Part shown: positions 1 through 58,150 of the stretch, piece after piece | Layout of the letters: every line of letters begins with the position of its first letter | Numbering within the stretch: the first letter of the stretch is position 1 | DNA from: Sulfuritalea sp. | GTDB taxonomy: Bacteria > Pseudomonadota > Gammaproteobacteria > Burkholderiales > Rhodocyclaceae | Direction: 5' to 3' | Assembly (NCBI RefSeq): GCF_017302275.1 | Contig: NZ_JAFLDR010000026.1 | Span: 1-58,150 of the forward strand | Length of the DNA: 58,150 bases | Program-made: the position numbers and the translations under genes | The notes under the pieces: generated by a model | Told to the model about the DNA's origin: nothing | What the model saw: only the letters and a program-made list of their open reading frames with translations | The model's database searches: none

Positions 1-901
1 GCCACGGCGGCAGCGTGGTCGCGCAGGCGGGGACGGCCTCGCCGCAGCGGTCGGCGAAGCGGCAACCGATGTGGCGCACATCCGCCGCCGGCACGCTGCC
101 CGGTATCGTCGTCAGCCGGCCGCCGCGGCTCCCGGCGTCGGGCAAGGCCGCGAACAGGCGCACCGAGTAAGGATGGGCCGGCCGGGAAAAGAACGCCTCG
201 CGCGATGCCTCCTCGACCAGTTGCCCGGCATACATGACGCCGATGCGGTCGGCCATGCGCGCCACCACGCCGAGGTCGTGCGTGATCAGGAGCAGCGCCA
301 TGCCCTGCGTGCGGCGCAGTTCGTCCAGCAGGTCGAGCACCTGCGCCTGTATCGTCACGTCGAGCGCCGTGGTCGGCTCGTCGGCGATCAGGAGGCGCGG
401 CGAACCGGCCAGGGCGCTGGCGATCATCACCCGCTGGCGCAGGCCGCCCGAGAGCTGGAAGGGGAATTCGTCGAGACGGCGTTTCGGGTCGGGGATGCCG
501 ACCTGGTCCAGCAGTTCCTCGGCCCGCTCGCGCGCCGCCATGCCGCGCAACGGCGAGTGCAGTTCCAGCGCCTCGATGATCTGGCGCCCGACCGTGAGCA
601 CCGGATTGAGGCTGGTCGCCGGCTCCTGGAAGATCATGCCGATGCCGCCGCCGCGCATCTCGCGCATACCCGACTCGGGCAAGGCCAGCAGTTCGCGGCC
701 CTCGAAACTGACGCTGCCGCTGGCGACCTCCGCCGCAGCCGGCAAGAGGCGCATCAGGCCCAGCGCCGTCATCGACTTGCCGCAACCGGATTCGCCGAGC
801 AGCGCATAGCACTCGCCGGCGGCGATGTCGAAGCTGATGCCGTCGACCGGCCGCGCAGCCCCGATATGCACCGACAGGTCGCGTACCGAAATAATGCTCA
901 T
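1..901 (-). CDS. Peptide/nickel-type ABC transporter ATP-binding protein (C-terminus cut by window edge)
   Basis: About 300 residues are visible and the stop lies beyond base 1. The protein energises import by the two permeases encoded just upstream on the same strand. Visible motifs are Walker A GESGCGKS (residues 36-43), the Q-loop in IFQEP (near 92), signature LSGGLRQR (150-157) and Walker B LLIADEP (170-176). The C-terminal part keeps the HPYS segment and a Cys-containing tail typical of the DppD/OppD family, which usually runs to about 320-330 residues. The signature has LSGGLRQR where LSGGMRQR is usual. No substrate-binding protein is in the window, so the ligand (peptide, nickel or other) cannot be named. 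Confidence 0.93.
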   Translation of the reverse strand, partial: MSIISVRDLSVHIGAARPVDGISFDIAAGECYALLGESGCGKSMTALGLMRLLPAAAEVASGSVSFEGRELLALPESGMREMRGGGIGMIFQEPATSLNPVLTVGRQIIEALELHSPLRGMAARERAEELLDQVGIPDPKRRLDEFPFQLSGGLRQRVMIASALAGSPRLLIADEPTTALDVTIQAQVLDLLDELRRTQGMALLLITHDLGVVARMADRIGVMYAGQLVEEASREAFFSRPAHPYSVRLFAALPDAGSRGGRLTTIPGSVPAADVRHIGCRFADRCGEAVPACATTLPPW

Positions 902-973
902 GGCCTTATCTTCGCGTGAAACACAAGGATCGAGACCCCCCGTGATAAACGCGCGCAGCGCGCTAAACAATAA

Positions 974-989
974 CCCCCCGCGAGGGGGG
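974..989. repeat. GC-rich intergenic palindrome
   Basis: Six C, GCGA, six G, in the 166-bp gap between the ABC ATPase and its upstream permease gene. Similar GC-rich hairpins lie at 2522-2540, 12020-12039 and 13171-13189, all inside transporter operons, so it looks like one member of a dispersed palindrome family rather than a terminator (no T-run). Confidence 0.6.
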
Positions 990-1067
990 AAGGGGGGCGG
1001 GCGACCAATTGGCTTTTCGCGTGTTCCATCTGCGGCGGATGTCGCTGTGCAGGATGAGCGTCAATAC

Positions 1068-2444
1068 TCATGCCGACGCCCTCGGATCGAAGGCGTCGCG
1101 CACGGCGTCGGCGAACAGGTTGGCGGCCAGCACCAGGGCGAACATGAAGCTGAAGGCCGCCGCCAGCGACCACCAGACCATGGGTTCGCGCGCCAGTTCC
1201 ATGCGAGCCGTGTTGATCATGGTGCCGAAGGAAATCGTGCTCGGATCGACGCCGACGCCGACATAGGACAGCACGGCTTCGGCCAGCACCAGGCCGGAGA
1301 AATCCATGACCAGCGCGATCAGCACGATGTGCATCAGGTTGGGCAGGATGTGGCGGCGCATGATGGCGAAGCGCCCCACCCCGAAGGCCTGCGCCGCCTG
1401 GACGAATTCCAGTTCGCGCAGCTTCAGCGTCTCGCCGCGCAAGAGGCGCGCAACCCCGGTCCAACTGGTCATGCCGAGGATCAGGCACAGTGCCAGCAGG
1501 CGCGCATCGGCACGCTCGGCCGAGGTGGCGAACCATTCCGGGTGGGTGTCGATGATCACCTGCATCATCAGCACCGCCGCCGCGATCAGCAGGACGCCGG
1601 GGATGGAACTCAGCGTGGTGTAGAGGTACTGGATCACGTCGTCGACCCAACCGCCGACGTAGCCGGCGAGGATGCCGAGCAGCACGGCCAGCGGCAGCAT
1701 CACCAGCGTGGTCAGCGTGCCGATCAGGAGGCCGGTGCGGATGCTCTTGAGCGAGAGGTAGAGCACGTCCTGGCCGACCTTGTCGGTGCCGAAGACGTGG
1801 TAGCCGCCACCCAGTGAAATGGCGATGCCGAGCAGCAGCAGGATCGGCAGCAGGGTGAGAACCACGGGACGAATCGCCGTCCCGCCGGCGCCGACTTTCA
1901 GCATTTCGATCACTTCGACGCCGCGCAGCCGGCACCACGCGGCAACCAGCAGCAGCCAGACGACTAGCCCGCCGGCACAGCCGCGCGAGACGCGCACGGC
2001 GATGTCGAATTCGTGGCCGGAGAGATCCTTGCCCAGATGCGCGCCACCGTGCTTCAGGCGCGGAAACTCGCGCTGCGCCGAATCCGCCAGCGCCTCCTTG
2101 GAGTAAAGATGCGTCGCCAGCGGCGCCGAATAGGTCTTCTCGCCGCGCGACCGCATGCCCGCCAGCAGGGCATCGAGCGCCGAATGCACCTCCACGGCGT
2201 AACGCACCGGCTCGCCCGGTTTGACGTCGAGCCGCGCGCGGTAATGCAGCGAATCGAGCAGGCCGACCACGATGAAGGCGGCCAGCACCGTCGCCGCCGC
2301 CATCGCCACGGGGTCGCGCGCGACGCGGCCCCAGGCCGCGCGCAGTGCCTCCTGCCGCCGCGCCCAAAACGCCAGCGCGAAAATCGCCGCGAACAGCACG
2401 AACAGCAGCGCGTCCGACCAGAGCAATACGGGCTGGAAGCTCAC
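1068..2444 (-). CDS. ABC transporter permease, DppC/OppC-like with long N-terminal extension
   Basis: 458 residues. The C-terminal half is a BPD_transp_1 permease domain with an EAA-type loop (QAAQAFGVGRFAIMRRHILP) that should dock on the ATPase. The first 190 or so residues carry two or three membrane segments and a periplasmic stretch, making the protein much longer than an ordinary DppC (about 300). I chose the GTG at 2444 because GGAGGG lies just upstream; a TTG eight codons earlier is possible. Codons around 1875-1898 contain a copy of the dispersed 23-nt repeat, read here as KVGAGGTA between two membrane segments. It is the second permease of the operon; function assigned by family only. 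Confidence 0.9.
   Translation of the reverse strand: MSFQPVLLWSDALLFVLFAAIFALAFWARRQEALRAAWGRVARDPVAMAAATVLAAFIVVGLLDSLHYRARLDVKPGEPVRYAVEVHSALDALLAGMRSRGEKTYSAPLATHLYSKEALADSAQREFPRLKHGGAHLGKDLSGHEFDIAVRVSRGCAGGLVVWLLLVAAWCRLRGVEVIEMLKVGAGGTAIRPVVLTLLPILLLLGIAISLGGGYHVFGTDKVGQDVLYLSLKSIRTGLLIGTLTTLVMLPLAVLLGILAGYVGGWVDDVIQYLYTTLSSIPGVLLIAAAVLMMQVIIDTHPEWFATSAERADARLLALCLILGMTSWTGVARLLRGETLKLRELEFVQAAQAFGVGRFAIMRRHILPNLMHIVLIALVMDFSGLVLAEAVLSYVGVGVDPSTISFGTMINTARMELAREPMVWWSLAAAFSFMFALVLAANLFADAVRDAFDPRASA
1875..1898 (-). repeat. Dispersed 23-nt repeat, copy 1
   Basis: Reads AAAGTCGGCGCCGGCGGGAC followed by GGCG on the minus strand. It lies inside the DppC-like permease gene and is translated in frame as KVGAGGTA. 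One of nine copies found by eye in this window. Confidence 0.75.
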
Positions 2445-2521
2445 GCGCCCTCCGCCGGGCCGCCCCAAGGAGGGCGCATTGTTTCAACCGAAAGCCGCGC
2501 CAGCGGCTGCACCGTCGTTAT

Positions 2522-2540
2522 CCCCTTCCGTGGGAAGGGG
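2522..2540. repeat. GC-rich intergenic palindrome
   Basis: CCCCTTCC and GGAAGGGG arms around a 3-nt loop, in the gap between the two permease genes. Same class as the hairpin at 974-989. Confidence 0.55.
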
Positions 2541-2556
2541 GCTAGGGGGAAGGTCG

Positions 2557-3534
2557 TCATTGCAGCCTCACCCGCGGATCGGCCAGGGTGTAGGAAATGT
2601 CGGTCAGCAGCAGGCCGACGATGTAGAGCACCGAGCCGATGAAGACCATGGAGCGCACCACGGCGAAGTCCTGCGCGTTGATGGCGTCGATGGTGTAGCT
2701 GCCCAGGCCCGGGATGCCGAAGAAGGATTCGGTCAGCAGGCTGCCCATGAACAGCGTCGGGATCACCACCACCACGCCGGTCAGGATCGGGATCATGGCG
2801 TTGCGCAGCACGTGGCGGAACAGCACCACGCGTTCCGGCAGGCCCTTGGCGCGCGCGGTGCGCACGTAGTCGCGGGTGATCTCTTCGAGGAAGATGGTGC
2901 GATACCAGCGAGTTGATGCGCCGATGCCGCCGAAGACGCCGATGATCACCGGCAGGATGAGGAATTTCGCCGCGTCCAGCCCGCCGCCGTAGCCGGATAT
3001 GGGCGCGAGATGCCAGACCTTGGACACCAGCCACTGGCCGCCGATGATGTAGAACAGGCCGGAAATCGACATCATAGCCACGCACAGCACGACGCCGGCG
3101 AAATCCAGCGTCGTGGCGCGGAAGAAGACCAGCAGCAGGGCAAACGAGATCGCCACGAAAAGACCGAGGACGAAGGTCGGCACAGCGATGGCGAGGCTGG
3201 GCCCCATGCGCGTGGTGATTTCGCGCGCGATGTCGCGGCCGTCGTCGGCACGGCCGAAATCGCCGACGAACATGCGCACCGACTTGGCGAACAGGATGGT
3301 GTCGGTCACCGCCGCGCTGCCCCCGGCCTTGGCGTTCCACAGCAGGGGCTTGTCGTAGCCGCGCTCGGCCTTCCACTTCTCGATCGCCTCGGGCGTCACG
3401 CGTTTGACGCCGAGCTGCATGCGCGCCATGTCGTCCGGCGTATTGACCACGAAGAAAAGCGCGAAGGTGAGCAGGTTCACCCCGATCAGGATCGGGATCG
3501 CGTAAAGCAGGCGGCGGATGATGTAGGCGAGCAT
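2557..3534 (-). CDS. ABC transporter permease, DppB/OppB-like
   Basis: 325 residues. The N-terminus MLAYIIRRLLYAIPILIGV is the hallmark first membrane helix of DppB/OppB/YejB permeases; it is followed by a periplasmic segment and a five- or six-helix BPD_transp_1 domain. The EAA loop is TARAKGLPERVVLFRHVLRN, and the C-terminus keeps the LADPRVRL ending of the family. It forms the inner-membrane channel with the longer permease downstream. It starts only 4 bp after the stop of the YdjM-like gene, so the transporter is probably co-transcribed with the upstream membrane genes. Confidence 0.93.
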   Translation of the reverse strand: MLAYIIRRLLYAIPILIGVNLLTFALFFVVNTPDDMARMQLGVKRVTPEAIEKWKAERGYDKPLLWNAKAGGSAAVTDTILFAKSVRMFVGDFGRADDGRDIAREITTRMGPSLAIAVPTFVLGLFVAISFALLLVFFRATTLDFAGVVLCVAMMSISGLFYIIGGQWLVSKVWHLAPISGYGGGLDAAKFLILPVIIGVFGGIGASTRWYRTIFLEEITRDYVRTARAKGLPERVVLFRHVLRNAMIPILTGVVVVIPTLFMGSLLTESFFGIPGLGSYTIDAINAQDFAVVRSMVFIGSVLYIVGLLLTDISYTLADPRVRLQ

Positions 3535-3538
3535 CGAA

Positions 3539-4570
3539 CTAGCGGACGGCGGTCAGGTCGCGGCCCAGCAGCATGGCCAAAAAATCGCGTCGCATCGCGG
3601 GTGAGAATTCGTGGCGGCTGACGAACTCCGTCGCCGCGCCGGGACCGCGCCATTGCAGGCCCCAGATCGGCGCGATGACGGTAGGCTGCATCGCGTAGCG
3701 CGCGTCGCCGACGAAACCGGGATGCCGGCGGTCGAGCACCAGGAAGCCGTCGGAGAAGGCCCGGAAGCGCTCGATGTCGCCCAGGCGGCGCGCGTCGCCC
3801 GCCGCCACCGCCTGCGCCGCGGCCATGTCGAACAGCGGCGCCGATTCTCCCGGGTAGTGGCGCAGCGTCGGCCCGAGGTGGAAGGCATCGACCTGCACCC
3901 GGCCGTCATGCACGTACAGCGCGCGCCACAGCAGCAGGTTGGCCATCGACGGCTTGACCGAAAGTTGCGTCGCCTGGTGGCCGCGCGCCTGCACCAGGGC
4001 CAGCGCCGCCGCCTCGCCGCGCTGCTGCTGCATGAAACTGAATCCGAAATAGGCCATGCCCAGCGCGAGGCCCCAGGCCACCGCCTTCGATTTCGGATCG
4101 CGCAGGAAGAAATACAGCGGCAGCGCCAGCAGCAGCGTGAATACCGGATCGACCACGGCGATCAGGTTCCAAGCCTCTCGCCGCTGCAGCACGGGCAGCC
4201 AGAGGTAGGTGCCGTAACTGGTGCAGGCATCGAGCAGCGGATGCGCGAAGTAGGCGACGAAGCTGCAGAGGTAGAGCCGCCAGAAACCCATGCGTCGCCG
4301 CAGCAGCGGCCACAGCAACAGCGTCGCTACCAGCGCGCCCACCGGCACGAAGGCCAGCGCATGGGTGAAATGGCGGTGGTAGTCGAGCACCAGCAGCGCG
4401 TCGGCGCCGCTCTGGATCAGGGCATCCGCATCGGGCAGCACGCCCGCCGCGGCGCCGGCGATGGCGGCCGTACGCCGTAGCGCCAGCGCCGACTCCTGGC
4501 CACGGTGGCGAAGCGAAACGACGCCGCTGGCCAATGCGGCGCCCATGACGGCATGAGTCAGGGTATCCAT
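3539..4570 (-). CDS. Membrane-bound metal-dependent hydrolase, YdjM/DUF457 family
   Basis: 343 residues starting MDTLTHAVMG. Family features are the N-terminal THA motif, the PDAD motif, the HRHFTHA motif and HPLLDACTSYGTYLWLPV. These His/Asp residues are thought to bind metal at the membrane face. Several hydrophobic helices follow, then a soluble C-terminal domain of about 130 residues with no motif I recognise. An upstream extension of the frame lacks a matching start. It sits 19 bp after the next upstream gene and 4 bp before the permease gene, so it belongs to the same minus-strand run. Substrate unknown; E. coli YdjM is LexA-regulated, but no SOS box was seen here. Confidence 0.85.
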   Translation of the reverse strand: MDTLTHAVMGAALASGVVSLRHRGQESALALRRTAAIAGAAAGVLPDADALIQSGADALLVLDYHRHFTHALAFVPVGALVATLLLWPLLRRRMGFWRLYLCSFVAYFAHPLLDACTSYGTYLWLPVLQRREAWNLIAVVDPVFTLLLALPLYFFLRDPKSKAVAWGLALGMAYFGFSFMQQQRGEAAALALVQARGHQATQLSVKPSMANLLLWRALYVHDGRVQVDAFHLGPTLRHYPGESAPLFDMAAAQAVAAGDARRLGDIERFRAFSDGFLVLDRRHPGFVGDARYAMQPTVIAPIWGLQWRGPGAATEFVSRHEFSPAMRRDFLAMLLGRDLTAVR

Positions 4571-4589
4571 GCGCGGATGATAGAGCCTC

Positions 4590-5273
4590 TCAGGTCGAAT
4601 TTCCGCCGCCATCCGCAGGCGGTTTGCCGGCAAGACGGCCGAGCAGTCCCCTGGCCTTCTGGCGCGCGATGAATGCCTCGTTGCGCGGCCAGGCACCGGT
4701 GGTCCAGCGCGCACGGAGGGCGGCACCGGCGCCGCCGACCAGGGCCATCACCAGCAGCAGGACGATGAAAGGCGCGAGGCTGGCGACGACCAGCCATTCC
4801 GCGGCCTTCATCCATCGCGCCAGGCGCGGCGGTCCGCCCAGCGCCTTTTGCAGCAATGCGACGGTCGCGTAACAGACGAAAGCATCGACGACGAGGGCGC
4901 CGAAGCCGAAAGGTAGGCGGCAGGCCAGCCCGGAAACGTCGGCAGCCCCCGACAGCCAGGGCAGGGAAAAGCTGCCGGCACAGGCGCGCTCGCCGGCGCC
5001 GAAGGCGACCCAGTTGCCGATGGCCGCCAGGCCCGCCGCCGCCAGGACACCGAACAGGCCACCAGCCAGCGGCGCCTGCGGGCCGGCGATGAGTGCCGCG
5101 CCGCCTGCCGCGAAAATGCCGCCGGCGACGAACCCGATCCAGGGCGGACCGTTGATGTCCTCTTGCCGCAGCGGTCCGACGTCGAAAGCAGCCAGCATCG
5201 GCAGGATGCCGGCCGCGATCAGCAGCAGGCCGAGCAGATGCGCGGTGCCAGGCGTCAGTTGCTGCCGGTCCAT
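4590..5273 (-). CDS. Hypothetical integral membrane protein
   Basis: 227 residues from MDRQQLTPGTAHLLG. About five or six hydrophobic segments are visible (LLGLLLIAAGILPML, WIGFVAGGIFAAGGAAL, LFGVLAAAGLAAIGNWVA and two near the C-terminus around LVVDAFVCYATVALL and LVVASLAPFIVLLLVMALV). A short basic tail (RQKARGLLGRLAGKPP) probably faces the cytoplasm. Four residues are Cys, two of them in the central periplasmic loop. The frame is open 48 codons further upstream, but the Met at 5273 precedes the first membrane helix directly. I do not recognise the family. Confidence 0.7.
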   Translation of the reverse strand: MDRQQLTPGTAHLLGLLLIAAGILPMLAAFDVGPLRQEDINGPPWIGFVAGGIFAAGGAALIAGPQAPLAGGLFGVLAAAGLAAIGNWVAFGAGERACAGSFSLPWLSGAADVSGLACRLPFGFGALVVDAFVCYATVALLQKALGGPPRLARWMKAAEWLVVASLAPFIVLLLVMALVGGAGAALRARWTTGAWPRNEAFIARQKARGLLGRLAGKPPADGGGNST

Positions 5274-5326
5274 GATGTCGCCGCTTCGGCGCCGATCGCC
5301 TGCGCGCGCCGGGAATGCGTACGCGC

Positions 5327-5620
5327 CTACTTGAACTTGTAAAAGGCCTGGTTCAGCCAGGCGGCGACGTGTTCCTCGTCTTCCGGGAACCAACTGGCAT
5401 TGGTCTGCGTGCTGCATACGGCGACACGCTGCCGCAGCGCCGTCGCGCTGTTGATCAGGCGCGGCTTGCGCGTGTACATGCCGGAACCGTCACCGCCCAG
5501 CAGCTTGACGTGGCAGGCCACGCACTGCTTGTCGTGCAGCGGTTTGCCCAGTTTCGGGTCACCCGCGGCCTGTGCCGGGAGCGCGATCAGGATGCACAAC
5601 AGGGATAGCGTGTAACGCAT
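5327..5620 (-). CDS. Small periplasmic c-type cytochrome
   Basis: 97 residues: signal peptide MRYTLSLLCILIALPAQAA, then one haem-binding CVACH motif near residue 33. The likely distal Met ligand is in GSGMYTRKPR. The C-terminus is aromatic and basic. It is a single-haem protein, probably a soluble electron carrier in the periplasm. It is in the same orientation as the membrane proteins downstream. Its redox partner cannot be told from the sequence; none of the neighbours is an oxidoreductase that would pair with it obviously. Confidence 0.88.
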   Translation of the reverse strand: MRYTLSLLCILIALPAQAAGDPKLGKPLHDKQCVACHVKLLGGDGSGMYTRKPRLINSATALRQRVAVCSTQTNASWFPEDEEHVAAWLNQAFYKFK

Positions 5621-5651
5621 GGCATTGCTCCCGAAATTGCCGCTTGTTCGC

Positions 5652-5903
5652 CTATTGCAGGTAGCTGATCTCCATCTGCGAATCGAGCCCGGTCACCATG
5701 TCGAGGATTTCCTCGGTGAATTCCTCGTCCTCGTCGCTCCAGGTGGCGTCCGGCGCATTCGAGACCGTGACCAGCGGCGTGATGTCAAAATCGACGAAGC
5801 GATCGCCGACCTTGAGCACGAAAATGCCGGAGGAATGCTCGACCAGCTCCCAGTCGTCGGGAATTTCCAGTTCCGCATTGAGTTGCAGCGACAGCTTTTT
5901 CAT
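5652..5903 (-). CDS. Hypothetical small acidic protein
   Basis: 83 residues from MKKLSLQLNAELEIPDDWEL. The start at 5903 is supported by GGAG six bases upstream; the frame is open to 5936 but the upstream ATG lacks a site. The protein is strongly acidic (DEDEEFTEEILDM) with no signal peptide or membrane helix, so it should be cytoplasmic. Alternating polar and hydrophobic residues suggest a small beta-rich fold. Not recognised; probably lineage-restricted. Confidence 0.7.
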   Translation of the reverse strand: MKKLSLQLNAELEIPDDWELVEHSSGIFVLKVGDRFVDFDITPLVTVSNAPDATWSDEDEEFTEEILDMVTGLDSQMEISYLQ

Positions 5904-5995
5904 TTCGATCTCCGGCACAAGTAACAATACGCGCATCCTAAAGCATCGCGCCGCGACGCGATAGGATAACGAACCAACTTTCGACCGCCGCCGCC

Positions 5996-6925
5996 ATGAT
6001 CAACCCGCTCCTGCTGCTGGACAACGCTGCCGTGCGCCGCCACCTCTCGCTCGACGCCCTGCTGCCCGCCATCGCGCAGGCCCTGATGGACCTTTCCGCC
6101 GGGCGCGTGGTGCAGCCCATGCGCACCGTGCTGGAGCTTGCCGAACCGGGCAGCCTGCTCTTCGTCAAGCCGGCGCGCACCGCGGGCGCGCTGGCGACCA
6201 AGCTGATCACCCAGGTGCCGGGCAATCGCGCGCGCGGCCTGCCGACCATGATCGCCACCCTGATCCTTCTCGATCCGGCCACCGGCGTGCCGCTGGCGGT
6301 GATGGATGCGACCTGGCTGACCGAACTGCGCACCGCCGCCGTGTCGGCCGTGGCCACGCGCGCCTTGCGCGACGGCAGTCCTAAGCGTCTGGCCATCCTC
6401 GGCTCGGGCGCGCTGGCGCGCAGCCACGCGCTGGCGCTGAGCGCCGTCGTGCCGCTGGCCGACATCCGCCTCTGGAGCCCGACCCGCGCCCATGCCGAGC
6501 GCTGTGCCGCCGAGATCGGCGGCATTGCCTGCCCCGATGGCGAATCCGCGGTGCGCGACGCCGACCTCGTGGTCACCGTCACCAATTCCAGCACGCCGGT
6601 GCTGCGGGGCCGCTGGCTCAAGCCCGGCGCGCTGGTGCACGCGGTGGGCGCGCCACGCCCCACCTGGCGCGAACTGGACGACGAAGCGATGCGCAACTAC
6701 GTAATCGCCGACCATCGCCGCGCAGCGGACACCGAGTCCGGCGACGTGATCCTTTCTGGCGCAACCGTACAGTGCGAGATCGGCGAGGTCCTCGCCGGCA
6801 CGGTTCAGGTACCCGCTGGCACGACTGTGATCTTCAAGGCCCTGGGCCAGGCGGTGGAAGATGCCGTGGCGGCGCAACTGGTGTATGCCGCGGCGACCGG
6901 CAACGGGGCGCCGGCCAGGGCCTGA
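5996..6925 (+). CDS. Ornithine cyclodeaminase / mu-crystallin family protein
   Basis: 309 residues. It has the family's N-terminal substrate domain (GRVVQPMRTVL, then KLITQVPGNRARGLPT) and a Rossmann domain with GSGALARSHALAL near residues 137-149 for NAD(P). The arginine in TELRTAAVSAVATRAL is the usual substrate-binding signature. Members reduce or deaminate amino and imino acids (ornithine, alanine, delta-1-pyrroline carboxylates), so the exact substrate is open. It is divergent from the small acidic gene to its left and convergent with the gene to its right, so it is probably a single-gene unit. Confidence 0.88.
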   Translation: MINPLLLLDNAAVRRHLSLDALLPAIAQALMDLSAGRVVQPMRTVLELAEPGSLLFVKPARTAGALATKLITQVPGNRARGLPTMIATLILLDPATGVPLAVMDATWLTELRTAAVSAVATRALRDGSPKRLAILGSGALARSHALALSAVVPLADIRLWSPTRAHAERCAAEIGGIACPDGESAVRDADLVVTVTNSSTPVLRGRWLKPGALVHAVGAPRPTWRELDDEAMRNYVIADHRRAADTESGDVILSGATVQCEIGEVLAGTVQVPAGTTVIFKALGQAVEDAVAAQLVYAAATGNGAPARA

Positions 6926-6935
6926 CGCCCAGCGC

Positions 6936-7703
6936 TCAATGCGCGCGCCGCGCGCGCTGCCAGGCAACCACTGCCTGGTTGGCGTGGGCGAACATCGGCT
7001 CCGAGATTTCGCGCGGCAGGTTCTGGCGCAGGGCCGTGAACAGCGCCGCATTGGTTTCGCGCGCCTGTTCCGTGCTCGCCGCCGCATCGCTCAGGCAGCG
7101 CAACTGGATGTGCGCCAGGGTATCCGCCGCCAGGCGCCAGCCCAGCAGCGGCATGCGCTGCACCAGCCCCACCAGCATGCCGCCCAGCGCAGCGAGGATG
7201 GGCGCCGCGTCGTCGGCGTCGTCGCAGGCGATCATGGCGTGCCACAACGCCATGTGAATGTTGCGCCGCAGTTCCATCTTGAAATCGACGGCGTCGCACT
7301 CGGCCTGCTCGATGGCCGCATGCATGCGCTGGAAGCGGGCGTCCGCGGCCGCGTCGAGGCCGTTGCGCAGGCCGCCGAGCAGGACGCTGACGGCCGGCAG
7401 CGCGGCGAGCTCGAACGCCTGCACATAGGCCAGCCCCCACTGGTCGATGCCGCCCACCAGCAGGGCCAGGCGCAGCGCCCGCGCGTCGTCGTCGGCTGCG
7501 GCACGCGCCCAGTTTCCGGCGCGCGCACCCAGCTCCAGCAGCGCCGCATGCAGCGCGGCCTCATCGCCTTCCATGCTCAGGCGAAAGATGCGCGTGAAGG
7601 CATCCTGCGCCATGCGTGCGGCCAGGCGCTGCACTTCGGGATCGACCAGCGCGGCCAATCCATCATTGGGCGGCGTGAAAGCGCCGCTGGCGTCGGGTGA
7701 CAT
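6936..7703 (-). CDS. Hypothetical cytoplasmic protein
   Basis: 255 residues, mostly alpha-helical and rich in Ala and Leu, without a signal peptide or membrane helix. Acidic runs (DDDARA, CDDADDAAP) and helices such as FKMELRRNIHMALWHAMIA suggest a helical bundle or repeat fold. It converges with the ornithine cyclodeaminase gene 10 bp away and diverges from the DUF188 gene. Not recognised; coding potential is supported by length, codon use and a clean ATG. Confidence 0.72.
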   Translation of the reverse strand: MSPDASGAFTPPNDGLAALVDPEVQRLAARMAQDAFTRIFRLSMEGDEAALHAALLELGARAGNWARAAADDDARALRLALLVGGIDQWGLAYVQAFELAALPAVSVLLGGLRNGLDAAADARFQRMHAAIEQAECDAVDFKMELRRNIHMALWHAMIACDDADDAAPILAALGGMLVGLVQRMPLLGWRLAADTLAHIQLRCLSDAAASTEQARETNAALFTALRQNLPREISEPMFAHANQAVVAWQRARRAH

Positions 7704-7771
7704 GTCGCTAGGATACCGTCCTCGCGTCCCGCGGGGACATAATTGGGGTTCCCAAAACCAAAACCCGCATT

Positions 7772-8227
7772 ATGCAGATCTGGGTCGATGCCGACGCCTG
7801 TCCCGGCGTGATCAAGGAAATCCTGTTCCGCGCCGCCACGCGCCATGCGCTGGCCGTCATCCTCGTCGCCAACCAGATGCTGCGCGTGCCACACTCGCCG
7901 CACATCCGCGCGGTGCAGGTGCCCAGGGGCTTCGACGTGGCCGACAGCTACATCGTCGAACAGGCGGCGGCCGGCGACCTGGTGATCACCGCCGACATTC
8001 CGCTGGCGGCGCTGGTGATCGACAAGCAGGCCTTCGCCATCAATCCGCGCGGCGAGCTGTATAGCGCGGAGAACATCCGCCAGTTGCTGGACATGCGCAA
8101 TTTCATGGACACCCTGCGCAGCAGCGGCGTCAACACCGGCGGCCCACCCGCCTTCAGCCACGCCGACCGGCAGTATTTCGCCAACCAGCTCGACCGCTTC
8201 ATCGCGCGGCGACCCAAGCCGGCCTGA
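7772..8227 (+). CDS. YaiI/YqxD family protein (DUF188)
   Basis: 151 residues, the usual family length. [18 protein letters not shown] is the signature N-terminus, with acidic residues that form the likely metal-binding site of this PIN/NYN-like fold. [25 protein letters not shown] and [10 protein letters not shown] are the other conserved blocks. A nuclease-like role is inferred from the fold; the cellular function is unknown. The stop is followed within 14 bases by a copy of the 23-nt repeat. Confidence 0.93.
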
Positions 8228-8240
8228 AGCGGCAACGATG

Positions 8241-8265
8241 CGCCGTGTCGCCGGCGCCGACTCTT
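8241..8265 (-). repeat. Dispersed 23-nt repeat, copy 2
   Basis: On the minus strand it reads AAGAGTCGGCGCCGGCGACA followed by CGGCG. It is intergenic, between the DUF188 and S4-domain genes. Confidence 0.8.
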
Positions 8266-8343
8266 GATCTGGCACATGGCACGGGGCGAGCGGGGCGAAA
8301 ACCCCGGCGACTATAATCGCGGCTTCCCCGCCCATTCCCCTCC

Positions 8344-8586
8344 ATGCAACGCTTCCAGCTCCAGGGCGAGTTCATCGAACTCAACGTCCTCCTCAAACTG
8401 CTCGCGCTGGCCCCTTCCGGCGGCGCCGCCAAGGCCATGATCGCGGGCGGAACCGTGATGGTGGACGGCGCGGTGGAGACGCGCATCCGGCGCAAGCTGC
8501 GCGCCGGGCAGACGGTGCGCATCGGCGAGCAACGCATCGGCATCGCGGCGGCGGCCGCCTCGAGCGGGGGGAAGGCAGACCAATGA
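8344..8586 (+). CDS. S4-domain RNA-binding protein, YbcJ-like
   Basis: 80 residues. The S4 fold is visible in FIELNVLLKLLALAPSGGAAKAMI, then GGTVMVDGAVETRIRRKLRAG, the usual turn-and-basic-strand layout that binds RNA. Short stand-alone S4 proteins of this type associate with ribosome or tRNA metabolism. It overlaps the start of the downstream GTPase gene by 4 bases (ATGA), which implies translational coupling and fits a shared role in ribosome assembly. Confidence 0.9.
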   Translation: MQRFQLQGEFIELNVLLKLLALAPSGGAAKAMIAGGTVMVDGAVETRIRRKLRAGQTVRIGEQRIGIAAAAASSGGKADQ

Positions 8587-9476
8587 CCATCCAGTGGTTC
8601 CCCGGCCACATGACCTCGGCGCGGCGCAAGGCCGCCGAGACCATGGCGCTGACCGACGTGGTGATCGAGGTCTGCGACGCGCGCCTGCCCGAGGCCAGCA
8701 GCAACCCGATGATCCGCGAGTTGCGCCTGCATCGCCAGCGTCCCTGCCTCAAGCTGCTCAACAAGTCCGACCTCGCCGATCCGGCGGCAACCCAAGCCTG
8801 GCTCGACCATTACAACAGCCAGCCCGGCGTCAAGGCGGTGGCGATTTCGAGCAAGAGCCCCGCCGAGGCGGCGCGCGTGCCGGGCCTGTGCAAGGGGCTG
8901 GCGCCGCATCGCAATGACGGCGTCAAGCCCCTGCGCATGCTTATCATGGGCATCCCCAACGTCGGCAAGTCGACGCTGATGAACGCGCTGCTCAAGCGCC
9001 GGGTCGCCGCGGTCGGCGACGAACCGGCCGTGACCAAGTCGCAGATGTGCATCGACCTGGGGCCGACCATGAGCATCACCGACACGCCCGGCCTGATGTG
9101 GCCGAAGATCACCCATGACAGCGACGGCTTCATGCTGGCCGCCAGCCACGCCATCGGCCGCAATGCGGTGATCGATTCGGAAGTCGCGACCTTCCTTGCC
9201 GACCTGCTGCTGCAACGCTACCCCGCCGCGCTCGGCGCCCGTTACGGGTTTGCAACGACCGGCATGGACGGCATTGGCGTGCTGGAGGCCGTAGCCAGAA
9301 AGCGCGGCTGCATCGTCAAGGGCCGTCGCGGCGGCGAACTCGACCTGGAAAAGGCCGCGATGGTGTTGCTCACCGACTACCGAGGCGGCAAGCTCGGCCG
9401 CGTCAGCCTGGAGACACCCGAAAGCCGCGCCGCGATGCTGGCGGCCCCGGTGGCGCCGCGAATCCCGGCCGAGTGA
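8583..9476 (+). CDS. ylqF: Ribosome biogenesis GTPase, RbgA/YlqF family
   Basis: 297 residues with the circularly permuted G-motif order of this family: G4 NKSD (60-63), G1 GIPNVGKS (123-130) and G3 DTPG (167-170). The N-terminal WFPGHM motif is diagnostic. RbgA acts late in 50S subunit assembly in Bacillus; in proteobacteria the role is inferred by homology. It is translationally coupled to the S4-domain gene and followed by a strong hairpin terminator. Confidence 0.94.
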   Translation: MTIQWFPGHMTSARRKAAETMALTDVVIEVCDARLPEASSNPMIRELRLHRQRPCLKLLNKSDLADPAATQAWLDHYNSQPGVKAVAISSKSPAEAARVPGLCKGLAPHRNDGVKPLRMLIMGIPNVGKSTLMNALLKRRVAAVGDEPAVTKSQMCIDLGPTMSITDTPGLMWPKITHDSDGFMLAASHAIGRNAVIDSEVATFLADLLLQRYPAALGARYGFATTGMDGIGVLEAVARKRGCIVKGRRGGELDLEKAAMVLLTDYRGGKLGRVSLETPESRAAMLAAPVAPRIPAE

Positions 9477-9514
9477 CAGACTTCGGCGTCGAACGCGACG
9501 GGACCAACCAGAAC

Positions 9515-9542
9515 GAAAACGGGAGCCGAAGCCCCCGTTTTC
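9515..9542. terminator. Bidirectional rho-independent terminator
   Basis: GAAAACGGG pairs with CCCGTTTTC, with the inner GC/GC pairs extending the stem. It lies between the convergent RbgA and PEP-CTERM genes, and the A/T runs on both sides allow it to work in both directions. Confidence 0.85.
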
Positions 9543-9560
9543 ACTGCAACGCAATCCGGT

Positions 9561-10298
9561 TCAGGAAGCGCGGCCCATGCGGCGACGCGCCACCAAGCCC
9601 ATCAGGCCGAGCCCGACGAGCAGCATGGCATAGGTCTCGGGTTCCGGAACCGGCGTCGTGACATGCGCCTCGGCATCGTGCGAGAAAGGCGCGAACTTGT
9701 TCACGTCGAGTTCCAGTCCCTTGGAGAATTTCTCGTTGTACAGGTCGAAATGCACCGACAGCCCGGGAGTCAGGCCGCTGACGTCGAAATCGAAACGCTT
9801 GTAGTACATGGCCGTGCCTGGTGTAGGGCCGGAGCCAGCATCGTCCTGGGTGTTGTACTGGCCCGATTTGTCGGCGGCACTGAATTTGAAGCCGAGTTCC
9901 TTGAAGTAGGCGGGGAAGATGCCATGCGGCGACAGGTCGCCCGGATCCCACTCGGCCGCAATCGAATCCAGGGGCGGCGTGCCGTACAACATGTCGCTCG
10001 TCGCGTTGATGGTATTGCCATTCACCGTGAGGGACCCGTAATTGCCCCCGGGTTGCGCGATTCCGAGCAGGGCAACCGACAGATAGTAGGTGTCGGTCAG
10101 CGACGCGGTGCCCACCAGCCCATAGGCGTACAGCGAGAAGCTGTTGCTTGAAGCCAGGATCGACTGCGTGGAGCCGTCGTAGGTGCCACCCTGAATGTCC
10201 AATTGCAACGCCGGAACGGCCCACGCCGACGCGGTCATCCATGCGAGGGACAAGCTCAGGGCGGTGCGCTTCAAGGATGTTCGGAGTGTGGACGTCAT
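9561..10298 (-). CDS. PEP-CTERM sorting domain protein
   Basis: 245 residues. It has an N-terminal signal peptide ending near ASAWA, a central domain rich in Gly, Ser, Thr and Tyr, and a C-terminal PEP-CTERM sorting signal: VPEPETYAMLLVGLGLMG followed by RRRMGR. Such proteins are exported, recognised by an exosortase (EpsH type) and usually go to the surface or exopolysaccharide matrix. The exosortase is not in this window. I chose the ATG at 10298 because of the GGGAG site upstream and the signal peptide; the frame is open further upstream. The hairpin repeat at 10312-10339 lies immediately before the ribosome binding site. Confidence 0.9.
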   Translation of the reverse strand: MTSTLRTSLKRTALSLSLAWMTASAWAVPALQLDIQGGTYDGSTQSILASSNSFSLYAYGLVGTASLTDTYYLSVALLGIAQPGGNYGSLTVNGNTINATSDMLYGTPPLDSIAAEWDPGDLSPHGIFPAYFKELGFKFSAADKSGQYNTQDDAGSGPTPGTAMYYKRFDFDVSGLTPGLSVHFDLYNEKFSKGLELDVNKFAPFSHDAEAHVTTPVPEPETYAMLLVGLGLMGLVARRRMGRAS

Positions 10299-10311
10299 TG
10301 CTTTCTCCCTT

Positions 10312-10339
10312 GTTTCGGGATTCCCGAAACCGGGAATCC
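10312..10339. repeat. Overlapping hairpin repeat
   Basis: GTTTCGGG pairs with CCCGAAAC, and GGATTCCCG (10318-10326) can pair instead with CGGGAATCC (10331-10339), so two alternative stems overlap. The GGATTCCCG/CGGGAATCC core is a common dispersed repeat of proteobacterial genomes. Confidence 0.7.
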
Positions 10340-10661
10340 ATGCAAATACCTGTTTGAATATTATCGTCGATACCACGCGCCGGCAATGATCCGTTCGGAC
10401 CAAGGGCACGGTGGCATGTCCGCGAACTGCCTCCTCTCGGTGCAACCGGACAAGCCTCCCGCGCTGGGATGCATCTCGTTTTGCAGTGCAGCATTCGTCC
10501 TCACACCTGCTTCCGCTGCGACAACCCGCCTGACCAACCCGAACTCCCGTGTACGGAGCGGGTTTCTGAAGGGCCGGAGGAAAAAGCCAAGGCATCCGGC
10601 ATGAAAAAAGTCGTTTACAGCCCCCGGTACAATCAGTATGATTTCGATTGTATTACAGAAC

Positions 10662-10689
10662 TTGGTTCCACTACGCAGAACTATATAAA
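10662..10689 (+). promoter_or_regulatory. Candidate sigma-70 promoter for the Liv-type cluster
   Basis: TTGGTT (10662-10667) and TATAAA (10684-10689) are separated by 16 bases, 48 bases before the start codon. An AGAGGAG ribosome binding site follows at 10724-10730. Prediction by eye only. Confidence 0.45.
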
Positions 10690-10736
10690 TCGGCGGCCGA
10701 TCGTCACTGCCGAGCAAACACTCAGAGGAGACTTCA

Positions 10737-11975
10737 ATGAAGAGCCCGTTGTTCAATCGCCTCGCGCTTGCCGCGAGCGTCATGCTGGTCGGCGGCAGTG
10801 CCTGTGCCCAGGTCAAGATCGCCTACATCGACCCGCTTTCCGGTCCCTTCGCCAATGTCGGCGAGGCCGGCCTCAAAGGCTTCAAGGAAGCCGCCGAGAT
10901 CCTGGTGAACCAGAAGGGCGGGATCATGGGCCAGAAGCTGGAATTCACCGGCTTCGACAACAAGGGCAGCCCGCAGGAAACCCAGTTGCAGCTCAAGGCC
11001 GCCATCGACCAGGGCTTCCGCTTCGTCACGCTCGGCAATGGCTCCGGCGCCGCGCATTCCCTGATCGACGCGGTGAACAAGTGGAACGCACGCAATCCGG
11101 ACAAGACCGTGCTGTTCTTCAACTACGCGGCGGTCGACCCGACCCTGACCAACGAGAAGTGCAGCTTCTGGCACTTCCGCTTCGACGCCAACACCGAAAT
11201 GAAGATGGAAGCGATCAGCAACTTCATGGAGAAGGACAAGACCATCAAGAAGCTCTTCATCATCGGCCAGGACTACGCCCACGGCCACCAGGTGGCGAAA
11301 TACACCAAGGAAATGCTGGCCGCGAAACGCAAGGACATCAAGATCGTCGGCGAGGACCTGCACCCGATCGGCCGCGTCAAGGATTTCGCGCCCTACATCG
11401 CCAAGATCAAGGCTTCCGGCGCCGACACGGTGATGACCGGCAACTGGGGCAACGACCTCTCGCTGCTGATCAAGGCGGCCAAGGATGCCGGCCTCAAGGC
11501 GCGCTTCTTCACCTACTACGCGGGCGGCCTCGGCACGCCGCAGGCGATGGGCGCGGCCGGCGAAAACCAGGTCATTCAGCTCACCGAATGGCATATGAAC
11601 GTGCCGACCAAGAACACCGAAAAATTCGCCCTGGACTTCAACAAGAAGTATCCCGGCGTCTGGTTCTACTACCTGCGGGTCAACAACATGGTGCAGATGG
11701 TGGCCCAGGCCATGAACACCGCCAAGTCGACCGACCCCAAGGCCGTCGCCCTGGCGCTGGAAGACATGCGCATGCCGGTCGACACCGGCGAAGTCTGGAT
11801 GCGCAAGAGCGACCACCAGGCCATGCAGCCGCTGTACATCTCGATCTTCAGCAAGGCCGACGGCAAGACGGTCAAGCATGATTCCGAAGGCACGGGCTAC
11901 GGCTGGAAGACCCTGGCGACGATCTCCCAGCGCGATTCGCAGCTGCCGACCTCCTGCATCATGGAACGTCCCTGA
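10737..11975 (+). CDS. Branched-chain-amino-acid-type ABC transporter substrate-binding protein
   Basis: 412 residues with an N-terminal signal peptide (ending near GSACAQ), then a type I periplasmic binding protein fold: VKIAYIDPLSGPFANVGEAG and QDYAHGHQVAKYTKEML mark the two lobes. It delivers ligand to the permeases and ATPases encoded downstream. The ligand is not leucine by necessity; Liv-type systems next to CoA-ester degradation genes often carry aromatic or fatty acids. Two Cys residues (in KCSFWHF and TSCIM) might form a disulfide. A good AGAGGAG site and the promoter candidate support this start. Confidence 0.93.
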   Translation: MKSPLFNRLALAASVMLVGGSACAQVKIAYIDPLSGPFANVGEAGLKGFKEAAEILVNQKGGIMGQKLEFTGFDNKGSPQETQLQLKAAIDQGFRFVTLGNGSGAAHSLIDAVNKWNARNPDKTVLFFNYAAVDPTLTNEKCSFWHFRFDANTEMKMEAISNFMEKDKTIKKLFIIGQDYAHGHQVAKYTKEMLAAKRKDIKIVGEDLHPIGRVKDFAPYIAKIKASGADTVMTGNWGNDLSLLIKAAKDAGLKARFFTYYAGGLGTPQAMGAAGENQVIQLTEWHMNVPTKNTEKFALDFNKKYPGVWFYYLRVNNMVQMVAQAMNTAKSTDPKAVALALEDMRMPVDTGEVWMRKSDHQAMQPLYISIFSKADGKTVKHDSEGTGYGWKTLATISQRDSQLPTSCIMERP

Positions 11976-12019
11976 ACCGGGCTCGCCCGGCAGGGTCCTT
12001 TGCGGCCCGCCCCTCCCAA

Positions 12020-12039
12020 CCTCCCCCTCGCGGGGGAGG
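12020..12039. repeat. GC-rich intergenic palindrome
   Basis: CCTCCCCC and GGGGGAGG arms around TCGC, between the binding-protein and LivH-like genes. Such a hairpin within an operon could protect the upstream message or reduce expression of the downstream genes. Confidence 0.6.
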
Positions 12040-12127
12040 CGATTGAATTGCTCGCTACGCTCGACCATTAGCCCGAGATTACCCGTACTCGGATTGCCCT
12101 TCGTCATTCACCGCCTTTGAGGATGCA

Positions 12128-13066
12128 ATGGAGTTCGTCGTCATCTCGCTGCTGAACGGCATCACCTACGGCCTGCTGCTGTTCATGCTGTCCAGCGGCC
12201 TGACGCTGATTTTCAGCATGATGGGCATCCTCAATTTCGCGCACGCCAGCTTCTACATGCTGGGCGCCTACTTCGCCTACCAGATCAGCACCTGGGTCGG
12301 CTTCTGGCCCGGCCTGCTGGTGGCGCCGCTGCTGGTCGGCGCCGTCGGCGCGCTGGTCGAGCGCTACGGCCTGCGCCGCGCGCACAGGTTCGGCCATGTC
12401 GCCGAACTGCTGTTCACCTTCGGCCTCGCCTTCGTCGTCGAAGAAGTGGTGCACCTAGTCTGGGGCAAGGTGGCGGTCGACTACCGGATTCCGGTGGAGC
12501 TCGACGGCACGCTGTTCACCCTGTTCGACACCTCCTTTCCGATCTACAAGGGCTTCATGATGCTGATCTCGGTCGGCATGCTGGTCGCCCTCTACGCGCT
12601 GCTGACGCGCACCCGCATCGGCCTCATCATCCAGGCCGCGCTGACCAAGCCGGACATGGTCGAAGCGCTGGGCCACAACGTGCCGCGCATCTTCATGCTG
12701 GTGTTCGGCGGCGGCACGGCGCTGGCCGGACTGGCCGGCGTCATCGGCGGCAATGCCTTCGTCACCGAACCGGGCATGGCGGCGGCGGTGGGCAGCATCG
12801 TTTTCGTCATCGTCGTGGTCGGCGGCCTCGGCTCGCTGGGCGGCGCCTTCGTTGCCTCCCTGCTGATCGGCTGCATCCAGACCTTTTCCGTGGGCCTGTC
12901 GATCTCGATCACCGACGTCTTCGCCCTGGTCGGCATTGCCCTGCCCGCAGGCTCGCAGGTGGCGCGCCTGACCATCACTCAGATGGCCCCGGTGCTGCCC
13001 TACCTGTTCATGGTGGCGATCCTGATCTTCCGCCCGCGCGGCCTGATGGGGGCGCGGGAGTCATGA
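12128..13066 (+). CDS. livH: ABC transporter permease, LivH family
   Basis: 312 residues, normal for LivH. NGITYGLLLFMLSSGLTLIFSMMGILNFAHA is split across the first two helices and is the family signature; GGNAFVTEPGM and VVVGGLGSLGGAFVASLLIG are also conserved. It forms the membrane channel with the LivM-like protein encoded downstream. It is the second gene of the transport operon. Confidence 0.94.
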   Translation: MEFVVISLLNGITYGLLLFMLSSGLTLIFSMMGILNFAHASFYMLGAYFAYQISTWVGFWPGLLVAPLLVGAVGALVERYGLRRAHRFGHVAELLFTFGLAFVVEEVVHLVWGKVAVDYRIPVELDGTLFTLFDTSFPIYKGFMMLISVGMLVALYALLTRTRIGLIIQAALTKPDMVEALGHNVPRIFMLVFGGGTALAGLAGVIGGNAFVTEPGMAAAVGSIVFVIVVVGGLGSLGGAFVASLLIGCIQTFSVGLSISITDVFALVGIALPAGSQVARLTITQMAPVLPYLFMVAILIFRPRGLMGARES

Positions 13067-13170
13067 GCACCGTGCGACGGGCCGCCCCTGGTGCCAGCAG
13101 TTGCCGCCATGGTACGAGCCGGCGCCAGCCAACAGCGCGGAGGCTGCGCCAGCAGCCGAACCCTGGTCAC

Positions 13171-13189
13171 CCTCTCGCTTGGCGAGAGG
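13171..13189. repeat. GC-rich intergenic palindrome
   Basis: CCTCTCGC and GCGAGAGG arms around a 3-nt loop between the livH- and livM-like genes, just before the start of the latter. Same class as the palindromes at 974, 2522 and 12020. Confidence 0.55.
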
Positions 13190-13205
13190 ATCGGGGAGAG
13201 TGCTC

Positions 13206-14480
13206 GTGAGCAGCCGCCTCGTCACACGCAGCCGCCTGCTGCTCTGGGGCGGCTGCCTGGCCCTGGCCCTGGCCCTGCCGCTGATATTCAGGAGCAGCTT
13301 CCTGATCTCGCTGCTGTGCCAGATGGGCATCATGGTGGTGTTCTCGCTGTCCTACAACATGCTGCTCGGGCAAACCGGCCTGCTGTCCTTCGGCCACGCC
13401 GTGTATTACGGTCTCGGCGCCTTCGCCACGATGCACACGCTCAATGCCCTCGGCAAGGACGGCGGCCCGCTGGTGGTGGCGCTGCTGCCGGCGGTCGGCG
13501 CCTGCGCCGGGCTGGCGGGCGGCGTGGTGCTGGGCTACGTCACCACGCGCAAGGCCGGCACCACCTTCGCCATGATCACGCTCGGCATCGGCGAACTGGT
13601 GGCGGCCTGCTCGTTGATGTTCCCCGGCGTGTTCGGCGGCGAGGGCGGCGTCTCGGGCAATCGCGTGATCGGCAAGGAGAGCTTTCTAGGCTTCAACTGG
13701 GGGCCACAGGTCGAGATGTACGGGCTGATCGTAATGTGGGCCTTCGTGTGCACCGTCGCCATGTTCGCTTTGACGCAAACGCCGCTGGGGCGCATGGCCA
13801 ATGCCGTGCGCGACAACCCGGAGCGCGCCGAATTCGTCGGCTACGACACCGAGCGCGTGCGCCTGCTGATGGTGATCCTGTCCGGAATGTTCGCGGGCGC
13901 CGCCGGCGGCCTCACGGCGCTCAACTACGAAATCGTCACCGCCGAAACGCTCAATGCCCACACCTCGGGCGTGGTGCTGCTGATGACTTTCGTCGGCGGC
14001 ATCGGCTTCTTCTACGGACCGATCATCGGTGCGATCCTGATCACCGTGATGCAGATCGTGGTCGGCGGCATGACGCACGCGTGGCTGCTTTATTTCGGCC
14101 TGTTCTTCCTTTTCATGGTGCTCAAGGCGCCCGGCGGCATCGCCAGCCTGATCGCCGTGCAGCGCAACCTGTGGAACGCCGGCCTGTTCGGCCGCATGCT
14201 GCCGCATTACCTGGCCATGATGCTGCCGGTCCTGATCCTGCTGGCCGGACTGGTCGGCGTGGTGGAACTGAGCTATGCCCTGCTCGCCGGTGACGGAGTC
14301 GGCGCTGGCGACACGGCTACCCGGGTACTGGGCATGCAGTTGAAACTCGGTACGCCGGCGCCCTGGGTGACGGCTCTGGCGGTGACCGGCGCCGGCATGA
14401 TCCTGACGCGCTGGATCGGCGGTCGCGCCGGCACGGCATGGAATTCCACGCTGGCGACGCTGCATGGGGACAAGGCATGA
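13206..14480 (+). CDS. livM: ABC transporter permease, LivM family
   Basis: 424 residues. The LivM core is clear (SLNM-like block SYNMLLGQTGLLSFGHAVYYG, then AVRDNPERAEFVGYDTERV). I chose the GTG at 13206, with GGGGAGAG upstream; the open frame reaches back to 13101 but its extra residues are encoded across the palindrome. After the core an extra tail of about 80 residues adds a membrane helix near position 345 and another near the end. This tail contains a copy of the dispersed repeat (14297-14317), read as VGAGDTA. The stop overlaps the livG-like start by 4 bases. Confidence 0.92.
   Translation: MSSRLVTRSRLLLWGGCLALALALPLIFRSSFLISLLCQMGIMVVFSLSYNMLLGQTGLLSFGHAVYYGLGAFATMHTLNALGKDGGPLVVALLPAVGACAGLAGGVVLGYVTTRKAGTTFAMITLGIGELVAACSLMFPGVFGGEGGVSGNRVIGKESFLGFNWGPQVEMYGLIVMWAFVCTVAMFALTQTPLGRMANAVRDNPERAEFVGYDTERVRLLMVILSGMFAGAAGGLTALNYEIVTAETLNAHTSGVVLLMTFVGGIGFFYGPIIGAILITVMQIVVGGMTHAWLLYFGLFFLFMVLKAPGGIASLIAVQRNLWNAGLFGRMLPHYLAMMLPVLILLAGLVGVVELSYALLAGDGVGAGDTATRVLGMQLKLGTPAPWVTALAVTGAGMILTRWIGGRAGTAWNSTLATLHGDKA
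14297..14317 (+). repeat. Dispersed 23-nt repeat, copy 3
   Basis: AGTCGGCGCTGGCGACACGG then C, inside the livM-like gene and translated in frame as VGAGDTA in the C-terminal extension. Confidence 0.75.
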
Positions 14481-15235
14481 GCGCGCCGGCGATCCGCCTG
14501 CAAGGGCTGAAAAAGAGTTTCGGCGCCAGCGAGATCATCCGCGGCGTGGACCTCGACATCCATCGCGGTGAACGCCACGCCATCATCGGCCCCAACGGCG
14601 CCGGCAAGTCCACGCTGTTCCACCTGATCAGCGCGCGCCTGCCGGTGAGTGCCGGCACGATCGAACTCAAGGGCGCAAACGTGGTCGGCCTCAAGCCCTT
14701 CGAGATCACCCGCAAGGGCCTCTCGCGCAGCTTCCAGATCACCAACATCTTCCACAATCTCTCGGTGTTCGAGAACTTGCGCTGCGCCGTGCTGTGGTCG
14801 CTGGGCTACCGCTACTCGTTCTGGCAGCGCCTGGCCGGGCTCACAGATGCGCGCCAGCGCGCCGAGGCGGTGATGGAGGACATCGGACTGGGCAAGCGGC
14901 GCGACACGCCGGCCGGCATCCTCTCCTACGCCGAGCAGCGCGCGCTGGAGATCGGCATCACCATCGCCAGCGGCGCCGACGTGATCCTGCTCGACGAGCC
15001 GACCGCCGGCATGAGCAATTCCGAAACCGAGGAGGCCGTCGCACTCATACGCCGCGTCACCGAGGGCAAGACCCTGGTCATGGTCGAGCACGACATGGGC
15101 GTCGTGTTCGGGCTGGCCGACCGCATCTCGGTGCTGGTCTACGGCCAGGTCATCGCCACCGACACGCCGGCCGCGATCCGCTGCAACGCCGCAGTGCAGG
15201 AAGCCTACCTCGGTACATCCGTCAGCCATGAGTGA
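14477..15235 (+). CDS. livG: ABC transporter ATP-binding protein, LivG family
   Basis: 252 residues. Walker A is GPNGAGKST (38-46) and Walker B is VILLDEPTAGMS. The signature reads LSYAEQRALEIG; the SY in place of SGG is common in LivG proteins. The start codon overlaps the livM-like stop (ATGA). It is one of two ATPases of the five-gene uptake system and has a canonical P-loop, in contrast with its partner. Confidence 0.94.
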   Translation: MSAPAIRLQGLKKSFGASEIIRGVDLDIHRGERHAIIGPNGAGKSTLFHLISARLPVSAGTIELKGANVVGLKPFEITRKGLSRSFQITNIFHNLSVFENLRCAVLWSLGYRYSFWQRLAGLTDARQRAEAVMEDIGLGKRRDTPAGILSYAEQRALEIGITIASGADVILLDEPTAGMSNSETEEAVALIRRVTEGKTLVMVEHDMGVVFGLADRISVLVYGQVIATDTPAAIRCNAAVQEAYLGTSVSHE

Positions 15236-15944
15236 ATCGACCCAAGCCATGCTGGAAATCGTCGACCTTCACGGCTACTACGGCAAAAGCCACGTCCTGC
15301 ATGGCGTGAACCTCCATGTCAATGCCGGCGAGATCGTCTGCCTGCTCGGCCGCAACGGCGTCGGCCGCTCGACCACCGCCAAGGCGGTGATGGGCCAGGT
15401 CGTCGCCAAGGGCGCGGTGCGCTTCAAGGGGCGCGACATCCTCGGCATGAAGGCCTACGAAATCGCGCGGCTGGGCATCGGCCTGGTGCCGGAAAACCGC
15501 GACATCTTTCCCGACCTCACGGTGCGCCAGAACCTGATGCTGGGCGTCAAGGACCCGCGCGCCGTCGGGCGCTGGAGCATCGACGACATGTATGCGCTGT
15601 TCCCCCGCCTCAAGGAACGCGACGGCACACCCGGCGGCGTGCTTTCCGGCGGCGAGCAGCAGATGCTGACCCTGTGCCGGACCATGATGGGTGACCCGGA
15701 TTTCGTCATGATCGACGAACCGACCGAGGGTCTCGCGCCGAAGATCGTCGCACTGGTCGGCGAGTTCCTGCAGGAAGTGCGCAAACGCGGAATCTCCATC
15801 CTGCTGATCGAACAAAAGCTGGCCATCGCGCTGGACATTTCCGAACGCCTCTACCTCATGGGCCACGGCCGCATCGTTTTCGAAGGCACGCCGGCCGATC
15901 TGAAGAACAACGAAGCCATCCGCAAGGAATGGCTGGAAGTATGA
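15228..15944 (+). CDS. livF: ABC transporter ATP-binding protein, LivF family, Walker A Lys replaced by Arg
   Basis: 238 residues, the usual LivF length. Signature LSGGEQQ (139-145) and Walker B FVMIDEP (159-165) are intact. The P-loop reads GRNGVGRST (41-49): Arg47 (codon CGC) stands where the phosphate-binding Lys is nearly universal. The rest of the protein is well conserved, so this is not decay. It overlaps the end of the livG-like gene by 8 bases. With the LivG-like partner intact, the heterodimer may have one full-activity and one weak ATP site. Confidence 0.93.
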   Translation: MSESTQAMLEIVDLHGYYGKSHVLHGVNLHVNAGEIVCLLGRNGVGRSTTAKAVMGQVVAKGAVRFKGRDILGMKAYEIARLGIGLVPENRDIFPDLTVRQNLMLGVKDPRAVGRWSIDDMYALFPRLKERDGTPGGVLSGGEQQMLTLCRTMMGDPDFVMIDEPTEGLAPKIVALVGEFLQEVRKRGISILLIEQKLAIALDISERLYLMGHGRIVFEGTPADLKNNEAIRKEWLEV

Positions 15945-15984
15945 TTTCCACCCCACCGACACATACCACCTGTCAGGAGTCAGC

Positions 15985-18075
15985 ATGAGCAGCGCCAAGT
16001 ACGAAGTCATCGGCAGCACCGCCGTCATCACACTCGACAATCCCCCGGTCAATGGCCTCGGCTACGACCTGCGCTGCGGCATCGTCGCCGGCATCGACCA
16101 GGCCGCGGCCGATCCAGCGGTCAGCGCCGTGGTCATGATCGGCTCGGACCGCGCCTTTTCGGGCGGCGCCGACATCCGCGAGTTCGGCTCGCCCAAGTCC
16201 TACGCCGAGCCCAACCTGCTGACCGTGATCCGCATCGTCGAGGCCTGTCCCAAGCCCGTCGTCGCCGCGATCGGCGGCGTCTGCATGGGCGGCGGCCTGG
16301 AACTGGCACTGGGCGCGCATTTTCGCGTCGCGGTGGCCGGCGCCTCGATCGCCCTGCCCGAGATCAAGCTGGGCCTGCTGCCGGGGGCCGGCGGCACGCA
16401 GCGCATGCCGCGCATCATCGGCGTCGAAGCCGCGCTGAACCTGATCCTCTCCGGCAATCCGGTGCCCTCTGATAAGTTCAAGGGCACGCCGCTGTTCGAC
16501 GAGTTCATCGACGGCGACCTGAAAGCCGGCGCACTGGCCTTCGCCGCCAAGGTGGTCGCCGAGAAGCGTCCGCTGAAGCGCATCCGCGACATCCGGATCG
16601 ACATGCCGAACCAGGAGGCCTTCTTCCAGTTCTCGCGCAACATGGTCAAGGGCGTGGCCGGCCCCTTCCCCGCCCCCTTCAAGTGCATCGACGCGGTGCA
16701 GACCGCCGTTAGCAAGCCCTTCGACGAAGGCATGAAGATAGAGCGCAGCTACTTCCTCGAACTCATGGGCACGCCGGAATCGCGCGCCCTGCGCCACGCC
16801 TTCACCGGCGAGCGCGCCGCCTCGAAAATTCCCGACATCCCCGACGACACGCCGACGCGCAAGATCGCCAAGGTGGGCGTGATCGGCGCCGGCACCATGG
16901 GCGGCGGCATCACCATGAACTTCCTCAACGCCGGCATCCCCGTCACCATGCTGGAAATGAAGCAGGAGGCACTCGACAAGGGCATCGCCACGATCCGCAA
17001 GAACTACGAGAACAGCATGAAGAAAGGCAAGCTGACCCAGGAAAAGCTGGAGCAGCGCATGGGCCTGCTCAGGGGCACCCTGTCCTATGACGATTTCAAG
17101 GATGCCGACCTGATCATCGAGGCGGTGTTCGAGGAAATCGGTGTCAAGGAGGCCGTGTTCAAGCAACTCGACGCCATCGCCAAGCCCGGCGCGATCCTCG
17201 CCTCCAACACCTCGACGCTGGACGTGAACAAGATCGCCAATTTCACCAAACGCCCGCAGGATGTGGTCGGCATGCACTTCTTCAGCCCGGCCAACGTGAT
17301 GAAGCTGCTGGAAGTGGTGCGCGGGGCGGCGACCGCGAAGGACGTCATGGCCACCGTGATGCAGGTGGCGAAAAAGATCAAGAAGACCGCAGTGGTATCG
17401 GGTGTTTGCGACGGCTTCATCGGCAACCGCATGATCGAGCACTACGGCCGCGTCGCCGGCTTCCTGCTTGAGGAAGGCGCGACGCCGGCGCAGGTGGACA
17501 AGGCGCTGGAGAAGTGGGGCATGGCCATGGGTCCGTTCCGCATGGGCGACCTCGCCGGCAACGACATCGGCTGGGCGATCCGCAAGCGCCGCTATGTCGA
17601 GAAGCCCTCGATCCGCTACGCCAAATTCGCCGACAAGCTTTGCGAGCAGGGCCGCTACGGCCAGAAGACGGGCAAAGGCTGGTACCTCTACAAGGCCGGC
17701 GACCGCAAGGCGATACCCGATCCGGAAGTCGACCAGATGCTGGAGGATTACCGCAAGGAACTGGGCATCACGCCGCGCAAGATTTCCGACGCCGAAATCG
17801 TCCAGCGCTGCATCTTCGCCCTGGTCAATGAAGGCGCGCGCATCCTCGAGGAAGGCATCGCCGCCCGCGCGTCCGACATCGACATGATCTACCTGACCGG
17901 CTACGGCTTCCCGCTGCACCGCGGCGGCCCCATGCTCTATGCCGACGAAGTGGGCCTCTACAACGTGGCGCGGACCATGCAGGAGTTCGCCGCCAGTTCC
18001 GGCGACAGCTTCTGGGAGCCGGCGCCGCTGATCGCCACGCGCGTCGCCGAAGGCAAGCCCCTTGCGTCGGCCTGA
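15985..18075 (+). CDS. Fused enoyl-CoA hydratase / 3-hydroxyacyl-CoA dehydrogenase
   Basis: 696 residues in two halves. Residues 1 to about 190 are a crotonase domain with both catalytic Glu residues visible, in GGGLELAL (near 105) and [12 protein letters not shown] (near 125). From about 295 a 3-hydroxyacyl-CoA dehydrogenase domain begins with the NAD-binding [12 protein letters not shown]; the catalytic His is in [16 protein letters not shown] (near 430), and a C-terminal helical domain follows. It hydrates trans-2-enoyl-CoA and oxidises the 3-hydroxyacyl-CoA, two successive beta-oxidation steps. FadB/FadJ-type. It follows the transporter by 40 bp and precedes the thiolase by 29 bp. Confidence 0.93.
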
Positions 18076-18104
18076 ACCCGACGAACCGAATCCTGGAGAA
18101 TCCC

Positions 18105-19283
<1,179 letters not shown>

Positions 19284-19305
19284 GAGCTCGACGCAGACTC
19301 TTTCA

Positions 19306-19395
19306 ACACGGAGAACACGGGGGCACAGAGATCACAGAGGAAGATCAGCTCTTGTATTTCTCCGTGTTCTCTGTGTCTCGGTGTTCTCTGTGTCT
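19306..19395. repeat. CACGGAGAACAC-type intergenic inverted repeat
   Basis: CACGGAGAACACGG on the left faces TCCGTGTTCTCTGTGTC on the right, and TGTTCTCTGTGTCT is repeated again at 19381-19395. Long imperfect stem-loops of this composition are widespread between genes of beta- and gammaproteobacteria. It separates the thiolase from the SDR gene. Confidence 0.75.
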
Positions 19396-19424
19396 AAAGC
19401 GGTTAAAGTTTTGAAAGGAATCCA

Positions 19425-20198
19425 ATGAGCGTCAAACAACTCTTCGATTTGACCGGCAAGGTCGCCCTGATCACCGGCGGTTCGCGCGGCCTTGGCCTGC
19501 AGATGGCCGAAGCGCTGGGCGAAATGGGGGCGAAGCTCGCCATCACCGCGCGCAAGGCCGACGAACTGGCGGAAGCCAAGGCGCATCTCGAAAAACAGGG
19601 CATCGACGTATTGACGGTGGCCAGCGACCTGTCGAAGTTCGACCAGATCCCCGGACTGGTCGATGCCGTACTCGCCCGCTACGGCAAGCTCGACATCCTG
19701 GTGAACAACGCCGGCGCGACCTGGGGAGCGAAGGCCGAGGATTACCCCGACGACGCCTGGATGAAGGTGATCAACCTCAACGTCAACGGCATGTTCTTCC
19801 TCACCCGCGAAGTCGGCAAGCGCTGTTTCATCCCGCAGAAATCCGGCAAGGTCATCGTCACGGCCTCGATCGCGGGGCTGCGCGGAAACCCACCACAAAT
19901 GGGCACCATCGCCTACAACGCCAGCAAGGGCGCCGACGTGAACTTCGTGCGCGCCCTGGCCTCGGAATGGGGCCGCCACAACATCAACGTCAACGCCATC
20001 TGCCCCGGATTTTTCCCGTCGAAAATGGCCAGTGGCCTGATCGACAAGCTGGGCGAAATGATCATCGCCGGCACGCCGCTGGGTCGCATCGGCGGTTCCG
20101 AAGACCTCAAGGGCCTGGTGGTGTTGCTGGCCTCGGAAGCCGGTCGCCACATCAGCGGCCAGGCCATCGCCGTTGACGGCGGATCGAGCTGCTTCTAG
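19425..20198 (+). CDS. Short-chain dehydrogenase/reductase, FabG-like
   Basis: 257 residues. NAD(P)-binding GGSRGLGLQ lies near residues 17-25, NNAG near 93, and the catalytic Ser-Tyr-Lys set is in TASIAG and AYNASKGA (Tyr near 164, Lys near 168). DGGSSCF ends the protein. SDRs of this type interconvert hydroxy and oxo groups. Within this cluster it could reduce or oxidise a 3- or 4-oxoacyl-CoA; the substrate is an inference from neighbours. Confidence 0.92.
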   Translation: MSVKQLFDLTGKVALITGGSRGLGLQMAEALGEMGAKLAITARKADELAEAKAHLEKQGIDVLTVASDLSKFDQIPGLVDAVLARYGKLDILVNNAGATWGAKAEDYPDDAWMKVINLNVNGMFFLTREVGKRCFIPQKSGKVIVTASIAGLRGNPPQMGTIAYNASKGADVNFVRALASEWGRHNINVNAICPGFFPSKMASGLIDKLGEMIIAGTPLGRIGGSEDLKGLVVLLASEAGRHISGQAIAVDGGSSCF

Positions 20199-20237
20199 TC
20201 GGCTACCGGCGCGAATTCGATGCAAACGCAATGGTTT

Positions 20238-20295
20238 GTCATTCCGGGCTTGACCCGGAATCCAGTAGCGACTGCGCACTGGATTCCGGCTTGCC
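20238..20295. repeat. TCATTCCGG-type dispersed repeat
   Basis: CCGGAATCCAGT pairs with ACTGGATTCCGG about 15 bases on; the left part TCATTCCGGGCTTGACCCGG also folds by itself. A familiar extragenic repeat of proteobacteria, here between the SDR and thioesterase genes. Confidence 0.75.
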
Positions 20296-20352
20296 ACCCC
20301 GCGCAGCGGAATTCAAGGCATGCAGAGCCGCCGGACTGACGGGAGCCTGTCG

Positions 20353-20766
20353 ATGAGCAGCTCTGCCGACTTCTTCGGCCTCAAGGTACCTTTTCTCAAG
20401 CATCTCGGCGTGAAGGCCGAGATGGCCGAGGGCGGCCGCTCGCGCATCTCGCTCGAACTGCGCCCGGAACTGATGAACAGCTTCGAGGTCTCGCACGGCG
20501 GCGTCATCATGACCATGCTGGACGTGGCCATGGCGGTTGCCGCGCGCACCGCACACGACCACGTCGGCGGCATCATGACGGTGGACATGTCGCTCAGCTT
20601 CATCCGCCCGGCCAAGGGCCGCATCGTCGCCGAAGGCCGCCTGCTGCGCGGCGGCAATTCGCTGCACTTCTGCGAGGGCGAGGCCTTCGACGAATCCGGC
20701 GAACTGGTCACCAAGGCCCTGGGCACCTTCAAGCTGCGGCGCGAAACGCGCGGCAAGGCCGGATAG
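20353..20766 (+). CDS. PaaI-type hotdog-fold acyl-CoA thioesterase
   Basis: 137 residues from MSSSADFFGLK; GGGAG lies seven bases before this ATG, so I prefer it over the one at 20320. The hotdog signature EVSHGGVIMTMLDVAMA and the strand GGIMTVDMSLSFIRPAKG are visible. PaaI-type enzymes hydrolyse stalled CoA esters and free CoA. In this cluster it would rescue CoA trapped in dead-end intermediates. A copy of the dispersed repeat follows the stop within 10 bases. Confidence 0.88.
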   Translation: MSSSADFFGLKVPFLKHLGVKAEMAEGGRSRISLELRPELMNSFEVSHGGVIMTMLDVAMAVAARTAHDHVGGIMTVDMSLSFIRPAKGRIVAEGRLLRGGNSLHFCEGEAFDESGELVTKALGTFKLRRETRGKAG

Positions 20767-20774
20767 GCAGACAA

Positions 20775-20800
20775 TCGCCGTATCGCCAGCGCCGACTTTC
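20775..20800 (-). repeat. Dispersed 23-nt repeat, copy 4
   Basis: Minus-strand reading GAAAGTCGGCGCTGGCGATA then CGGCGA; intergenic, between the thioesterase and MDR oxidoreductase genes. Confidence 0.8.
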
Positions 20801-20825
20801 CACAACCCCACAACGGATACCCATC

Positions 20826-21821
20826 ATGGAAAAGAACCAGAGAATCGTCCTCGCCAGGCGCCCCACCGCCTGGGTCGAGGAAAGCAACTTCCGCTTCGAG
20901 GACAGCGACATCCCGCAGCCCGGCGACAACCAGGTCCTGGTGAAGAACCACTGGCTCTCGCTCGACCCCTACATGCGCGGCCGCATGTCCGACGTCAAGT
21001 CCTATGCCACGCCGGTGCAGATCGGCGAGGTCATGGTCGGCGGCTGTGCCGGCGAAGTAGTGGCGTCGAAGCATCCGAAATTCGCGCCCGGCGACAAGGT
21101 GGTCGGCGCCCTGGGCTGGCAGCTTTACGGCGTCGCCGACGGCAACGCGCTGCAGAAGGTCGATGCTTCGATGATCCCGCTCTCCGCCTACCTCGGCTCC
21201 GTCGGCATGCCCGGCGTCACCGCCTGGGTCGGACTCAACGACATCTGCGCACCCAAGGAAGGCGAAACCGTGGTGGTCACCGCCGCCTCGGGCGCCGTCG
21301 GCAGCGTGGTCGGCCAGCTGGCGAAGCTGAAGGGCGCGCGCGCGGTGGGTATCGCCGGCGGCGCCGAGAAGTGCCGCTACGTGGTCGAGGAACTCGGCTT
21401 CGACGCCTGCATCGACTACAAGGCCGGCAACCTCCGTGGCGACCTCAAGACGGCGACGCCCAAGGGCATCGACTGCCTGTTCGAGAACGTCGGCGGCGAA
21501 ATCTTCGACACCCTGCTCGGGCGCATGAACCCCTTCGCCCGCATCGCCGTCTGCGGCCTCATCGCACAGTACAACTCCGCCCCCTACCCGATGCAGAACA
21601 TCGGCTCGGTGCTGATCAACCGGATCAGGATGCAGGGTTTCATCGTTTCGGACGACATGAGCCGCTGGCCGCCGGCATTGAAGGAGCTCGGCATGCTGGT
21701 CGCCACCGGCAAGCTCAAGTACCGCGAGACCGTGGCCGAAGGACTGGCCGCTGCGCCGACCGCCTTCATCAGCCTGTTGAAGGGCGGCAACTTCGGCAAG
21801 CAACTGGTGAAACTCGTCTGA
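20826..21821 (+). CDS. MDR-family NADP-dependent oxidoreductase, CurA-like
   Basis: 331 residues. The N-terminal oxidoreductase domain has LDPYMRGRMSD, typical of the leukotriene B4 dehydrogenase/CurA group, and a Rossmann domain with AASGAVGSVVGQLAK near 153. There are no zinc ligands, as expected. These enzymes reduce the C=C bond of conjugated enones or enoyl esters with NADPH. The downstream kinase gene starts 2 bp after the stop. The substrate in this pathway is not known. Confidence 0.91.
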   Translation: MEKNQRIVLARRPTAWVEESNFRFEDSDIPQPGDNQVLVKNHWLSLDPYMRGRMSDVKSYATPVQIGEVMVGGCAGEVVASKHPKFAPGDKVVGALGWQLYGVADGNALQKVDASMIPLSAYLGSVGMPGVTAWVGLNDICAPKEGETVVVTAASGAVGSVVGQLAKLKGARAVGIAGGAEKCRYVVEELGFDACIDYKAGNLRGDLKTATPKGIDCLFENVGGEIFDTLLGRMNPFARIAVCGLIAQYNSAPYPMQNIGSVLINRIRMQGFIVSDDMSRWPPALKELGMLVATGKLKYRETVAEGLAAAPTAFISLLKGGNFGKQLVKLV

Positions 21822-21823
21822 CC

Positions 21824-22891
21824 ATGAGCAACGCACACATGGGCACCCGCCCAATCACCGAAAGGGACGGCCTCGATACCGTCCGCCTCGCGGCGTGGAT
21901 GAAAGCCCACGTTGAGGGCTTTTCCGGCGACCTGCAGGTCGATAAATTCAAGGGCGGCCAATCCAACCCGACCTTCATGCTCAGTGCCGGCGGGCGCAAG
22001 TACGTAATGCGCAGGAAACCCCCGGGCAAGCTGCTGCCGAGCGCCCATGCCGTCGACCGCGAATACAAGGTGATCACGGCACTGGCCGTTACCGATGTCC
22101 CGGTGGCGAAAACCTGGGCGCTGTGCACCGACGAGAGCATTGTTGGCACCATGTTCTACATCATGGATTGCGTCGACGGCCGCATCATGTGGGACCCCTC
22201 GCTACCCGGCATGAGCCCGGTGGAGCGCGCGGCGATCTTCGACGAAATGAACCGCGTCATCGCCGCCCTGCACACGGTCGATTACGCCGCCGTGGGGCTG
22301 GCCGACTACGGCAAGCCGGGCAGTTACTTCGCGCGCCAAATCGACCGCTGGAGCAAACAGTACCGCGCCTCGGAAACCGAAAAGATCGAGGCCATGGACA
22401 AGCTGATCGAGTGGCTGCCGCGGAACATCCCGGCCGGCGACGAAACCCGCATCGTGCATGGCGACTTCCGCCTCGACAACACGGTGTTCCACCCCACTGA
22501 GCCGCGCATGCTGGCGGTGCTCGACTGGGAACTGTCCACCCTGGGCCACCCGCTGGCCGATTTCGCCTACCACTGCATGACCTGGCGTCTCTCGCCCGGG
22601 CAGTTCCGTGGCCTGGCGGGCAGCGATCTCGCCGCGCTCGGCATTCCCACGGAAGCCGAGTACGTCGCCGCCTATTGCAGGCGCACCGACCGCGCGCCGA
22701 TTCCGCCGCGCGACTGGGAGTTCTGCATGGCCTTCAACATGTTCCGCCTGGCCGGCATCCTGCAGGGCATCATGGCCCGCGCGTTGCAGGGCAACGCCTC
22801 CAGCGCCGAGGCCATCGAAACCGGCAAGCGCGCCCGCCCGCTCGCCGAAGAAGCCTGGCGCCAGGTCGAGCGCCTGCTCGCCGAACACTGA
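21824..22891 (+). CDS. Phosphotransferase of the ACAD10/11-associated (LvaA-like) kinase family
   Basis: 355 residues. An aminoglycoside-phosphotransferase fold with catalytic HGDFRLDN (near 212-219) and metal-binding [15 protein letters not shown] (near 232-246). These motifs match the kinase domain of ACAD10/ACAD11 and of LvaA, which phosphorylates 4-hydroxyacyl-CoA. The gene directly precedes an acyl-CoA dehydrogenase of matching type, which strengthens that reading. The alternative, an unrelated small-molecule kinase, is less likely given the context. An ATG five codons in is also possible as the start. Confidence 0.88.
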
Positions 22892-22914
22892 ATTTTTCGA
22901 GAAAAGGAAACACC

Positions 22915-24153
22915 ATGGACTTCGATTACTCACCCAAGGTCAAGGAACTGCAGGCCCGCCTCAATGCCTTCATGGACCAGCACATCTATCCCAACGAGAA
23001 GGCCTTCCACGCCGAGATCGAGGCCAACCGCGCCAAGGGCAATCCCTGGGTGCCGACGAAGATCATGGAGGACATGAAGGAAAAGGCGCGTGCCGCCGGG
23101 CTGTGGAACCTGTTCCTGCCCGAATCGAAATACGGCGCCGGCCTCACCAACCTCGAGTACGCACCGCTGTGCGAGATCATGGGCCGCTCCTCGCATTTCG
23201 CGCCGGAAGCCTTCAACTGCGACGCGCCGAACACCGGCAACATGGAAGTGCTGGTGCGTTACGGCACGCCCGCCCATCAGCAGGAATGGCTGGTGCCTTT
23301 GCTGGAAGGCAGGATCCGCTCCGCCTTCGCCATGACCGAGCCCGGCGTGGCATCGTCCGATGCCACCAACATCGAGGCGCGGATTGAGCGCGCGGTTGGC
23401 AAGGATGGTGACGAATACATCATCAACGGCCGCAAGTGGTGGACCTCGGGCGCGCCCGATCCGCGCTGCAAGATCCTCATCTTCATGGGCAAGACCGATC
23501 CGGACAACCCCAGCCGCCACAACCAGCAGTCAATGGTGCTGGTGCCGATGGATACGCCGGGGGTCAAGCTGGTGCGCCCGCTCACCGTCTTCGGTTACGA
23601 CCATGCGCCGCACGGCCACGGCGAAATGCTGTTCGAGAACGTGCGCGTGCCGGTGTCCAACATCCTGCTCGGCGAAGGCCGCGGTTTCGAGATCGCCCAG
23701 GGCCGCCTCGGCCCGGGCCGCATCCACCACTGCATGCGCCTGATCGGCGTCGCCGAACGCGCGCTGGAACTGATGTGCAAGCGCGCGCTGAACCGCGTCG
23801 CCTTCCACAAGCCGGTGGCCGACCAGGGCGTGACCCGCGAGCGCATCGCCAATGCCCGCATGCTGATCGACCAGGCGCGCCTGCTGACGCTGAACGCGGC
23901 ATGGAAGATGGATACCGTCGGCAACAAGATCGCCAAGCAGGAGATCGCCATGATCAAGGTGGTGGCGCCCAACATGGCCTGCCAGGTGATCGACTGGGCC
24001 ATGCAGGTGCACGGCGGTGCCGGCGTCTGCGACGATTTTCCGCTGGCCGACGCCTACGCCAACTCGCGCACCCTGCGCTTCGCCGACGGCCCGGACGAGG
24101 TGCATCGCAATTCCATCGCCAAGCAGGAACTTGGGCGCTATCTGGGCAAGTAG
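22915..24153 (+). CDS. Acyl-CoA dehydrogenase, ACAD10/11 type
   Basis: 412 residues from [13 protein letters not shown]; an AAAAGGAAA site is just upstream. It has the flavin- and substrate-binding blocks [15 protein letters not shown] and [16 protein letters not shown], then [19 protein letters not shown] and the C-terminal [15 protein letters not shown]. [20 protein letters not shown] closely resembles mammalian ACAD11. With the adjacent kinase it could turn a 4-phosphoacyl-CoA into an enoyl-CoA, which the fused hydratase/dehydrogenase would then process. An ordinary FAD-dependent dehydrogenation is the alternative. Confidence 0.92.
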
Positions 24154-24170
24154 CCACGCAAGGAAACGAC

Positions 24171-25838
24171 ATGTCTGAGCGTCATTTCGCCCACTGGCCC
24201 AAGGGCCTTCCGCGCACCATGACCGTGCCCGAGACCGACCTGTTCCATAACGTCGAAGTCTCGGCGCGGCGCTATCCGGCCAAGCCCTTTCTGGTCTTCT
24301 ACGACACCCAGATCAGCTACGCCGAGTTCAAGGACGAGGCGGAGCGGATCGCCGGCTGGCTGCAGGCGCAGGGCGTGAACAAGGGCGACCGGGTGCTGCT
24401 CTACATGCAGAACAGCCCGCAGTTCGTGCTCGCCTACTACGGCATCCTGCGCGCCAACGCCGTGGTGGTGCCGGTGAATCCGATGAACATGACGACCGAA
24501 TTGCGCCACTACGTCAGGGATGCCGGCGCCCGGGTGGCCATCGTGGCGCAGGACATCCTGCCGCAGATGCAGCCGCTGCTCGGCCCAGCGGACGACCAGG
24601 GCCTGGAGCAGATACTCGTCGCCATCTACTCGGACTACCTCAAGGCGCCGACCGAGATGAAGGTGCCGGATTTCGTCAAGGCGCCGCGACAGTCCTTCGC
24701 CGATGCCGGCGTCACGCCGTGGAACGACATGCTGGCGGCGAACGCCCGTCCCGGCCCCATCGAAGTCGGCCCCGACGACCTCTGCGTGATGCCCTACACC
24801 TCGGGCACCACCGGCCACCCCAAGGGCTGCATGCACACCCACCGCACGGTCCAGCACACGCTGATGGCCGGCTACCAGTGGTTCGGCATCCAGCAGGACG
24901 CGGTGTACCTTGCCGTGCTGCCCTTCTTCCATGTCACGGGCATGCAGGGCAGCATGAGCGGCCCGCTGCAATCCGGCGCCACCGTGGTGCTGCTGCCGCG
25001 CTGGGATCGCGAAGCCGCGGCACAGTGCATCGCGCGCTACGGCGTCACCTCGTGGACGGCGATCCCGACCATGATCATCGACTTCCTGATGAACCCCAAC
25101 CTGGGCAACTACGACCTGAGTTCGATCACGCGCATGAGCGGCGGCGGCGCGGCAATGCCCGAGGCCATCGCGCAGAAACTGCTCGACATGGGCATCACCT
25201 ATGTCGAGGGCTACGGCCTGTCGGAAACCATCGCCCCCTCGCACATCAACCCGCCCGACCGGGCGAAAAAGCAGTGCCTCGGCATTCCGATCTTCGACGT
25301 CGAATCCATGGTGGTCGACCCCAACGACTTCAAGGAACTCCCGTCCGGCGAAGTCGGAGAAATCCTCACCCGCGGGCCGCAGGTGTTCAAGGGCTACTGG
25401 AACAACCCCGAGGCCACGCGCAATGCCTTCGTCGAACTCGACGGCAAGCACTGGTTCCGCACCGGCGACCTGGCCTACGTCGATGAGGACGGCTACTTCT
25501 TCATGGTCGATCGCCTCAAGCGCATGATCAACGCCTCTGGCTTCAAGGTCTGGCCGGCCGAAGTCGAAGCCCTGATGTACCAGCACCCGGCGATCCAGGA
25601 GGCCTGCGTCATTTCGGCCAAAGACCCGCATCGCGGCGAAACGGTAAAGGCCATCGTGGTGATCAAGGAAGCCCAGCGCGGCAAGGTGACGGAGCAGGAC
25701 ATCGTCGACTGGGCCCACGCCAACATGGCGGCCTACAAGTCGCCGCGCATCGTCGAGTTCGTCGAGTCCCTGCCCAAATCCGCCACCGGCAAGGTGATGT
25801 GGCGCGCGTTGCAGGAGAAGGAAGCAGCCGGCACCTGA
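24171..25838 (+). CDS. Long/medium-chain acyl-CoA synthetase (AMP-forming ligase)
   Basis: 555 residues. The ATP-binding P-loop is YTSGTTGHPKG (209-219), the adenylation motif VEGYGLSE is near 345, and the hinge GDLAYVDEDGYFF and the catalytic C-terminal Lys in SATGKVMWR (near 540) are present. It activates a carboxylic acid to the acyl-CoA that enters the cluster. An AAGGAAA site supports the ATG at 24171. It is the last gene of the cluster, 17 bp after the dehydrogenase. A LvaE-like role is one option. Confidence 0.93.
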   Translation: MSERHFAHWPKGLPRTMTVPETDLFHNVEVSARRYPAKPFLVFYDTQISYAEFKDEAERIAGWLQAQGVNKGDRVLLYMQNSPQFVLAYYGILRANAVVVPVNPMNMTTELRHYVRDAGARVAIVAQDILPQMQPLLGPADDQGLEQILVAIYSDYLKAPTEMKVPDFVKAPRQSFADAGVTPWNDMLAANARPGPIEVGPDDLCVMPYTSGTTGHPKGCMHTHRTVQHTLMAGYQWFGIQQDAVYLAVLPFFHVTGMQGSMSGPLQSGATVVLLPRWDREAAAQCIARYGVTSWTAIPTMIIDFLMNPNLGNYDLSSITRMSGGGAAMPEAIAQKLLDMGITYVEGYGLSETIAPSHINPPDRAKKQCLGIPIFDVESMVVDPNDFKELPSGEVGEILTRGPQVFKGYWNNPEATRNAFVELDGKHWFRTGDLAYVDEDGYFFMVDRLKRMINASGFKVWPAEVEALMYQHPAIQEACVISAKDPHRGETVKAIVVIKEAQRGKVTEQDIVDWAHANMAAYKSPRIVEFVESLPKSATGKVMWRALQEKEAAGT

Positions 25839-25881
25839 GCCGCCCCGCGCGGCGGCCGCAGTAGCCGCCGCTGCTTCGGAT

Positions 25882-25908
25882 TCGCCGTGCCGCCAGCGCC
25901 GACTCTTG
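25882..25908 (-). repeat. Dispersed 23-nt repeat, copy 5
   Basis: Minus-strand reading AAGAGTCGGCGCTGGCGGCA then CGGCGAA. It lies between the acyl-CoA synthetase and the broken toxin gene, in the opposite orientation to copy 6 about 1 kb away. Confidence 0.8.
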
Positions 25909-25983
25909 TGTAGTTGCTGGAACACCTGGATGCCGGGCGCTCCGTCCGCACGGCCAAAACGGCCAACACGGCATTGCCGCTAT

Positions 25984-26001
25984 GTAAGCACATGGCTACA
26001 G
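25984..26001. promoter_or_regulatory. Possible HigA-type operator half-palindrome
   Basis: TGTAAGCACATGGCTACA has matched outer TGTA/TACA and inner CA/TG, an imperfect dyad lying where a toxin-antitoxin operator would be expected. Weak evidence. Confidence 0.3.
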
Positions 26002-26008
26002 TAGCGTC

Positions 26009-26167
26009 AGGGTCGAAATTCGCATAACTGAGCTTTTCGCTCAATGGATGGATGCCTTGCGCGACCTTCAGGCGAGAGCTGACCTTTCTGCTGGCCGGCG
26101 GAGACACGACCACCCAACCCAGGGACATCGAGGCGGCACTGCGCCGCGCACGCAATCTTTCGGAACA
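26009..26167 (+). pseudogene. HigB-like toxin remnant with internal deletion
   Basis: Two pieces of a HigB/RelE-type toxin are visible. The N-terminal piece, EIRITELFAQWMDALRDLQA, is read from 26015; the C-terminal piece, RELTFLLAGGDTTTQPRDIE, follows in another frame. About 40 middle residues are missing. The join falls in GCGAGAG, which is shared by both expected ends and suggests a microhomology deletion. No start codon lies in frame (a stop at 25985 is the nearest upstream signal), and AGG stands where ATG is expected. The toxin is almost certainly inactive. Confidence 0.7.
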
Positions 26168-26173
26168 ACCACC

Positions 26174-26480
26174 ATGGCCAAGACTGTTAACACGCGCTAT
26201 GACGTCGCCGAACACCTCAGGATCCCGGAGGAGACGGCCGCCTATCTTGAAGCCTGCCTTGAAGAAGCCAACGGAGACGCCGCATTCATCGCCGAGGCGC
26301 TTGGCGATATCGCGCGCGCCAAAGGGATGTCACAGGTCGTGCGCGATGCCGGACTGTCTCGCGAAAGTCCTTACCAAGTACAAAGCGCTCTCCGGTGAGC
26401 GTAGTCCATGCTTCGATACCATCCTCAAAGTGATCGGCGCGCTTGGGCTGAAGTTGCATGCCGAAGCTGGTCGCAGCTGA
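26174..26480 (+). pseudogene. HigA-like antitoxin, frameshifted by a 7-nt duplication
   Basis: MAKTVNTRYDVAEHLR at the start and IARAKGMSQVVRDAGLSRES further on are typical of the HigA-like antidote family. At 26372-26385 the near-perfect tandem TACCAAG/TACAAAG adds seven bases and shifts the frame; the first frame stops at 26398, whereas the expected continuation YKALSGERSPCFDTILKVIG runs in the other frame to 26480. Removing one 7-nt unit restores a full-length antitoxin of about 99 residues. Its helix-turn-helix is interrupted at the duplication. Confidence 0.8.
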
Positions 26481-26850
26481 CGAGATGCCGGACCTTGCTG
26501 GGCAAGGAACGCTGGACTTCGCGTTGGTACTAAGCCAATATTTGTTCCACGCGTCTTGCAATAGGACAGGCGACTCTGACCCGGAAAGGTCGATAGCTTG
26601 GTTAGTGAAGTAATCGGCCTGTGGCCGCAAGACGTTTGGAAGAAACATGTGGCAAGTATGCCACTGATGTAAGGTGGAATGCCGCGTCGGAGAAGACCGA
26701 TAGGCCACTGGAGCGTGCCTGCCCGAGGGTTAGCGTGGTCCTGGGTCACGTCGACGACATTGGTGAGGTCGCGGGGCGTATTCCGCGTATTCCGGGACAG
26801 ACCACGCTTACCCAAGCGATAAGGAACTTGCCGTCCATTTGCATAGCGCA

Positions 26851-26880
26851 GGAAAGTCGGCGCTGGCGGTACGGCGATAC
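26851..26880 (+). repeat. Dispersed 23-nt repeat, copy 6
   Basis: Plus-strand reading GGAAAGTCGGCGCTGGCGGT then ACGGCGATAC, in the degraded region downstream of the HigBA remnant. Confidence 0.8.
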
Positions 26881-26953
26881 GCCGTCGCAGGCGGCAAGAA
26901 GCATCCCCACAACATTTCCTGCGGTAGCCGGCAACGTGTGGAGGATCGCTTAT

Positions 26954-27061
26954 CGCGCCCACTCGTCTATCCAGCGCTCCGTTGCCAGGCGCGCTTTGGA
27001 GGCGATGATGGAGATGACGAAGATCGACATCGCAACGATCGAAGCGGCCCGGCGCGGCTGA
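26954..27061 (+). pseudogene. Possible C-terminal fragment of a PhnB/VOC-type protein
   Basis: The open frame ends RALEAMMEMTKIDIATIEAA, which resembles the conserved C-terminal helix of PhnB-like VOC proteins. Nothing upstream in this frame resembles the rest of such a protein. An intact but different VOC gene begins 88 bases downstream. Tentative. Confidence 0.35.
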
Positions 27062-27148
27062 TGCCCGGCCGCGTCCGTTTGCGCTCGTCCCGCTGCCAGG
27101 ACTCGTGGTAGAAACACGGTTCGCAGCCGATAACCCGGGAGACACACA

Positions 27149-27544
27149 ATGTTCAGTCACATCATGGTCGGAACGAATGACATCGAGCGCTCGAAGCGCT
27201 TCTACGACGCCGTGCTCGGCGTCCTGGGAGCCGGAGCGCCCCTGCGCAACCAGGCGAAGACCGGGCATGCCCGGCTGTTCTATCGGCACGACGGCTCGAC
27301 CTTCTGCGTCAGCGAGCCGATCAATGGCGAACCGGCCTGTTTCGCCAACGGCGGCACCACGGGATTCAAGTGCGGTTCGCCCGAGCAGGTGCGCCAGTTC
27401 CACGACACGGCAGTCGCGCACGGCGGAACCTCGATCGAGGACGCCCCGGGCCTGCGCGAAGGCAGCCTCGGTGCGATGTACCTGGCCTATGTTCGCGACC
27501 CCGACGGCAACAAGCTGTGCGCGCTGCACCGACCCAAAGTCTAG
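27149..27544 (+). CDS. VOC-superfamily (glyoxalase/bleomycin-resistance-like) protein
   Basis: 131 residues, one VOC unit. The N-terminus MFSHIMVGTNDIERSKRFYDAVL and the C-terminus YVRDPDGNKLCALHR are the two conserved ends; His4 and the likely metal-binding residues fit the fold. Members act as glyoxalases, dioxygenases or drug-binding proteins and the sequence does not say which. It stands alone between degraded regions with its own start. Confidence 0.88.
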   Translation: MFSHIMVGTNDIERSKRFYDAVLGVLGAGAPLRNQAKTGHARLFYRHDGSTFCVSEPINGEPACFANGGTTGFKCGSPEQVRQFHDTAVAHGGTSIEDAPGLREGSLGAMYLAYVRDPDGNKLCALHRPKV

Positions 27545-27555
27545 CGAAGCACTGA

Positions 27556-27635
27556 TCAATCAGTTCGCGTCGAGCCGGTCGAAACGCAAGCCATCTGCAT
27601 CAAGGGTTTCGACAAGCTCAGCCCGAACGGGGAGA
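27556..27635. repeat. TTCGACAAGCTCAGCCCGAA-type dispersed repeat
   Basis: GGTTTCGACAAGCTCAGCCC followed by GAACGGGGAG, paired with an upstream GAGCCGGTCGAAAC. This is a known extragenic element of many proteobacterial genomes that often yields spurious short proteins. Confidence 0.75.
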
Positions 27636-27754
27636 TGCTTGCCCAGCATTTCCCACGCGCCGGGTTCGGCGGATTCCGCGCGCGTCCGTCATTCGTGTCA
27701 ATTTCGATGACCGGCCCGCTTCGCGTTAGCCGGAACCCGCAAGGAGTGCATTCA

Positions 27755-27900
27755 TCAGCACCAGGCGTACGGCATGCGATGCATGACTTCAAGGATCCGT
27801 GTGGCGCTGAAGTCAGTGGCCACTTCGCACAAGGTGCGCGTCATCAGTTCGGATATCGGTTTCGTGTTGGCGCCCGTGGGGCGCGACTTTTCGGCACTGT
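27755..27900 (-). pseudogene. Weak candidate CBS-domain fragment
   Basis: A minus-strand frame ending at 27755 reads KPISELMTRTLCEVATDF then SATRILEVMHRMPYAWC and a stop. The pattern ELMTR..CEV.....A..ILE.M.R resembles the first half of a CBS motif, cut before the second half. No start or partner domain was found. Listed for completeness. Confidence 0.2.
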
Positions 27901-28015
27901 GTCCGGGGCGCTCGCATCCGTGATCGCGGCCGGGCGGAGCGAAGTATCCCCGGCGGCCCCGGCCAAGCCGATCTAGCCGGACCGTCCGCCGGAAGCCTGA
28001 GCGAAGCCGCCCCGC

Positions 28016-29059
28016 TCAGTTCGGCCCGGCGTTCGATGTCGTCGAGAACTGCGTGCCGCCGAGGCCGTCGGCGGTGAAGCGGACTACGACCTGCGTCGGC
28101 TTGTCGCAAGCGGTATAGGTCCAGGCCTCTTCCCACTGCCCGGCGACGAGGTAGGCGCGCTCGTAGCCGGGGATGCGGCTGGGCAGGTAGACGGCGTCGC
28201 CGAGCGGCTTGCTGACCTTGATCGAGACCAGGCGCGGCGGTGGCAGCTTGGCGGCGTCCTTGGCGTCGCGCAGGCCGCAGGCCTGCATTGCCGCAGCGAG
28301 CATCTGCGGCGGCTGCGCGTCGACGAAGGCCTGCGGGCTGGCGTTGCTCTGGCCCAGGGTGTCCATGTAGCTGGCGATCTTGTGGTAGTTGAGCAGGGCC
28401 GGATAGGTGACGTTGGGCAGCTTGGCCATCAAGGCCTGCAGGCGCTGGCGGTTGCCATCGCCGATCGAGGCGCCCATGCTCAGGGCCAGCGTCATCATGG
28501 CCGGCGGGAAGGACTTGTCGGCCGACCAGTAGAGCGCATCGCGGGCTTCGGTATCCATCGCGCGCTCGGCCAGCGGGCGGCCGGCGAGCTTCATGTAGCG
28601 CTGCCGGTCCGGCTTGCCGTTGGCATCGAGGTAGCCCAGGAATTCGCCGGTGAGGATCACCGACAACAGAAAGGCTCCTTCCGCGTCGCCCTGCCGCGCG
28701 GCTCGCCGCGCCAGCCCCAGCGCCTTGTCGCGGTCCTTGGCCACGCCCTGGCCGCGGGCATGGGCCTGGGCCAGGCGGGCGTCGGCATTGATCACGCCGC
28801 CCTGGGAAGCTTTCTCGAAATGCTTCACCGCCTGCGCGTGGTCGGTCGCGACGCCATGCCCGTTCTGGTACATCACGCCGAGGATCATGCTGCCGCGCGG
28901 CTCGCCGGCATCCGCGGCCTTGCGCGCCTCGCTCAGGGCAAGGGGATAGTCTTTCGCCTGGTAGGCCTTGAGCGCCTCCTCGAATCCCGCGCGGCCGACG
29001 CCGGGGAGCATGAACCCGAGAACAAGCACCAGCAGCACCGGCAATCGCGAACCCGACAT
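28016..29059 (-). CDS. Sel1-repeat (TPR-like) periplasmic protein
   Basis: 347 residues from MSGSRLPVLLVLVLG, with GGGAG upstream of the ATG at 29059. A signal peptide ends near GVGRA. Sel1-like repeats follow (AYQAKDYPLALSEARKAA, MYQNGHGVATDHAQAVKHF and ARGQGVAKDRDKALGLARRA). The C-terminal 150 residues are not repetitive and contain two Cys (QACGLRD, TACDKP) that may pair. Sel1 proteins scaffold envelope complexes; no partner is obvious here. It ends 44 bp before the repeat-rich gap and diverges from the aldo/keto reductase gene. Confidence 0.83.
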   Translation of the reverse strand: MSGSRLPVLLVLVLGFMLPGVGRAGFEEALKAYQAKDYPLALSEARKAADAGEPRGSMILGVMYQNGHGVATDHAQAVKHFEKASQGGVINADARLAQAHARGQGVAKDRDKALGLARRAARQGDAEGAFLLSVILTGEFLGYLDANGKPDRQRYMKLAGRPLAERAMDTEARDALYWSADKSFPPAMMTLALSMGASIGDGNRQRLQALMAKLPNVTYPALLNYHKIASYMDTLGQSNASPQAFVDAQPPQMLAAAMQACGLRDAKDAAKLPPPRLVSIKVSKPLGDAVYLPSRIPGYERAYLVAGQWEEAWTYTACDKPTQVVVRFTADGLGGTQFSTTSNAGPN

Positions 29060-29212
29060 GAGACGCTCCCTGAATAAGTTCGTCCGATTGTAGGCGAATG
29101 CCAGCAAGAGCACCCGTCTTGCCCTGGCGGCCGGCACTGGGGTAGGCTGCGCGGGTCAGCAGATTCCAAAGGGCGCACCGCGCCCGTGCTCGATTCCCGT
29201 GCAGGAGCCATC

Positions 29213-30121
29213 ATGCCCGCCCGCCGTAAGTTCCTCGGCAGCGCCCTGGCGCTGCCGATCATGGCCGTGATGCCGTCGCCCGCCGGCGCCGCCGCAACCC
29301 CTGCCACGCGCGAGTTGCCCGGCGACCGCCGGCCGCTGCCGGTGATCGGGCTGGGCACCTGGCGCAGCTTCGATGTCGGCGCCGACGCCACGGCGCGCGC
29401 CGGACTCGGCCGCCTGCTGGGCCGCTTTGCCGAACTCGGCGGCACGGTGGTGGACAGCAGCCCGATGTACGGCAGCGCGGAAGCGGTGCTCGGCGACCTG
29501 GCCGCCGAGCGCGGCCTGCGCCCGCGCCTCTTCCTCGCCACCAAAGTGTGGACGCAGGGACGCCAGGCCGGCATCGCGCAGATGGAGGAATCGCTGCGCC
29601 GCCTGCGCGCGCCGGGTATCGAGTTGATGCAGGTCCACAACCTGACGGATTGGAAGCAGCACCTGCCGACCCTGCGCGCTTGGAAGGCCGCCGGCCGCAT
29701 CCGCTACCTCGGCATCAGCCACTACAGCAGCGGCGCCTACGCGGAGGTCGCGCAAGTCCTGCGCAGCGAGGCGCTGGACTTCCTCCAGATCAACTATTCG
29801 CTGGCGGAGCAGGATTCCGCGCGGCGCCTGCTGCCGCTGGCGGCGGAACGCGGCGTGGCGGTGATCGCCAACCGGCCCTTCGCCGAAGGCGCGCTGTTCG
29901 ACACGGTCAAGGGCAAGCCCCTGCCCGCCGCCGCCGCCGACCACGGCTGCCGCTCCTGGGCGCAACTGTTCCTGCGCTGGATCCTGGCGCATCCGGCGGT
30001 GACCTGCACGATTCCGGCGAGCACCCGCCTCGACCACCTGGAAGACAACATGGCGGCCGGCCTCGGGCCCCTGCCGGATTTCAGGGAGCAGAAGGCGCTG
30101 GCGCGCATGGCGGGGTTCTGA
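29213..30121 (+). CDS. Tat-exported aldo/keto reductase
   Basis: 302 residues from MPARRKFLGSALALP. RRKFLG is a twin-arginine motif, and the signal ends near SPAGAA, so the protein should be folded in the cytoplasm and exported. The AKR fold shows GLGTWRSFD, the catalytic DSSPMYGSAE (Asp and Tyr), the Lys in ATKVW and His in MQVHNLTDW. GGAG before the ATG at 29213 decides the start. A periplasmic AKR is unusual because NADPH is not available there; the physiological reductant is open. Confidence 0.88.
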   Translation: MPARRKFLGSALALPIMAVMPSPAGAAATPATRELPGDRRPLPVIGLGTWRSFDVGADATARAGLGRLLGRFAELGGTVVDSSPMYGSAEAVLGDLAAERGLRPRLFLATKVWTQGRQAGIAQMEESLRRLRAPGIELMQVHNLTDWKQHLPTLRAWKAAGRIRYLGISHYSSGAYAEVAQVLRSEALDFLQINYSLAEQDSARRLLPLAAERGVAVIANRPFAEGALFDTVKGKPLPAAAADHGCRSWAQLFLRWILAHPAVTCTIPASTRLDHLEDNMAAGLGPLPDFREQKALARMAGF

Positions 30122-30221
30122 GCGCGCAAGGCAATGCGAAATGTCGGCGCCGCACCGGGACTTCCTTCGGTCGCTGGCGACACGGCGCCTGACTGCGTCG
30201 ACCCGTTTCACGGAAGCAAAA

Positions 30222-30245
30222 AAAGCCCGGCCGAAGCCGGGCTTT
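30222..30245. terminator. Bidirectional rho-independent terminator
   Basis: AAAGCCCGG and CCGGGCTTT around CCGAAG/GAAG, between the convergent aldo/keto reductase and thiolase genes, with A-rich flanks on the left. Confidence 0.85.
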
Positions 30246-30270
30246 CTGCCGATGCCGGGAAGTGCGCGAC

Positions 30271-31458
30271 TTAGATCAATTCCCAGATGGTGGTGATGCC
30301 CTGGCCGCCACCGATGCACATGGTGGCAAGGCAGTACTTGCTGCCGATGCGCTTAGCTTCGTAGAGCGCCTTGGTGATGATCACCGTGCCGGAAGCGCCG
30401 ATCGGGTGGCCGATGGCGATGGCGCCGCCGTTCGGGTTGGTCTTCTTCGGGTCGAGGCCGAGCACCTTGGCCACGGACAGCGACTGCGCGGCAAAGGCTT
30501 CGTTGGACTCGATGACGCCGATGTCGTCGAGCTTCAGGCCGGCCTTGGCCAGCGCGATGCGGGTCGACGGGATCGGGCCTTCGCCCATGACGTCGTTGGG
30601 CACGCCGCCGATGCCGTAGGCGACCAGGCGGGCCATCGCCTTGTGGCCACCGGCGGCGGCTTTGGCGGCGTCGGCCAGCACCAGGAAGGCGGCGCCGTCG
30701 TTGATGCCGGAGGCATTGCCGGCGGTGACGGTGCCGGCCTTGTCGAAAGCGGGCTTCATCTTGGCCAGGGTCTCCATCGTGGTGCTGCCCTTGACGTGCT
30801 CGTCGGTGTCGAACACCACGTCGCCCTTGCGGCCCTTGATGGTGATCGGGACGATCTGCTCCTTGAAGTAGCCGGCGGCGATGGCGGCCGCGGCACGACG
30901 CTGCGATTCGCAGGCGAACTCATCCTGCTGCTCGCGCGTGAAGCCGTGCTTCTTGGCCAGGTTCTCGGCGGTCACGCCCATGTGGCCGACGCCGAAGGGA
31001 TCAGTCAGGGCGCAAACCATGGAGTCGAGCATCTTGGTGTCGCCCATGCGCGCGCCGGAGCGCATCGCCGCCGACATGTACACGCCGCGCGACATCGACT
31101 CGACGCCGCCACCGATGGCGAAGTCGGCGTCGCCGAGCAGGATGGCCTGCGCCGAACTGACCACGGCCTGCTGGGCCGAACCGCAGAGGCGGTTGACGGC
31201 GAAGGCGACGGAATCCATGGTCATGCCGCCCTGGATCGTGGCGTTGCGCGCGACGTAGGCGTAACGGGATTCGGTGGGGACCACGTTGCCGACGGTGGCG
31301 AACGTGATGGCCTTGGGATCAACGCCGGAGCGCGCAATGGCCTCCTTGATGACGATGCCGCCCAGGTCGGCCGGTTCCATGCCGGCAAGTGTTCCATTGA
31401 AGGTGCCCACGGCGGAACGCGCCGCGCTCAGTACAACGACTTCTCTCTTGTCAGCCAT
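30271..31458 (-). CDS. Acetyl-CoA C-acetyltransferase, BktB-like
   Basis: 395 residues. AAGGAG lies seven bases before the ATG at 31458. The acyl-accepting Cys is Cys92 in [25 protein letters not shown] and MCIGGGQG supply the other active-site residues. The run [20 protein letters not shown] and the HMGVTAEN block resemble BktB of Cupriavidus. It forms or cleaves 3-ketoacyl-CoA, and could feed PHA synthesis or beta-oxidation. It is monocistronic here, ending at the terminator shared with the opposite gene. It differs from the cluster thiolase at 18105. Confidence 0.93.
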
Positions 31459-31518
31459 CAAAAAACTCCTTTTTGTTATGCCCCCGGCCGCGCCGGGAAC
31501 GGAATCCACCACGAAAAA

Positions 31519-32454
31519 TCAACCGCCGACCCAACTGGAAATCCAGACCAGTGTGAGCACCGCCAGACCCAGCACGAGACTGCGCCAGACCAAGCCTATC
31601 GTGCTCTGCATGAAATCGGGATCGGCATCCTCACCCAAGCCCAGTTCCGGGCGATCGGCAGCTTCACCGGAACCGGGAAACGCTTCGTGCACCGGCATGC
31701 CCAGCCTTACCCCGAGCGCGCCGGCACCACTGGCAAGAAGTATACCGGAGCTAGCTTCCGGCCACCTTACAGCCTGGGTGCGCCAGCAATGCACGGCGTC
31801 CTCGAAATCTCCGACCACGGCGAAGGAGGTCGCCGTGACGCGCACCGGCAACCAGTCGATGAGGGCAAAGGCCTGCCGGGAAAAAGCGCCGAACTCGCCG
31901 AACTCGGTTTCACTGCGCCCGCCCCAGAGTTCATCCATCCCGTGCGCGAGACGGTAGAACAAGGCCCCGCCGGGGCCCAGCGCGACGAACCAGAGCAGCG
32001 GCGCGAACACATGCCGATGCGAGGCAAGCAGCGCCTGCTCGATGGCGAGGCGCGCGACGTCGCTGCTGCTCAGGCGATCGCCGCCATGTCCGCGCCACTG
32101 GGCAAGCAATCTGCGCGCCTCGTCGATGTCGCCGCGGCGCAGCGCGAGGTGGATGTTGGTGAAGAAGTGGCTGAACTGGCGAAAGCCCATGGTCAGGTAC
32201 AGCGCCGCAATGCCCAGCAGGAAAGCCAGCAAGGGCTGGAAATACAGCAGCAGGCCGTGCAGCAGCGCCAGAAATGCGGCCGGCAGCGCGACGCCGAGGC
32301 CCCAGGCGATGGCGCCATGGCTGCGCCCGCCGTCGTTGAACTTGTCTTCGAGGAAGCCGGCCAGCGCCGCCTGCGGCCGGCGCAAGGCACGTTCGACCGG
32401 CAGCGCGTGCAACTGCTCGAGGACCAGCGCGATGACGATGGAAACCAGGTTCAT
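31519..32454 (-). CDS. CobD/CbiB-family membrane protein
   Basis: 311 residues from MNLVSIVIALVLEQLHALP. Membrane segments are visible around AAFLALLHGLLLYFQPLLAFLLG, HVFAPLLWFVALGPGGALFYRLAHG and the C-terminal LVLGLAVLTLVWISSW. The short LEQLHALP start and the FYRLAHGMDELWG motif fit the betaproteobacterial CobD/CbiB-like group, which relates to cobalamin assembly or AmpE; with no cobalamin genes nearby, its role is open. An upstream extension of the frame runs through repeat DNA and is unlikely. Confidence 0.75.
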   Translation of the reverse strand: MNLVSIVIALVLEQLHALPVERALRRPQAALAGFLEDKFNDGGRSHGAIAWGLGVALPAAFLALLHGLLLYFQPLLAFLLGIAALYLTMGFRQFSHFFTNIHLALRRGDIDEARRLLAQWRGHGGDRLSSSDVARLAIEQALLASHRHVFAPLLWFVALGPGGALFYRLAHGMDELWGGRSETEFGEFGAFSRQAFALIDWLPVRVTATSFAVVGDFEDAVHCWRTQAVRWPEASSGILLASGAGALGVRLGMPVHEAFPGSGEAADRPELGLGEDADPDFMQSTIGLVWRSLVLGLAVLTLVWISSWVGG

Positions 32455-32668
32455 TGGACCACTTTCCCTTCGTCCCCGGCCCCACGGCTGGCTCTGCATA
32501 GCCAGCCGGCTACGGCAGCGCGGAGCAGTGCTCCGTGAAACCCTGACTTCGCCCCAAGGAAGGGGGTGAAGAGGGTTCGCCGCGTCGCGGCTCCGATCGC
32601 TGGCGGCGCTCCCCTTGGGATCCCCCAGGGCGACTTCCTGCGGGGCGCGGCCCACCGGCGGGGAGTGC
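32455..32668. repeat. Palindrome-rich intergenic region
   Basis: Several inverted repeats in 214 bases: GGCTGGC/GCCAGCC (32486-32507) and CGGAGCA/TGCTCCG (32520-32534), then G/C blocks CCCCAAGGAAGGGGG near 32552 and CCCTTGGGATCCCCCAGGG near 32611. Probably a cluster of dispersed extragenic elements between the Nudix and CobD/CbiB genes. No gene seen. Confidence 0.55.
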
Positions 32669-33244
32669 TCACGTCCCGGCCTCGACAAGCAGGAATCGCT
32701 GCAAGGTCACCAGCATGCCGGCGGTGGCGCCCCAGATGAAGTAGCCTTGCCACGGCATGGCCCAGTATTCGTGGCGGGTGCCGCGCACTTCGAGGCTTTG
32801 GCGCTGGTGGTTGGCGGTATCGAGGAGGAATTCGAGCGGCGGCTCGAACACCTCGGCGACTTCGAAGTCGTCAAGCTTGAGGTTCAGCGGCGGCGTCACC
32901 AGACCGACCACGGGGGTGATGACGAAGCCCGTGCCGGTTCGGTATTCCGGCAGGCGGCCGAGGATTTCGACCTGGCTGGAGACCAGCCCGACTTCCTCCT
33001 CGGCTTCGCGCAAGGCTGTGGCCTCGGGCGAGGCATCGCCCAGTTCGCAGCGTCCTCCGGGAAAGCTAACCTGCCCGCCATGGTCGCGCAAATGCGCGGT
33101 GCGCTGGGTCAGGAGCATGGTGGGACCGGTCTCACGCATGATCACCGGCACCAGAACGGCGGCGGGGATCATTTCCTTGCCCTCGCCGAACGAGGATTCG
33201 CAGACCGGAGGCGCGACAAGGCCTTCGCGGAATCGACGACGCAT
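32669..33244 (-). CDS. Nudix hydrolase, CoA-pyrophosphatase-like
   Basis: 191 residues if the ATG at 33244 is used; an ATG at 33301 shares its CATG with the opposite gene and would add 19 residues. The Nudix box is GGRCELGDASPEATALREAE followed by EEVGL, preceded by VSFPGG. LLTQRTAHLRDHGGQ is the group's N-terminal signature. Such enzymes cut CoA or its derivatives at the pyrophosphate, yielding phosphopantetheine and ADP. The C-terminal WQGYFIWGATAGML is also typical. Start position is the weak point. Confidence 0.85.
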   Translation of the reverse strand: MRRRFREGLVAPPVCESSFGEGKEMIPAAVLVPVIMRETGPTMLLTQRTAHLRDHGGQVSFPGGRCELGDASPEATALREAEEEVGLVSSQVEILGRLPEYRTGTGFVITPVVGLVTPPLNLKLDDFEVAEVFEPPLEFLLDTANHQRQSLEVRGTRHEYWAMPWQGYFIWGATAGMLVTLQRFLLVEAGT

Positions 33245-33299
33245 CAGGGAAAGCAGACCTCCGCTAGAATTCGGGCCCGCGCTAACTAGAGACTCCGGC

Positions 33300-34010
33300 A
33301 TGAAACCGATCGCAATCTTCCGTCATAGCCCCGGCGAGGGACCCGGCTATTTTGCCACATTCCTCGACAGCCAATCCCAGCCCTGGACGCTGTTCAAGGT
33401 CGATGAGGGCGTTGTGCCGCCGCCGACCCCCGAGGGATTCTCGGGCCTCTGCTTCATGGGCGGACCGATGAGCGTGAATGACGACCTGCCGTGGATCGAG
33501 CCGGCCCTGAAACTGATCCGCGAGGCCGACCGGCGAGGCATCCCGGTGATCGGCCATTGCCTCGGCGGACAACTGATGGCCAAAGCCTTCGGCGGCACGG
33601 TGGCGCGCAATCCGGTCAAGGAAATCGGCTGGGGCATCGTCGAAGCCAGCGTCGACGCCGCGGCCGCGGCCGCGGATTGGCTGGGAGATACCGGCAGCTT
33701 CGAAGCCTTTCACTGGCATGGCGAGACATTCACGATTCCAGCGGGCACGACGCGCCTGCTGCAAAGCGCCCACTGCGCCAACCAGGCCTTCCTGCGCGGT
33801 CCGCACCTCGGTTTGCAATGCCACGTCGAGATGACCCATTCGATGATCCGACTGTGGGGCCGGCAATGGGCCGCGGAGGGCGTGCCGGCATCGGCATCGG
33901 TGCAGACCCCGGATCAAATGGAAGAGAACATCGAGGCACGCATCACGGCGATGCGCGCAGTGGCGGACCGGCTTTACACGCGCTGGAGCGCCGGCTTGCG
34001 CCGCGACTGA
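33300..34010 (+). CDS. Class I glutamine amidotransferase domain protein
   Basis: 236 residues. A class I amidotransferase: the nucleophile is in GHCLGGQLMA (Cys near 87), and the His-Glu pair is in QCHVEMTHSM (near 174). The protein has no synthase domain, like stand-alone GMP-synthase-type GATs. GCLGG-type elbow and MGGPMSVND fit. Ammonia acceptor unknown; some relatives are gamma-glutamyl hydrolases. Its start is back to back with the Nudix gene. A repeat copy begins at its stop codon. Confidence 0.88.
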   Translation: MKPIAIFRHSPGEGPGYFATFLDSQSQPWTLFKVDEGVVPPPTPEGFSGLCFMGGPMSVNDDLPWIEPALKLIREADRRGIPVIGHCLGGQLMAKAFGGTVARNPVKEIGWGIVEASVDAAAAAADWLGDTGSFEAFHWHGETFTIPAGTTRLLQSAHCANQAFLRGPHLGLQCHVEMTHSMIRLWGRQWAAEGVPASASVQTPDQMEENIEARITAMRAVADRLYTRWSAGLRRD

Positions 34011-34033
34011 AAAGTCGGCGCCGGCGGTACGGC
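34010..34033 (+). repeat. Dispersed 23-nt repeat, copy 7
   Basis: AAAAGTCGGCGCCGGCGGTA then CGGC. It begins on the last base of the amidotransferase stop codon and ends three bases before the yajQ stop, filling the whole convergent gap. Confidence 0.8.
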
Positions 34034-34035
34034 AT

Positions 34036-34530
34036 TCAGTCGCGGAAATTGCCGTACTGCAGCGGGAAGTCGGTGATCGACTTTTTCACCAGCGCGATGG
34101 CGTCCTGCAGCAGGTCGCGCTTGGCGCCGGTGACGCGCACGGCATCGCCCTGGATGCTGGCCTGTACCTTGATCTTGCTGTCCTTGATCAGCTTGACGAT
34201 CTGCTTGGCCAGTTCCTGCTCGATGCCGACCTTGATCGTCAGCACCTGCTTCGACTTGTTGCCGCCGACCGATTGCACGGGGCCGTGATCGAGGCGCTTG
34301 GTGCTTTCGCGTTCCTTCTTTTCCATCTCCGGAAACAGGATGTCCTTGATCTGGCCGAGCTGGAATTCGGAATCACCGTGCAGGGTGATGAGCTTGTCCT
34401 TCTCGTTAAGCTCGACGCGCGCCGAGGTGCCCTTGAAGTCATAGCGGTTGCCGATGTGGCGCCCGGCGACGTCGACCGCGTTCTTCAGCGCCACGATATC
34501 CGCTTCGGAGGTGATGTCGAATGAAGGCAT
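34036..34530 (-). CDS. yajQ: YajQ-family cyclic-di-GMP/nucleotide-binding protein
   Basis: 164 residues, the normal length. MPSFDITSEADIVALKNAVD, NRYDFKGTSARVELNE and FPLQYGNFRD are the conserved blocks. YajQ binds nucleotides (c-di-GMP in Xanthomonas and Pseudomonas) and acts as a cytoplasmic effector. It is followed at its 3' end by a repeat copy and preceded by the ppnP gene 15 bases upstream on the same strand. Confidence 0.95.
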   Translation of the reverse strand: MPSFDITSEADIVALKNAVDVAGRHIGNRYDFKGTSARVELNEKDKLITLHGDSEFQLGQIKDILFPEMEKKERESTKRLDHGPVQSVGGNKSKQVLTIKVGIEQELAKQIVKLIKDSKIKVQASIQGDAVRVTGAKRDLLQDAIALVKKSITDFPLQYGNFRD

Positions 34531-34545
34531 ATCGTACTCCCCGGC

Positions 34546-34857
34546 TTATGCGAAATGGCAGACGTAGTGATAGGGCTCGCCGCTGACTTCGATGTCGAAG
34601 CTGGAATTGCCGGGCACCTTGAAGCTCTGGCCGGCGCCGCAGCTTTGCCAGTCTTCGCCCTTGATGCGGTAGCGGCAGGCCCCGGAGACGGTCTCCATGA
34701 TCTCGGCGACGCCGGTGTTGAACGTCAGCGTAGCCGGCAGGATGACGCCGACGCTCTTCTTCGTGCCGTCGGCGAGCTGGACGGTATGGCTGACGCATTT
34801 ACCATCGAAGTAGACGTTGGCCTTCTTGAAGACGGCGACACTATCGAATTGCGACAT
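34546..34857 (-). CDS. ppnP: Pyrimidine/purine nucleoside phosphorylase
   Basis: 103 residues. A small cupin-type protein, with the YaiE/PpnP features DSVAVFKKANVYFDGKC, VGVILPATLTFNTGVAEIME and the C-terminal YHYVCHFA. PpnP splits ribonucleosides to free base and ribose-1-phosphate in nucleotide salvage. The gene is close to yajQ (15 bases) and starts 1 base before the DUF2788 gene's stop, suggesting one operon. Confidence 0.93.
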   Translation of the reverse strand: MSQFDSVAVFKKANVYFDGKCVSHTVQLADGTKKSVGVILPATLTFNTGVAEIMETVSGACRYRIKGEDWQSCGAGQSFKVPGNSSFDIEVSGEPYHYVCHFA

Positions 34858-34858
34858 A

Positions 34859-35068
34859 TCAGATCCCCCACAATTTCTGAATGATGAATTTTGCTACGAA
34901 GCCCAGCATGCCGAAAGCCAGAACGAAGAACAGGATGAAGGTGCCGAGCTTGCCCGCCTTGGACTTCCATGCCAGTTCGCCGATGATGAACAGCATGTAG
35001 AGCATGAAGGCGCCGAGGCCGAAGGTCATGCCGAACTCCGCCAGCTGTTCCTCGGAAAAGCCGAACAT
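34859..35068 (-). CDS. DUF2788-domain small membrane protein
   Basis: 69 residues with two membrane helices: FGLGAFMLYMLFIIGELAW and GTFILFFVLAFGMLGFVAKFII, joined by KSKAGKL. The start MFGFSEEQLAEFGMTFGLG matches the conserved N-terminus of this domain. Function unknown; probably a small inner-membrane accessory protein. It is co-directional with ppnP and yajQ, and follows argG. Confidence 0.85.
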   Translation of the reverse strand: MFGFSEEQLAEFGMTFGLGAFMLYMLFIIGELAWKSKAGKLGTFILFFVLAFGMLGFVAKFIIQKLWGI

Positions 35069-35098
35069 GGGCGCCTGCCCTCCGCGTCGCCTGCCGCG

Positions 35099-36358
<1,260 letters not shown>

Positions 36359-36368
36359 CTCTCTTCCC

Positions 36369-36431
36369 TTAGTCATCCATCCTGCCCAGGAGCAGGAATT
36401 CCATCAAAGCCTTCGTGTGTGCAGCCTGTTC
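36369..36431 (-). pseudogene. Remnant of a second argF 3' end
   Basis: The last 20 or so codons of argF are repeated here in decayed form. The copy keeps NRLHT, then, after a one-base deletion, [14 protein letters not shown] and a TAA stop, against [15 protein letters not shown] in the intact gene. By eye about four-fifths of bases match. Its final codons overlap the alternative argG start (ATGACTAAG), so the remnant, not the present argF, may be the ancestral upstream neighbour of argG. Confidence 0.75.
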
Positions 36432-36437
36432 GGCCAC

Positions 36438-37361
36438 TCAGTCCTCCACGCGACCCAGCAGCAGGAACTCCATCAGGGCCTTCTGCGTGTGCAGCCTGTT
36501 TTCCGCCTCGTCCCAGACGACACTGTGCGGCCCGTCGATCACCTCGGCCGCGACCTCCTCGCCGCGATGGGCGGGCAGGCAGTGCATGAACAGGACATCG
36601 GAGCGCGCAGCGCGCATCATTTCCGCGTCGACCTGCCAGTCGGCGAAATCGCGCAGGCGTTCCTCGTTCTCGGCCTCGAAACCCATCGAGGTCCACACGT
36701 CGGTCGTCACCAGGTCGGCGCCGCGCGCCGCCACCATCGGGTCGGCGAACTGCTCGAAATGGTCGGTGCCGTGCAGGCCCGCGCGCTCCGCCTCGACCTC
36801 GTAGCCGGGGGGCGTCGATACGCGAACCTTGAAATCGAACACCTCCGCGGCCTGCAGCCATGTGTTGCAGACGTTGTTGGAATCGCCAATCCAGGCCACC
36901 GACTTGCCCTGGATCGGGCCGCGATGCTCGATGAAGGTAAAGATGTCGGCGAGTATCTGGCAGGGATGGTATTCGTTGGTGAGCCCGTTGATCACCGGCA
37001 CCCGCGAATGGCTGGCAAAGCGCTCGATGATTTCCTGCTCGTAGGTGCGGATCATGACGATGTCGCTCATGCGCGAGATCACCTCGGCCGCATCCTCCAC
37101 CGGCTCGCCACGGCCCAGCTGCGAATCGCGCGTGTTGAGGTAGATCGCCGAACCGCCGAGCTGGTGCATGCCGGCTTCGAAGGAAAGCCGCGTGCGCGTG
37201 CTGGCCTTCTCGAAGATCATGACCAGGGTACGGTCCTGCAGCGGCCAGTAACGCTGGTAGGCCTTGAAACGGGCCTTGATGATGCGCGTGCGATCGAACA
37301 GGTAGGCGAGTTCGTCCTTAGCCAGATCCTTCATCTGCAGGAAATGCCGCAACGTCGCCAT
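36438..37361 (-). CDS. argF: Ornithine carbamoyltransferase
   Basis: 307 residues, standard for ArgF. The carbamoyl-phosphate loop is STRTR (54-58); NEYHPCQ and FMHCLPAHRG, which bind phosphate and ornithine, are intact. It makes citrulline from ornithine and carbamoyl phosphate. It starts 2 bases before the argD stop. A second degraded copy of its 3' end follows at 36369-36431. Confidence 0.95.
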   Translation of the reverse strand: MATLRHFLQMKDLAKDELAYLFDRTRIIKARFKAYQRYWPLQDRTLVMIFEKASTRTRLSFEAGMHQLGGSAIYLNTRDSQLGRGEPVEDAAEVISRMSDIVMIRTYEQEIIERFASHSRVPVINGLTNEYHPCQILADIFTFIEHRGPIQGKSVAWIGDSNNVCNTWLQAAEVFDFKVRVSTPPGYEVEAERAGLHGTDHFEQFADPMVAARGADLVTTDVWTSMGFEAENEERLRDFADWQVDAEMMRAARSDVLFMHCLPAHRGEEVAAEVIDGPHSVVWDEAENRLHTQKALMEFLLLGRVED

Positions 37362-37363
37362 GA

Positions 37364-38536
37364 TCAGGCTGCGAGGAACTCTTCGATCAGGGGCACCAGT
37401 GCGGCGACCAGTTCGGCACCTTCGGCATCGCTCATCACCAGCGGCGGCAGCAGGCGCACTACCCTCTCGGCAGTGACATTGATCAGCAATCCAGCGGCCA
37501 AGCCTCGCGTCACCAGGTCGGCGCAGGGTCGATCGAGTTCGACGCCGATCATCAGCCCGTCGCCGCGTACCTCGACAAAGCCGCTGATCCCGGACAAACC
37601 GGCGCGCAAGCCGCCGCGGATGGACTCGCCGAGGCTCACCGCACGCGCCATCAGCCCCTCGGATTCGATGACGTCGATCGTGGTCACGGCGGCCACGCAA
37701 GCCAGCGGATTTCCGCCGAAGGTGGAACCGTGGTTGCCGGGTTTGAACACCCCGGCAGCACGCCCGGCGGCAAGGCAGGCACCGACGGGAACCCCTGAAC
37801 CGAGCCCCTTGGCCAAGGTCATCACATCGGGCGCGATCCCCGCATGCTGGTGGGCAAACCAGGCGCCGGTGCGCCCGATGCCGCATTGCACTTCATCGAC
37901 CATGAACAACCAGTTCTTGCGGTCGCAAATAAGGCGCAATGAACGCATGAAATCCCGATGCGCCAGGTTGATGCCGCCCTCGCCCTGGATCGGCTCGAAC
38001 AGCACCGCAACGATGTTCGGATTGCGCTCGGCCAGTTGCTCGATCGCCGCAAGGTCATCGAAGGGAACGCGCACGAAACCAGAAACCAAGGGCTCGAAAC
38101 CGGCCTGAACCTTGCGGTTGCCGGTGGCGGAAAGCGTCGCCAGCGTGCGGCCATGGAAGGCATGCTCCATGACCACGATGGCCGGCTGCTCGATGCCCTG
38201 CTGATGGCCGAACATGCGCGCTAGCTTGATTGCCGCCTCGTTGGCCTCACAGCCGGAATTGCAGAAAAACACTTCGTCCATGCCGGACAGCGCGGCGAGG
38301 CGATCGGAAGCCGCCTCCGCTTCGCTGATGCGATACAGGTTGGACGCATGGATCAGACGCGCAACCTGCGCGCCAAGGGCCTTCACCAGCCGGGGATGGT
38401 TGTGGCCGAGCGTATTGACGGCAATCCCCGCAAGTGCATCGAGGTAGGTTTTGCCGTTCTCGTCGAAAAGGCGGCAGCCTTCACCGTGGGTAAAGGCGAC
38501 CGGCAATCGCCCGTAGGTATTCATCAGATGCGGCAT
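37364..38536 (-). CDS. argD: Acetylornithine transaminase
   Basis: 390 residues. A class III PLP aminotransferase: the PLP Lys is Lys243 in TLAKGLGSG, with VDEVQCGIGRTG before it and the NSGCEANEAAIK block at 93-104. GGAG lies seven bases before the ATG at 38536; an ATG four codons in is also possible. It converts acetylornithine and 2-oxoglutarate, and often accepts succinyldiaminopimelate. It heads the argD-argF-argG run and diverges from parA. Confidence 0.94.
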   Translation of the reverse strand: MPHLMNTYGRLPVAFTHGEGCRLFDENGKTYLDALAGIAVNTLGHNHPRLVKALGAQVARLIHASNLYRISEAEAASDRLAALSGMDEVFFCNSGCEANEAAIKLARMFGHQQGIEQPAIVVMEHAFHGRTLATLSATGNRKVQAGFEPLVSGFVRVPFDDLAAIEQLAERNPNIVAVLFEPIQGEGGINLAHRDFMRSLRLICDRKNWLFMVDEVQCGIGRTGAWFAHQHAGIAPDVMTLAKGLGSGVPVGACLAAGRAAGVFKPGNHGSTFGGNPLACVAAVTTIDVIESEGLMARAVSLGESIRGGLRAGLSGISGFVEVRGDGLMIGVELDRPCADLVTRGLAAGLLINVTAERVVRLLPPLVMSDAEGAELVAALVPLIEEFLAA

Positions 38537-38672
38537 GAAAGAACTCCGCGAAATCTCAACGCAGAAAAACATACGGCGGCCGAAGAGCAACGCGGCCGCC
38601 GTGCTAAAAAACGCCTCTATACTAAGTGAAAAATCTGGCTCTGTACAGAGCGGGAATGCGAAGGAGCCGGCG

Positions 38673-39434
38673 GTGCGCATGGCGGTTTTCAACCAGAAAG
38701 GCGGGGTGGGCAAGACCACCACCGCGCTGAATCTTGCCGGCGCACTCGGACGCGAATCCGCGCCGACGTTGTTGGTCGACCTCGACCCGCAAGCACATCT
38801 GACGGCGATCCACGGCAAGGTCATCGGCGAAGCGCACCACAGTGTATTCGCCCTCTACCAGGACAATCGGCCGCTCGCTGAACTGGCGCTCGAATGGGAA
38901 GGAATCGGACGCCTGATTCCGGCACATGCCGAACTGATCAAGGTCGATTCGATTTTCGGCAAGGGCCCGGCGATCCTGAATAGGCTGAATTCCGGTTTGC
39001 AGGCGTTCGAAGCCGCCGGCGGCGAGAAAACCACCATCATTGACTGCTGCCCGTTCCTTGGCGTGCTCTCGCTCAATGCGATATTCGCCTCCGACCGGAT
39101 TTTGGTTCCGGTGTCATCGGACTACCTCTCCTTGCGCGGTGCCTTGCAGATCGAACATACCCTGAAGGCGCTGGAGCCCGTCATCAAGCGGCGCATCGAG
39201 CGCCGCTACGTACTGACGCGTTTCGACCGCCGGCGCAAGATGAGTTTCGAGATCCGGGATCGGCTGAGCCTGCAATTCGGCGTCGAGCTATGCGAAACGG
39301 TGATTTCGGAGAATGTCGCGGTTGCCGAAGCACCAGCACTGAATCGCGACATATTCGCGCACAATCCGAACAGTCGGGGCGCGGCGGATTACCTTGAACT
39401 GATGGAGGAATTACGGTCGGCGCGGTTTCTTTGA
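38673..39434 (+). CDS. Orphan ParA/MinD-family ATPase
   Basis: 253 residues from a GTG at 38673, with AAGGAG exactly six bases upstream; the longer frame from 38535 has no such site. The deviant Walker A is KGGVGKTT (9-16), and LVDLDPQAHLT and PVSSDYLSLRGA give the switch regions. It dimerises with ATP and binds DNA or a cargo adaptor. There is no parB nearby, so the cargo may not be a chromosome. Divergent from argD. Confidence 0.87.
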   Translation: MRMAVFNQKGGVGKTTTALNLAGALGRESAPTLLVDLDPQAHLTAIHGKVIGEAHHSVFALYQDNRPLAELALEWEGIGRLIPAHAELIKVDSIFGKGPAILNRLNSGLQAFEAAGGEKTTIIDCCPFLGVLSLNAIFASDRILVPVSSDYLSLRGALQIEHTLKALEPVIKRRIERRYVLTRFDRRRKMSFEIRDRLSLQFGVELCETVISENVAVAEAPALNRDIFAHNPNSRGAADYLELMEELRSARFL

Positions 39435-39482
39435 CCGTCCGGACCGGAGATCGGCCGGACTGGCGAAACGCCCTGCCCTGAT

Positions 39483-39704
39483 TCAGCGAACGATGAGGTT
39501 CGCGACTTCCTCGAAACTAGCCACCGGAACCCTGACGCTTCCGTGATGGCAAATGCATTCGATGATCTGGCAGTCGTGATACACCTGCCGCAGTTTGCGC
39601 TGGGCCTCGTGTTCGTCGCGGCCATGGATCATGAGGTTATCCACAACCACGCCAAGCTTGGTCCGGATTCGAAACGCATATTTAATGAACTGATGGGATT
39701 GCAT
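39483..39704 (-). CDS. Hypothetical small protein
   Basis: 73 residues from MQSHQFIKYAFRIRTKLGVVVDN. It has a near-consensus promoter and an AAGGGG site upstream, which argues for real expression. Three Cys and five His residues (DCQIIECICHHGS) form a possible metal site. No membrane helix or signal. It is not a family I recognise. It converges with parA and lies just downstream of the rpsT terminator. Confidence 0.72.
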   Translation of the reverse strand: MQSHQFIKYAFRIRTKLGVVVDNLMIHGRDEHEAQRKLRQVYHDCQIIECICHHGSVRVPVASFEEVANLIVR

Positions 39705-39735
39705 GAAACCCCTTTCACTTCAATGTAGTTTTTGG

Positions 39736-39764
39736 ATTATATGCAGCCCTTTCCGCAAATTCAA
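39736..39764 (-). promoter_or_regulatory. Near-consensus sigma-70 promoter
   Basis: On the minus strand TTGAAT (39764-39759), a 17-base spacer and TATAAT (39741-39736), 32 bases before the start of the small gene at 39704. Confidence 0.75.
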
Positions 39765-39856
39765 CCTATTTAGTTAATTTAAAAGGAGAAATAATTCACG
39801 GATATGATGAAGGGCTCTGCACCATGATTCCCTCCCGAAATCCGCCACCAAAATAA

Positions 39857-39884
39857 AAAAGGCTGCCCGATCGGGCAGCCTTTT
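39857..39884 (-). terminator. rpsT rho-independent terminator
   Basis: AAAAGGCTGCCCGA/TCGGGCAGCCTTTT, a perfect stem with T-run, 21 bases after the rpsT stop. Confidence 0.92.
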
Positions 39885-39904
39885 GATCTGGAACGGAACG
39901 CTGC

Positions 39905-40165
39905 TCAGAGCGCCTTGATGGCAGCCGACAGCCGGCTCTTCTGGCGCGCGGCCAGGTTCTTGTGCACGATGTTCTTGTCGGCGATCGAATCGATCACCGG
40001 CTGGGATTCCTTGAAAACTGCCTGAGCGGCCGCCTTGTCGCCTGCGTCGATCGCCTTGCGCACTTTCTTGATCGCGGTGCGCAAGGTGGAGCGCAGACTC
40101 ATGTTGTGAGCGCGCTGCTCGGTTGCCTGGCGGGCACGCTTGCGGGCTTGAACGGTATTGGCCAT
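39905..40165 (-). CDS. rpsT: 30S ribosomal protein S20
   Basis: 86 residues; [20 protein letters not shown] and [18 protein letters not shown] are conserved ends. It is a primary 16S rRNA-binding protein of the 30S subunit, very basic. The gene stands alone, divergent from murJ, with its own terminator, as usual for rpsT. Confidence 0.97.
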
Positions 40166-40268
40166 GTCTTATATCCGGTAGAGCTTTGGGAAAGCGGGCG
40201 ATTATAAGGGGGTCTTCCACCCATTGCAAGCCGCTTCTGAGCAGACCATCGCGTCTACCATACCTGAC

Positions 40269-41804
40269 ATGAATCTACTGCGCGCCCTGGCCACCGTCAG
40301 CGGGATGACCCTGCTCTCGCGCATCCTCGGCTTTGTTCGCGATTTCGTGATTGCGCGTGTCTTCGGCGCCGGCATGGTGACCGATGCTTTCTTCGTTGCC
40401 TTTCGCCTGCCCAACCTGCTGCGCCGGCTGTTCGCCGAGGGCGCGTTTTCCCAGGCCTTCGTGCCGGTGCTCGCGGAGTACCGCAATCGGCGCGGGGAAG
40501 CCGAAACCAAGACTCTCGTCAACCGCGTTGCCAGCGTCCTGTCACTCGTTTTGGTTGCCGTCACGGCACTCGGCACGGCAGCCGCGCCCCTGCTGATCGC
40601 GGTCACGGCACCGGGCTTTGCCGCTGATGCAAACAAGTTTCAACTGACAGTGGAACTGACCCGGATCACCTTTCCCTACATTCTTTTCATGTCCCTGGTG
40701 GCCCTGGCCGCCGGAATCCTCAATACATGGAGCCGTTTCGCCCTGCCGGCCTTCACGCCGGTCCTGCTCAACCTGTCTTTCATCGGCATGGCCCTGTTCG
40801 CGGCGCCGTGGTTCGATCCGCCGGTCATGGCCCTGGCCTGGGCGGTCTTCATCGGCGGCGGACTGCAACTGGCGATACAGCTCCCGGCGTTGGCGAGGAT
40901 CGGCATGCTGCCCCGCTTCGACCTGGCTTGGCGCGACGAGGGCGTGCAACGGGTCCTGAAACTCATGGCGCCGGCGATCTTGGGTGTTTCGGTGTCCCAG
41001 ATTAGCCTGCTGATCAACACGATCTTCGCTTCCTTCCTCGAAAGCGGCAGCGTATCGTGGCTCTACTATGCCGACCGGCTGATGGAATTCCCGGCCGGTT
41101 TGCTCGGTGCCGCGCTCGGCACCATCCTCCTGCCAAGTCTTGCCAAGACCCACGCCAGTGAGCGGCCAGAGGATTTTTCGGCCTTGCTCGACTGGGGCCT
41201 GCGCCTGACCCTGCTGCTGACGCTGCCGGCATCGCTGGCTCTGGCGCTGCTCGCCGTGCCGTTGCTGTCGACCCTGTTCCAATATGGCGCTTTTGCCGCC
41301 TCCGACGTGCTGCGAACACGCGAGGCACTGGTCGCCTATTCAATCGGCCTGACCGGCCTTATCCTGGTCAAGGTGCTGGCACCCGGCTTCTATGCCCGTC
41401 AGGACATCCGTACGCCGGTAAAGATCGCGCTGGTCACACTGGCCCTGACCCAGTTGATGAACATCGCCTTCGTCGGCTGGCTCAAGCATGCCGGCCTGGC
41501 GTTGTCGATCGGCCTCGCCTCCTGCTTCAACGCCGCGATGCTCTGGCGCGGCCTGCGTCGGAGTGGCGTCTATCGGCCTCGACCAGGCTGGCGCATCTTC
41601 ATGCTGAAACTCCTGATTGCACTTGGCGCGCTTGGCGGCATCCTGTGGCTAGGCTGCGACAATGATTCCGCGTGGCTGGCCATGAACGGTGGCCAGCGCA
41701 TGTTGCAACTAGCAGGTCTGGTTCTGGGCGGGATGGCCGCCTATTTCGCCACGCTTTGGCTGCTCGGATTCCGTTTGCGCGACTTCCGTCTGCGCGGCGC
41801 CTGA
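40269..41804 (+). CDS. murJ: Lipid II flippase MurJ
   Basis: 511 residues from [21 protein letters not shown]. Fourteen hydrophobic helices are expected and the MOP-family signature [42 protein letters not shown] is intact, with the Arg residues that line the central cavity. It flips lipid II across the inner membrane for peptidoglycan synthesis. It is opposite to rpsT and converges with ggt; the stops of the two are adjacent. Confidence 0.95.
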
Positions 41805-43588
41805 TCATTCACCGCCGGCGCTTCCTTCACGACGCGGGTCCGCCACGCCGATCCAACCGTTCGCGTGCCGCAGGATCACGTGCAGGCCGCTGGTCATGTC
41901 GCCGCGCTGCAACTCGTGCCCGCGCCGTTCCAGTTCCTGCGCCACGACCTCCGGAAAGCGACTTCGCTCGATCTCCGTCGCACCATTGCGGTTGCCGACG
42001 TGCGGCATGGCAATGGCGGTTACCGGATCGAGGCCGCCGTCCAGGACCGAAACAATGGTGCGCGCCACATAGTTGATGATGCGACTGCCGCCTGGCGAAC
42101 CGAGCACGGCATGCAAACGCCCGCCGGCATCGAAAACGAAGGTAGGCGCCATCGACGATAGCGGGCGCTTGCCCGGTTCAAGGCGATTGGCGACCTTCCT
42201 TCCATCGCGCCCGGCAGCGAGGGAAAAATCGGTCAACTGGTTATTCAGCAAGTAGCCATCGACCTGGATACGGCTGCCGAATGCGCTTTCGATCGAACTG
42301 GTGAGCGCCACGGCATTGCCGGCCTGGTCGACGATCGAAAGGTGTGTGGTCGAGGGAAGTTCGGGCGCGTCGTCGTCCGCCTGCGCGCGATGGGTCGGTA
42401 GTTCCCCGGGCTTGGCGATTCCCATGCTGCGTCGGGTATCCAGAAGACGTGACCGTTGCCGCAGATAGCGTGAGTCGACCAATGCCCGCTGCGGAACCTC
42501 GATGTAATCGGGGTCGGCAAGGTAGCGGGCGCGATCAGCGTAGGCCAGTCGGCCAGCCTCGGCGAAGTAGTGCGCCGCATCGGCCGCGGCGGTCTGGGCG
42601 GAGGACAAGCCGGTGTGTTCCAGAATGCCGAGTATCTGCAGGACCCCGATTCCACCCGCCGACGGGGGCGGCATGCCGCAGACGCGCCATTGACGATAGG
42701 GACTACATACCGGCTCGCGTTCTATTGGCCGGTAGTCACGAAGGTCCTCCGCCCGCAGCGATCCGCCACGATCGGCGACCACGGCCACCATGCGCTCCGC
42801 GGCCTGCCCGCGGTGCAAGGCTTCGGCCCCACCGGTCGCGATTCGTCGCAGGGTCGTGGCGAGCTCCAGATTGCACAGGGTGTCGCCAGCTTGCAGCGGC
42901 TCGCCACTTTCCCTGAAATACAGTGCTCGTGCGGCGGGGTCGCTGCGTAGCAGCGGATCGTCGCGCAACAGGAGGTGCAGGCGCGGCGAGACGGCAAAGC
43001 AGTTTTCCGCCAGCCGGATCGCCGGTCGGAACAACCTTTCCCAGCGCAATTTGCCGTGCTGCCGGTGGGCCTGGTCGAGCATGGCGACCAGACCGGGCGC
43101 CCCGACTGCCTTTCCAGTTGCCAGCAATTCGGAATAGCCGGCCATGCTCCCATCGGCGCGCAGGGCAAAGTCGGCGCTGGCGGCACGGGGAGCTGCTTCG
43201 CGTCCATCCCAGGCCGACACCCGCCTGCGCGCCGCGTCCCAGTGCAGCAGGAAGCCGCCGCCGCCGATGCCGGAAGATTGCGGTTCAACCAGATTCAGGA
43301 CCCATTGCGCGGCGATCGCCGCGTCAAGCGCGTTGCCACCGAGACGCAGGATTTCCAGCGCAGCGTCCGTCGCATTGACGTTCGCCGTAACCGCCATGAA
43401 CTTGCCACCGACGACAGGCGGTTGCTGCGCATAGCCGCTGGATGCTTCGGGCTGTGCCGTTTGCGGCCATGCCGGCGTGGCGAGAAAGATCGCAGTGAGC
43501 AGGATGCCCAGGCTGACGCCCAAGGATGATCCACGCCAGGAAAAACGGGCAGCCCGCAGGCTGCCCGTTTGATAGAACATGTTGCGGA

Positions 43589-43592
<4 letters not shown>
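41805..43592 (-). CDS. ggt: Gamma-glutamyltranspeptidase
   Basis: 595 residues from the GTG at 43592. The nucleophile is the first Thr of STTHLSIVD (near 415), which becomes the N-terminus of the small subunit after self-cleavage. [11 protein letters not shown] and [11 protein letters not shown] are conserved. The signal peptide ([16 protein letters not shown]) makes it periplasmic, where it splits glutathione. The GTG overlaps the hppA stop by four bases, but the first codons run through the hppA terminator, so a TTG at 43523 is the alternative start. The bases at 43167-43189 match the dispersed repeat. Confidence 0.92.
43167..43189 (+). repeat. Dispersed 23-nt repeat, copy 8 (imperfect)
   Basis: AAAGTCGGCGCTGGCGGCAC then GGG, inside ggt on the opposite strand. 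It departs from consensus only at the end and sits in a variable part of the protein ([14 protein letters not shown]). Confidence 0.5.
43541..43570 (-). terminator. hppA terminator overlapping the ggt 5' end
   Basis: AAACGGGCAGCC (43543-43554) pairs with GGCTGCCCGTTT (43559-43570) around a 4-base loop, with a T5 run on the minus strand. It is 19 bases after the hppA stop, and inside ggt if the GTG start is right. Confidence 0.8.
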
Positions 43593-45682
<2,090 letters not shown>

Positions 45683-45988
45683 ACACCCCCCTATTTAATT
45701 GATGAACTCAGCCGAGAATTTTATCACGTGATTCCCAGCGAGGAACTGCAGCCTTGAGAACTAAAATGGTTCGGGCATGATAACTCGACCCGTCGCGCCA
45801 AGGGTTCCGGGGCCTTTCGTCTCCCTGCACCACCTAACTCCAATGGAACCCCCGGTGACCAGATTCTCCTAATGCACGAATCCGCCTGATGGATGCTTAG
45901 CGCCCCATTGACGGTTATAGTGAAATTTTAGTATCGGTCAAATCGCATCGGATCATTCATCTCACGCAAGCGAAAGGAACGCCAGATC
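45683..45988. other. 306-bp regulatory gap between divergent hppA and pfp
   Basis: Contains AT-rich promoter-like DNA near hppA (TGATAAAATTCTCGG on the minus strand) and TTGACG near 45908 followed by TAGTAT about 15 bases on, before pfp. No gene was recognised. Confidence 0.45.
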
Positions 45989-47209
45989 ATGCCGCAGGGA
46001 AAAGTATTGGTCGCGCAGGGAGGGGGGCCCACCGCCGTCATCAATCAATCGATGGCTGGAGTTGTCCTCGAAGCCCGCAAATTCCGCAACGTCGAACGGG
46101 TCTATGGCGCCTATCACGGGGTGTCCGGCATCCTCAAGGAGGAGTTCCTCGACCTCACTCAGGAAACCAGCCATAACATCGAAATGGTGGCCTCCACCCC
46201 CTCTTCGGCATTGGGCTCGACGCGCGACAAACCCGACCTCAAGTACTGCCACGAGATTTTCGAAGTACTCCGGGCGCACGGGATCGGCTATTTTTTCTAC
46301 ATCGGCGGCAACGACTCTTCGGACACGGTCCGCATCGTCAGCGAAGAAGCCCGGCGCGCCAACTATTCACTGCGCTGCATCCATATCCCGAAGACCATCG
46401 ACAACGACCTGGTCGGCAATGACCACACGCCGGGATTCCCGTCGGCGGCCCGCTTTGTCGCCCAGGCCTTCATGGGCGCGAATCTCGACAACGCCGCCCT
46501 TCCCGGCGTCTATCTGGCGGTGGTGATGGGACGGCATGCCGGCTTTCTGACCGCCGCCTCCGCGCTAGGCAAGAAATTCCCGGATGACGGCCCGCATCTG
46601 ATCTACCTGCCGGAGCGCGTCTTCAACGTCGGGAAGTTCCTCAGCGACGTGAAAGCGACATATGACAAATTCGGCCGCTGCGTGATAGCCGCCTCGGAAG
46701 GCATCCATGATGAACAGGGAACGCCGATCATCACGCAGCTGAGCAGCCACGTCGAGCGGGATGCCCATGGCAACATCCAACTCTCCGGCACCGGAGCGCT
46801 GGCCGACCTGCTCTGCGACGAGATCAAGAGCAAGCTCGGCATCAAGCGGGTACGGGGCGACACCTTCGGCTATCTGCAGCGCTCGTTCATGGGCTGCGTA
46901 TCCGATGTCGATCAGCGCGAGGCGCGCGAAGTCGGCGAAAAAGCCGTCCAATACGCCATGTGGGGCGAACGCGACGGCTCGGTGGCGATCAGGCGAACCG
47001 GCTTCTATTCGGTCGATTACCAGTTGGTGCCGCTTGAAACCGTGGCCGGGAAAACCCGAACCATGGAAGACGAATTCATCGCCGCCAGCGGCACCGACGT
47101 CACCGACTCCTTCCGCCTCTATCTGCGCCCCCTGCTCGGTTCGGGCATGCCCGACGCGTACCGGTTGCGGCTCAACACGGTCGACAAGATTCTGCGACCG
47201 GAAAAATAG
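45989..47209 (+). CDS. pfp: Pyrophosphate-type 6-phosphofructokinase
   Basis: 406 residues of the PFK family. The phosphoryl-donor motif is GGNDSSDT (106-113) with Asp at the position that favours PPi over ATP, and PKTIDNDL holds the PPi-type Lys (near 143). Asp of TIDND is the catalytic base. It reversibly phosphorylates fructose 6-phosphate. GGND, with Asn in place of the first Asp, is a variation on GGDD. hppA is divergent at 306 bp, and the ATP-type PFK gene converges with it. Confidence 0.88.
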   Translation: MPQGKVLVAQGGGPTAVINQSMAGVVLEARKFRNVERVYGAYHGVSGILKEEFLDLTQETSHNIEMVASTPSSALGSTRDKPDLKYCHEIFEVLRAHGIGYFFYIGGNDSSDTVRIVSEEARRANYSLRCIHIPKTIDNDLVGNDHTPGFPSAARFVAQAFMGANLDNAALPGVYLAVVMGRHAGFLTAASALGKKFPDDGPHLIYLPERVFNVGKFLSDVKATYDKFGRCVIAASEGIHDEQGTPIITQLSSHVERDAHGNIQLSGTGALADLLCDEIKSKLGIKRVRGDTFGYLQRSFMGCVSDVDQREAREVGEKAVQYAMWGERDGSVAIRRTGFYSVDYQLVPLETVAGKTRTMEDEFIAASGTDVTDSFRLYLRPLLGSGMPDAYRLRLNTVDKILRPEK

Positions 47210-47254
47210 AACCGTCAGGAAAGAGCGATTGATTCCGGGCCCGATGGCCCGCTA

Positions 47255-48364
47255 TCAATCGCCGAAACAGATCCCCAGGTCCCTGCCGGTCTGTACCGTA
47301 TCGCTGTCCAGGGGCACACCTTTCATCCGGCCGGCAACCTCTTCCAGCGCCACGTAGTTCACGTTGGGAAAGCCCAGTGCAACCATGATCCCGGATTGCC
47401 CCTCATCGAGCGCCCGCACGGCCGCGGTACCGAAGCGCATGGCGGCCAAACGGTCGAATGAAGTGGGGCTGCCGCCACGCAACAGATGGCCGAGGACCAC
47501 CACTCGAACATCCTTCCCGCTGCGGTCGGCAAGAACCCTGGCGATGCGGTCGCCGACTCCGCCCAGCCGCTCAGCGTGACCGATCTCCGCCGGGGCGAGA
47601 ATTTCCCGATGTCCGTGTATCGGTTCGGCGCCTTCGGCGACCACCACAAGCGAGTACATGCGCCCTTCGCCGTCGCGCGCACCGATCTTCGCCGCGACCT
47701 TGTCCACGTCGAAAGGAATCTCGGGAATCAACACGGCGTGCGCGCCGCCGGAAATCCCGGCATGCAAGGCGATCCATCCAGCATAGCGGCCCATGACCTC
47801 GACCACCATTACGCGCTGATGGCTTTCGGCGGTGCTATGCAGGCGGTCAAGACACTCGGTGGCAAAGGCAACGGCCGAATCGAAGCCGAAGGTGGTGAAG
47901 GTCTTGTCCAAGTCATTGTCGATGGTCTTGGGCACACCCACCACCCGCAAGCCCTTCTGGTGCAATGCATGGGCTATGGTGAGTGATCCGTCGCCACCGA
48001 TCGAAATCAGCGCATCGATTTCCTTGCGGGCAAAGAATTCCAGGATCTCATTTGTGCGATCCGTGTCTCGCATCGTCCCGTCCGGCATTTTCAGCGGGAA
48101 ATGCAGGGGGTTGCCCTTGTTGGTGGTGCCGAGGATGGTCCCACCCAAGTGAGCTATGCCGCGGACGCTATCCCGCGTGAGGCGCACCACTCCCCCGTCG
48201 GGATAGCGCTCCGGAAACAGGATGCCATTGAATCCATCGTGGATGCCGTAACATTCCCAGCCCCGATTTGCCGCAGCAATGGCCGCGGCGCGAATGACGG
48301 CATTCAGCCCGGGGGCGTCGCCGCCGCCTGTGCATACTGCGATGCGTCGGATATGGCTGGTCAT
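47255..48364 (-). CDS. ATP-type 6-phosphofructokinase
   Basis: 369 residues. IGGDGSLTIA (122-131) has Gly after GGD, as in ATP-dependent PFK; PKTIDNDLDKT retains a Lys typical of PPi enzymes and of group III ATP enzymes. CTGGGDAPGLNAVIRA is the ATP-loop at the N-terminus. It most likely uses ATP. It converges with the PPi-type gene 45 bases away and is 37 bases downstream of adk on the same strand. Confidence 0.88.
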   Translation of the reverse strand: MTSHIRRIAVCTGGGDAPGLNAVIRAAAIAAANRGWECYGIHDGFNGILFPERYPDGGVVRLTRDSVRGIAHLGGTILGTTNKGNPLHFPLKMPDGTMRDTDRTNEILEFFARKEIDALISIGGDGSLTIAHALHQKGLRVVGVPKTIDNDLDKTFTTFGFDSAVAFATECLDRLHSTAESHQRVMVVEVMGRYAGWIALHAGISGGAHAVLIPEIPFDVDKVAAKIGARDGEGRMYSLVVVAEGAEPIHGHREILAPAEIGHAERLGGVGDRIARVLADRSGKDVRVVVLGHLLRGGSPTSFDRLAAMRFGTAAVRALDEGQSGIMVALGFPNVNYVALEEVAGRMKGVPLDSDTVQTGRDLGICFGD

Positions 48365-48401
48365 GGATACCTCCGCAATTGAATGGATTCTTCAGGATCG
48401 A

Positions 48402-49079
<678 letters not shown>

Positions 49080-49124
49080 CTATATGTTTTAGCAGTGTTT
49101 TTATAACTTTTCCATTGCCAAAAC

Positions 49125-49901
49125 TTACTCTGAATCTTTCGCTGCGTCAAACAATCGGCGAACCCGCTCAAGGTCCTCGGGCGTATCGACGCCCGCTGCC
49201 GGGGCACGATCGACGCCGACTACCTGAATCGGATAGCCGTGCCAAAGCACGCGCAATTGTTCGAGCGATTCGCAGCGTTCCAGCGGCGACACCGCGAGTT
49301 GCCCATAGCGGCGCAGGAAGCTTACGCGATAGGCATACAAGCCGACATGGCGCTGCGCTGGCAGGTTGGCGGGCAACAGTTCTGGCTTCACGGCCAACCG
49401 GTCCCTGTCCCATGGAATCGGCGCACGGCTAAAGTACAGAGCGCGCCCACGCGCATCGCAGACCACCTTGACCACGTTCGGATTGAAGTAGTCCTCCATC
49501 ACGGTCAATGGATGGCAAGCCGTTGCCATCACGGCATCAGGATCGTCAAGCAACGCGCCAGCGACCGCTTCGATCAAGGCAGGGTCCAGCAACGGTTCGT
49601 CACCCTGAACATTGACCACGACATCTGCATCACCCCACCCGAGTTGCCCGGCTACTTCGGCTATTCGATCGGTTCCACTGGGATGATCGGCCCGGGTCAT
49701 GACGACCTCGTAACCGTGCTGACGCACGACATCGGCAATGCGCTGGTCATCGGTAGCAACCCATACACCAAGCGCCGCCGCGCGACATGCCGCCGCGGCA
49801 ACGCGCACAATCATCGGCCGACCTGCAATGTCGGCCAACGGCTTTCCAGGCAACCGCGAAGACGCAAACCGGGCCGGGATGACGATGCGAAAGCCGGGCA
49901 T
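49125..49901 (-). CDS. kdsB: 3-deoxy-manno-octulosonate cytidylyltransferase
   Basis: 258 residues. [20 protein letters not shown] is the CTP-binding signature; [12 protein letters not shown] and the VNPxxVKVV-type block ([10 protein letters not shown]) are present. It activates Kdo as CMP-Kdo for lipopolysaccharide. It lies 62 bases from ycaR and 69 bases from adk, in the usual betaproteobacterial order. Confidence 0.95.
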
Positions 49902-49963
49902 GACGGCGACTCTGTCGCGTCAAACGCCCGAGCCGGCAGGCGCGGGACGGTGACCAGAATCCA

Positions 49964-50140
49964 TCAAACCTCTTCCGGTCCGAGTTGGCGCGCTTCGTCT
50001 TCCAGCATCACGGGTATGTCGTCGACGACCGGATAGGCCAGGCGACAGCCCTTGCAGACAAGCTCGGCGGCTGGCTTGCGATTCTCCAATGGCCCCTTGC
50101 AGACGGGACATACGAGTATTTCAAGCAGACGAACATCCAT
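49964..50140 (-). CDS. ycaR: Trm112-family protein YcaR
   Basis: 58 residues from [24 protein letters not shown] near residue 11 and CKGC near 31 form a zinc-knuckle pair typical of Trm112. In proteobacteria its role is unclear (an adaptor for methyltransferases in eukaryotes). The gene lies between lpxK, which it overlaps, and kdsB. Confidence 0.93.
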
Positions 50141-51149
50141 TGAGCTTCTCCAGGACAAATTCAGCAAGATCCGGGCTGACTTCCGCCGCCACGGGCAGGA
50201 CCCAGACCGGCAGCGGCAGGGAAAGACGCGCCAATTTTACGGCATCCTTTTCCGTCGTAAGCAGAACACCGCCGGCGAAAGCGAGTTCGTCGACACCATA
50301 TTGGTAATGATCGGGAAAGGCGTGCTCGACGACATCGAGTCCCATCGCGCGCAGGGTGTCGAAAAACCGCTGCGGCGCACCGATTCCCGCCACCGCATGC
50401 AATTCCGCGCCCGCCAGATCGGCCGCATCGCAGGTCGTTCGCGGGTCGTTGAGGCGGGAAAAATATCTGCCCTGCAATCGCATCGAAAACACCGGACGTC
50501 CGAGAGTCGGCGCTGGCGACACGGCGTTTCCGTTCAGCACCAGACCATCGATCCGCGCCAGGCGCGTCAGTGGCTCGCGTAACGGTCCCGCCGGCAGGCA
50601 CCAGCCGTTCATGACACCACGCTCGTCGAAGACGGCCAGTTCAAGATCGCGCTTCAAGCGGTAATGTTGCAATCCGTCATCGCAAAGAACCACGTCGCAA
50701 TCAGGATGCGCGGCAAGGAGCGCGATCGCCGCCGCCGTGCGATCCCGCCCGACAAATACCGGGCAGCCTGTGCTGCGAGCCAGCATCACGGGTTCGTCGC
50801 CGACCACGGCCGGATCGCTGCCGGCCGTCACCGCGGCGACCCGCCGTGTGGTGCCGCGATAGCCCCGACTGACTATCCCGGGACATCGGCCCCGAGCTCG
50901 CAACGCCGATGCAAGATGAATCACCAGCGGCGTCTTGCCGCTGCCGCCCACTGTGAGGTTGCCGATCACCACTACCGGTACCGACACACCTCGACTGGCG
51001 ATCAGGCCGATGCGATACGCGACCTGGCGCAGGGCGACCAAGGCGCGAAAAACCAGCGATATGGGAAACAGCAGGCAGGCCAGCGGGCCGCGCTGCCGCC
51101 AGACGGCGATCAGCCCTCCAGGCTCAGCGCTGCGCCTGTTGCGTGGCAA
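50121..51149 (-). CDS. lpxK: Tetraacyldisaccharide 4'-kinase
   Basis: 342 residues if the TTG at 51149 is the start; no ATG or GTG is at hand, and a CTG at 51113 (330 residues) follows the best GGAGG. Walker A is [27 protein letters not shown] and the C-terminal TTEKDAVKL are conserved. It phosphorylates lipid A disaccharide at the 4' position. A dispersed repeat (50503-50526) lies inside, translated in antisense as SPAPTL. It overlaps exbD and ycaR. Confidence 0.92.
50503..50526 (+). repeat. Dispersed 23-nt repeat, copy 9
   Basis: GAGAGTCGGCGCTGGCGACA then CGGC, inside lpxK but on the non-coding strand, in a variable region of the protein. Confidence 0.75.
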
Positions 51150-51543
51150 AGGAAATGTGCGACAGCCCGGCCTGTTGTGCCGCCTGCATGACATCGATCA
51201 CGCTCTGGTGAGCAGCCTTGGCGTCGGCGTTGATGATAACTACCGGTTCCTTGCCCGCACCGACCGACCGCTTCATCGCCGCCGCGATGGACTGGATGTC
51301 GCGTCCACCGATTGGCGCCTTGTTGACGGTGATCTCGCCGGCGGCGGTCACCGCCACATTGATTTCGTTGGGTTGTTCCTTGCTCTGCGGTGCGTCAGCC
51401 GTTGGCAGGTTGATTTCAAGTCCGGAAAATTTCGAGTACGTGGTCGTGATCATGAGAAAGATCAGGATGACCAGAAGCACGTCGATCATCGGAATCAGGT
51501 TGATCTCGAGCTCTTCACGGTGGCGTCCGCGCTGGAAATTCAT
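51124..51543 (-). CDS. exbD: ExbD/TolR-family proton channel component
   Basis: 139 residues. One membrane helix near 17-37 with the channel Asp: INLIPMIDVLLVILIFLMI. The periplasmic part follows. It works with ExbB to couple proton flow to outer-membrane transport through TonB or a related protein; no tonB is in the window. It ends in the lpxK 5' region and follows exbB by 12 bases. Confidence 0.94.
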   Translation of the reverse strand: MNFQRGRHREELEINLIPMIDVLLVILIFLMITTTYSKFSGLEINLPTADAPQSKEQPNEINVAVTAAGEITVNKAPIGGRDIQSIAAAMKRSVGAGKEPVVIINADAKAAHQSVIDVMQAAQQAGLSHISFATQQAQR

Positions 51544-51555
51544 CGTGTCCTCCCC

Positions 51556-52161
51556 CTACTTGCGCTCGCCGTGCATGACTTCGACCAGTTTCACCGCTTC
51601 CTGCTCCATTTCGATCAGGAAACCATCGACCTGTGCCCGGAAGTGGCGGTGGAAGATCATGCTCGGAATGGCGATGATCAGGCCAAAACCGGTGTTGTAA
51701 AGCGCCACCGAGATGCCATGCGCCAAAGCCTGCGGGTTGGTACCCGAGGACGTTGGCGAACCGAAGATCTCGATCATCCCGACCACGGTGCCGAACAAGC
51801 CCATCAAGGGTGCGATCGAGGCAATCGTGCCCAGCGTCGTCAGAAAACGCTCGAGCTCGTGGGCCACGCCCCGGCCTGCTTCCTCGATCGCCTCTTTCAT
51901 GATCTCGCGGGAAGTCCGCGCGTTGCGCATGCCCGCGGAAAGGACTTTGCCGAGCGGAGAATGCGCCTCGAGCCGGGTCAGCTGCGCTTCCGAAATGCCG
52001 CTCTGGCGAAACTCGGCAACCGTGGCTTGCAGCAATCCGGCGGGAACGATCTTGAGGCGCCGCAGCGCAACCGCCCGCTCGATGATCAAGGCCACGGCGA
52101 TGACGGAGGCGAACAACAAGGGCCAGATGGGCCAACCCGCAGCCTGAATGATTGAAAACAC
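51556..52161 (-). CDS. exbB: ExbB/TolQ/MotA-family proton channel component
   Basis: 201 residues. Membrane helices at the N-terminus (WPIWPLLFASVIAVALIIE), near 107-128 (LGTIASIAPLMGLFGTVVGM) and near 150 (GISVALYNTGFGLIIAIP), the last two with the conserved family motifs. It forms the inner-membrane ring with ExbD. It starts the lipid A/Kdo gene run (exbB-exbD-lpxK-ycaR-kdsB-adk). Confidence 0.94.
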   Translation of the reverse strand: MFSIIQAAGWPIWPLLFASVIAVALIIERAVALRRLKIVPAGLLQATVAEFRQSGISEAQLTRLEAHSPLGKVLSAGMRNARTSREIMKEAIEEAGRGVAHELERFLTTLGTIASIAPLMGLFGTVVGMIEIFGSPTSSGTNPQALAHGISVALYNTGFGLIIAIPSMIFHRHFRAQVDGFLIEMEQEAVKLVEVMHGERK

Positions 52162-52570
52162 GAGGACAGCTCCGGTAAGCGGAAAGCGCGAACTTTAGCC
52201 GGAGTGGACCGATTCGGCAATACAACCCGGAAGGCAGCAGACGCGCCCGGGCCCGCTACCAAAAATCTTTCCGGTTCGTTCATGGATCGCGCGACCGATT
52301 TCGATCAGGATGTATCGCACCGGCGATTATCCACAAATTCTGTGGATAAACCTGTGCACCATTTGCGTCGCGCCTCGCCAATCAGGGCATGGCGACACCG
52401 CGACCATTTTTAGATCAGGGTCGGCTTGATCCATGGACCGCTTCCGGAACGCCCTGTTTCCTTTTTCCCGTCGGCGTCCTTCAGACAGAAATCGTGCCCG
52501 GAAATAGCAGCGAACCGTTGTGATGTAGAATTTTTTTCGCGCCCCTTGCGTTTCCGGAATCCTACCGTCC
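52162..52570. other. 409-bp intergenic region between divergent exbB and xseA
   Basis: Holds the inverted DnaA-box pair at 52327-52349, an AT-rich stretch before xseA (GTAGAATTTTTTTCGCG), and the divergent promoter zone. No gene was recognised. Confidence 0.6.
52327..52349. promoter_or_regulatory. Inverted pair of perfect DnaA boxes
   Basis: TTATCCACA (52327-52335) and TGTGGATAA (52341-52349) are both exact DnaA-box consensus, five bases apart, facing each other. They lie about 220 bases before xseA. Confidence 0.65.
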
Positions 52571-53917
52571 ATGCTCGATCCATCGATTGTCCTCAGTGTC
52601 AGCGAGCTGAACCGCCTGGTGCGCCGAACACTGGAACAAGGGTTTCCATTGTTGTGGGTCACTGGTGAAATATCCAACCTTACCCGCGCCGCCTCAGGTC
52701 ACGTCTACTTCTCGATAAAGGACGATTCGGCGCAGGCACGTTGCGTGATGTTCCGCGCGCGCGCGATGGCCATTCCATGGAAACTGGAAAACGGATTGCA
52801 GGTCGAGGCGCGGGCGACGGTCTCCCTGTACGAGCCTCGCGGTGAATTCCAGCTAAGTATCGAAACACTGCGCCAGGCTGGACTCGGGCGCCTTTTCGAG
52901 GCCTTTGCGCGCCTCAAGGCCCGGTTGGCAGGCGAAGGCTTGTTTGCGGCGGAAAGGAAGCGCGAACTGCCGCGGTTCCCGCGGCGCATCGGAATCGTCA
53001 GTTCGCCGAAAGCCGCGGCCCTGCGCGACGTACTGGTCACGCTGCGACGACGCGCGCCCCACCTTCAGGTAATTCTGTATCCGACGCTGGTGCAGGGTGA
53101 CAAGGCCGCGGCGGAAATCGCCCAAGCGATCGCCGTGGCCGCTAGGCGGAATGAGTGCGACTTGCTCCTGATCGTGCGTGGTGGCGGCAGCATCGAGGAT
53201 CTTTGGGCGTTCAACGAAGAAGTCGTGGCCAGGGCGATTCTGGCGAGTGCGTTGCCGACCGTATGCGGCGTCGGACATGAAACAGATACCACCATCGCCG
53301 ACTACGTCGCCGATCTTCGCGCAGCAACACCTACGGCCGCTGCGGAACTGGCCACCCGGGGATGGCATGACGCCGCCGGTCTACTGGCTGAACGGGGCGG
53401 AACCCTCGCGCGTGCGATGCAGTCCCGGATTGTCGTCCAGCAACAGCGGCTGGATCAGATCTCCTTGCATCTGATCCACCCGGCCGTTCACCTGAACCAG
53501 TCTCATAGTCGCCTGACGCTGCTTTCCTCTCTGCTCGATGCCTCATTGGCGCGCCATCTGGGCAGGTATCGGGAACGCCTGAATCGAGCCGTCCGCATTT
53601 TCGAGCGCGTTCGCCCTCGCACCGATAGACATAACGGACGGCTTGGGCTTCTCGCGCAGCGCCTTGCGGCAGCGGCGCGCCACCAGCAGCAGCGACGCCA
53701 CATCCGGCTGGGCAGCCTCGCCGCCGCACTCAGGCAGTTGGACCCGGAAGCCACGCTTGCCCGCGGTTACTCCATAGTTCGTGACCGGAACGGCGCCCTG
53801 ATAACCGACGGCGCGAGCCTGCACCCGGGCCAGGTTGTCAGCCTGCAACTTGCCCGCGGCAGCGCAGAAGCGAGCATCGTTAGTGCGGCGTCCGCAGTAC
53901 GACCAATTGCCACCTGA
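52571..53917 (+). CDS. xseA: Exodeoxyribonuclease VII large subunit
   Basis: 448 residues. N-terminal OB-fold (LLWVTGEISNLTRAASGHVY), then the catalytic domain RRIGIVSSPKAAALRDVL and LLIVRGGGSIEDLWAFNEE and CGVGHETDTTIADYVADLRA. Exo VII degrades single-stranded DNA from both ends. The small subunit gene xseB is not in the window. Confidence 0.95.
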   Translation: MLDPSIVLSVSELNRLVRRTLEQGFPLLWVTGEISNLTRAASGHVYFSIKDDSAQARCVMFRARAMAIPWKLENGLQVEARATVSLYEPRGEFQLSIETLRQAGLGRLFEAFARLKARLAGEGLFAAERKRELPRFPRRIGIVSSPKAAALRDVLVTLRRRAPHLQVILYPTLVQGDKAAAEIAQAIAVAARRNECDLLLIVRGGGSIEDLWAFNEEVVARAILASALPTVCGVGHETDTTIADYVADLRAATPTAAAELATRGWHDAAGLLAERGGTLARAMQSRIVVQQQRLDQISLHLIHPAVHLNQSHSRLTLLSSLLDASLARHLGRYRERLNRAVRIFERVRPRTDRHNGRLGLLAQRLAAAARHQQQRRHIRLGSLAAALRQLDPEATLARGYSIVRDRNGALITDGASLHPGQVVSLQLARGSAEASIVSAASAVRPIAT

Positions 53918-53935
53918 ATTATTCCTGACTATAAT
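53907..53935 (+). promoter_or_regulatory. sigma-70 promoter for sodB
   Basis: TTGCCA (53907-53912), 17 bases, TATAAT (53930-53935). It overlaps the end of xseA and lies 46 bases before the sodB ATG. Confidence 0.7.
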
Positions 53936-53980
53936 AGTCAACTTTAAAGCCCTCTACCCTCACGCAACAGGAGAATCGCC

Positions 53981-54565
53981 ATGGAACACACGCTCCCTCC
54001 CCTGCCGTATGCAATGGATGCACTTGCTCCGCACATGTCAAAGGAAACCTTTGAATACCACTATGCCAAGCACCATCAGGCCTATGCGACCAATCTGAAC
54101 AACCTGATCAAGGGCACCGAATACGAAGCCCTCGGTCTCGAAGAAATTATCAAGAAAGCGCCTGCCGGCGGAATTTTCAACAACTCGGCCCAAGTCTGGA
54201 ACCACAGCTTTTTCTGGAACAGCATGAAAGTCGGCGGTGGCGGCACGGCAACCGGCGCCCTGGGCGAAGCGATCAACAAGAAATGGGGAAGCTTCGACGA
54301 TTTCAAGAAAGCCTTCCAGGCTTCCGCCGTCGGCAATTTTGGGTCGGGCTGGACCTGGCTGGTGAAAAAGCCGGACGGCTCAGTCGACATCGTGAATACT
54401 TCGGGTGCCGGCACGCCGTTAAACACGGAAAACAAGGCCCTGCTCACGGTCGACGTCTGGGAACACGCCTATTACATCGACTACCGCAATGCCCGCCCCA
54501 AATTCGTCGAAACTTTCCTGAACTCCCTGGCCAACTGGGATTTCGCGTCGAAGAATTTCGGCTGA
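53981..54565 (+). CDS. sodB: Superoxide dismutase, Fe type
   Basis: 194 residues. Metal ligands are His27 (YHYAKHH), His75 (WNHSFFW), Asp158 and His162 ([11 protein letters not shown]). Gln71 in AQVWNHSFF is the Fe-type marker. It has no signal peptide, so it removes superoxide in the cytoplasm. A consensus promoter precedes it and a hairpin follows it. Confidence 0.95.
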
Positions 54566-54602
54566 CCCTTGCCCGACTGCCGGCGAATTGCCGGCTTGGC
54601 CA

Positions 54603-54628
54603 AAGGGCGCCGACTGGCGCCCTTCTCT
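54603..54628 (+). terminator. Likely sodB terminator
   Basis: AAGGGCGCC/GGCGCCCTT around GACT, then CTCTT. A strong GC stem with an imperfect T-run, 38 bases after the stop. A second hairpin, GCCGGC/GCCGGC, precedes it. Confidence 0.65.
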
Positions 54629-54646
54629 TCTATCCGGGTAGTCCGC

Positions 54647-54847
54647 GTGGAATCCAGAATCAGCGAGCTCGAAATAAAACTCGGCCTGGCGGAGGACCAT
54701 CTCGAGGCGTTGAATCGCACCGTCTTTCGCCAGCAGCAGCAGATCGACATCCTTCAGGCGCAGATCCGCGAACTGGCCAAACTGATGCATTCAGCTGAGT
54801 TGGGCGAACCGCGTAATCCGGCTGAAGAGATCCCCCCCCACTACTGA
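54647..54847 (+). CDS. slyX: SlyX-family protein
   Basis: 66 residues from a GTG at 54647: MESRISELEIKLGLAEDHLE and LNRTVFRQQQQIDILQAQIR form the coiled coil that defines SlyX, and the C-terminus IPPHY is the family ending. Function unknown. It follows sodB, just past the hairpin. Confidence 0.9.
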   Translation: MESRISELEIKLGLAEDHLEALNRTVFRQQQQIDILQAQIRELAKLMHSAELGEPRNPAEEIPPHY

Positions 54848-54904
54848 AACGACTGAAATCTGTCGCCGCCTTGTATCGACAACGCAAACCCGCACCAGGC
54901 ACTA

Positions 54905-55348
54905 TCAACGGCCGGACGGCGCCTTGCCGATCCCCATTATCGTGGCACCGGCGCCAAGACCACGGTTCTTGAACCAGCCAAGGTTCATTTCCAGCGCATA
55001 CCGTGCTGGTTGCACCGCGCAATGGTTGTCCTCCGTTCGCGGCTGCATGTCCTCGACGTTGATGATCTTGCCGCCTTCATCAAGAAATGCCACCGAAAGT
55101 GGCACCAGGGTGTTGCGCATCCACATGCAGTGCTTCGAGACTTCGGCAAACACGAACAGCATTCCTCGTTGCGGAGGCATGATGGTACGCAGCATCATTC
55201 CGACCTGGCGGCTCTCGGGCGTGGCGGCCACCTCGGCTTCGATACGATGCATCCCCGCAGATAGTTCGACGATTGGCAATTGCGGCTGCTGCGCCACTCC
55301 CGGCATTGACATTGCCACCAAGCTGACGAAAAAGATGCTTCGCAACAT
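54905..55348 (-). CDS. DUF192-family secreted protein
   Basis: 147 residues from MLRSIFFVSLVAMSMPGVA. A signal peptide is followed by the DUF192 core: EVAATPESRQVGMMLRTIMP, GMLFVFAEVSKHCMWMRNTL and PLSVAFLDEGGKIINVEDMQ. One Cys is in HCMWM and another in HCAVQPARYALEMN. The fold is a beta-barrel of unknown role, periplasmic. It converges with slyX and is downstream of the small Ala/Met-rich gene on the same strand. Confidence 0.9.
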   Translation of the reverse strand: MLRSIFFVSLVAMSMPGVAQQPQLPIVELSAGMHRIEAEVAATPESRQVGMMLRTIMPPQRGMLFVFAEVSKHCMWMRNTLVPLSVAFLDEGGKIINVEDMQPRTEDNHCAVQPARYALEMNLGWFKNRGLGAGATIMGIGKAPSGR

Positions 55349-55474
55349 AATGATGTTCCCCATGGGCGATCCTGTGGCGAGAGCGCCGTTCAACGCGGTG
55401 ACGCGCAGACGCGCGCAGGCAATACTATTCGATGATCGCCCGGAATCCTGCACACGATTCATGTGAAAAGGACG

Positions 55475-55506
55475 AAAAAAATGGCAGGTCTCCCTGCCAT
55501 TTTTTT
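55475..55506. terminator. Bidirectional rho-independent terminator
   Basis: AAAAAAATGGCAGG (55475-55488) pairs with CCTGCCATTTTTTT (55493-55506). T-runs face both ways; it serves the small gene on the minus strand. Confidence 0.9.
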
Positions 55507-55519
55507 CCCGAGACGGGAA

Positions 55520-55786
55520 TTACTTGGCTGCGTCGGCTTTCTTGGCCTTCTTGGCTTTCTTGGCCTTCTTGGCCTTGCCTTCCATGCCCGACATGCCGGC
55601 CATGCCCTTCTGACCCTCCATGCCGCTCATACCGGCCATGCCCTTCTGGGCAGCGGGAGCCGCAGCCGGAGCGGCGGCGGGGGCAGCGGCAGCCGGAGCA
55701 GCAGCCGGAGCGGCCTTCGGCGCGTCGGCAGCAAAAGCGGAAGTGGCGATCAGGCCGGCAAACAGGGTGACGAGAAGCTTGTTCAT
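55520..55786 (-). CDS. Small secreted Ala/Met/Lys-rich low-complexity protein
   Basis: 88 residues. A signal peptide ([19 protein letters not shown]) is followed by an Ala/Pro-rich linker, two copies of [10 protein letters not shown] and a C-terminal tail of KKA repeats. Met-rich repeats can bind copper(I) but this is a guess. AAGGAAAATCC precedes the ATG and a strong terminator follows. Its start overlaps the rluE stop by four bases. Not a family I know. Confidence 0.75.
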
Positions 55787-56427
55787 GGATTTTCCTTAAA
55801 TTTGTATTTGGGTTGAGTGCTATTAACACCACGATTAAATGAGGCGTCACGAGCTTTAACGCGGTGCTTCCCCTGTGGTTGACCTGGGATTGCAAGTTCC
55901 CGCCACTGCCCGGGAGCAAGCCCCTCCAGGGTCCAGTCACCTACTGCCCAGCGAATCAGCCTTAGCGTCGGGAAACCGACGCGTGCGGTCATGCGCCGGA
56001 CTTGGCGGTTCTTGCCTTCGCGCAATACCAGTTGCAACCAGCTGGTCGGAATCGAAGCGCGGATCCGAATCGGCGGATTGCGTTCCCAAAGACCCTCCGG
56101 TTCGGCAACGCGGCACGCCTCGCAGGGGCTAGTCACGAAATCAGCCAAGTCGACGCCGGTAGCCAGAGCACGCAGAGCGTCGTCCGTAACCAGGCCCTCG
56201 ACTTGCGCCCAATATGTCTTTGCAAGCTTGTGTCGGGGATCGGAGATCCTTGCCTGCATTGCACCGTCGTCTGTCAACACCACCAAACCTTCGGAATCGG
56301 CATCCAGACGGCCTGCGGCATACACGCCAGGAACAGGAACGTAGTCCGCCAATGTCGGACGTCCCGCCGTATCGCTGAACTGGGTCAGGACACCACAAGG
56401 TTTGTTGAAGAGTATCAGGCGGGTCAA
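55783..56427 (-). CDS. rluE: 23S rRNA pseudouridine synthase, RluE-like
   Basis: 214 residues. [16 protein letters not shown] and the catalytic Asp in [15 protein letters not shown] are the RluB/E/F signature; [22 protein letters not shown] is conserved. No S4 domain, as in RluE. It modifies U2457 of 23S rRNA in E. coli. The C-terminal 30 residues are an extension of lower conservation. Its start overlaps the aceK stop by four bases. Confidence 0.9.
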
Positions 56428-58150
56428 ACGGACCGGTCGTCGCGGTAGATATTGCAGAAGCGCATGGCTTCGGGGTAGGGGAAGAAATCCTGCATCGCCC
56501 CCTCGCGGACCTTTTGCTGGGTGTTTTGCCAGAACTCGGCGTCGAACAGGTCCGCATGATGGCGCATGAAGGCGTCGCGAATCCTGTCCGAAACCAGAAG
56601 AAAGGTTTCAAACTCTTCCGGAAAAACGTCCAGTCGCGACACCGAGTACCAGACATCTCCAGACATCTCCGCCTCGAAATTGGGTGGTGGCGGGATGCGT
56701 CTGAACTTGCAGTCCGTCATGAACTCGATTTCATCGTAATCGTAGAACACCACCCGACCGTACCGGGTAACACCGAAATTCTTCCACAACAGGTCGCCAG
56801 GAAAGATGTTGGCAATCGCGAGTTCGCGGATCGCATTGCCATACTCGAAAACCGCATGCTCCACCAGATCATCGCGGCCTGCCTTCTCGGCTTTTTCGAG
56901 GTACAGATTCAGTGGTTCCATCCGCCTTTCAATATAAAGGTGCCGGATTATCAGATCGTCGCCATCCTCCTCGATGAGCGATGCCACCTCACGGTACAAC
57001 TCGTCGATCAGTTCCCTGGAAAACCGGGCGCGTGGAAGCGCGACCTTTGAGAACTCAAGCGTATCGGCCATCCGCCCGACGCGATCCACCTGCTTCACCA
57101 ATTGGTACTTGCGCCGCACCGTATCGTGGTCAACTTCCTTGGAACTGCCAAATACGTCCTTGATGACCTTGAATACATAGGGATACGAAGGTAGCGTGAA
57201 TACCAACATGACCAATCCGCGGATCCCCGGCGCGACGATGAACTGATCAGCCGAATGATGCAGGTGGAAGATCAGGTCACGAAAGAACATGGTCTTGCCC
57301 TGCTTGCCCAATCCCAGCATGGTGTATAGCTCTGAGCGCGGCTTGTTGGGCATGATCGACCGCAAGAACTGCACATAGCTGGACGGCACGTCCATGTCGA
57401 CCATGAAATAGGCCCGAGAAAGAGAAAAGAGCACGCCAATGCGCCAGGCGTCGAGGATGATGGTGTCGAGATAGAGCTTGCCATCCGCCGAGTGCAGCAC
57501 GGGGACGGTGAATGGATACTCGAATGCACCGTTTACTGCCTTGCCGATCACGTAGGCGCCCTTGTTGCGATAAAAGGCCGAGTTGAGTACCTGTATCTGC
57601 AGGTTGGCCTCTCGCGCCGGTACTGATCCTAGATGAGTTCCGATGCTGCGCAGGATGAGTTCCACGTCGCGATCAAGATCTGCAAACTCGCGCGCCCAGC
57701 CGAAATCGACAAACAACTGGCGGATCGATGCGCGAAATCCAACCTGGTTGGGGTAATAGCACCGATAGGTGGGCGGATCCGATCCGATGTACTCGGTCGA
57801 AACTGCCGGCCGGACAAAAATGAAATCATTGTGAAAGTAGGTGCGGTGCAATATCTGGCAGAACACCGAATTGAAGAAGGTTTCCGCAAGCTCGGGCTGC
57901 TTGTGGTTGGTCAGCAGTCCTATGAACTGGAGCTTTGCCTGTTGCCAGACGATGTCGCTCAAGCTGTCCGCATTGAACTCGCCATGAAGTCTTTCGGTGG
58001 TTTCCTTAACGCGATCGTCATAGAACTGTATGCGATCGCGCACGGCCTGCTGCACCTCCTGCCAGCGCGCCTGTTCAAATCGCTGCTTTGCCAGTGCTGA
58101 ACTCTCGCGGAACAGGCGATAGTGCTTGTCGAAACCATCCACCAGCACAG
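56424..58150 (-). CDS. aceK: Isocitrate dehydrogenase kinase/phosphatase (N-terminus cut by window edge)
   Basis: About 575 residues are visible; the start lies beyond base 58150. The N-terminal regulatory part begins [14 protein letters not shown]. The kinase region has [18 protein letters not shown], the [12 protein letters not shown] block and [12 protein letters not shown]. AceK phosphorylates and dephosphorylates Icd to switch carbon to the glyoxylate bypass, which suits a cell living on acetate or fatty acids. It heads the aceK-rluE-small-protein run. Confidence 0.95.

Follow-up and report, generated by a model that had tools for sequence, protein, structure and literature searches.

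Self-recognition uptake sequences were found in the literature for two families, the Neisseriaceae and the Pasteurellaceae. The neisserial DUS are described as occurring in hundreds to thousands of copies, within genes as well as between them and in both orientations, as being conserved above their flanks, as forming clade dialects that share a core, and as being scarce in acquired DNA (PMC2397512, PMC3630211). The USS of the Pasteurellaceae are described as a long, extended motif that is present genome-wide and in dialects, with ComN/PpdA as the predicted receptor and minor pilins as the class to which the receptor probably belongs (PMC12616744), and as being biased to the ends of genes (PMC2346458).

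The window, i.e. the whole stretch of 58,150 nt that was analysed, contains a dispersed, asymmetric word of about 25 bp with sharp edges (AARAGTCGGCGCYGGCGRNACGGCGA), which is not a palindrome and has neither a conserved flank nor A/T-rich flanking segments. A search with the consensus of the preliminary description, allowing up to three mismatches, recovered 12 sites (eight exact, three with one mismatch and one with three), whereas 100 dinucleotide-preserving shuffles gave 0.13 on average and never more than 2. The sites are the following.

1877..1897, minus strand: motif copy with one mismatch, in sense orientation within an ABC permease gene (BPD_transp_1); translation KVGAGGTA
4475..4495, minus strand: motif copy with one mismatch, in sense orientation within a YdjM-family gene; translation ESALALRR
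8243..8263, minus strand: exact motif copy, taken as intergenic; the overlying open frame has no Pfam match
14296..14316, plus strand: exact motif copy, in sense orientation within a LivM-type permease gene (BPD_transp_2); translation VGAGDTA
20778..20798, minus strand: exact motif copy, taken as intergenic; adjoins an oxidoreductase gene (ADH_N_2; start 20826)
25885..25905, minus strand: exact motif copy, taken as intergenic; 47 bp past the end (25838) of an AMP-binding enzyme gene
26854..26874, plus strand: exact motif copy, taken as intergenic; the overlying open frame has no Pfam match
29373..29393, plus strand: weak match with three mismatches, sense in an aldo/keto-reductase gene
34012..34032, plus strand: exact motif copy between a GATase-domain gene (end 34010) and a DUF520 gene (34036-34530, minus strand)
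43168..43188, plus strand: motif copy without mismatch across 21 bp, antisense to a gamma-glutamyltranspeptidase gene
50504..50524, plus strand: exact motif copy, antisense in lpxK
54228..54248, plus strand: motif copy with one mismatch, in sense orientation within an Fe superoxide dismutase gene; translation KVGGGGTA

All nine copies of the preliminary description are present, at coordinates that differ by one to three bases, but the copies at 4475 and 54228 had been overlooked, as had the weak match at 29373, which may be a chance occurrence or a decayed copy. The copy at 43167, previously called imperfect, is exact across the 21-mer and deviates only downstream of it, and the proposed length of 23 nt falls short of the real motif, which spans about 25 bp rather than 21-23. 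The coding contexts given for the ABC permease (1877), the LivM-type permease (14296) and the antisense copy in lpxK (50504) hold.

The genome-wide search that had been proposed, with up to two mismatches, yielded 796 copies in the 4.41-Mb genome of this freshwater bacterium and 14 for the reversed control. In the complete relative G002 the most over-represented 12-mer belongs to the motif (57 occurrences, 0.73 expected). The motif is G+C-rich, as is the genome, but an artefact of composition or codon usage, to which we assign practically no probability, is refuted by the counts in the window and in the whole genome, and genera of similar G+C show background counts only.

The distribution was analysed in 895 kb of G002, which hold 186 sites. 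These are evenly spread, with a dispersion index of 0.81 over 44 full 20-kb bins; across a contiguous stretch of 400 kb the coefficient of variation of the spacing is 0.77, where random placement gives 0.82-1.21. Coding sequence holds 121 of the 186 sites, in sense and antisense and in several frames, which bears out the earlier remark on the use of different reading frames; frames that yield KVGAGGTA, AVSPAPT or RRxASADF are favoured. The other 65 sites are non-coding, an excess over expectation (p 9e-15) given a coding fraction of 0.872. The motif is thus located where the sequence is permissive. A bias towards gene ends is lacking among the 186 sites, and the intergenic copies occur in every gene arrangement, which excludes a promoter or regulator site. 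No inverted pairs less than about 250 bp apart occur in 400 kb of G002, which likewise excludes terminators formed by close inverted pairs.

The strand bias that the preliminary description wished to see checked is lacking in G002: the orientation of the 186 sites does not follow GC skew (Fisher test, p 0.18), neighbours share their orientation in 48 of 89 cases, and a block of plus-strand sites only is ruled out by the 36 plus and 45 minus sites counted on reading the sequence. Chi sites are typically leading-strand biased and much shorter than a motif of about 25 bp. Like Chi sites and KOPS the motif is an over-represented DNA signal, and it is also found in phages, as a short Chi-like signal for recombination or nuclease control, aiding the repair of the cell's own DNA, might be; its far greater length and its lack of orientation with replication make such a role improbable.

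The motif is conserved at the DNA level, as the preliminary description had argued: it occurs on either strand of genes, in more than one reading frame, and also in intergenic DNA, and it is better kept than its surroundings, with 0.075 mismatches per site against 0.146 in the flanks (218 ungapped pairs). Alignments with relatives were judged well aligned if both 40-bp flanks of a site/genome pair were at least 75% identical, which left 282 pairs from 56 distinct query sites; the pairs are not independent of each other, and intergenic sites are harder to decide. The motif was present in 202 of them, partial without a gap in 21 and absent without a gap in 18, while 37 showed small gaps and four showed gaps of at least 15 bp. 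An example of an ungapped absent site is found between G005 and G014, where eight scored positions differ and the flanks are 90 and 93% identical. Gain and loss of the motif thus occur in place, by changes of the substitution type or by small gaps.

These alignments speak against the mobile short repeat that had been offered as an explanation. A transposed element of the REP, MITE or similar kind would account for the high copy number, a feature shared with REP/RAYT elements, and other inserted repeats are indeed seen in variable loops and intergenic regions of the relatives. A gap of 20-30 bp near the site was observed in 7 of 846 aligned pairs, each with at least one badly aligned flank. A clean 25-bp empty site, however, was found in none of the 282 well-aligned pairs, which show partial ungapped states instead. 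The site in the superoxide dismutase gene (54228) is ungapped relative to the four PDB relatives shown, none of which has the residues KVGGGGTA. Since, moreover, the motif lacks the palindrome of REP/RAYT elements as well as a conserved flank, and dialect changes fall inside the word, we consider transposition very unlikely.

Of 395 Rhodocyclaceae genomes, 58 gave high counts of the motif, as did 8 of the 68 genera; the seven further genera rule out a restriction to one genus. The genus dialects share a common core, as seen in limited samples, with 20-46 kb for each genus. In genus g69 the form GTCGACGC is found at three of three sites (a fourth match, counted as background, is excluded), and in g43 the end ACGGCA occurs in 9 of 11 sites. 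The g34 dialect, AAAAGTC-AGTCCC-(6)-ACGGCG, is present at four sites per 20 kb, and a held-out 10 kb contained two more (reversed control: 0). One genus alters a central base, and another replaces the whole centre with both ends retained.

One species of the genus, G017, has lost most of its copies by decay in place. It keeps 92 degraded copies, of which 9, 24 and 59 have zero, one and two mismatches. In 10 of the 13 cases that can be aligned the position is shared, and in 7 of 9 once loci that had been retrieved because they contain the motif are disregarded. The copies are degraded and spread over many contigs, which excludes contamination. G017 is not the oldest branch either: the one-gene tree is weak and the concatenated tree nests the species within the genus (99/100).

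Pilus and ComEC genes are widespread in the genus, with ComEC in 30 of 31 genomes, PilP in 29 and GspH/FimT-type pilins in 30. All three are present in G017, so that none of them is the factor lost there, and no receptor candidate was found that tracks the motif, the pilus and ComEC genes occurring in G017 too. ComEA was not found: in 28 genomes of the genus PF12836 matched only frames of at least 550 aa, G017 excepted, which has three weak short-frame matches, one adjoining a pilin gene; in ten genomes TIGR00426 gave only sub-threshold matches in frames of 795-940 aa (nine genomes) or none (one).

The missing ComEA argues against a sequence of the uptake type and suits the main rival, according to which the motif is a genome-wide binding site for an intracellular, lineage-specific protein (nucleoid-associated, chromosome-organising or self-marking), with direct selection on each copy. 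Such a site would also fit the DNA-level conservation, the two orientations and the even spread, and the dialects could mirror a changing binding protein. Phage contigs carry the motif, also within phage genes, as would be the case under selection inside the cell, whereas uptake alone gives no reason to expect it there; the density of extra sites is 0.057 per kb in these contigs, which were picked for one site, and 0.208 in the host. Another point against uptake is a hypervariable permease loop, in which the outgroup G033 has a 10-residue gap at the position of the motif. On the other hand, a 20-kb stretch of a conjugative element has no sites, and a protein of this kind would have to maintain some 700-800 near-perfect sites of about 25 bp despite their cost to protein sequence, in no domain, strand or promoter pattern and with a centre that is replaced wholesale between genera. 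We know of no candidate intracellular protein with such a set of sites, and regard this explanation as possible though rather unlikely; if it does apply, both the length and the abundance of the site would be unusual.

The lineage dialects, the even spread, the absence of strand bias and the decay in place in G017 favour instead a self-recognition sequence of the DNA-uptake type, to which we give a probability of about one half. We infer that a putative surface or pilus-associated protein would bind the word of about 25 bp on free DNA and thereby favour the uptake of molecules from the same lineage, which would then be recombined into the chromosome. Alleles with a better copy of the motif would be over-transmitted, and this over-transmission could give rise to hundreds of copies and preserve them, in both orientations, wherever the core genome tolerates them.

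The motif resembles the DUS of the Neisseriaceae (receptor ComP) in being abundant and bidirectional, in lying within and between genes, in being conserved above its flanks and in having dialects that share a core. Neisserial DUS occur at a density of about one per kb. The motif differs from them in its sequence, in its length (about 25 bp instead of 10-12), in its density of one per approximately 5 kb, in showing no close inverted pairs in the 400 kb of G002 and in the missing ComEA. With the USS of the Pasteurellaceae it shares a long, extended, genome-wide form with dialects, whereas A/T-rich segments and a gene-end bias are lacking and the family is another one; the resemblance between AAAGTCGGCG and AAGTGCGGT in this comparison is probably due to chance. 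Because ComEA was not found, we do not file the motif as a member of DUS or USS, but propose that it works like one.

No prior report of such a sequence in the Rhodocyclaceae, or of the motif itself, was found in the open-licence literature. Tentatively, and with somewhat less confidence than the uptake function as such, we suggest a third, independently evolved family of uptake sequences, which would belong to Rhodocyclaceae of lakes, groundwater and sludge and combine a word of about 25 bp, genus dialects that keep the ends and swap the centre, a ComEA-free route and natural loss in single species. Species such as G017 represent natural losses, and their comparison could point to the cognate gene. 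If the uptake reading is true, these free-living environmental bacteria would provide a further case with dialects of its own, an independent replicate that bears on the origin, the maintenance and the receptor of uptake sequences.

At up to three mismatches to the consensus given in the preliminary description, 12 sites were found in the window against 0.13 expected (8 exact, 3 with one mismatch and 1 with three), and the dispersed repeat reported there is thus real. In the whole window genome (GCF_017302275.1; 4.41 Mb in 88 contigs, with the window on contig 19), the 20-mer AGTCGGCGCYGGCGNNACGG was matched 796 times at up to two mismatches (406 plus, 390 minus), whereas its reversed control was matched 14 times, which places the genome-wide count above chance. 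When k-mers in 400 kb of G002, the complete genome of a relative, were tested without bias, the motif came out on top, with 57 occurrences of AGTCGGCGCTGG against 0.73 expected; in the same test on 60 kb from each of three other genera of the family the motif did not show. The consensus of 81 sites in G002 and 45 in the window genome is AARAGTCGGCGCYGGCGRNACGGCGA, with information content spanning positions -2 to +23 approximately, background level beyond, and no inverted repeat. Mismatch counts over 22 bp were bimodal in 200 kb of G002 (21, 12, 6 and 5 sites at 0 to 3 mismatches, then background).

Along 895 kb of G002 we counted 186 sites (0.208 per kb), with a dispersion of 0.81 over 44 full 20-kb bins and a spacing slightly evener than random (CV 0.77 versus 0.82-1.21). 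The strand bias that the preliminary description proposed to examine was not seen, site orientation showing no tie to GC skew (p 0.18). According to a simple gene finder, 121 sites are coding (57 sense, 64 antisense), 60 intergenic and 5 overlapping, fewer in genes than the coding fraction, 0.872, would give (p 9e-15); the coding sites use the reading frames unequally, and no bias to gene ends was found among the G002 sites. Two bins hold no site. The one at 1.94 Mb is a conjugative element (matches to TraH, TraC/TraG, TrbI and a coupling protein). In the one at 0.5 Mb four proteins were tested, and each is either metabolic or lacks a known function. In the conjugative element (G002:C1:1940001-1960000) an OLD-like TOPRIM ATPase adjoins a UvrD-type helicase, a pair reminiscent of Gabija-like defence.

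Gain and loss of sites were followed in the region of the window, compared across 8 genomes, and in another region, compared across 21, giving 846 aligned site/genome pairs. Among the 282 pairs in which both 40-bp flanks were at least 75% identical, the motif was kept in 202, partial and ungapped in 21, and absent and ungapped in 18, while 37 had small gaps and 4 had gaps of at least 15 bp; these pairs come from 56 distinct query sites and are not independent. A mobile short repeat, as had been suggested, is not borne out in view of these ungapped partial states and of the lack of any clean 25-bp insertion among the 282 pairs. A 20-30-bp gap near the site occurred in 7/846 pairs, each with a poorly aligned flank; in the clearest of them (G018 versus G014), which lies in variable intergenic DNA, realignment split the gap into a number of smaller ones. 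In a hypervariable permease loop the outgroup G033 has a 10-residue gap at the motif, which by itself might pass for an insertion. Other coding sites fit the pattern of the well-aligned pairs: in LivM each of the seven aligned members of the genus carries the motif and G033 has a 2-residue gap, and the superoxide dismutase site aligns ungapped with the four PDB relatives shown, all of which lack these residues. The proposed conservation at the DNA level holds, since mismatch per site was 0.075 in the motif versus 0.146 in the flanks (218 ungapped pairs) and sites are sense, antisense and intergenic. The motif is real, ordered, conserved as DNA and not mobile. In relatives, the same variable protein loops (L186, L180, L177 and L171, orthologous to window positions 1877 and 4475) contain other inserted repeats, encoding e.g. 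VVSLSNHGRG...PFDKLRANG and RSGIPG, which resemble well-known dispersed repeats.

Within the genus all 31 genomes hold the motif, at 92-814 copies, whereas six other genera of the family have 5-10. In a wider draw of 395 genomes from 68 genera, 58 reached the threshold for a high count (60 or more copies) and the remaining 337 hold at most 42.

Genera of Rhodocyclaceae with high-count genomes (60 or more copies)
g1 (Sulfuritalea, the genus of the window genome): 23/23 genomes
g43: 18/19 genomes; the exception, G293, has 3 copies
g88: 9/9 genomes
g70: 4/4 genomes
g32, g62 and g69: 1/1 genome each
g47: 1/2 genomes (71 copies)

In 20 kb stretches of other genera the motif takes several dialects. 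It is near the window consensus in g62, g32, g70 and g88, reads AAAAGTCGACGCTGG in all three real sites of g69, and ends in ACGGCA in 9/11 sites of g43. The window motif scored only a little above control in g34, where the form AAAAGTC-AGTCCC-(6)-ACGGCG occurred four times in 20 kb and twice more (2 and 5 mismatches) in a held-out 10 kb; this form was found neither in the reversed control nor in the samples of six other genera, whereas a looser pattern of its ends only was less specific (27 versus 12 in the control, 400 kb of G002). In the genus of G032 (L233-L235) a different word (AGGGATTCGCTTTCG, GTTCGGGGGT) is strongly repeated.

The low end of the genus is G017 (99% complete), with 92 copies on many contigs (9 exact, 24 with one and 59 with two mismatches); G021 (217) and G025 (270) are low too. 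In a 27-genome tree G017 falls within a clade of 18 genomes (99/100), itself nested in the motif-rich genus, the support applying at clade level. Thirteen of the 30 G017 sites tested could be aligned to relatives, which have the motif at the matching place in 10 (7/9 after relatives' loci fetched for carrying it were set aside). Most copies have therefore decayed in place.

The main rival to an uptake-type signal is a protein that binds the motif inside the cell, and copies in phages bear on the choice between the two. On viral contigs, exact copies fall in at least 120 stretches (77 clusters). At seven such loci 15 of 19 proteins tested matched phage families (portal, head, terminase, tail etc.), with motif sites within the genes for an anti-repressor, a tail chaperone and a putative late activator; the density of extra sites on phage loci is 0.057 per kb. 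The IMG/VR phage contigs L310 and L370 have oppositely oriented copies 4,652 bp apart, bracketing portal and head genes in L310. On a viral contig (L328:885-2239) five copies point the same way, the first four of them with a period of 316 bp; they probably reflect a protein domain that is repeated.

Of an uptake apparatus the genus has only some parts. ComEC, PilP and GspH-type pilins occur widely in it. No ComEA-type protein was found in the g1 genomes searched, despite the presence of ComEC and type IV pilus genes; a ComEA match above the cut-off occurred in one outgroup genus (G034). Long-frame HHH matches in the genus are probably Tex, judging by their length. An uptake signal would need a route independent of ComEA, or a substitute that has escaped recognition. 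Because one defining feature, a complete apparatus with ComEA, failed, we do not claim membership in the uptake sequences. Our literature searches found no earlier report of the motif. For the neisserial DUS, traits that match are set out by Treangen et al. (PMC2397512), and dialects by Frye et al. (PMC3630211). That the motif acts in the manner of an uptake sequence is, in our estimate, about as likely as not. If it does, biased uptake and recombination of the organism's own DNA would let a long word be gained by substitution at hundreds of tolerant places, and would maintain it above its flanks, with dialects between clades and decay in single lineages.
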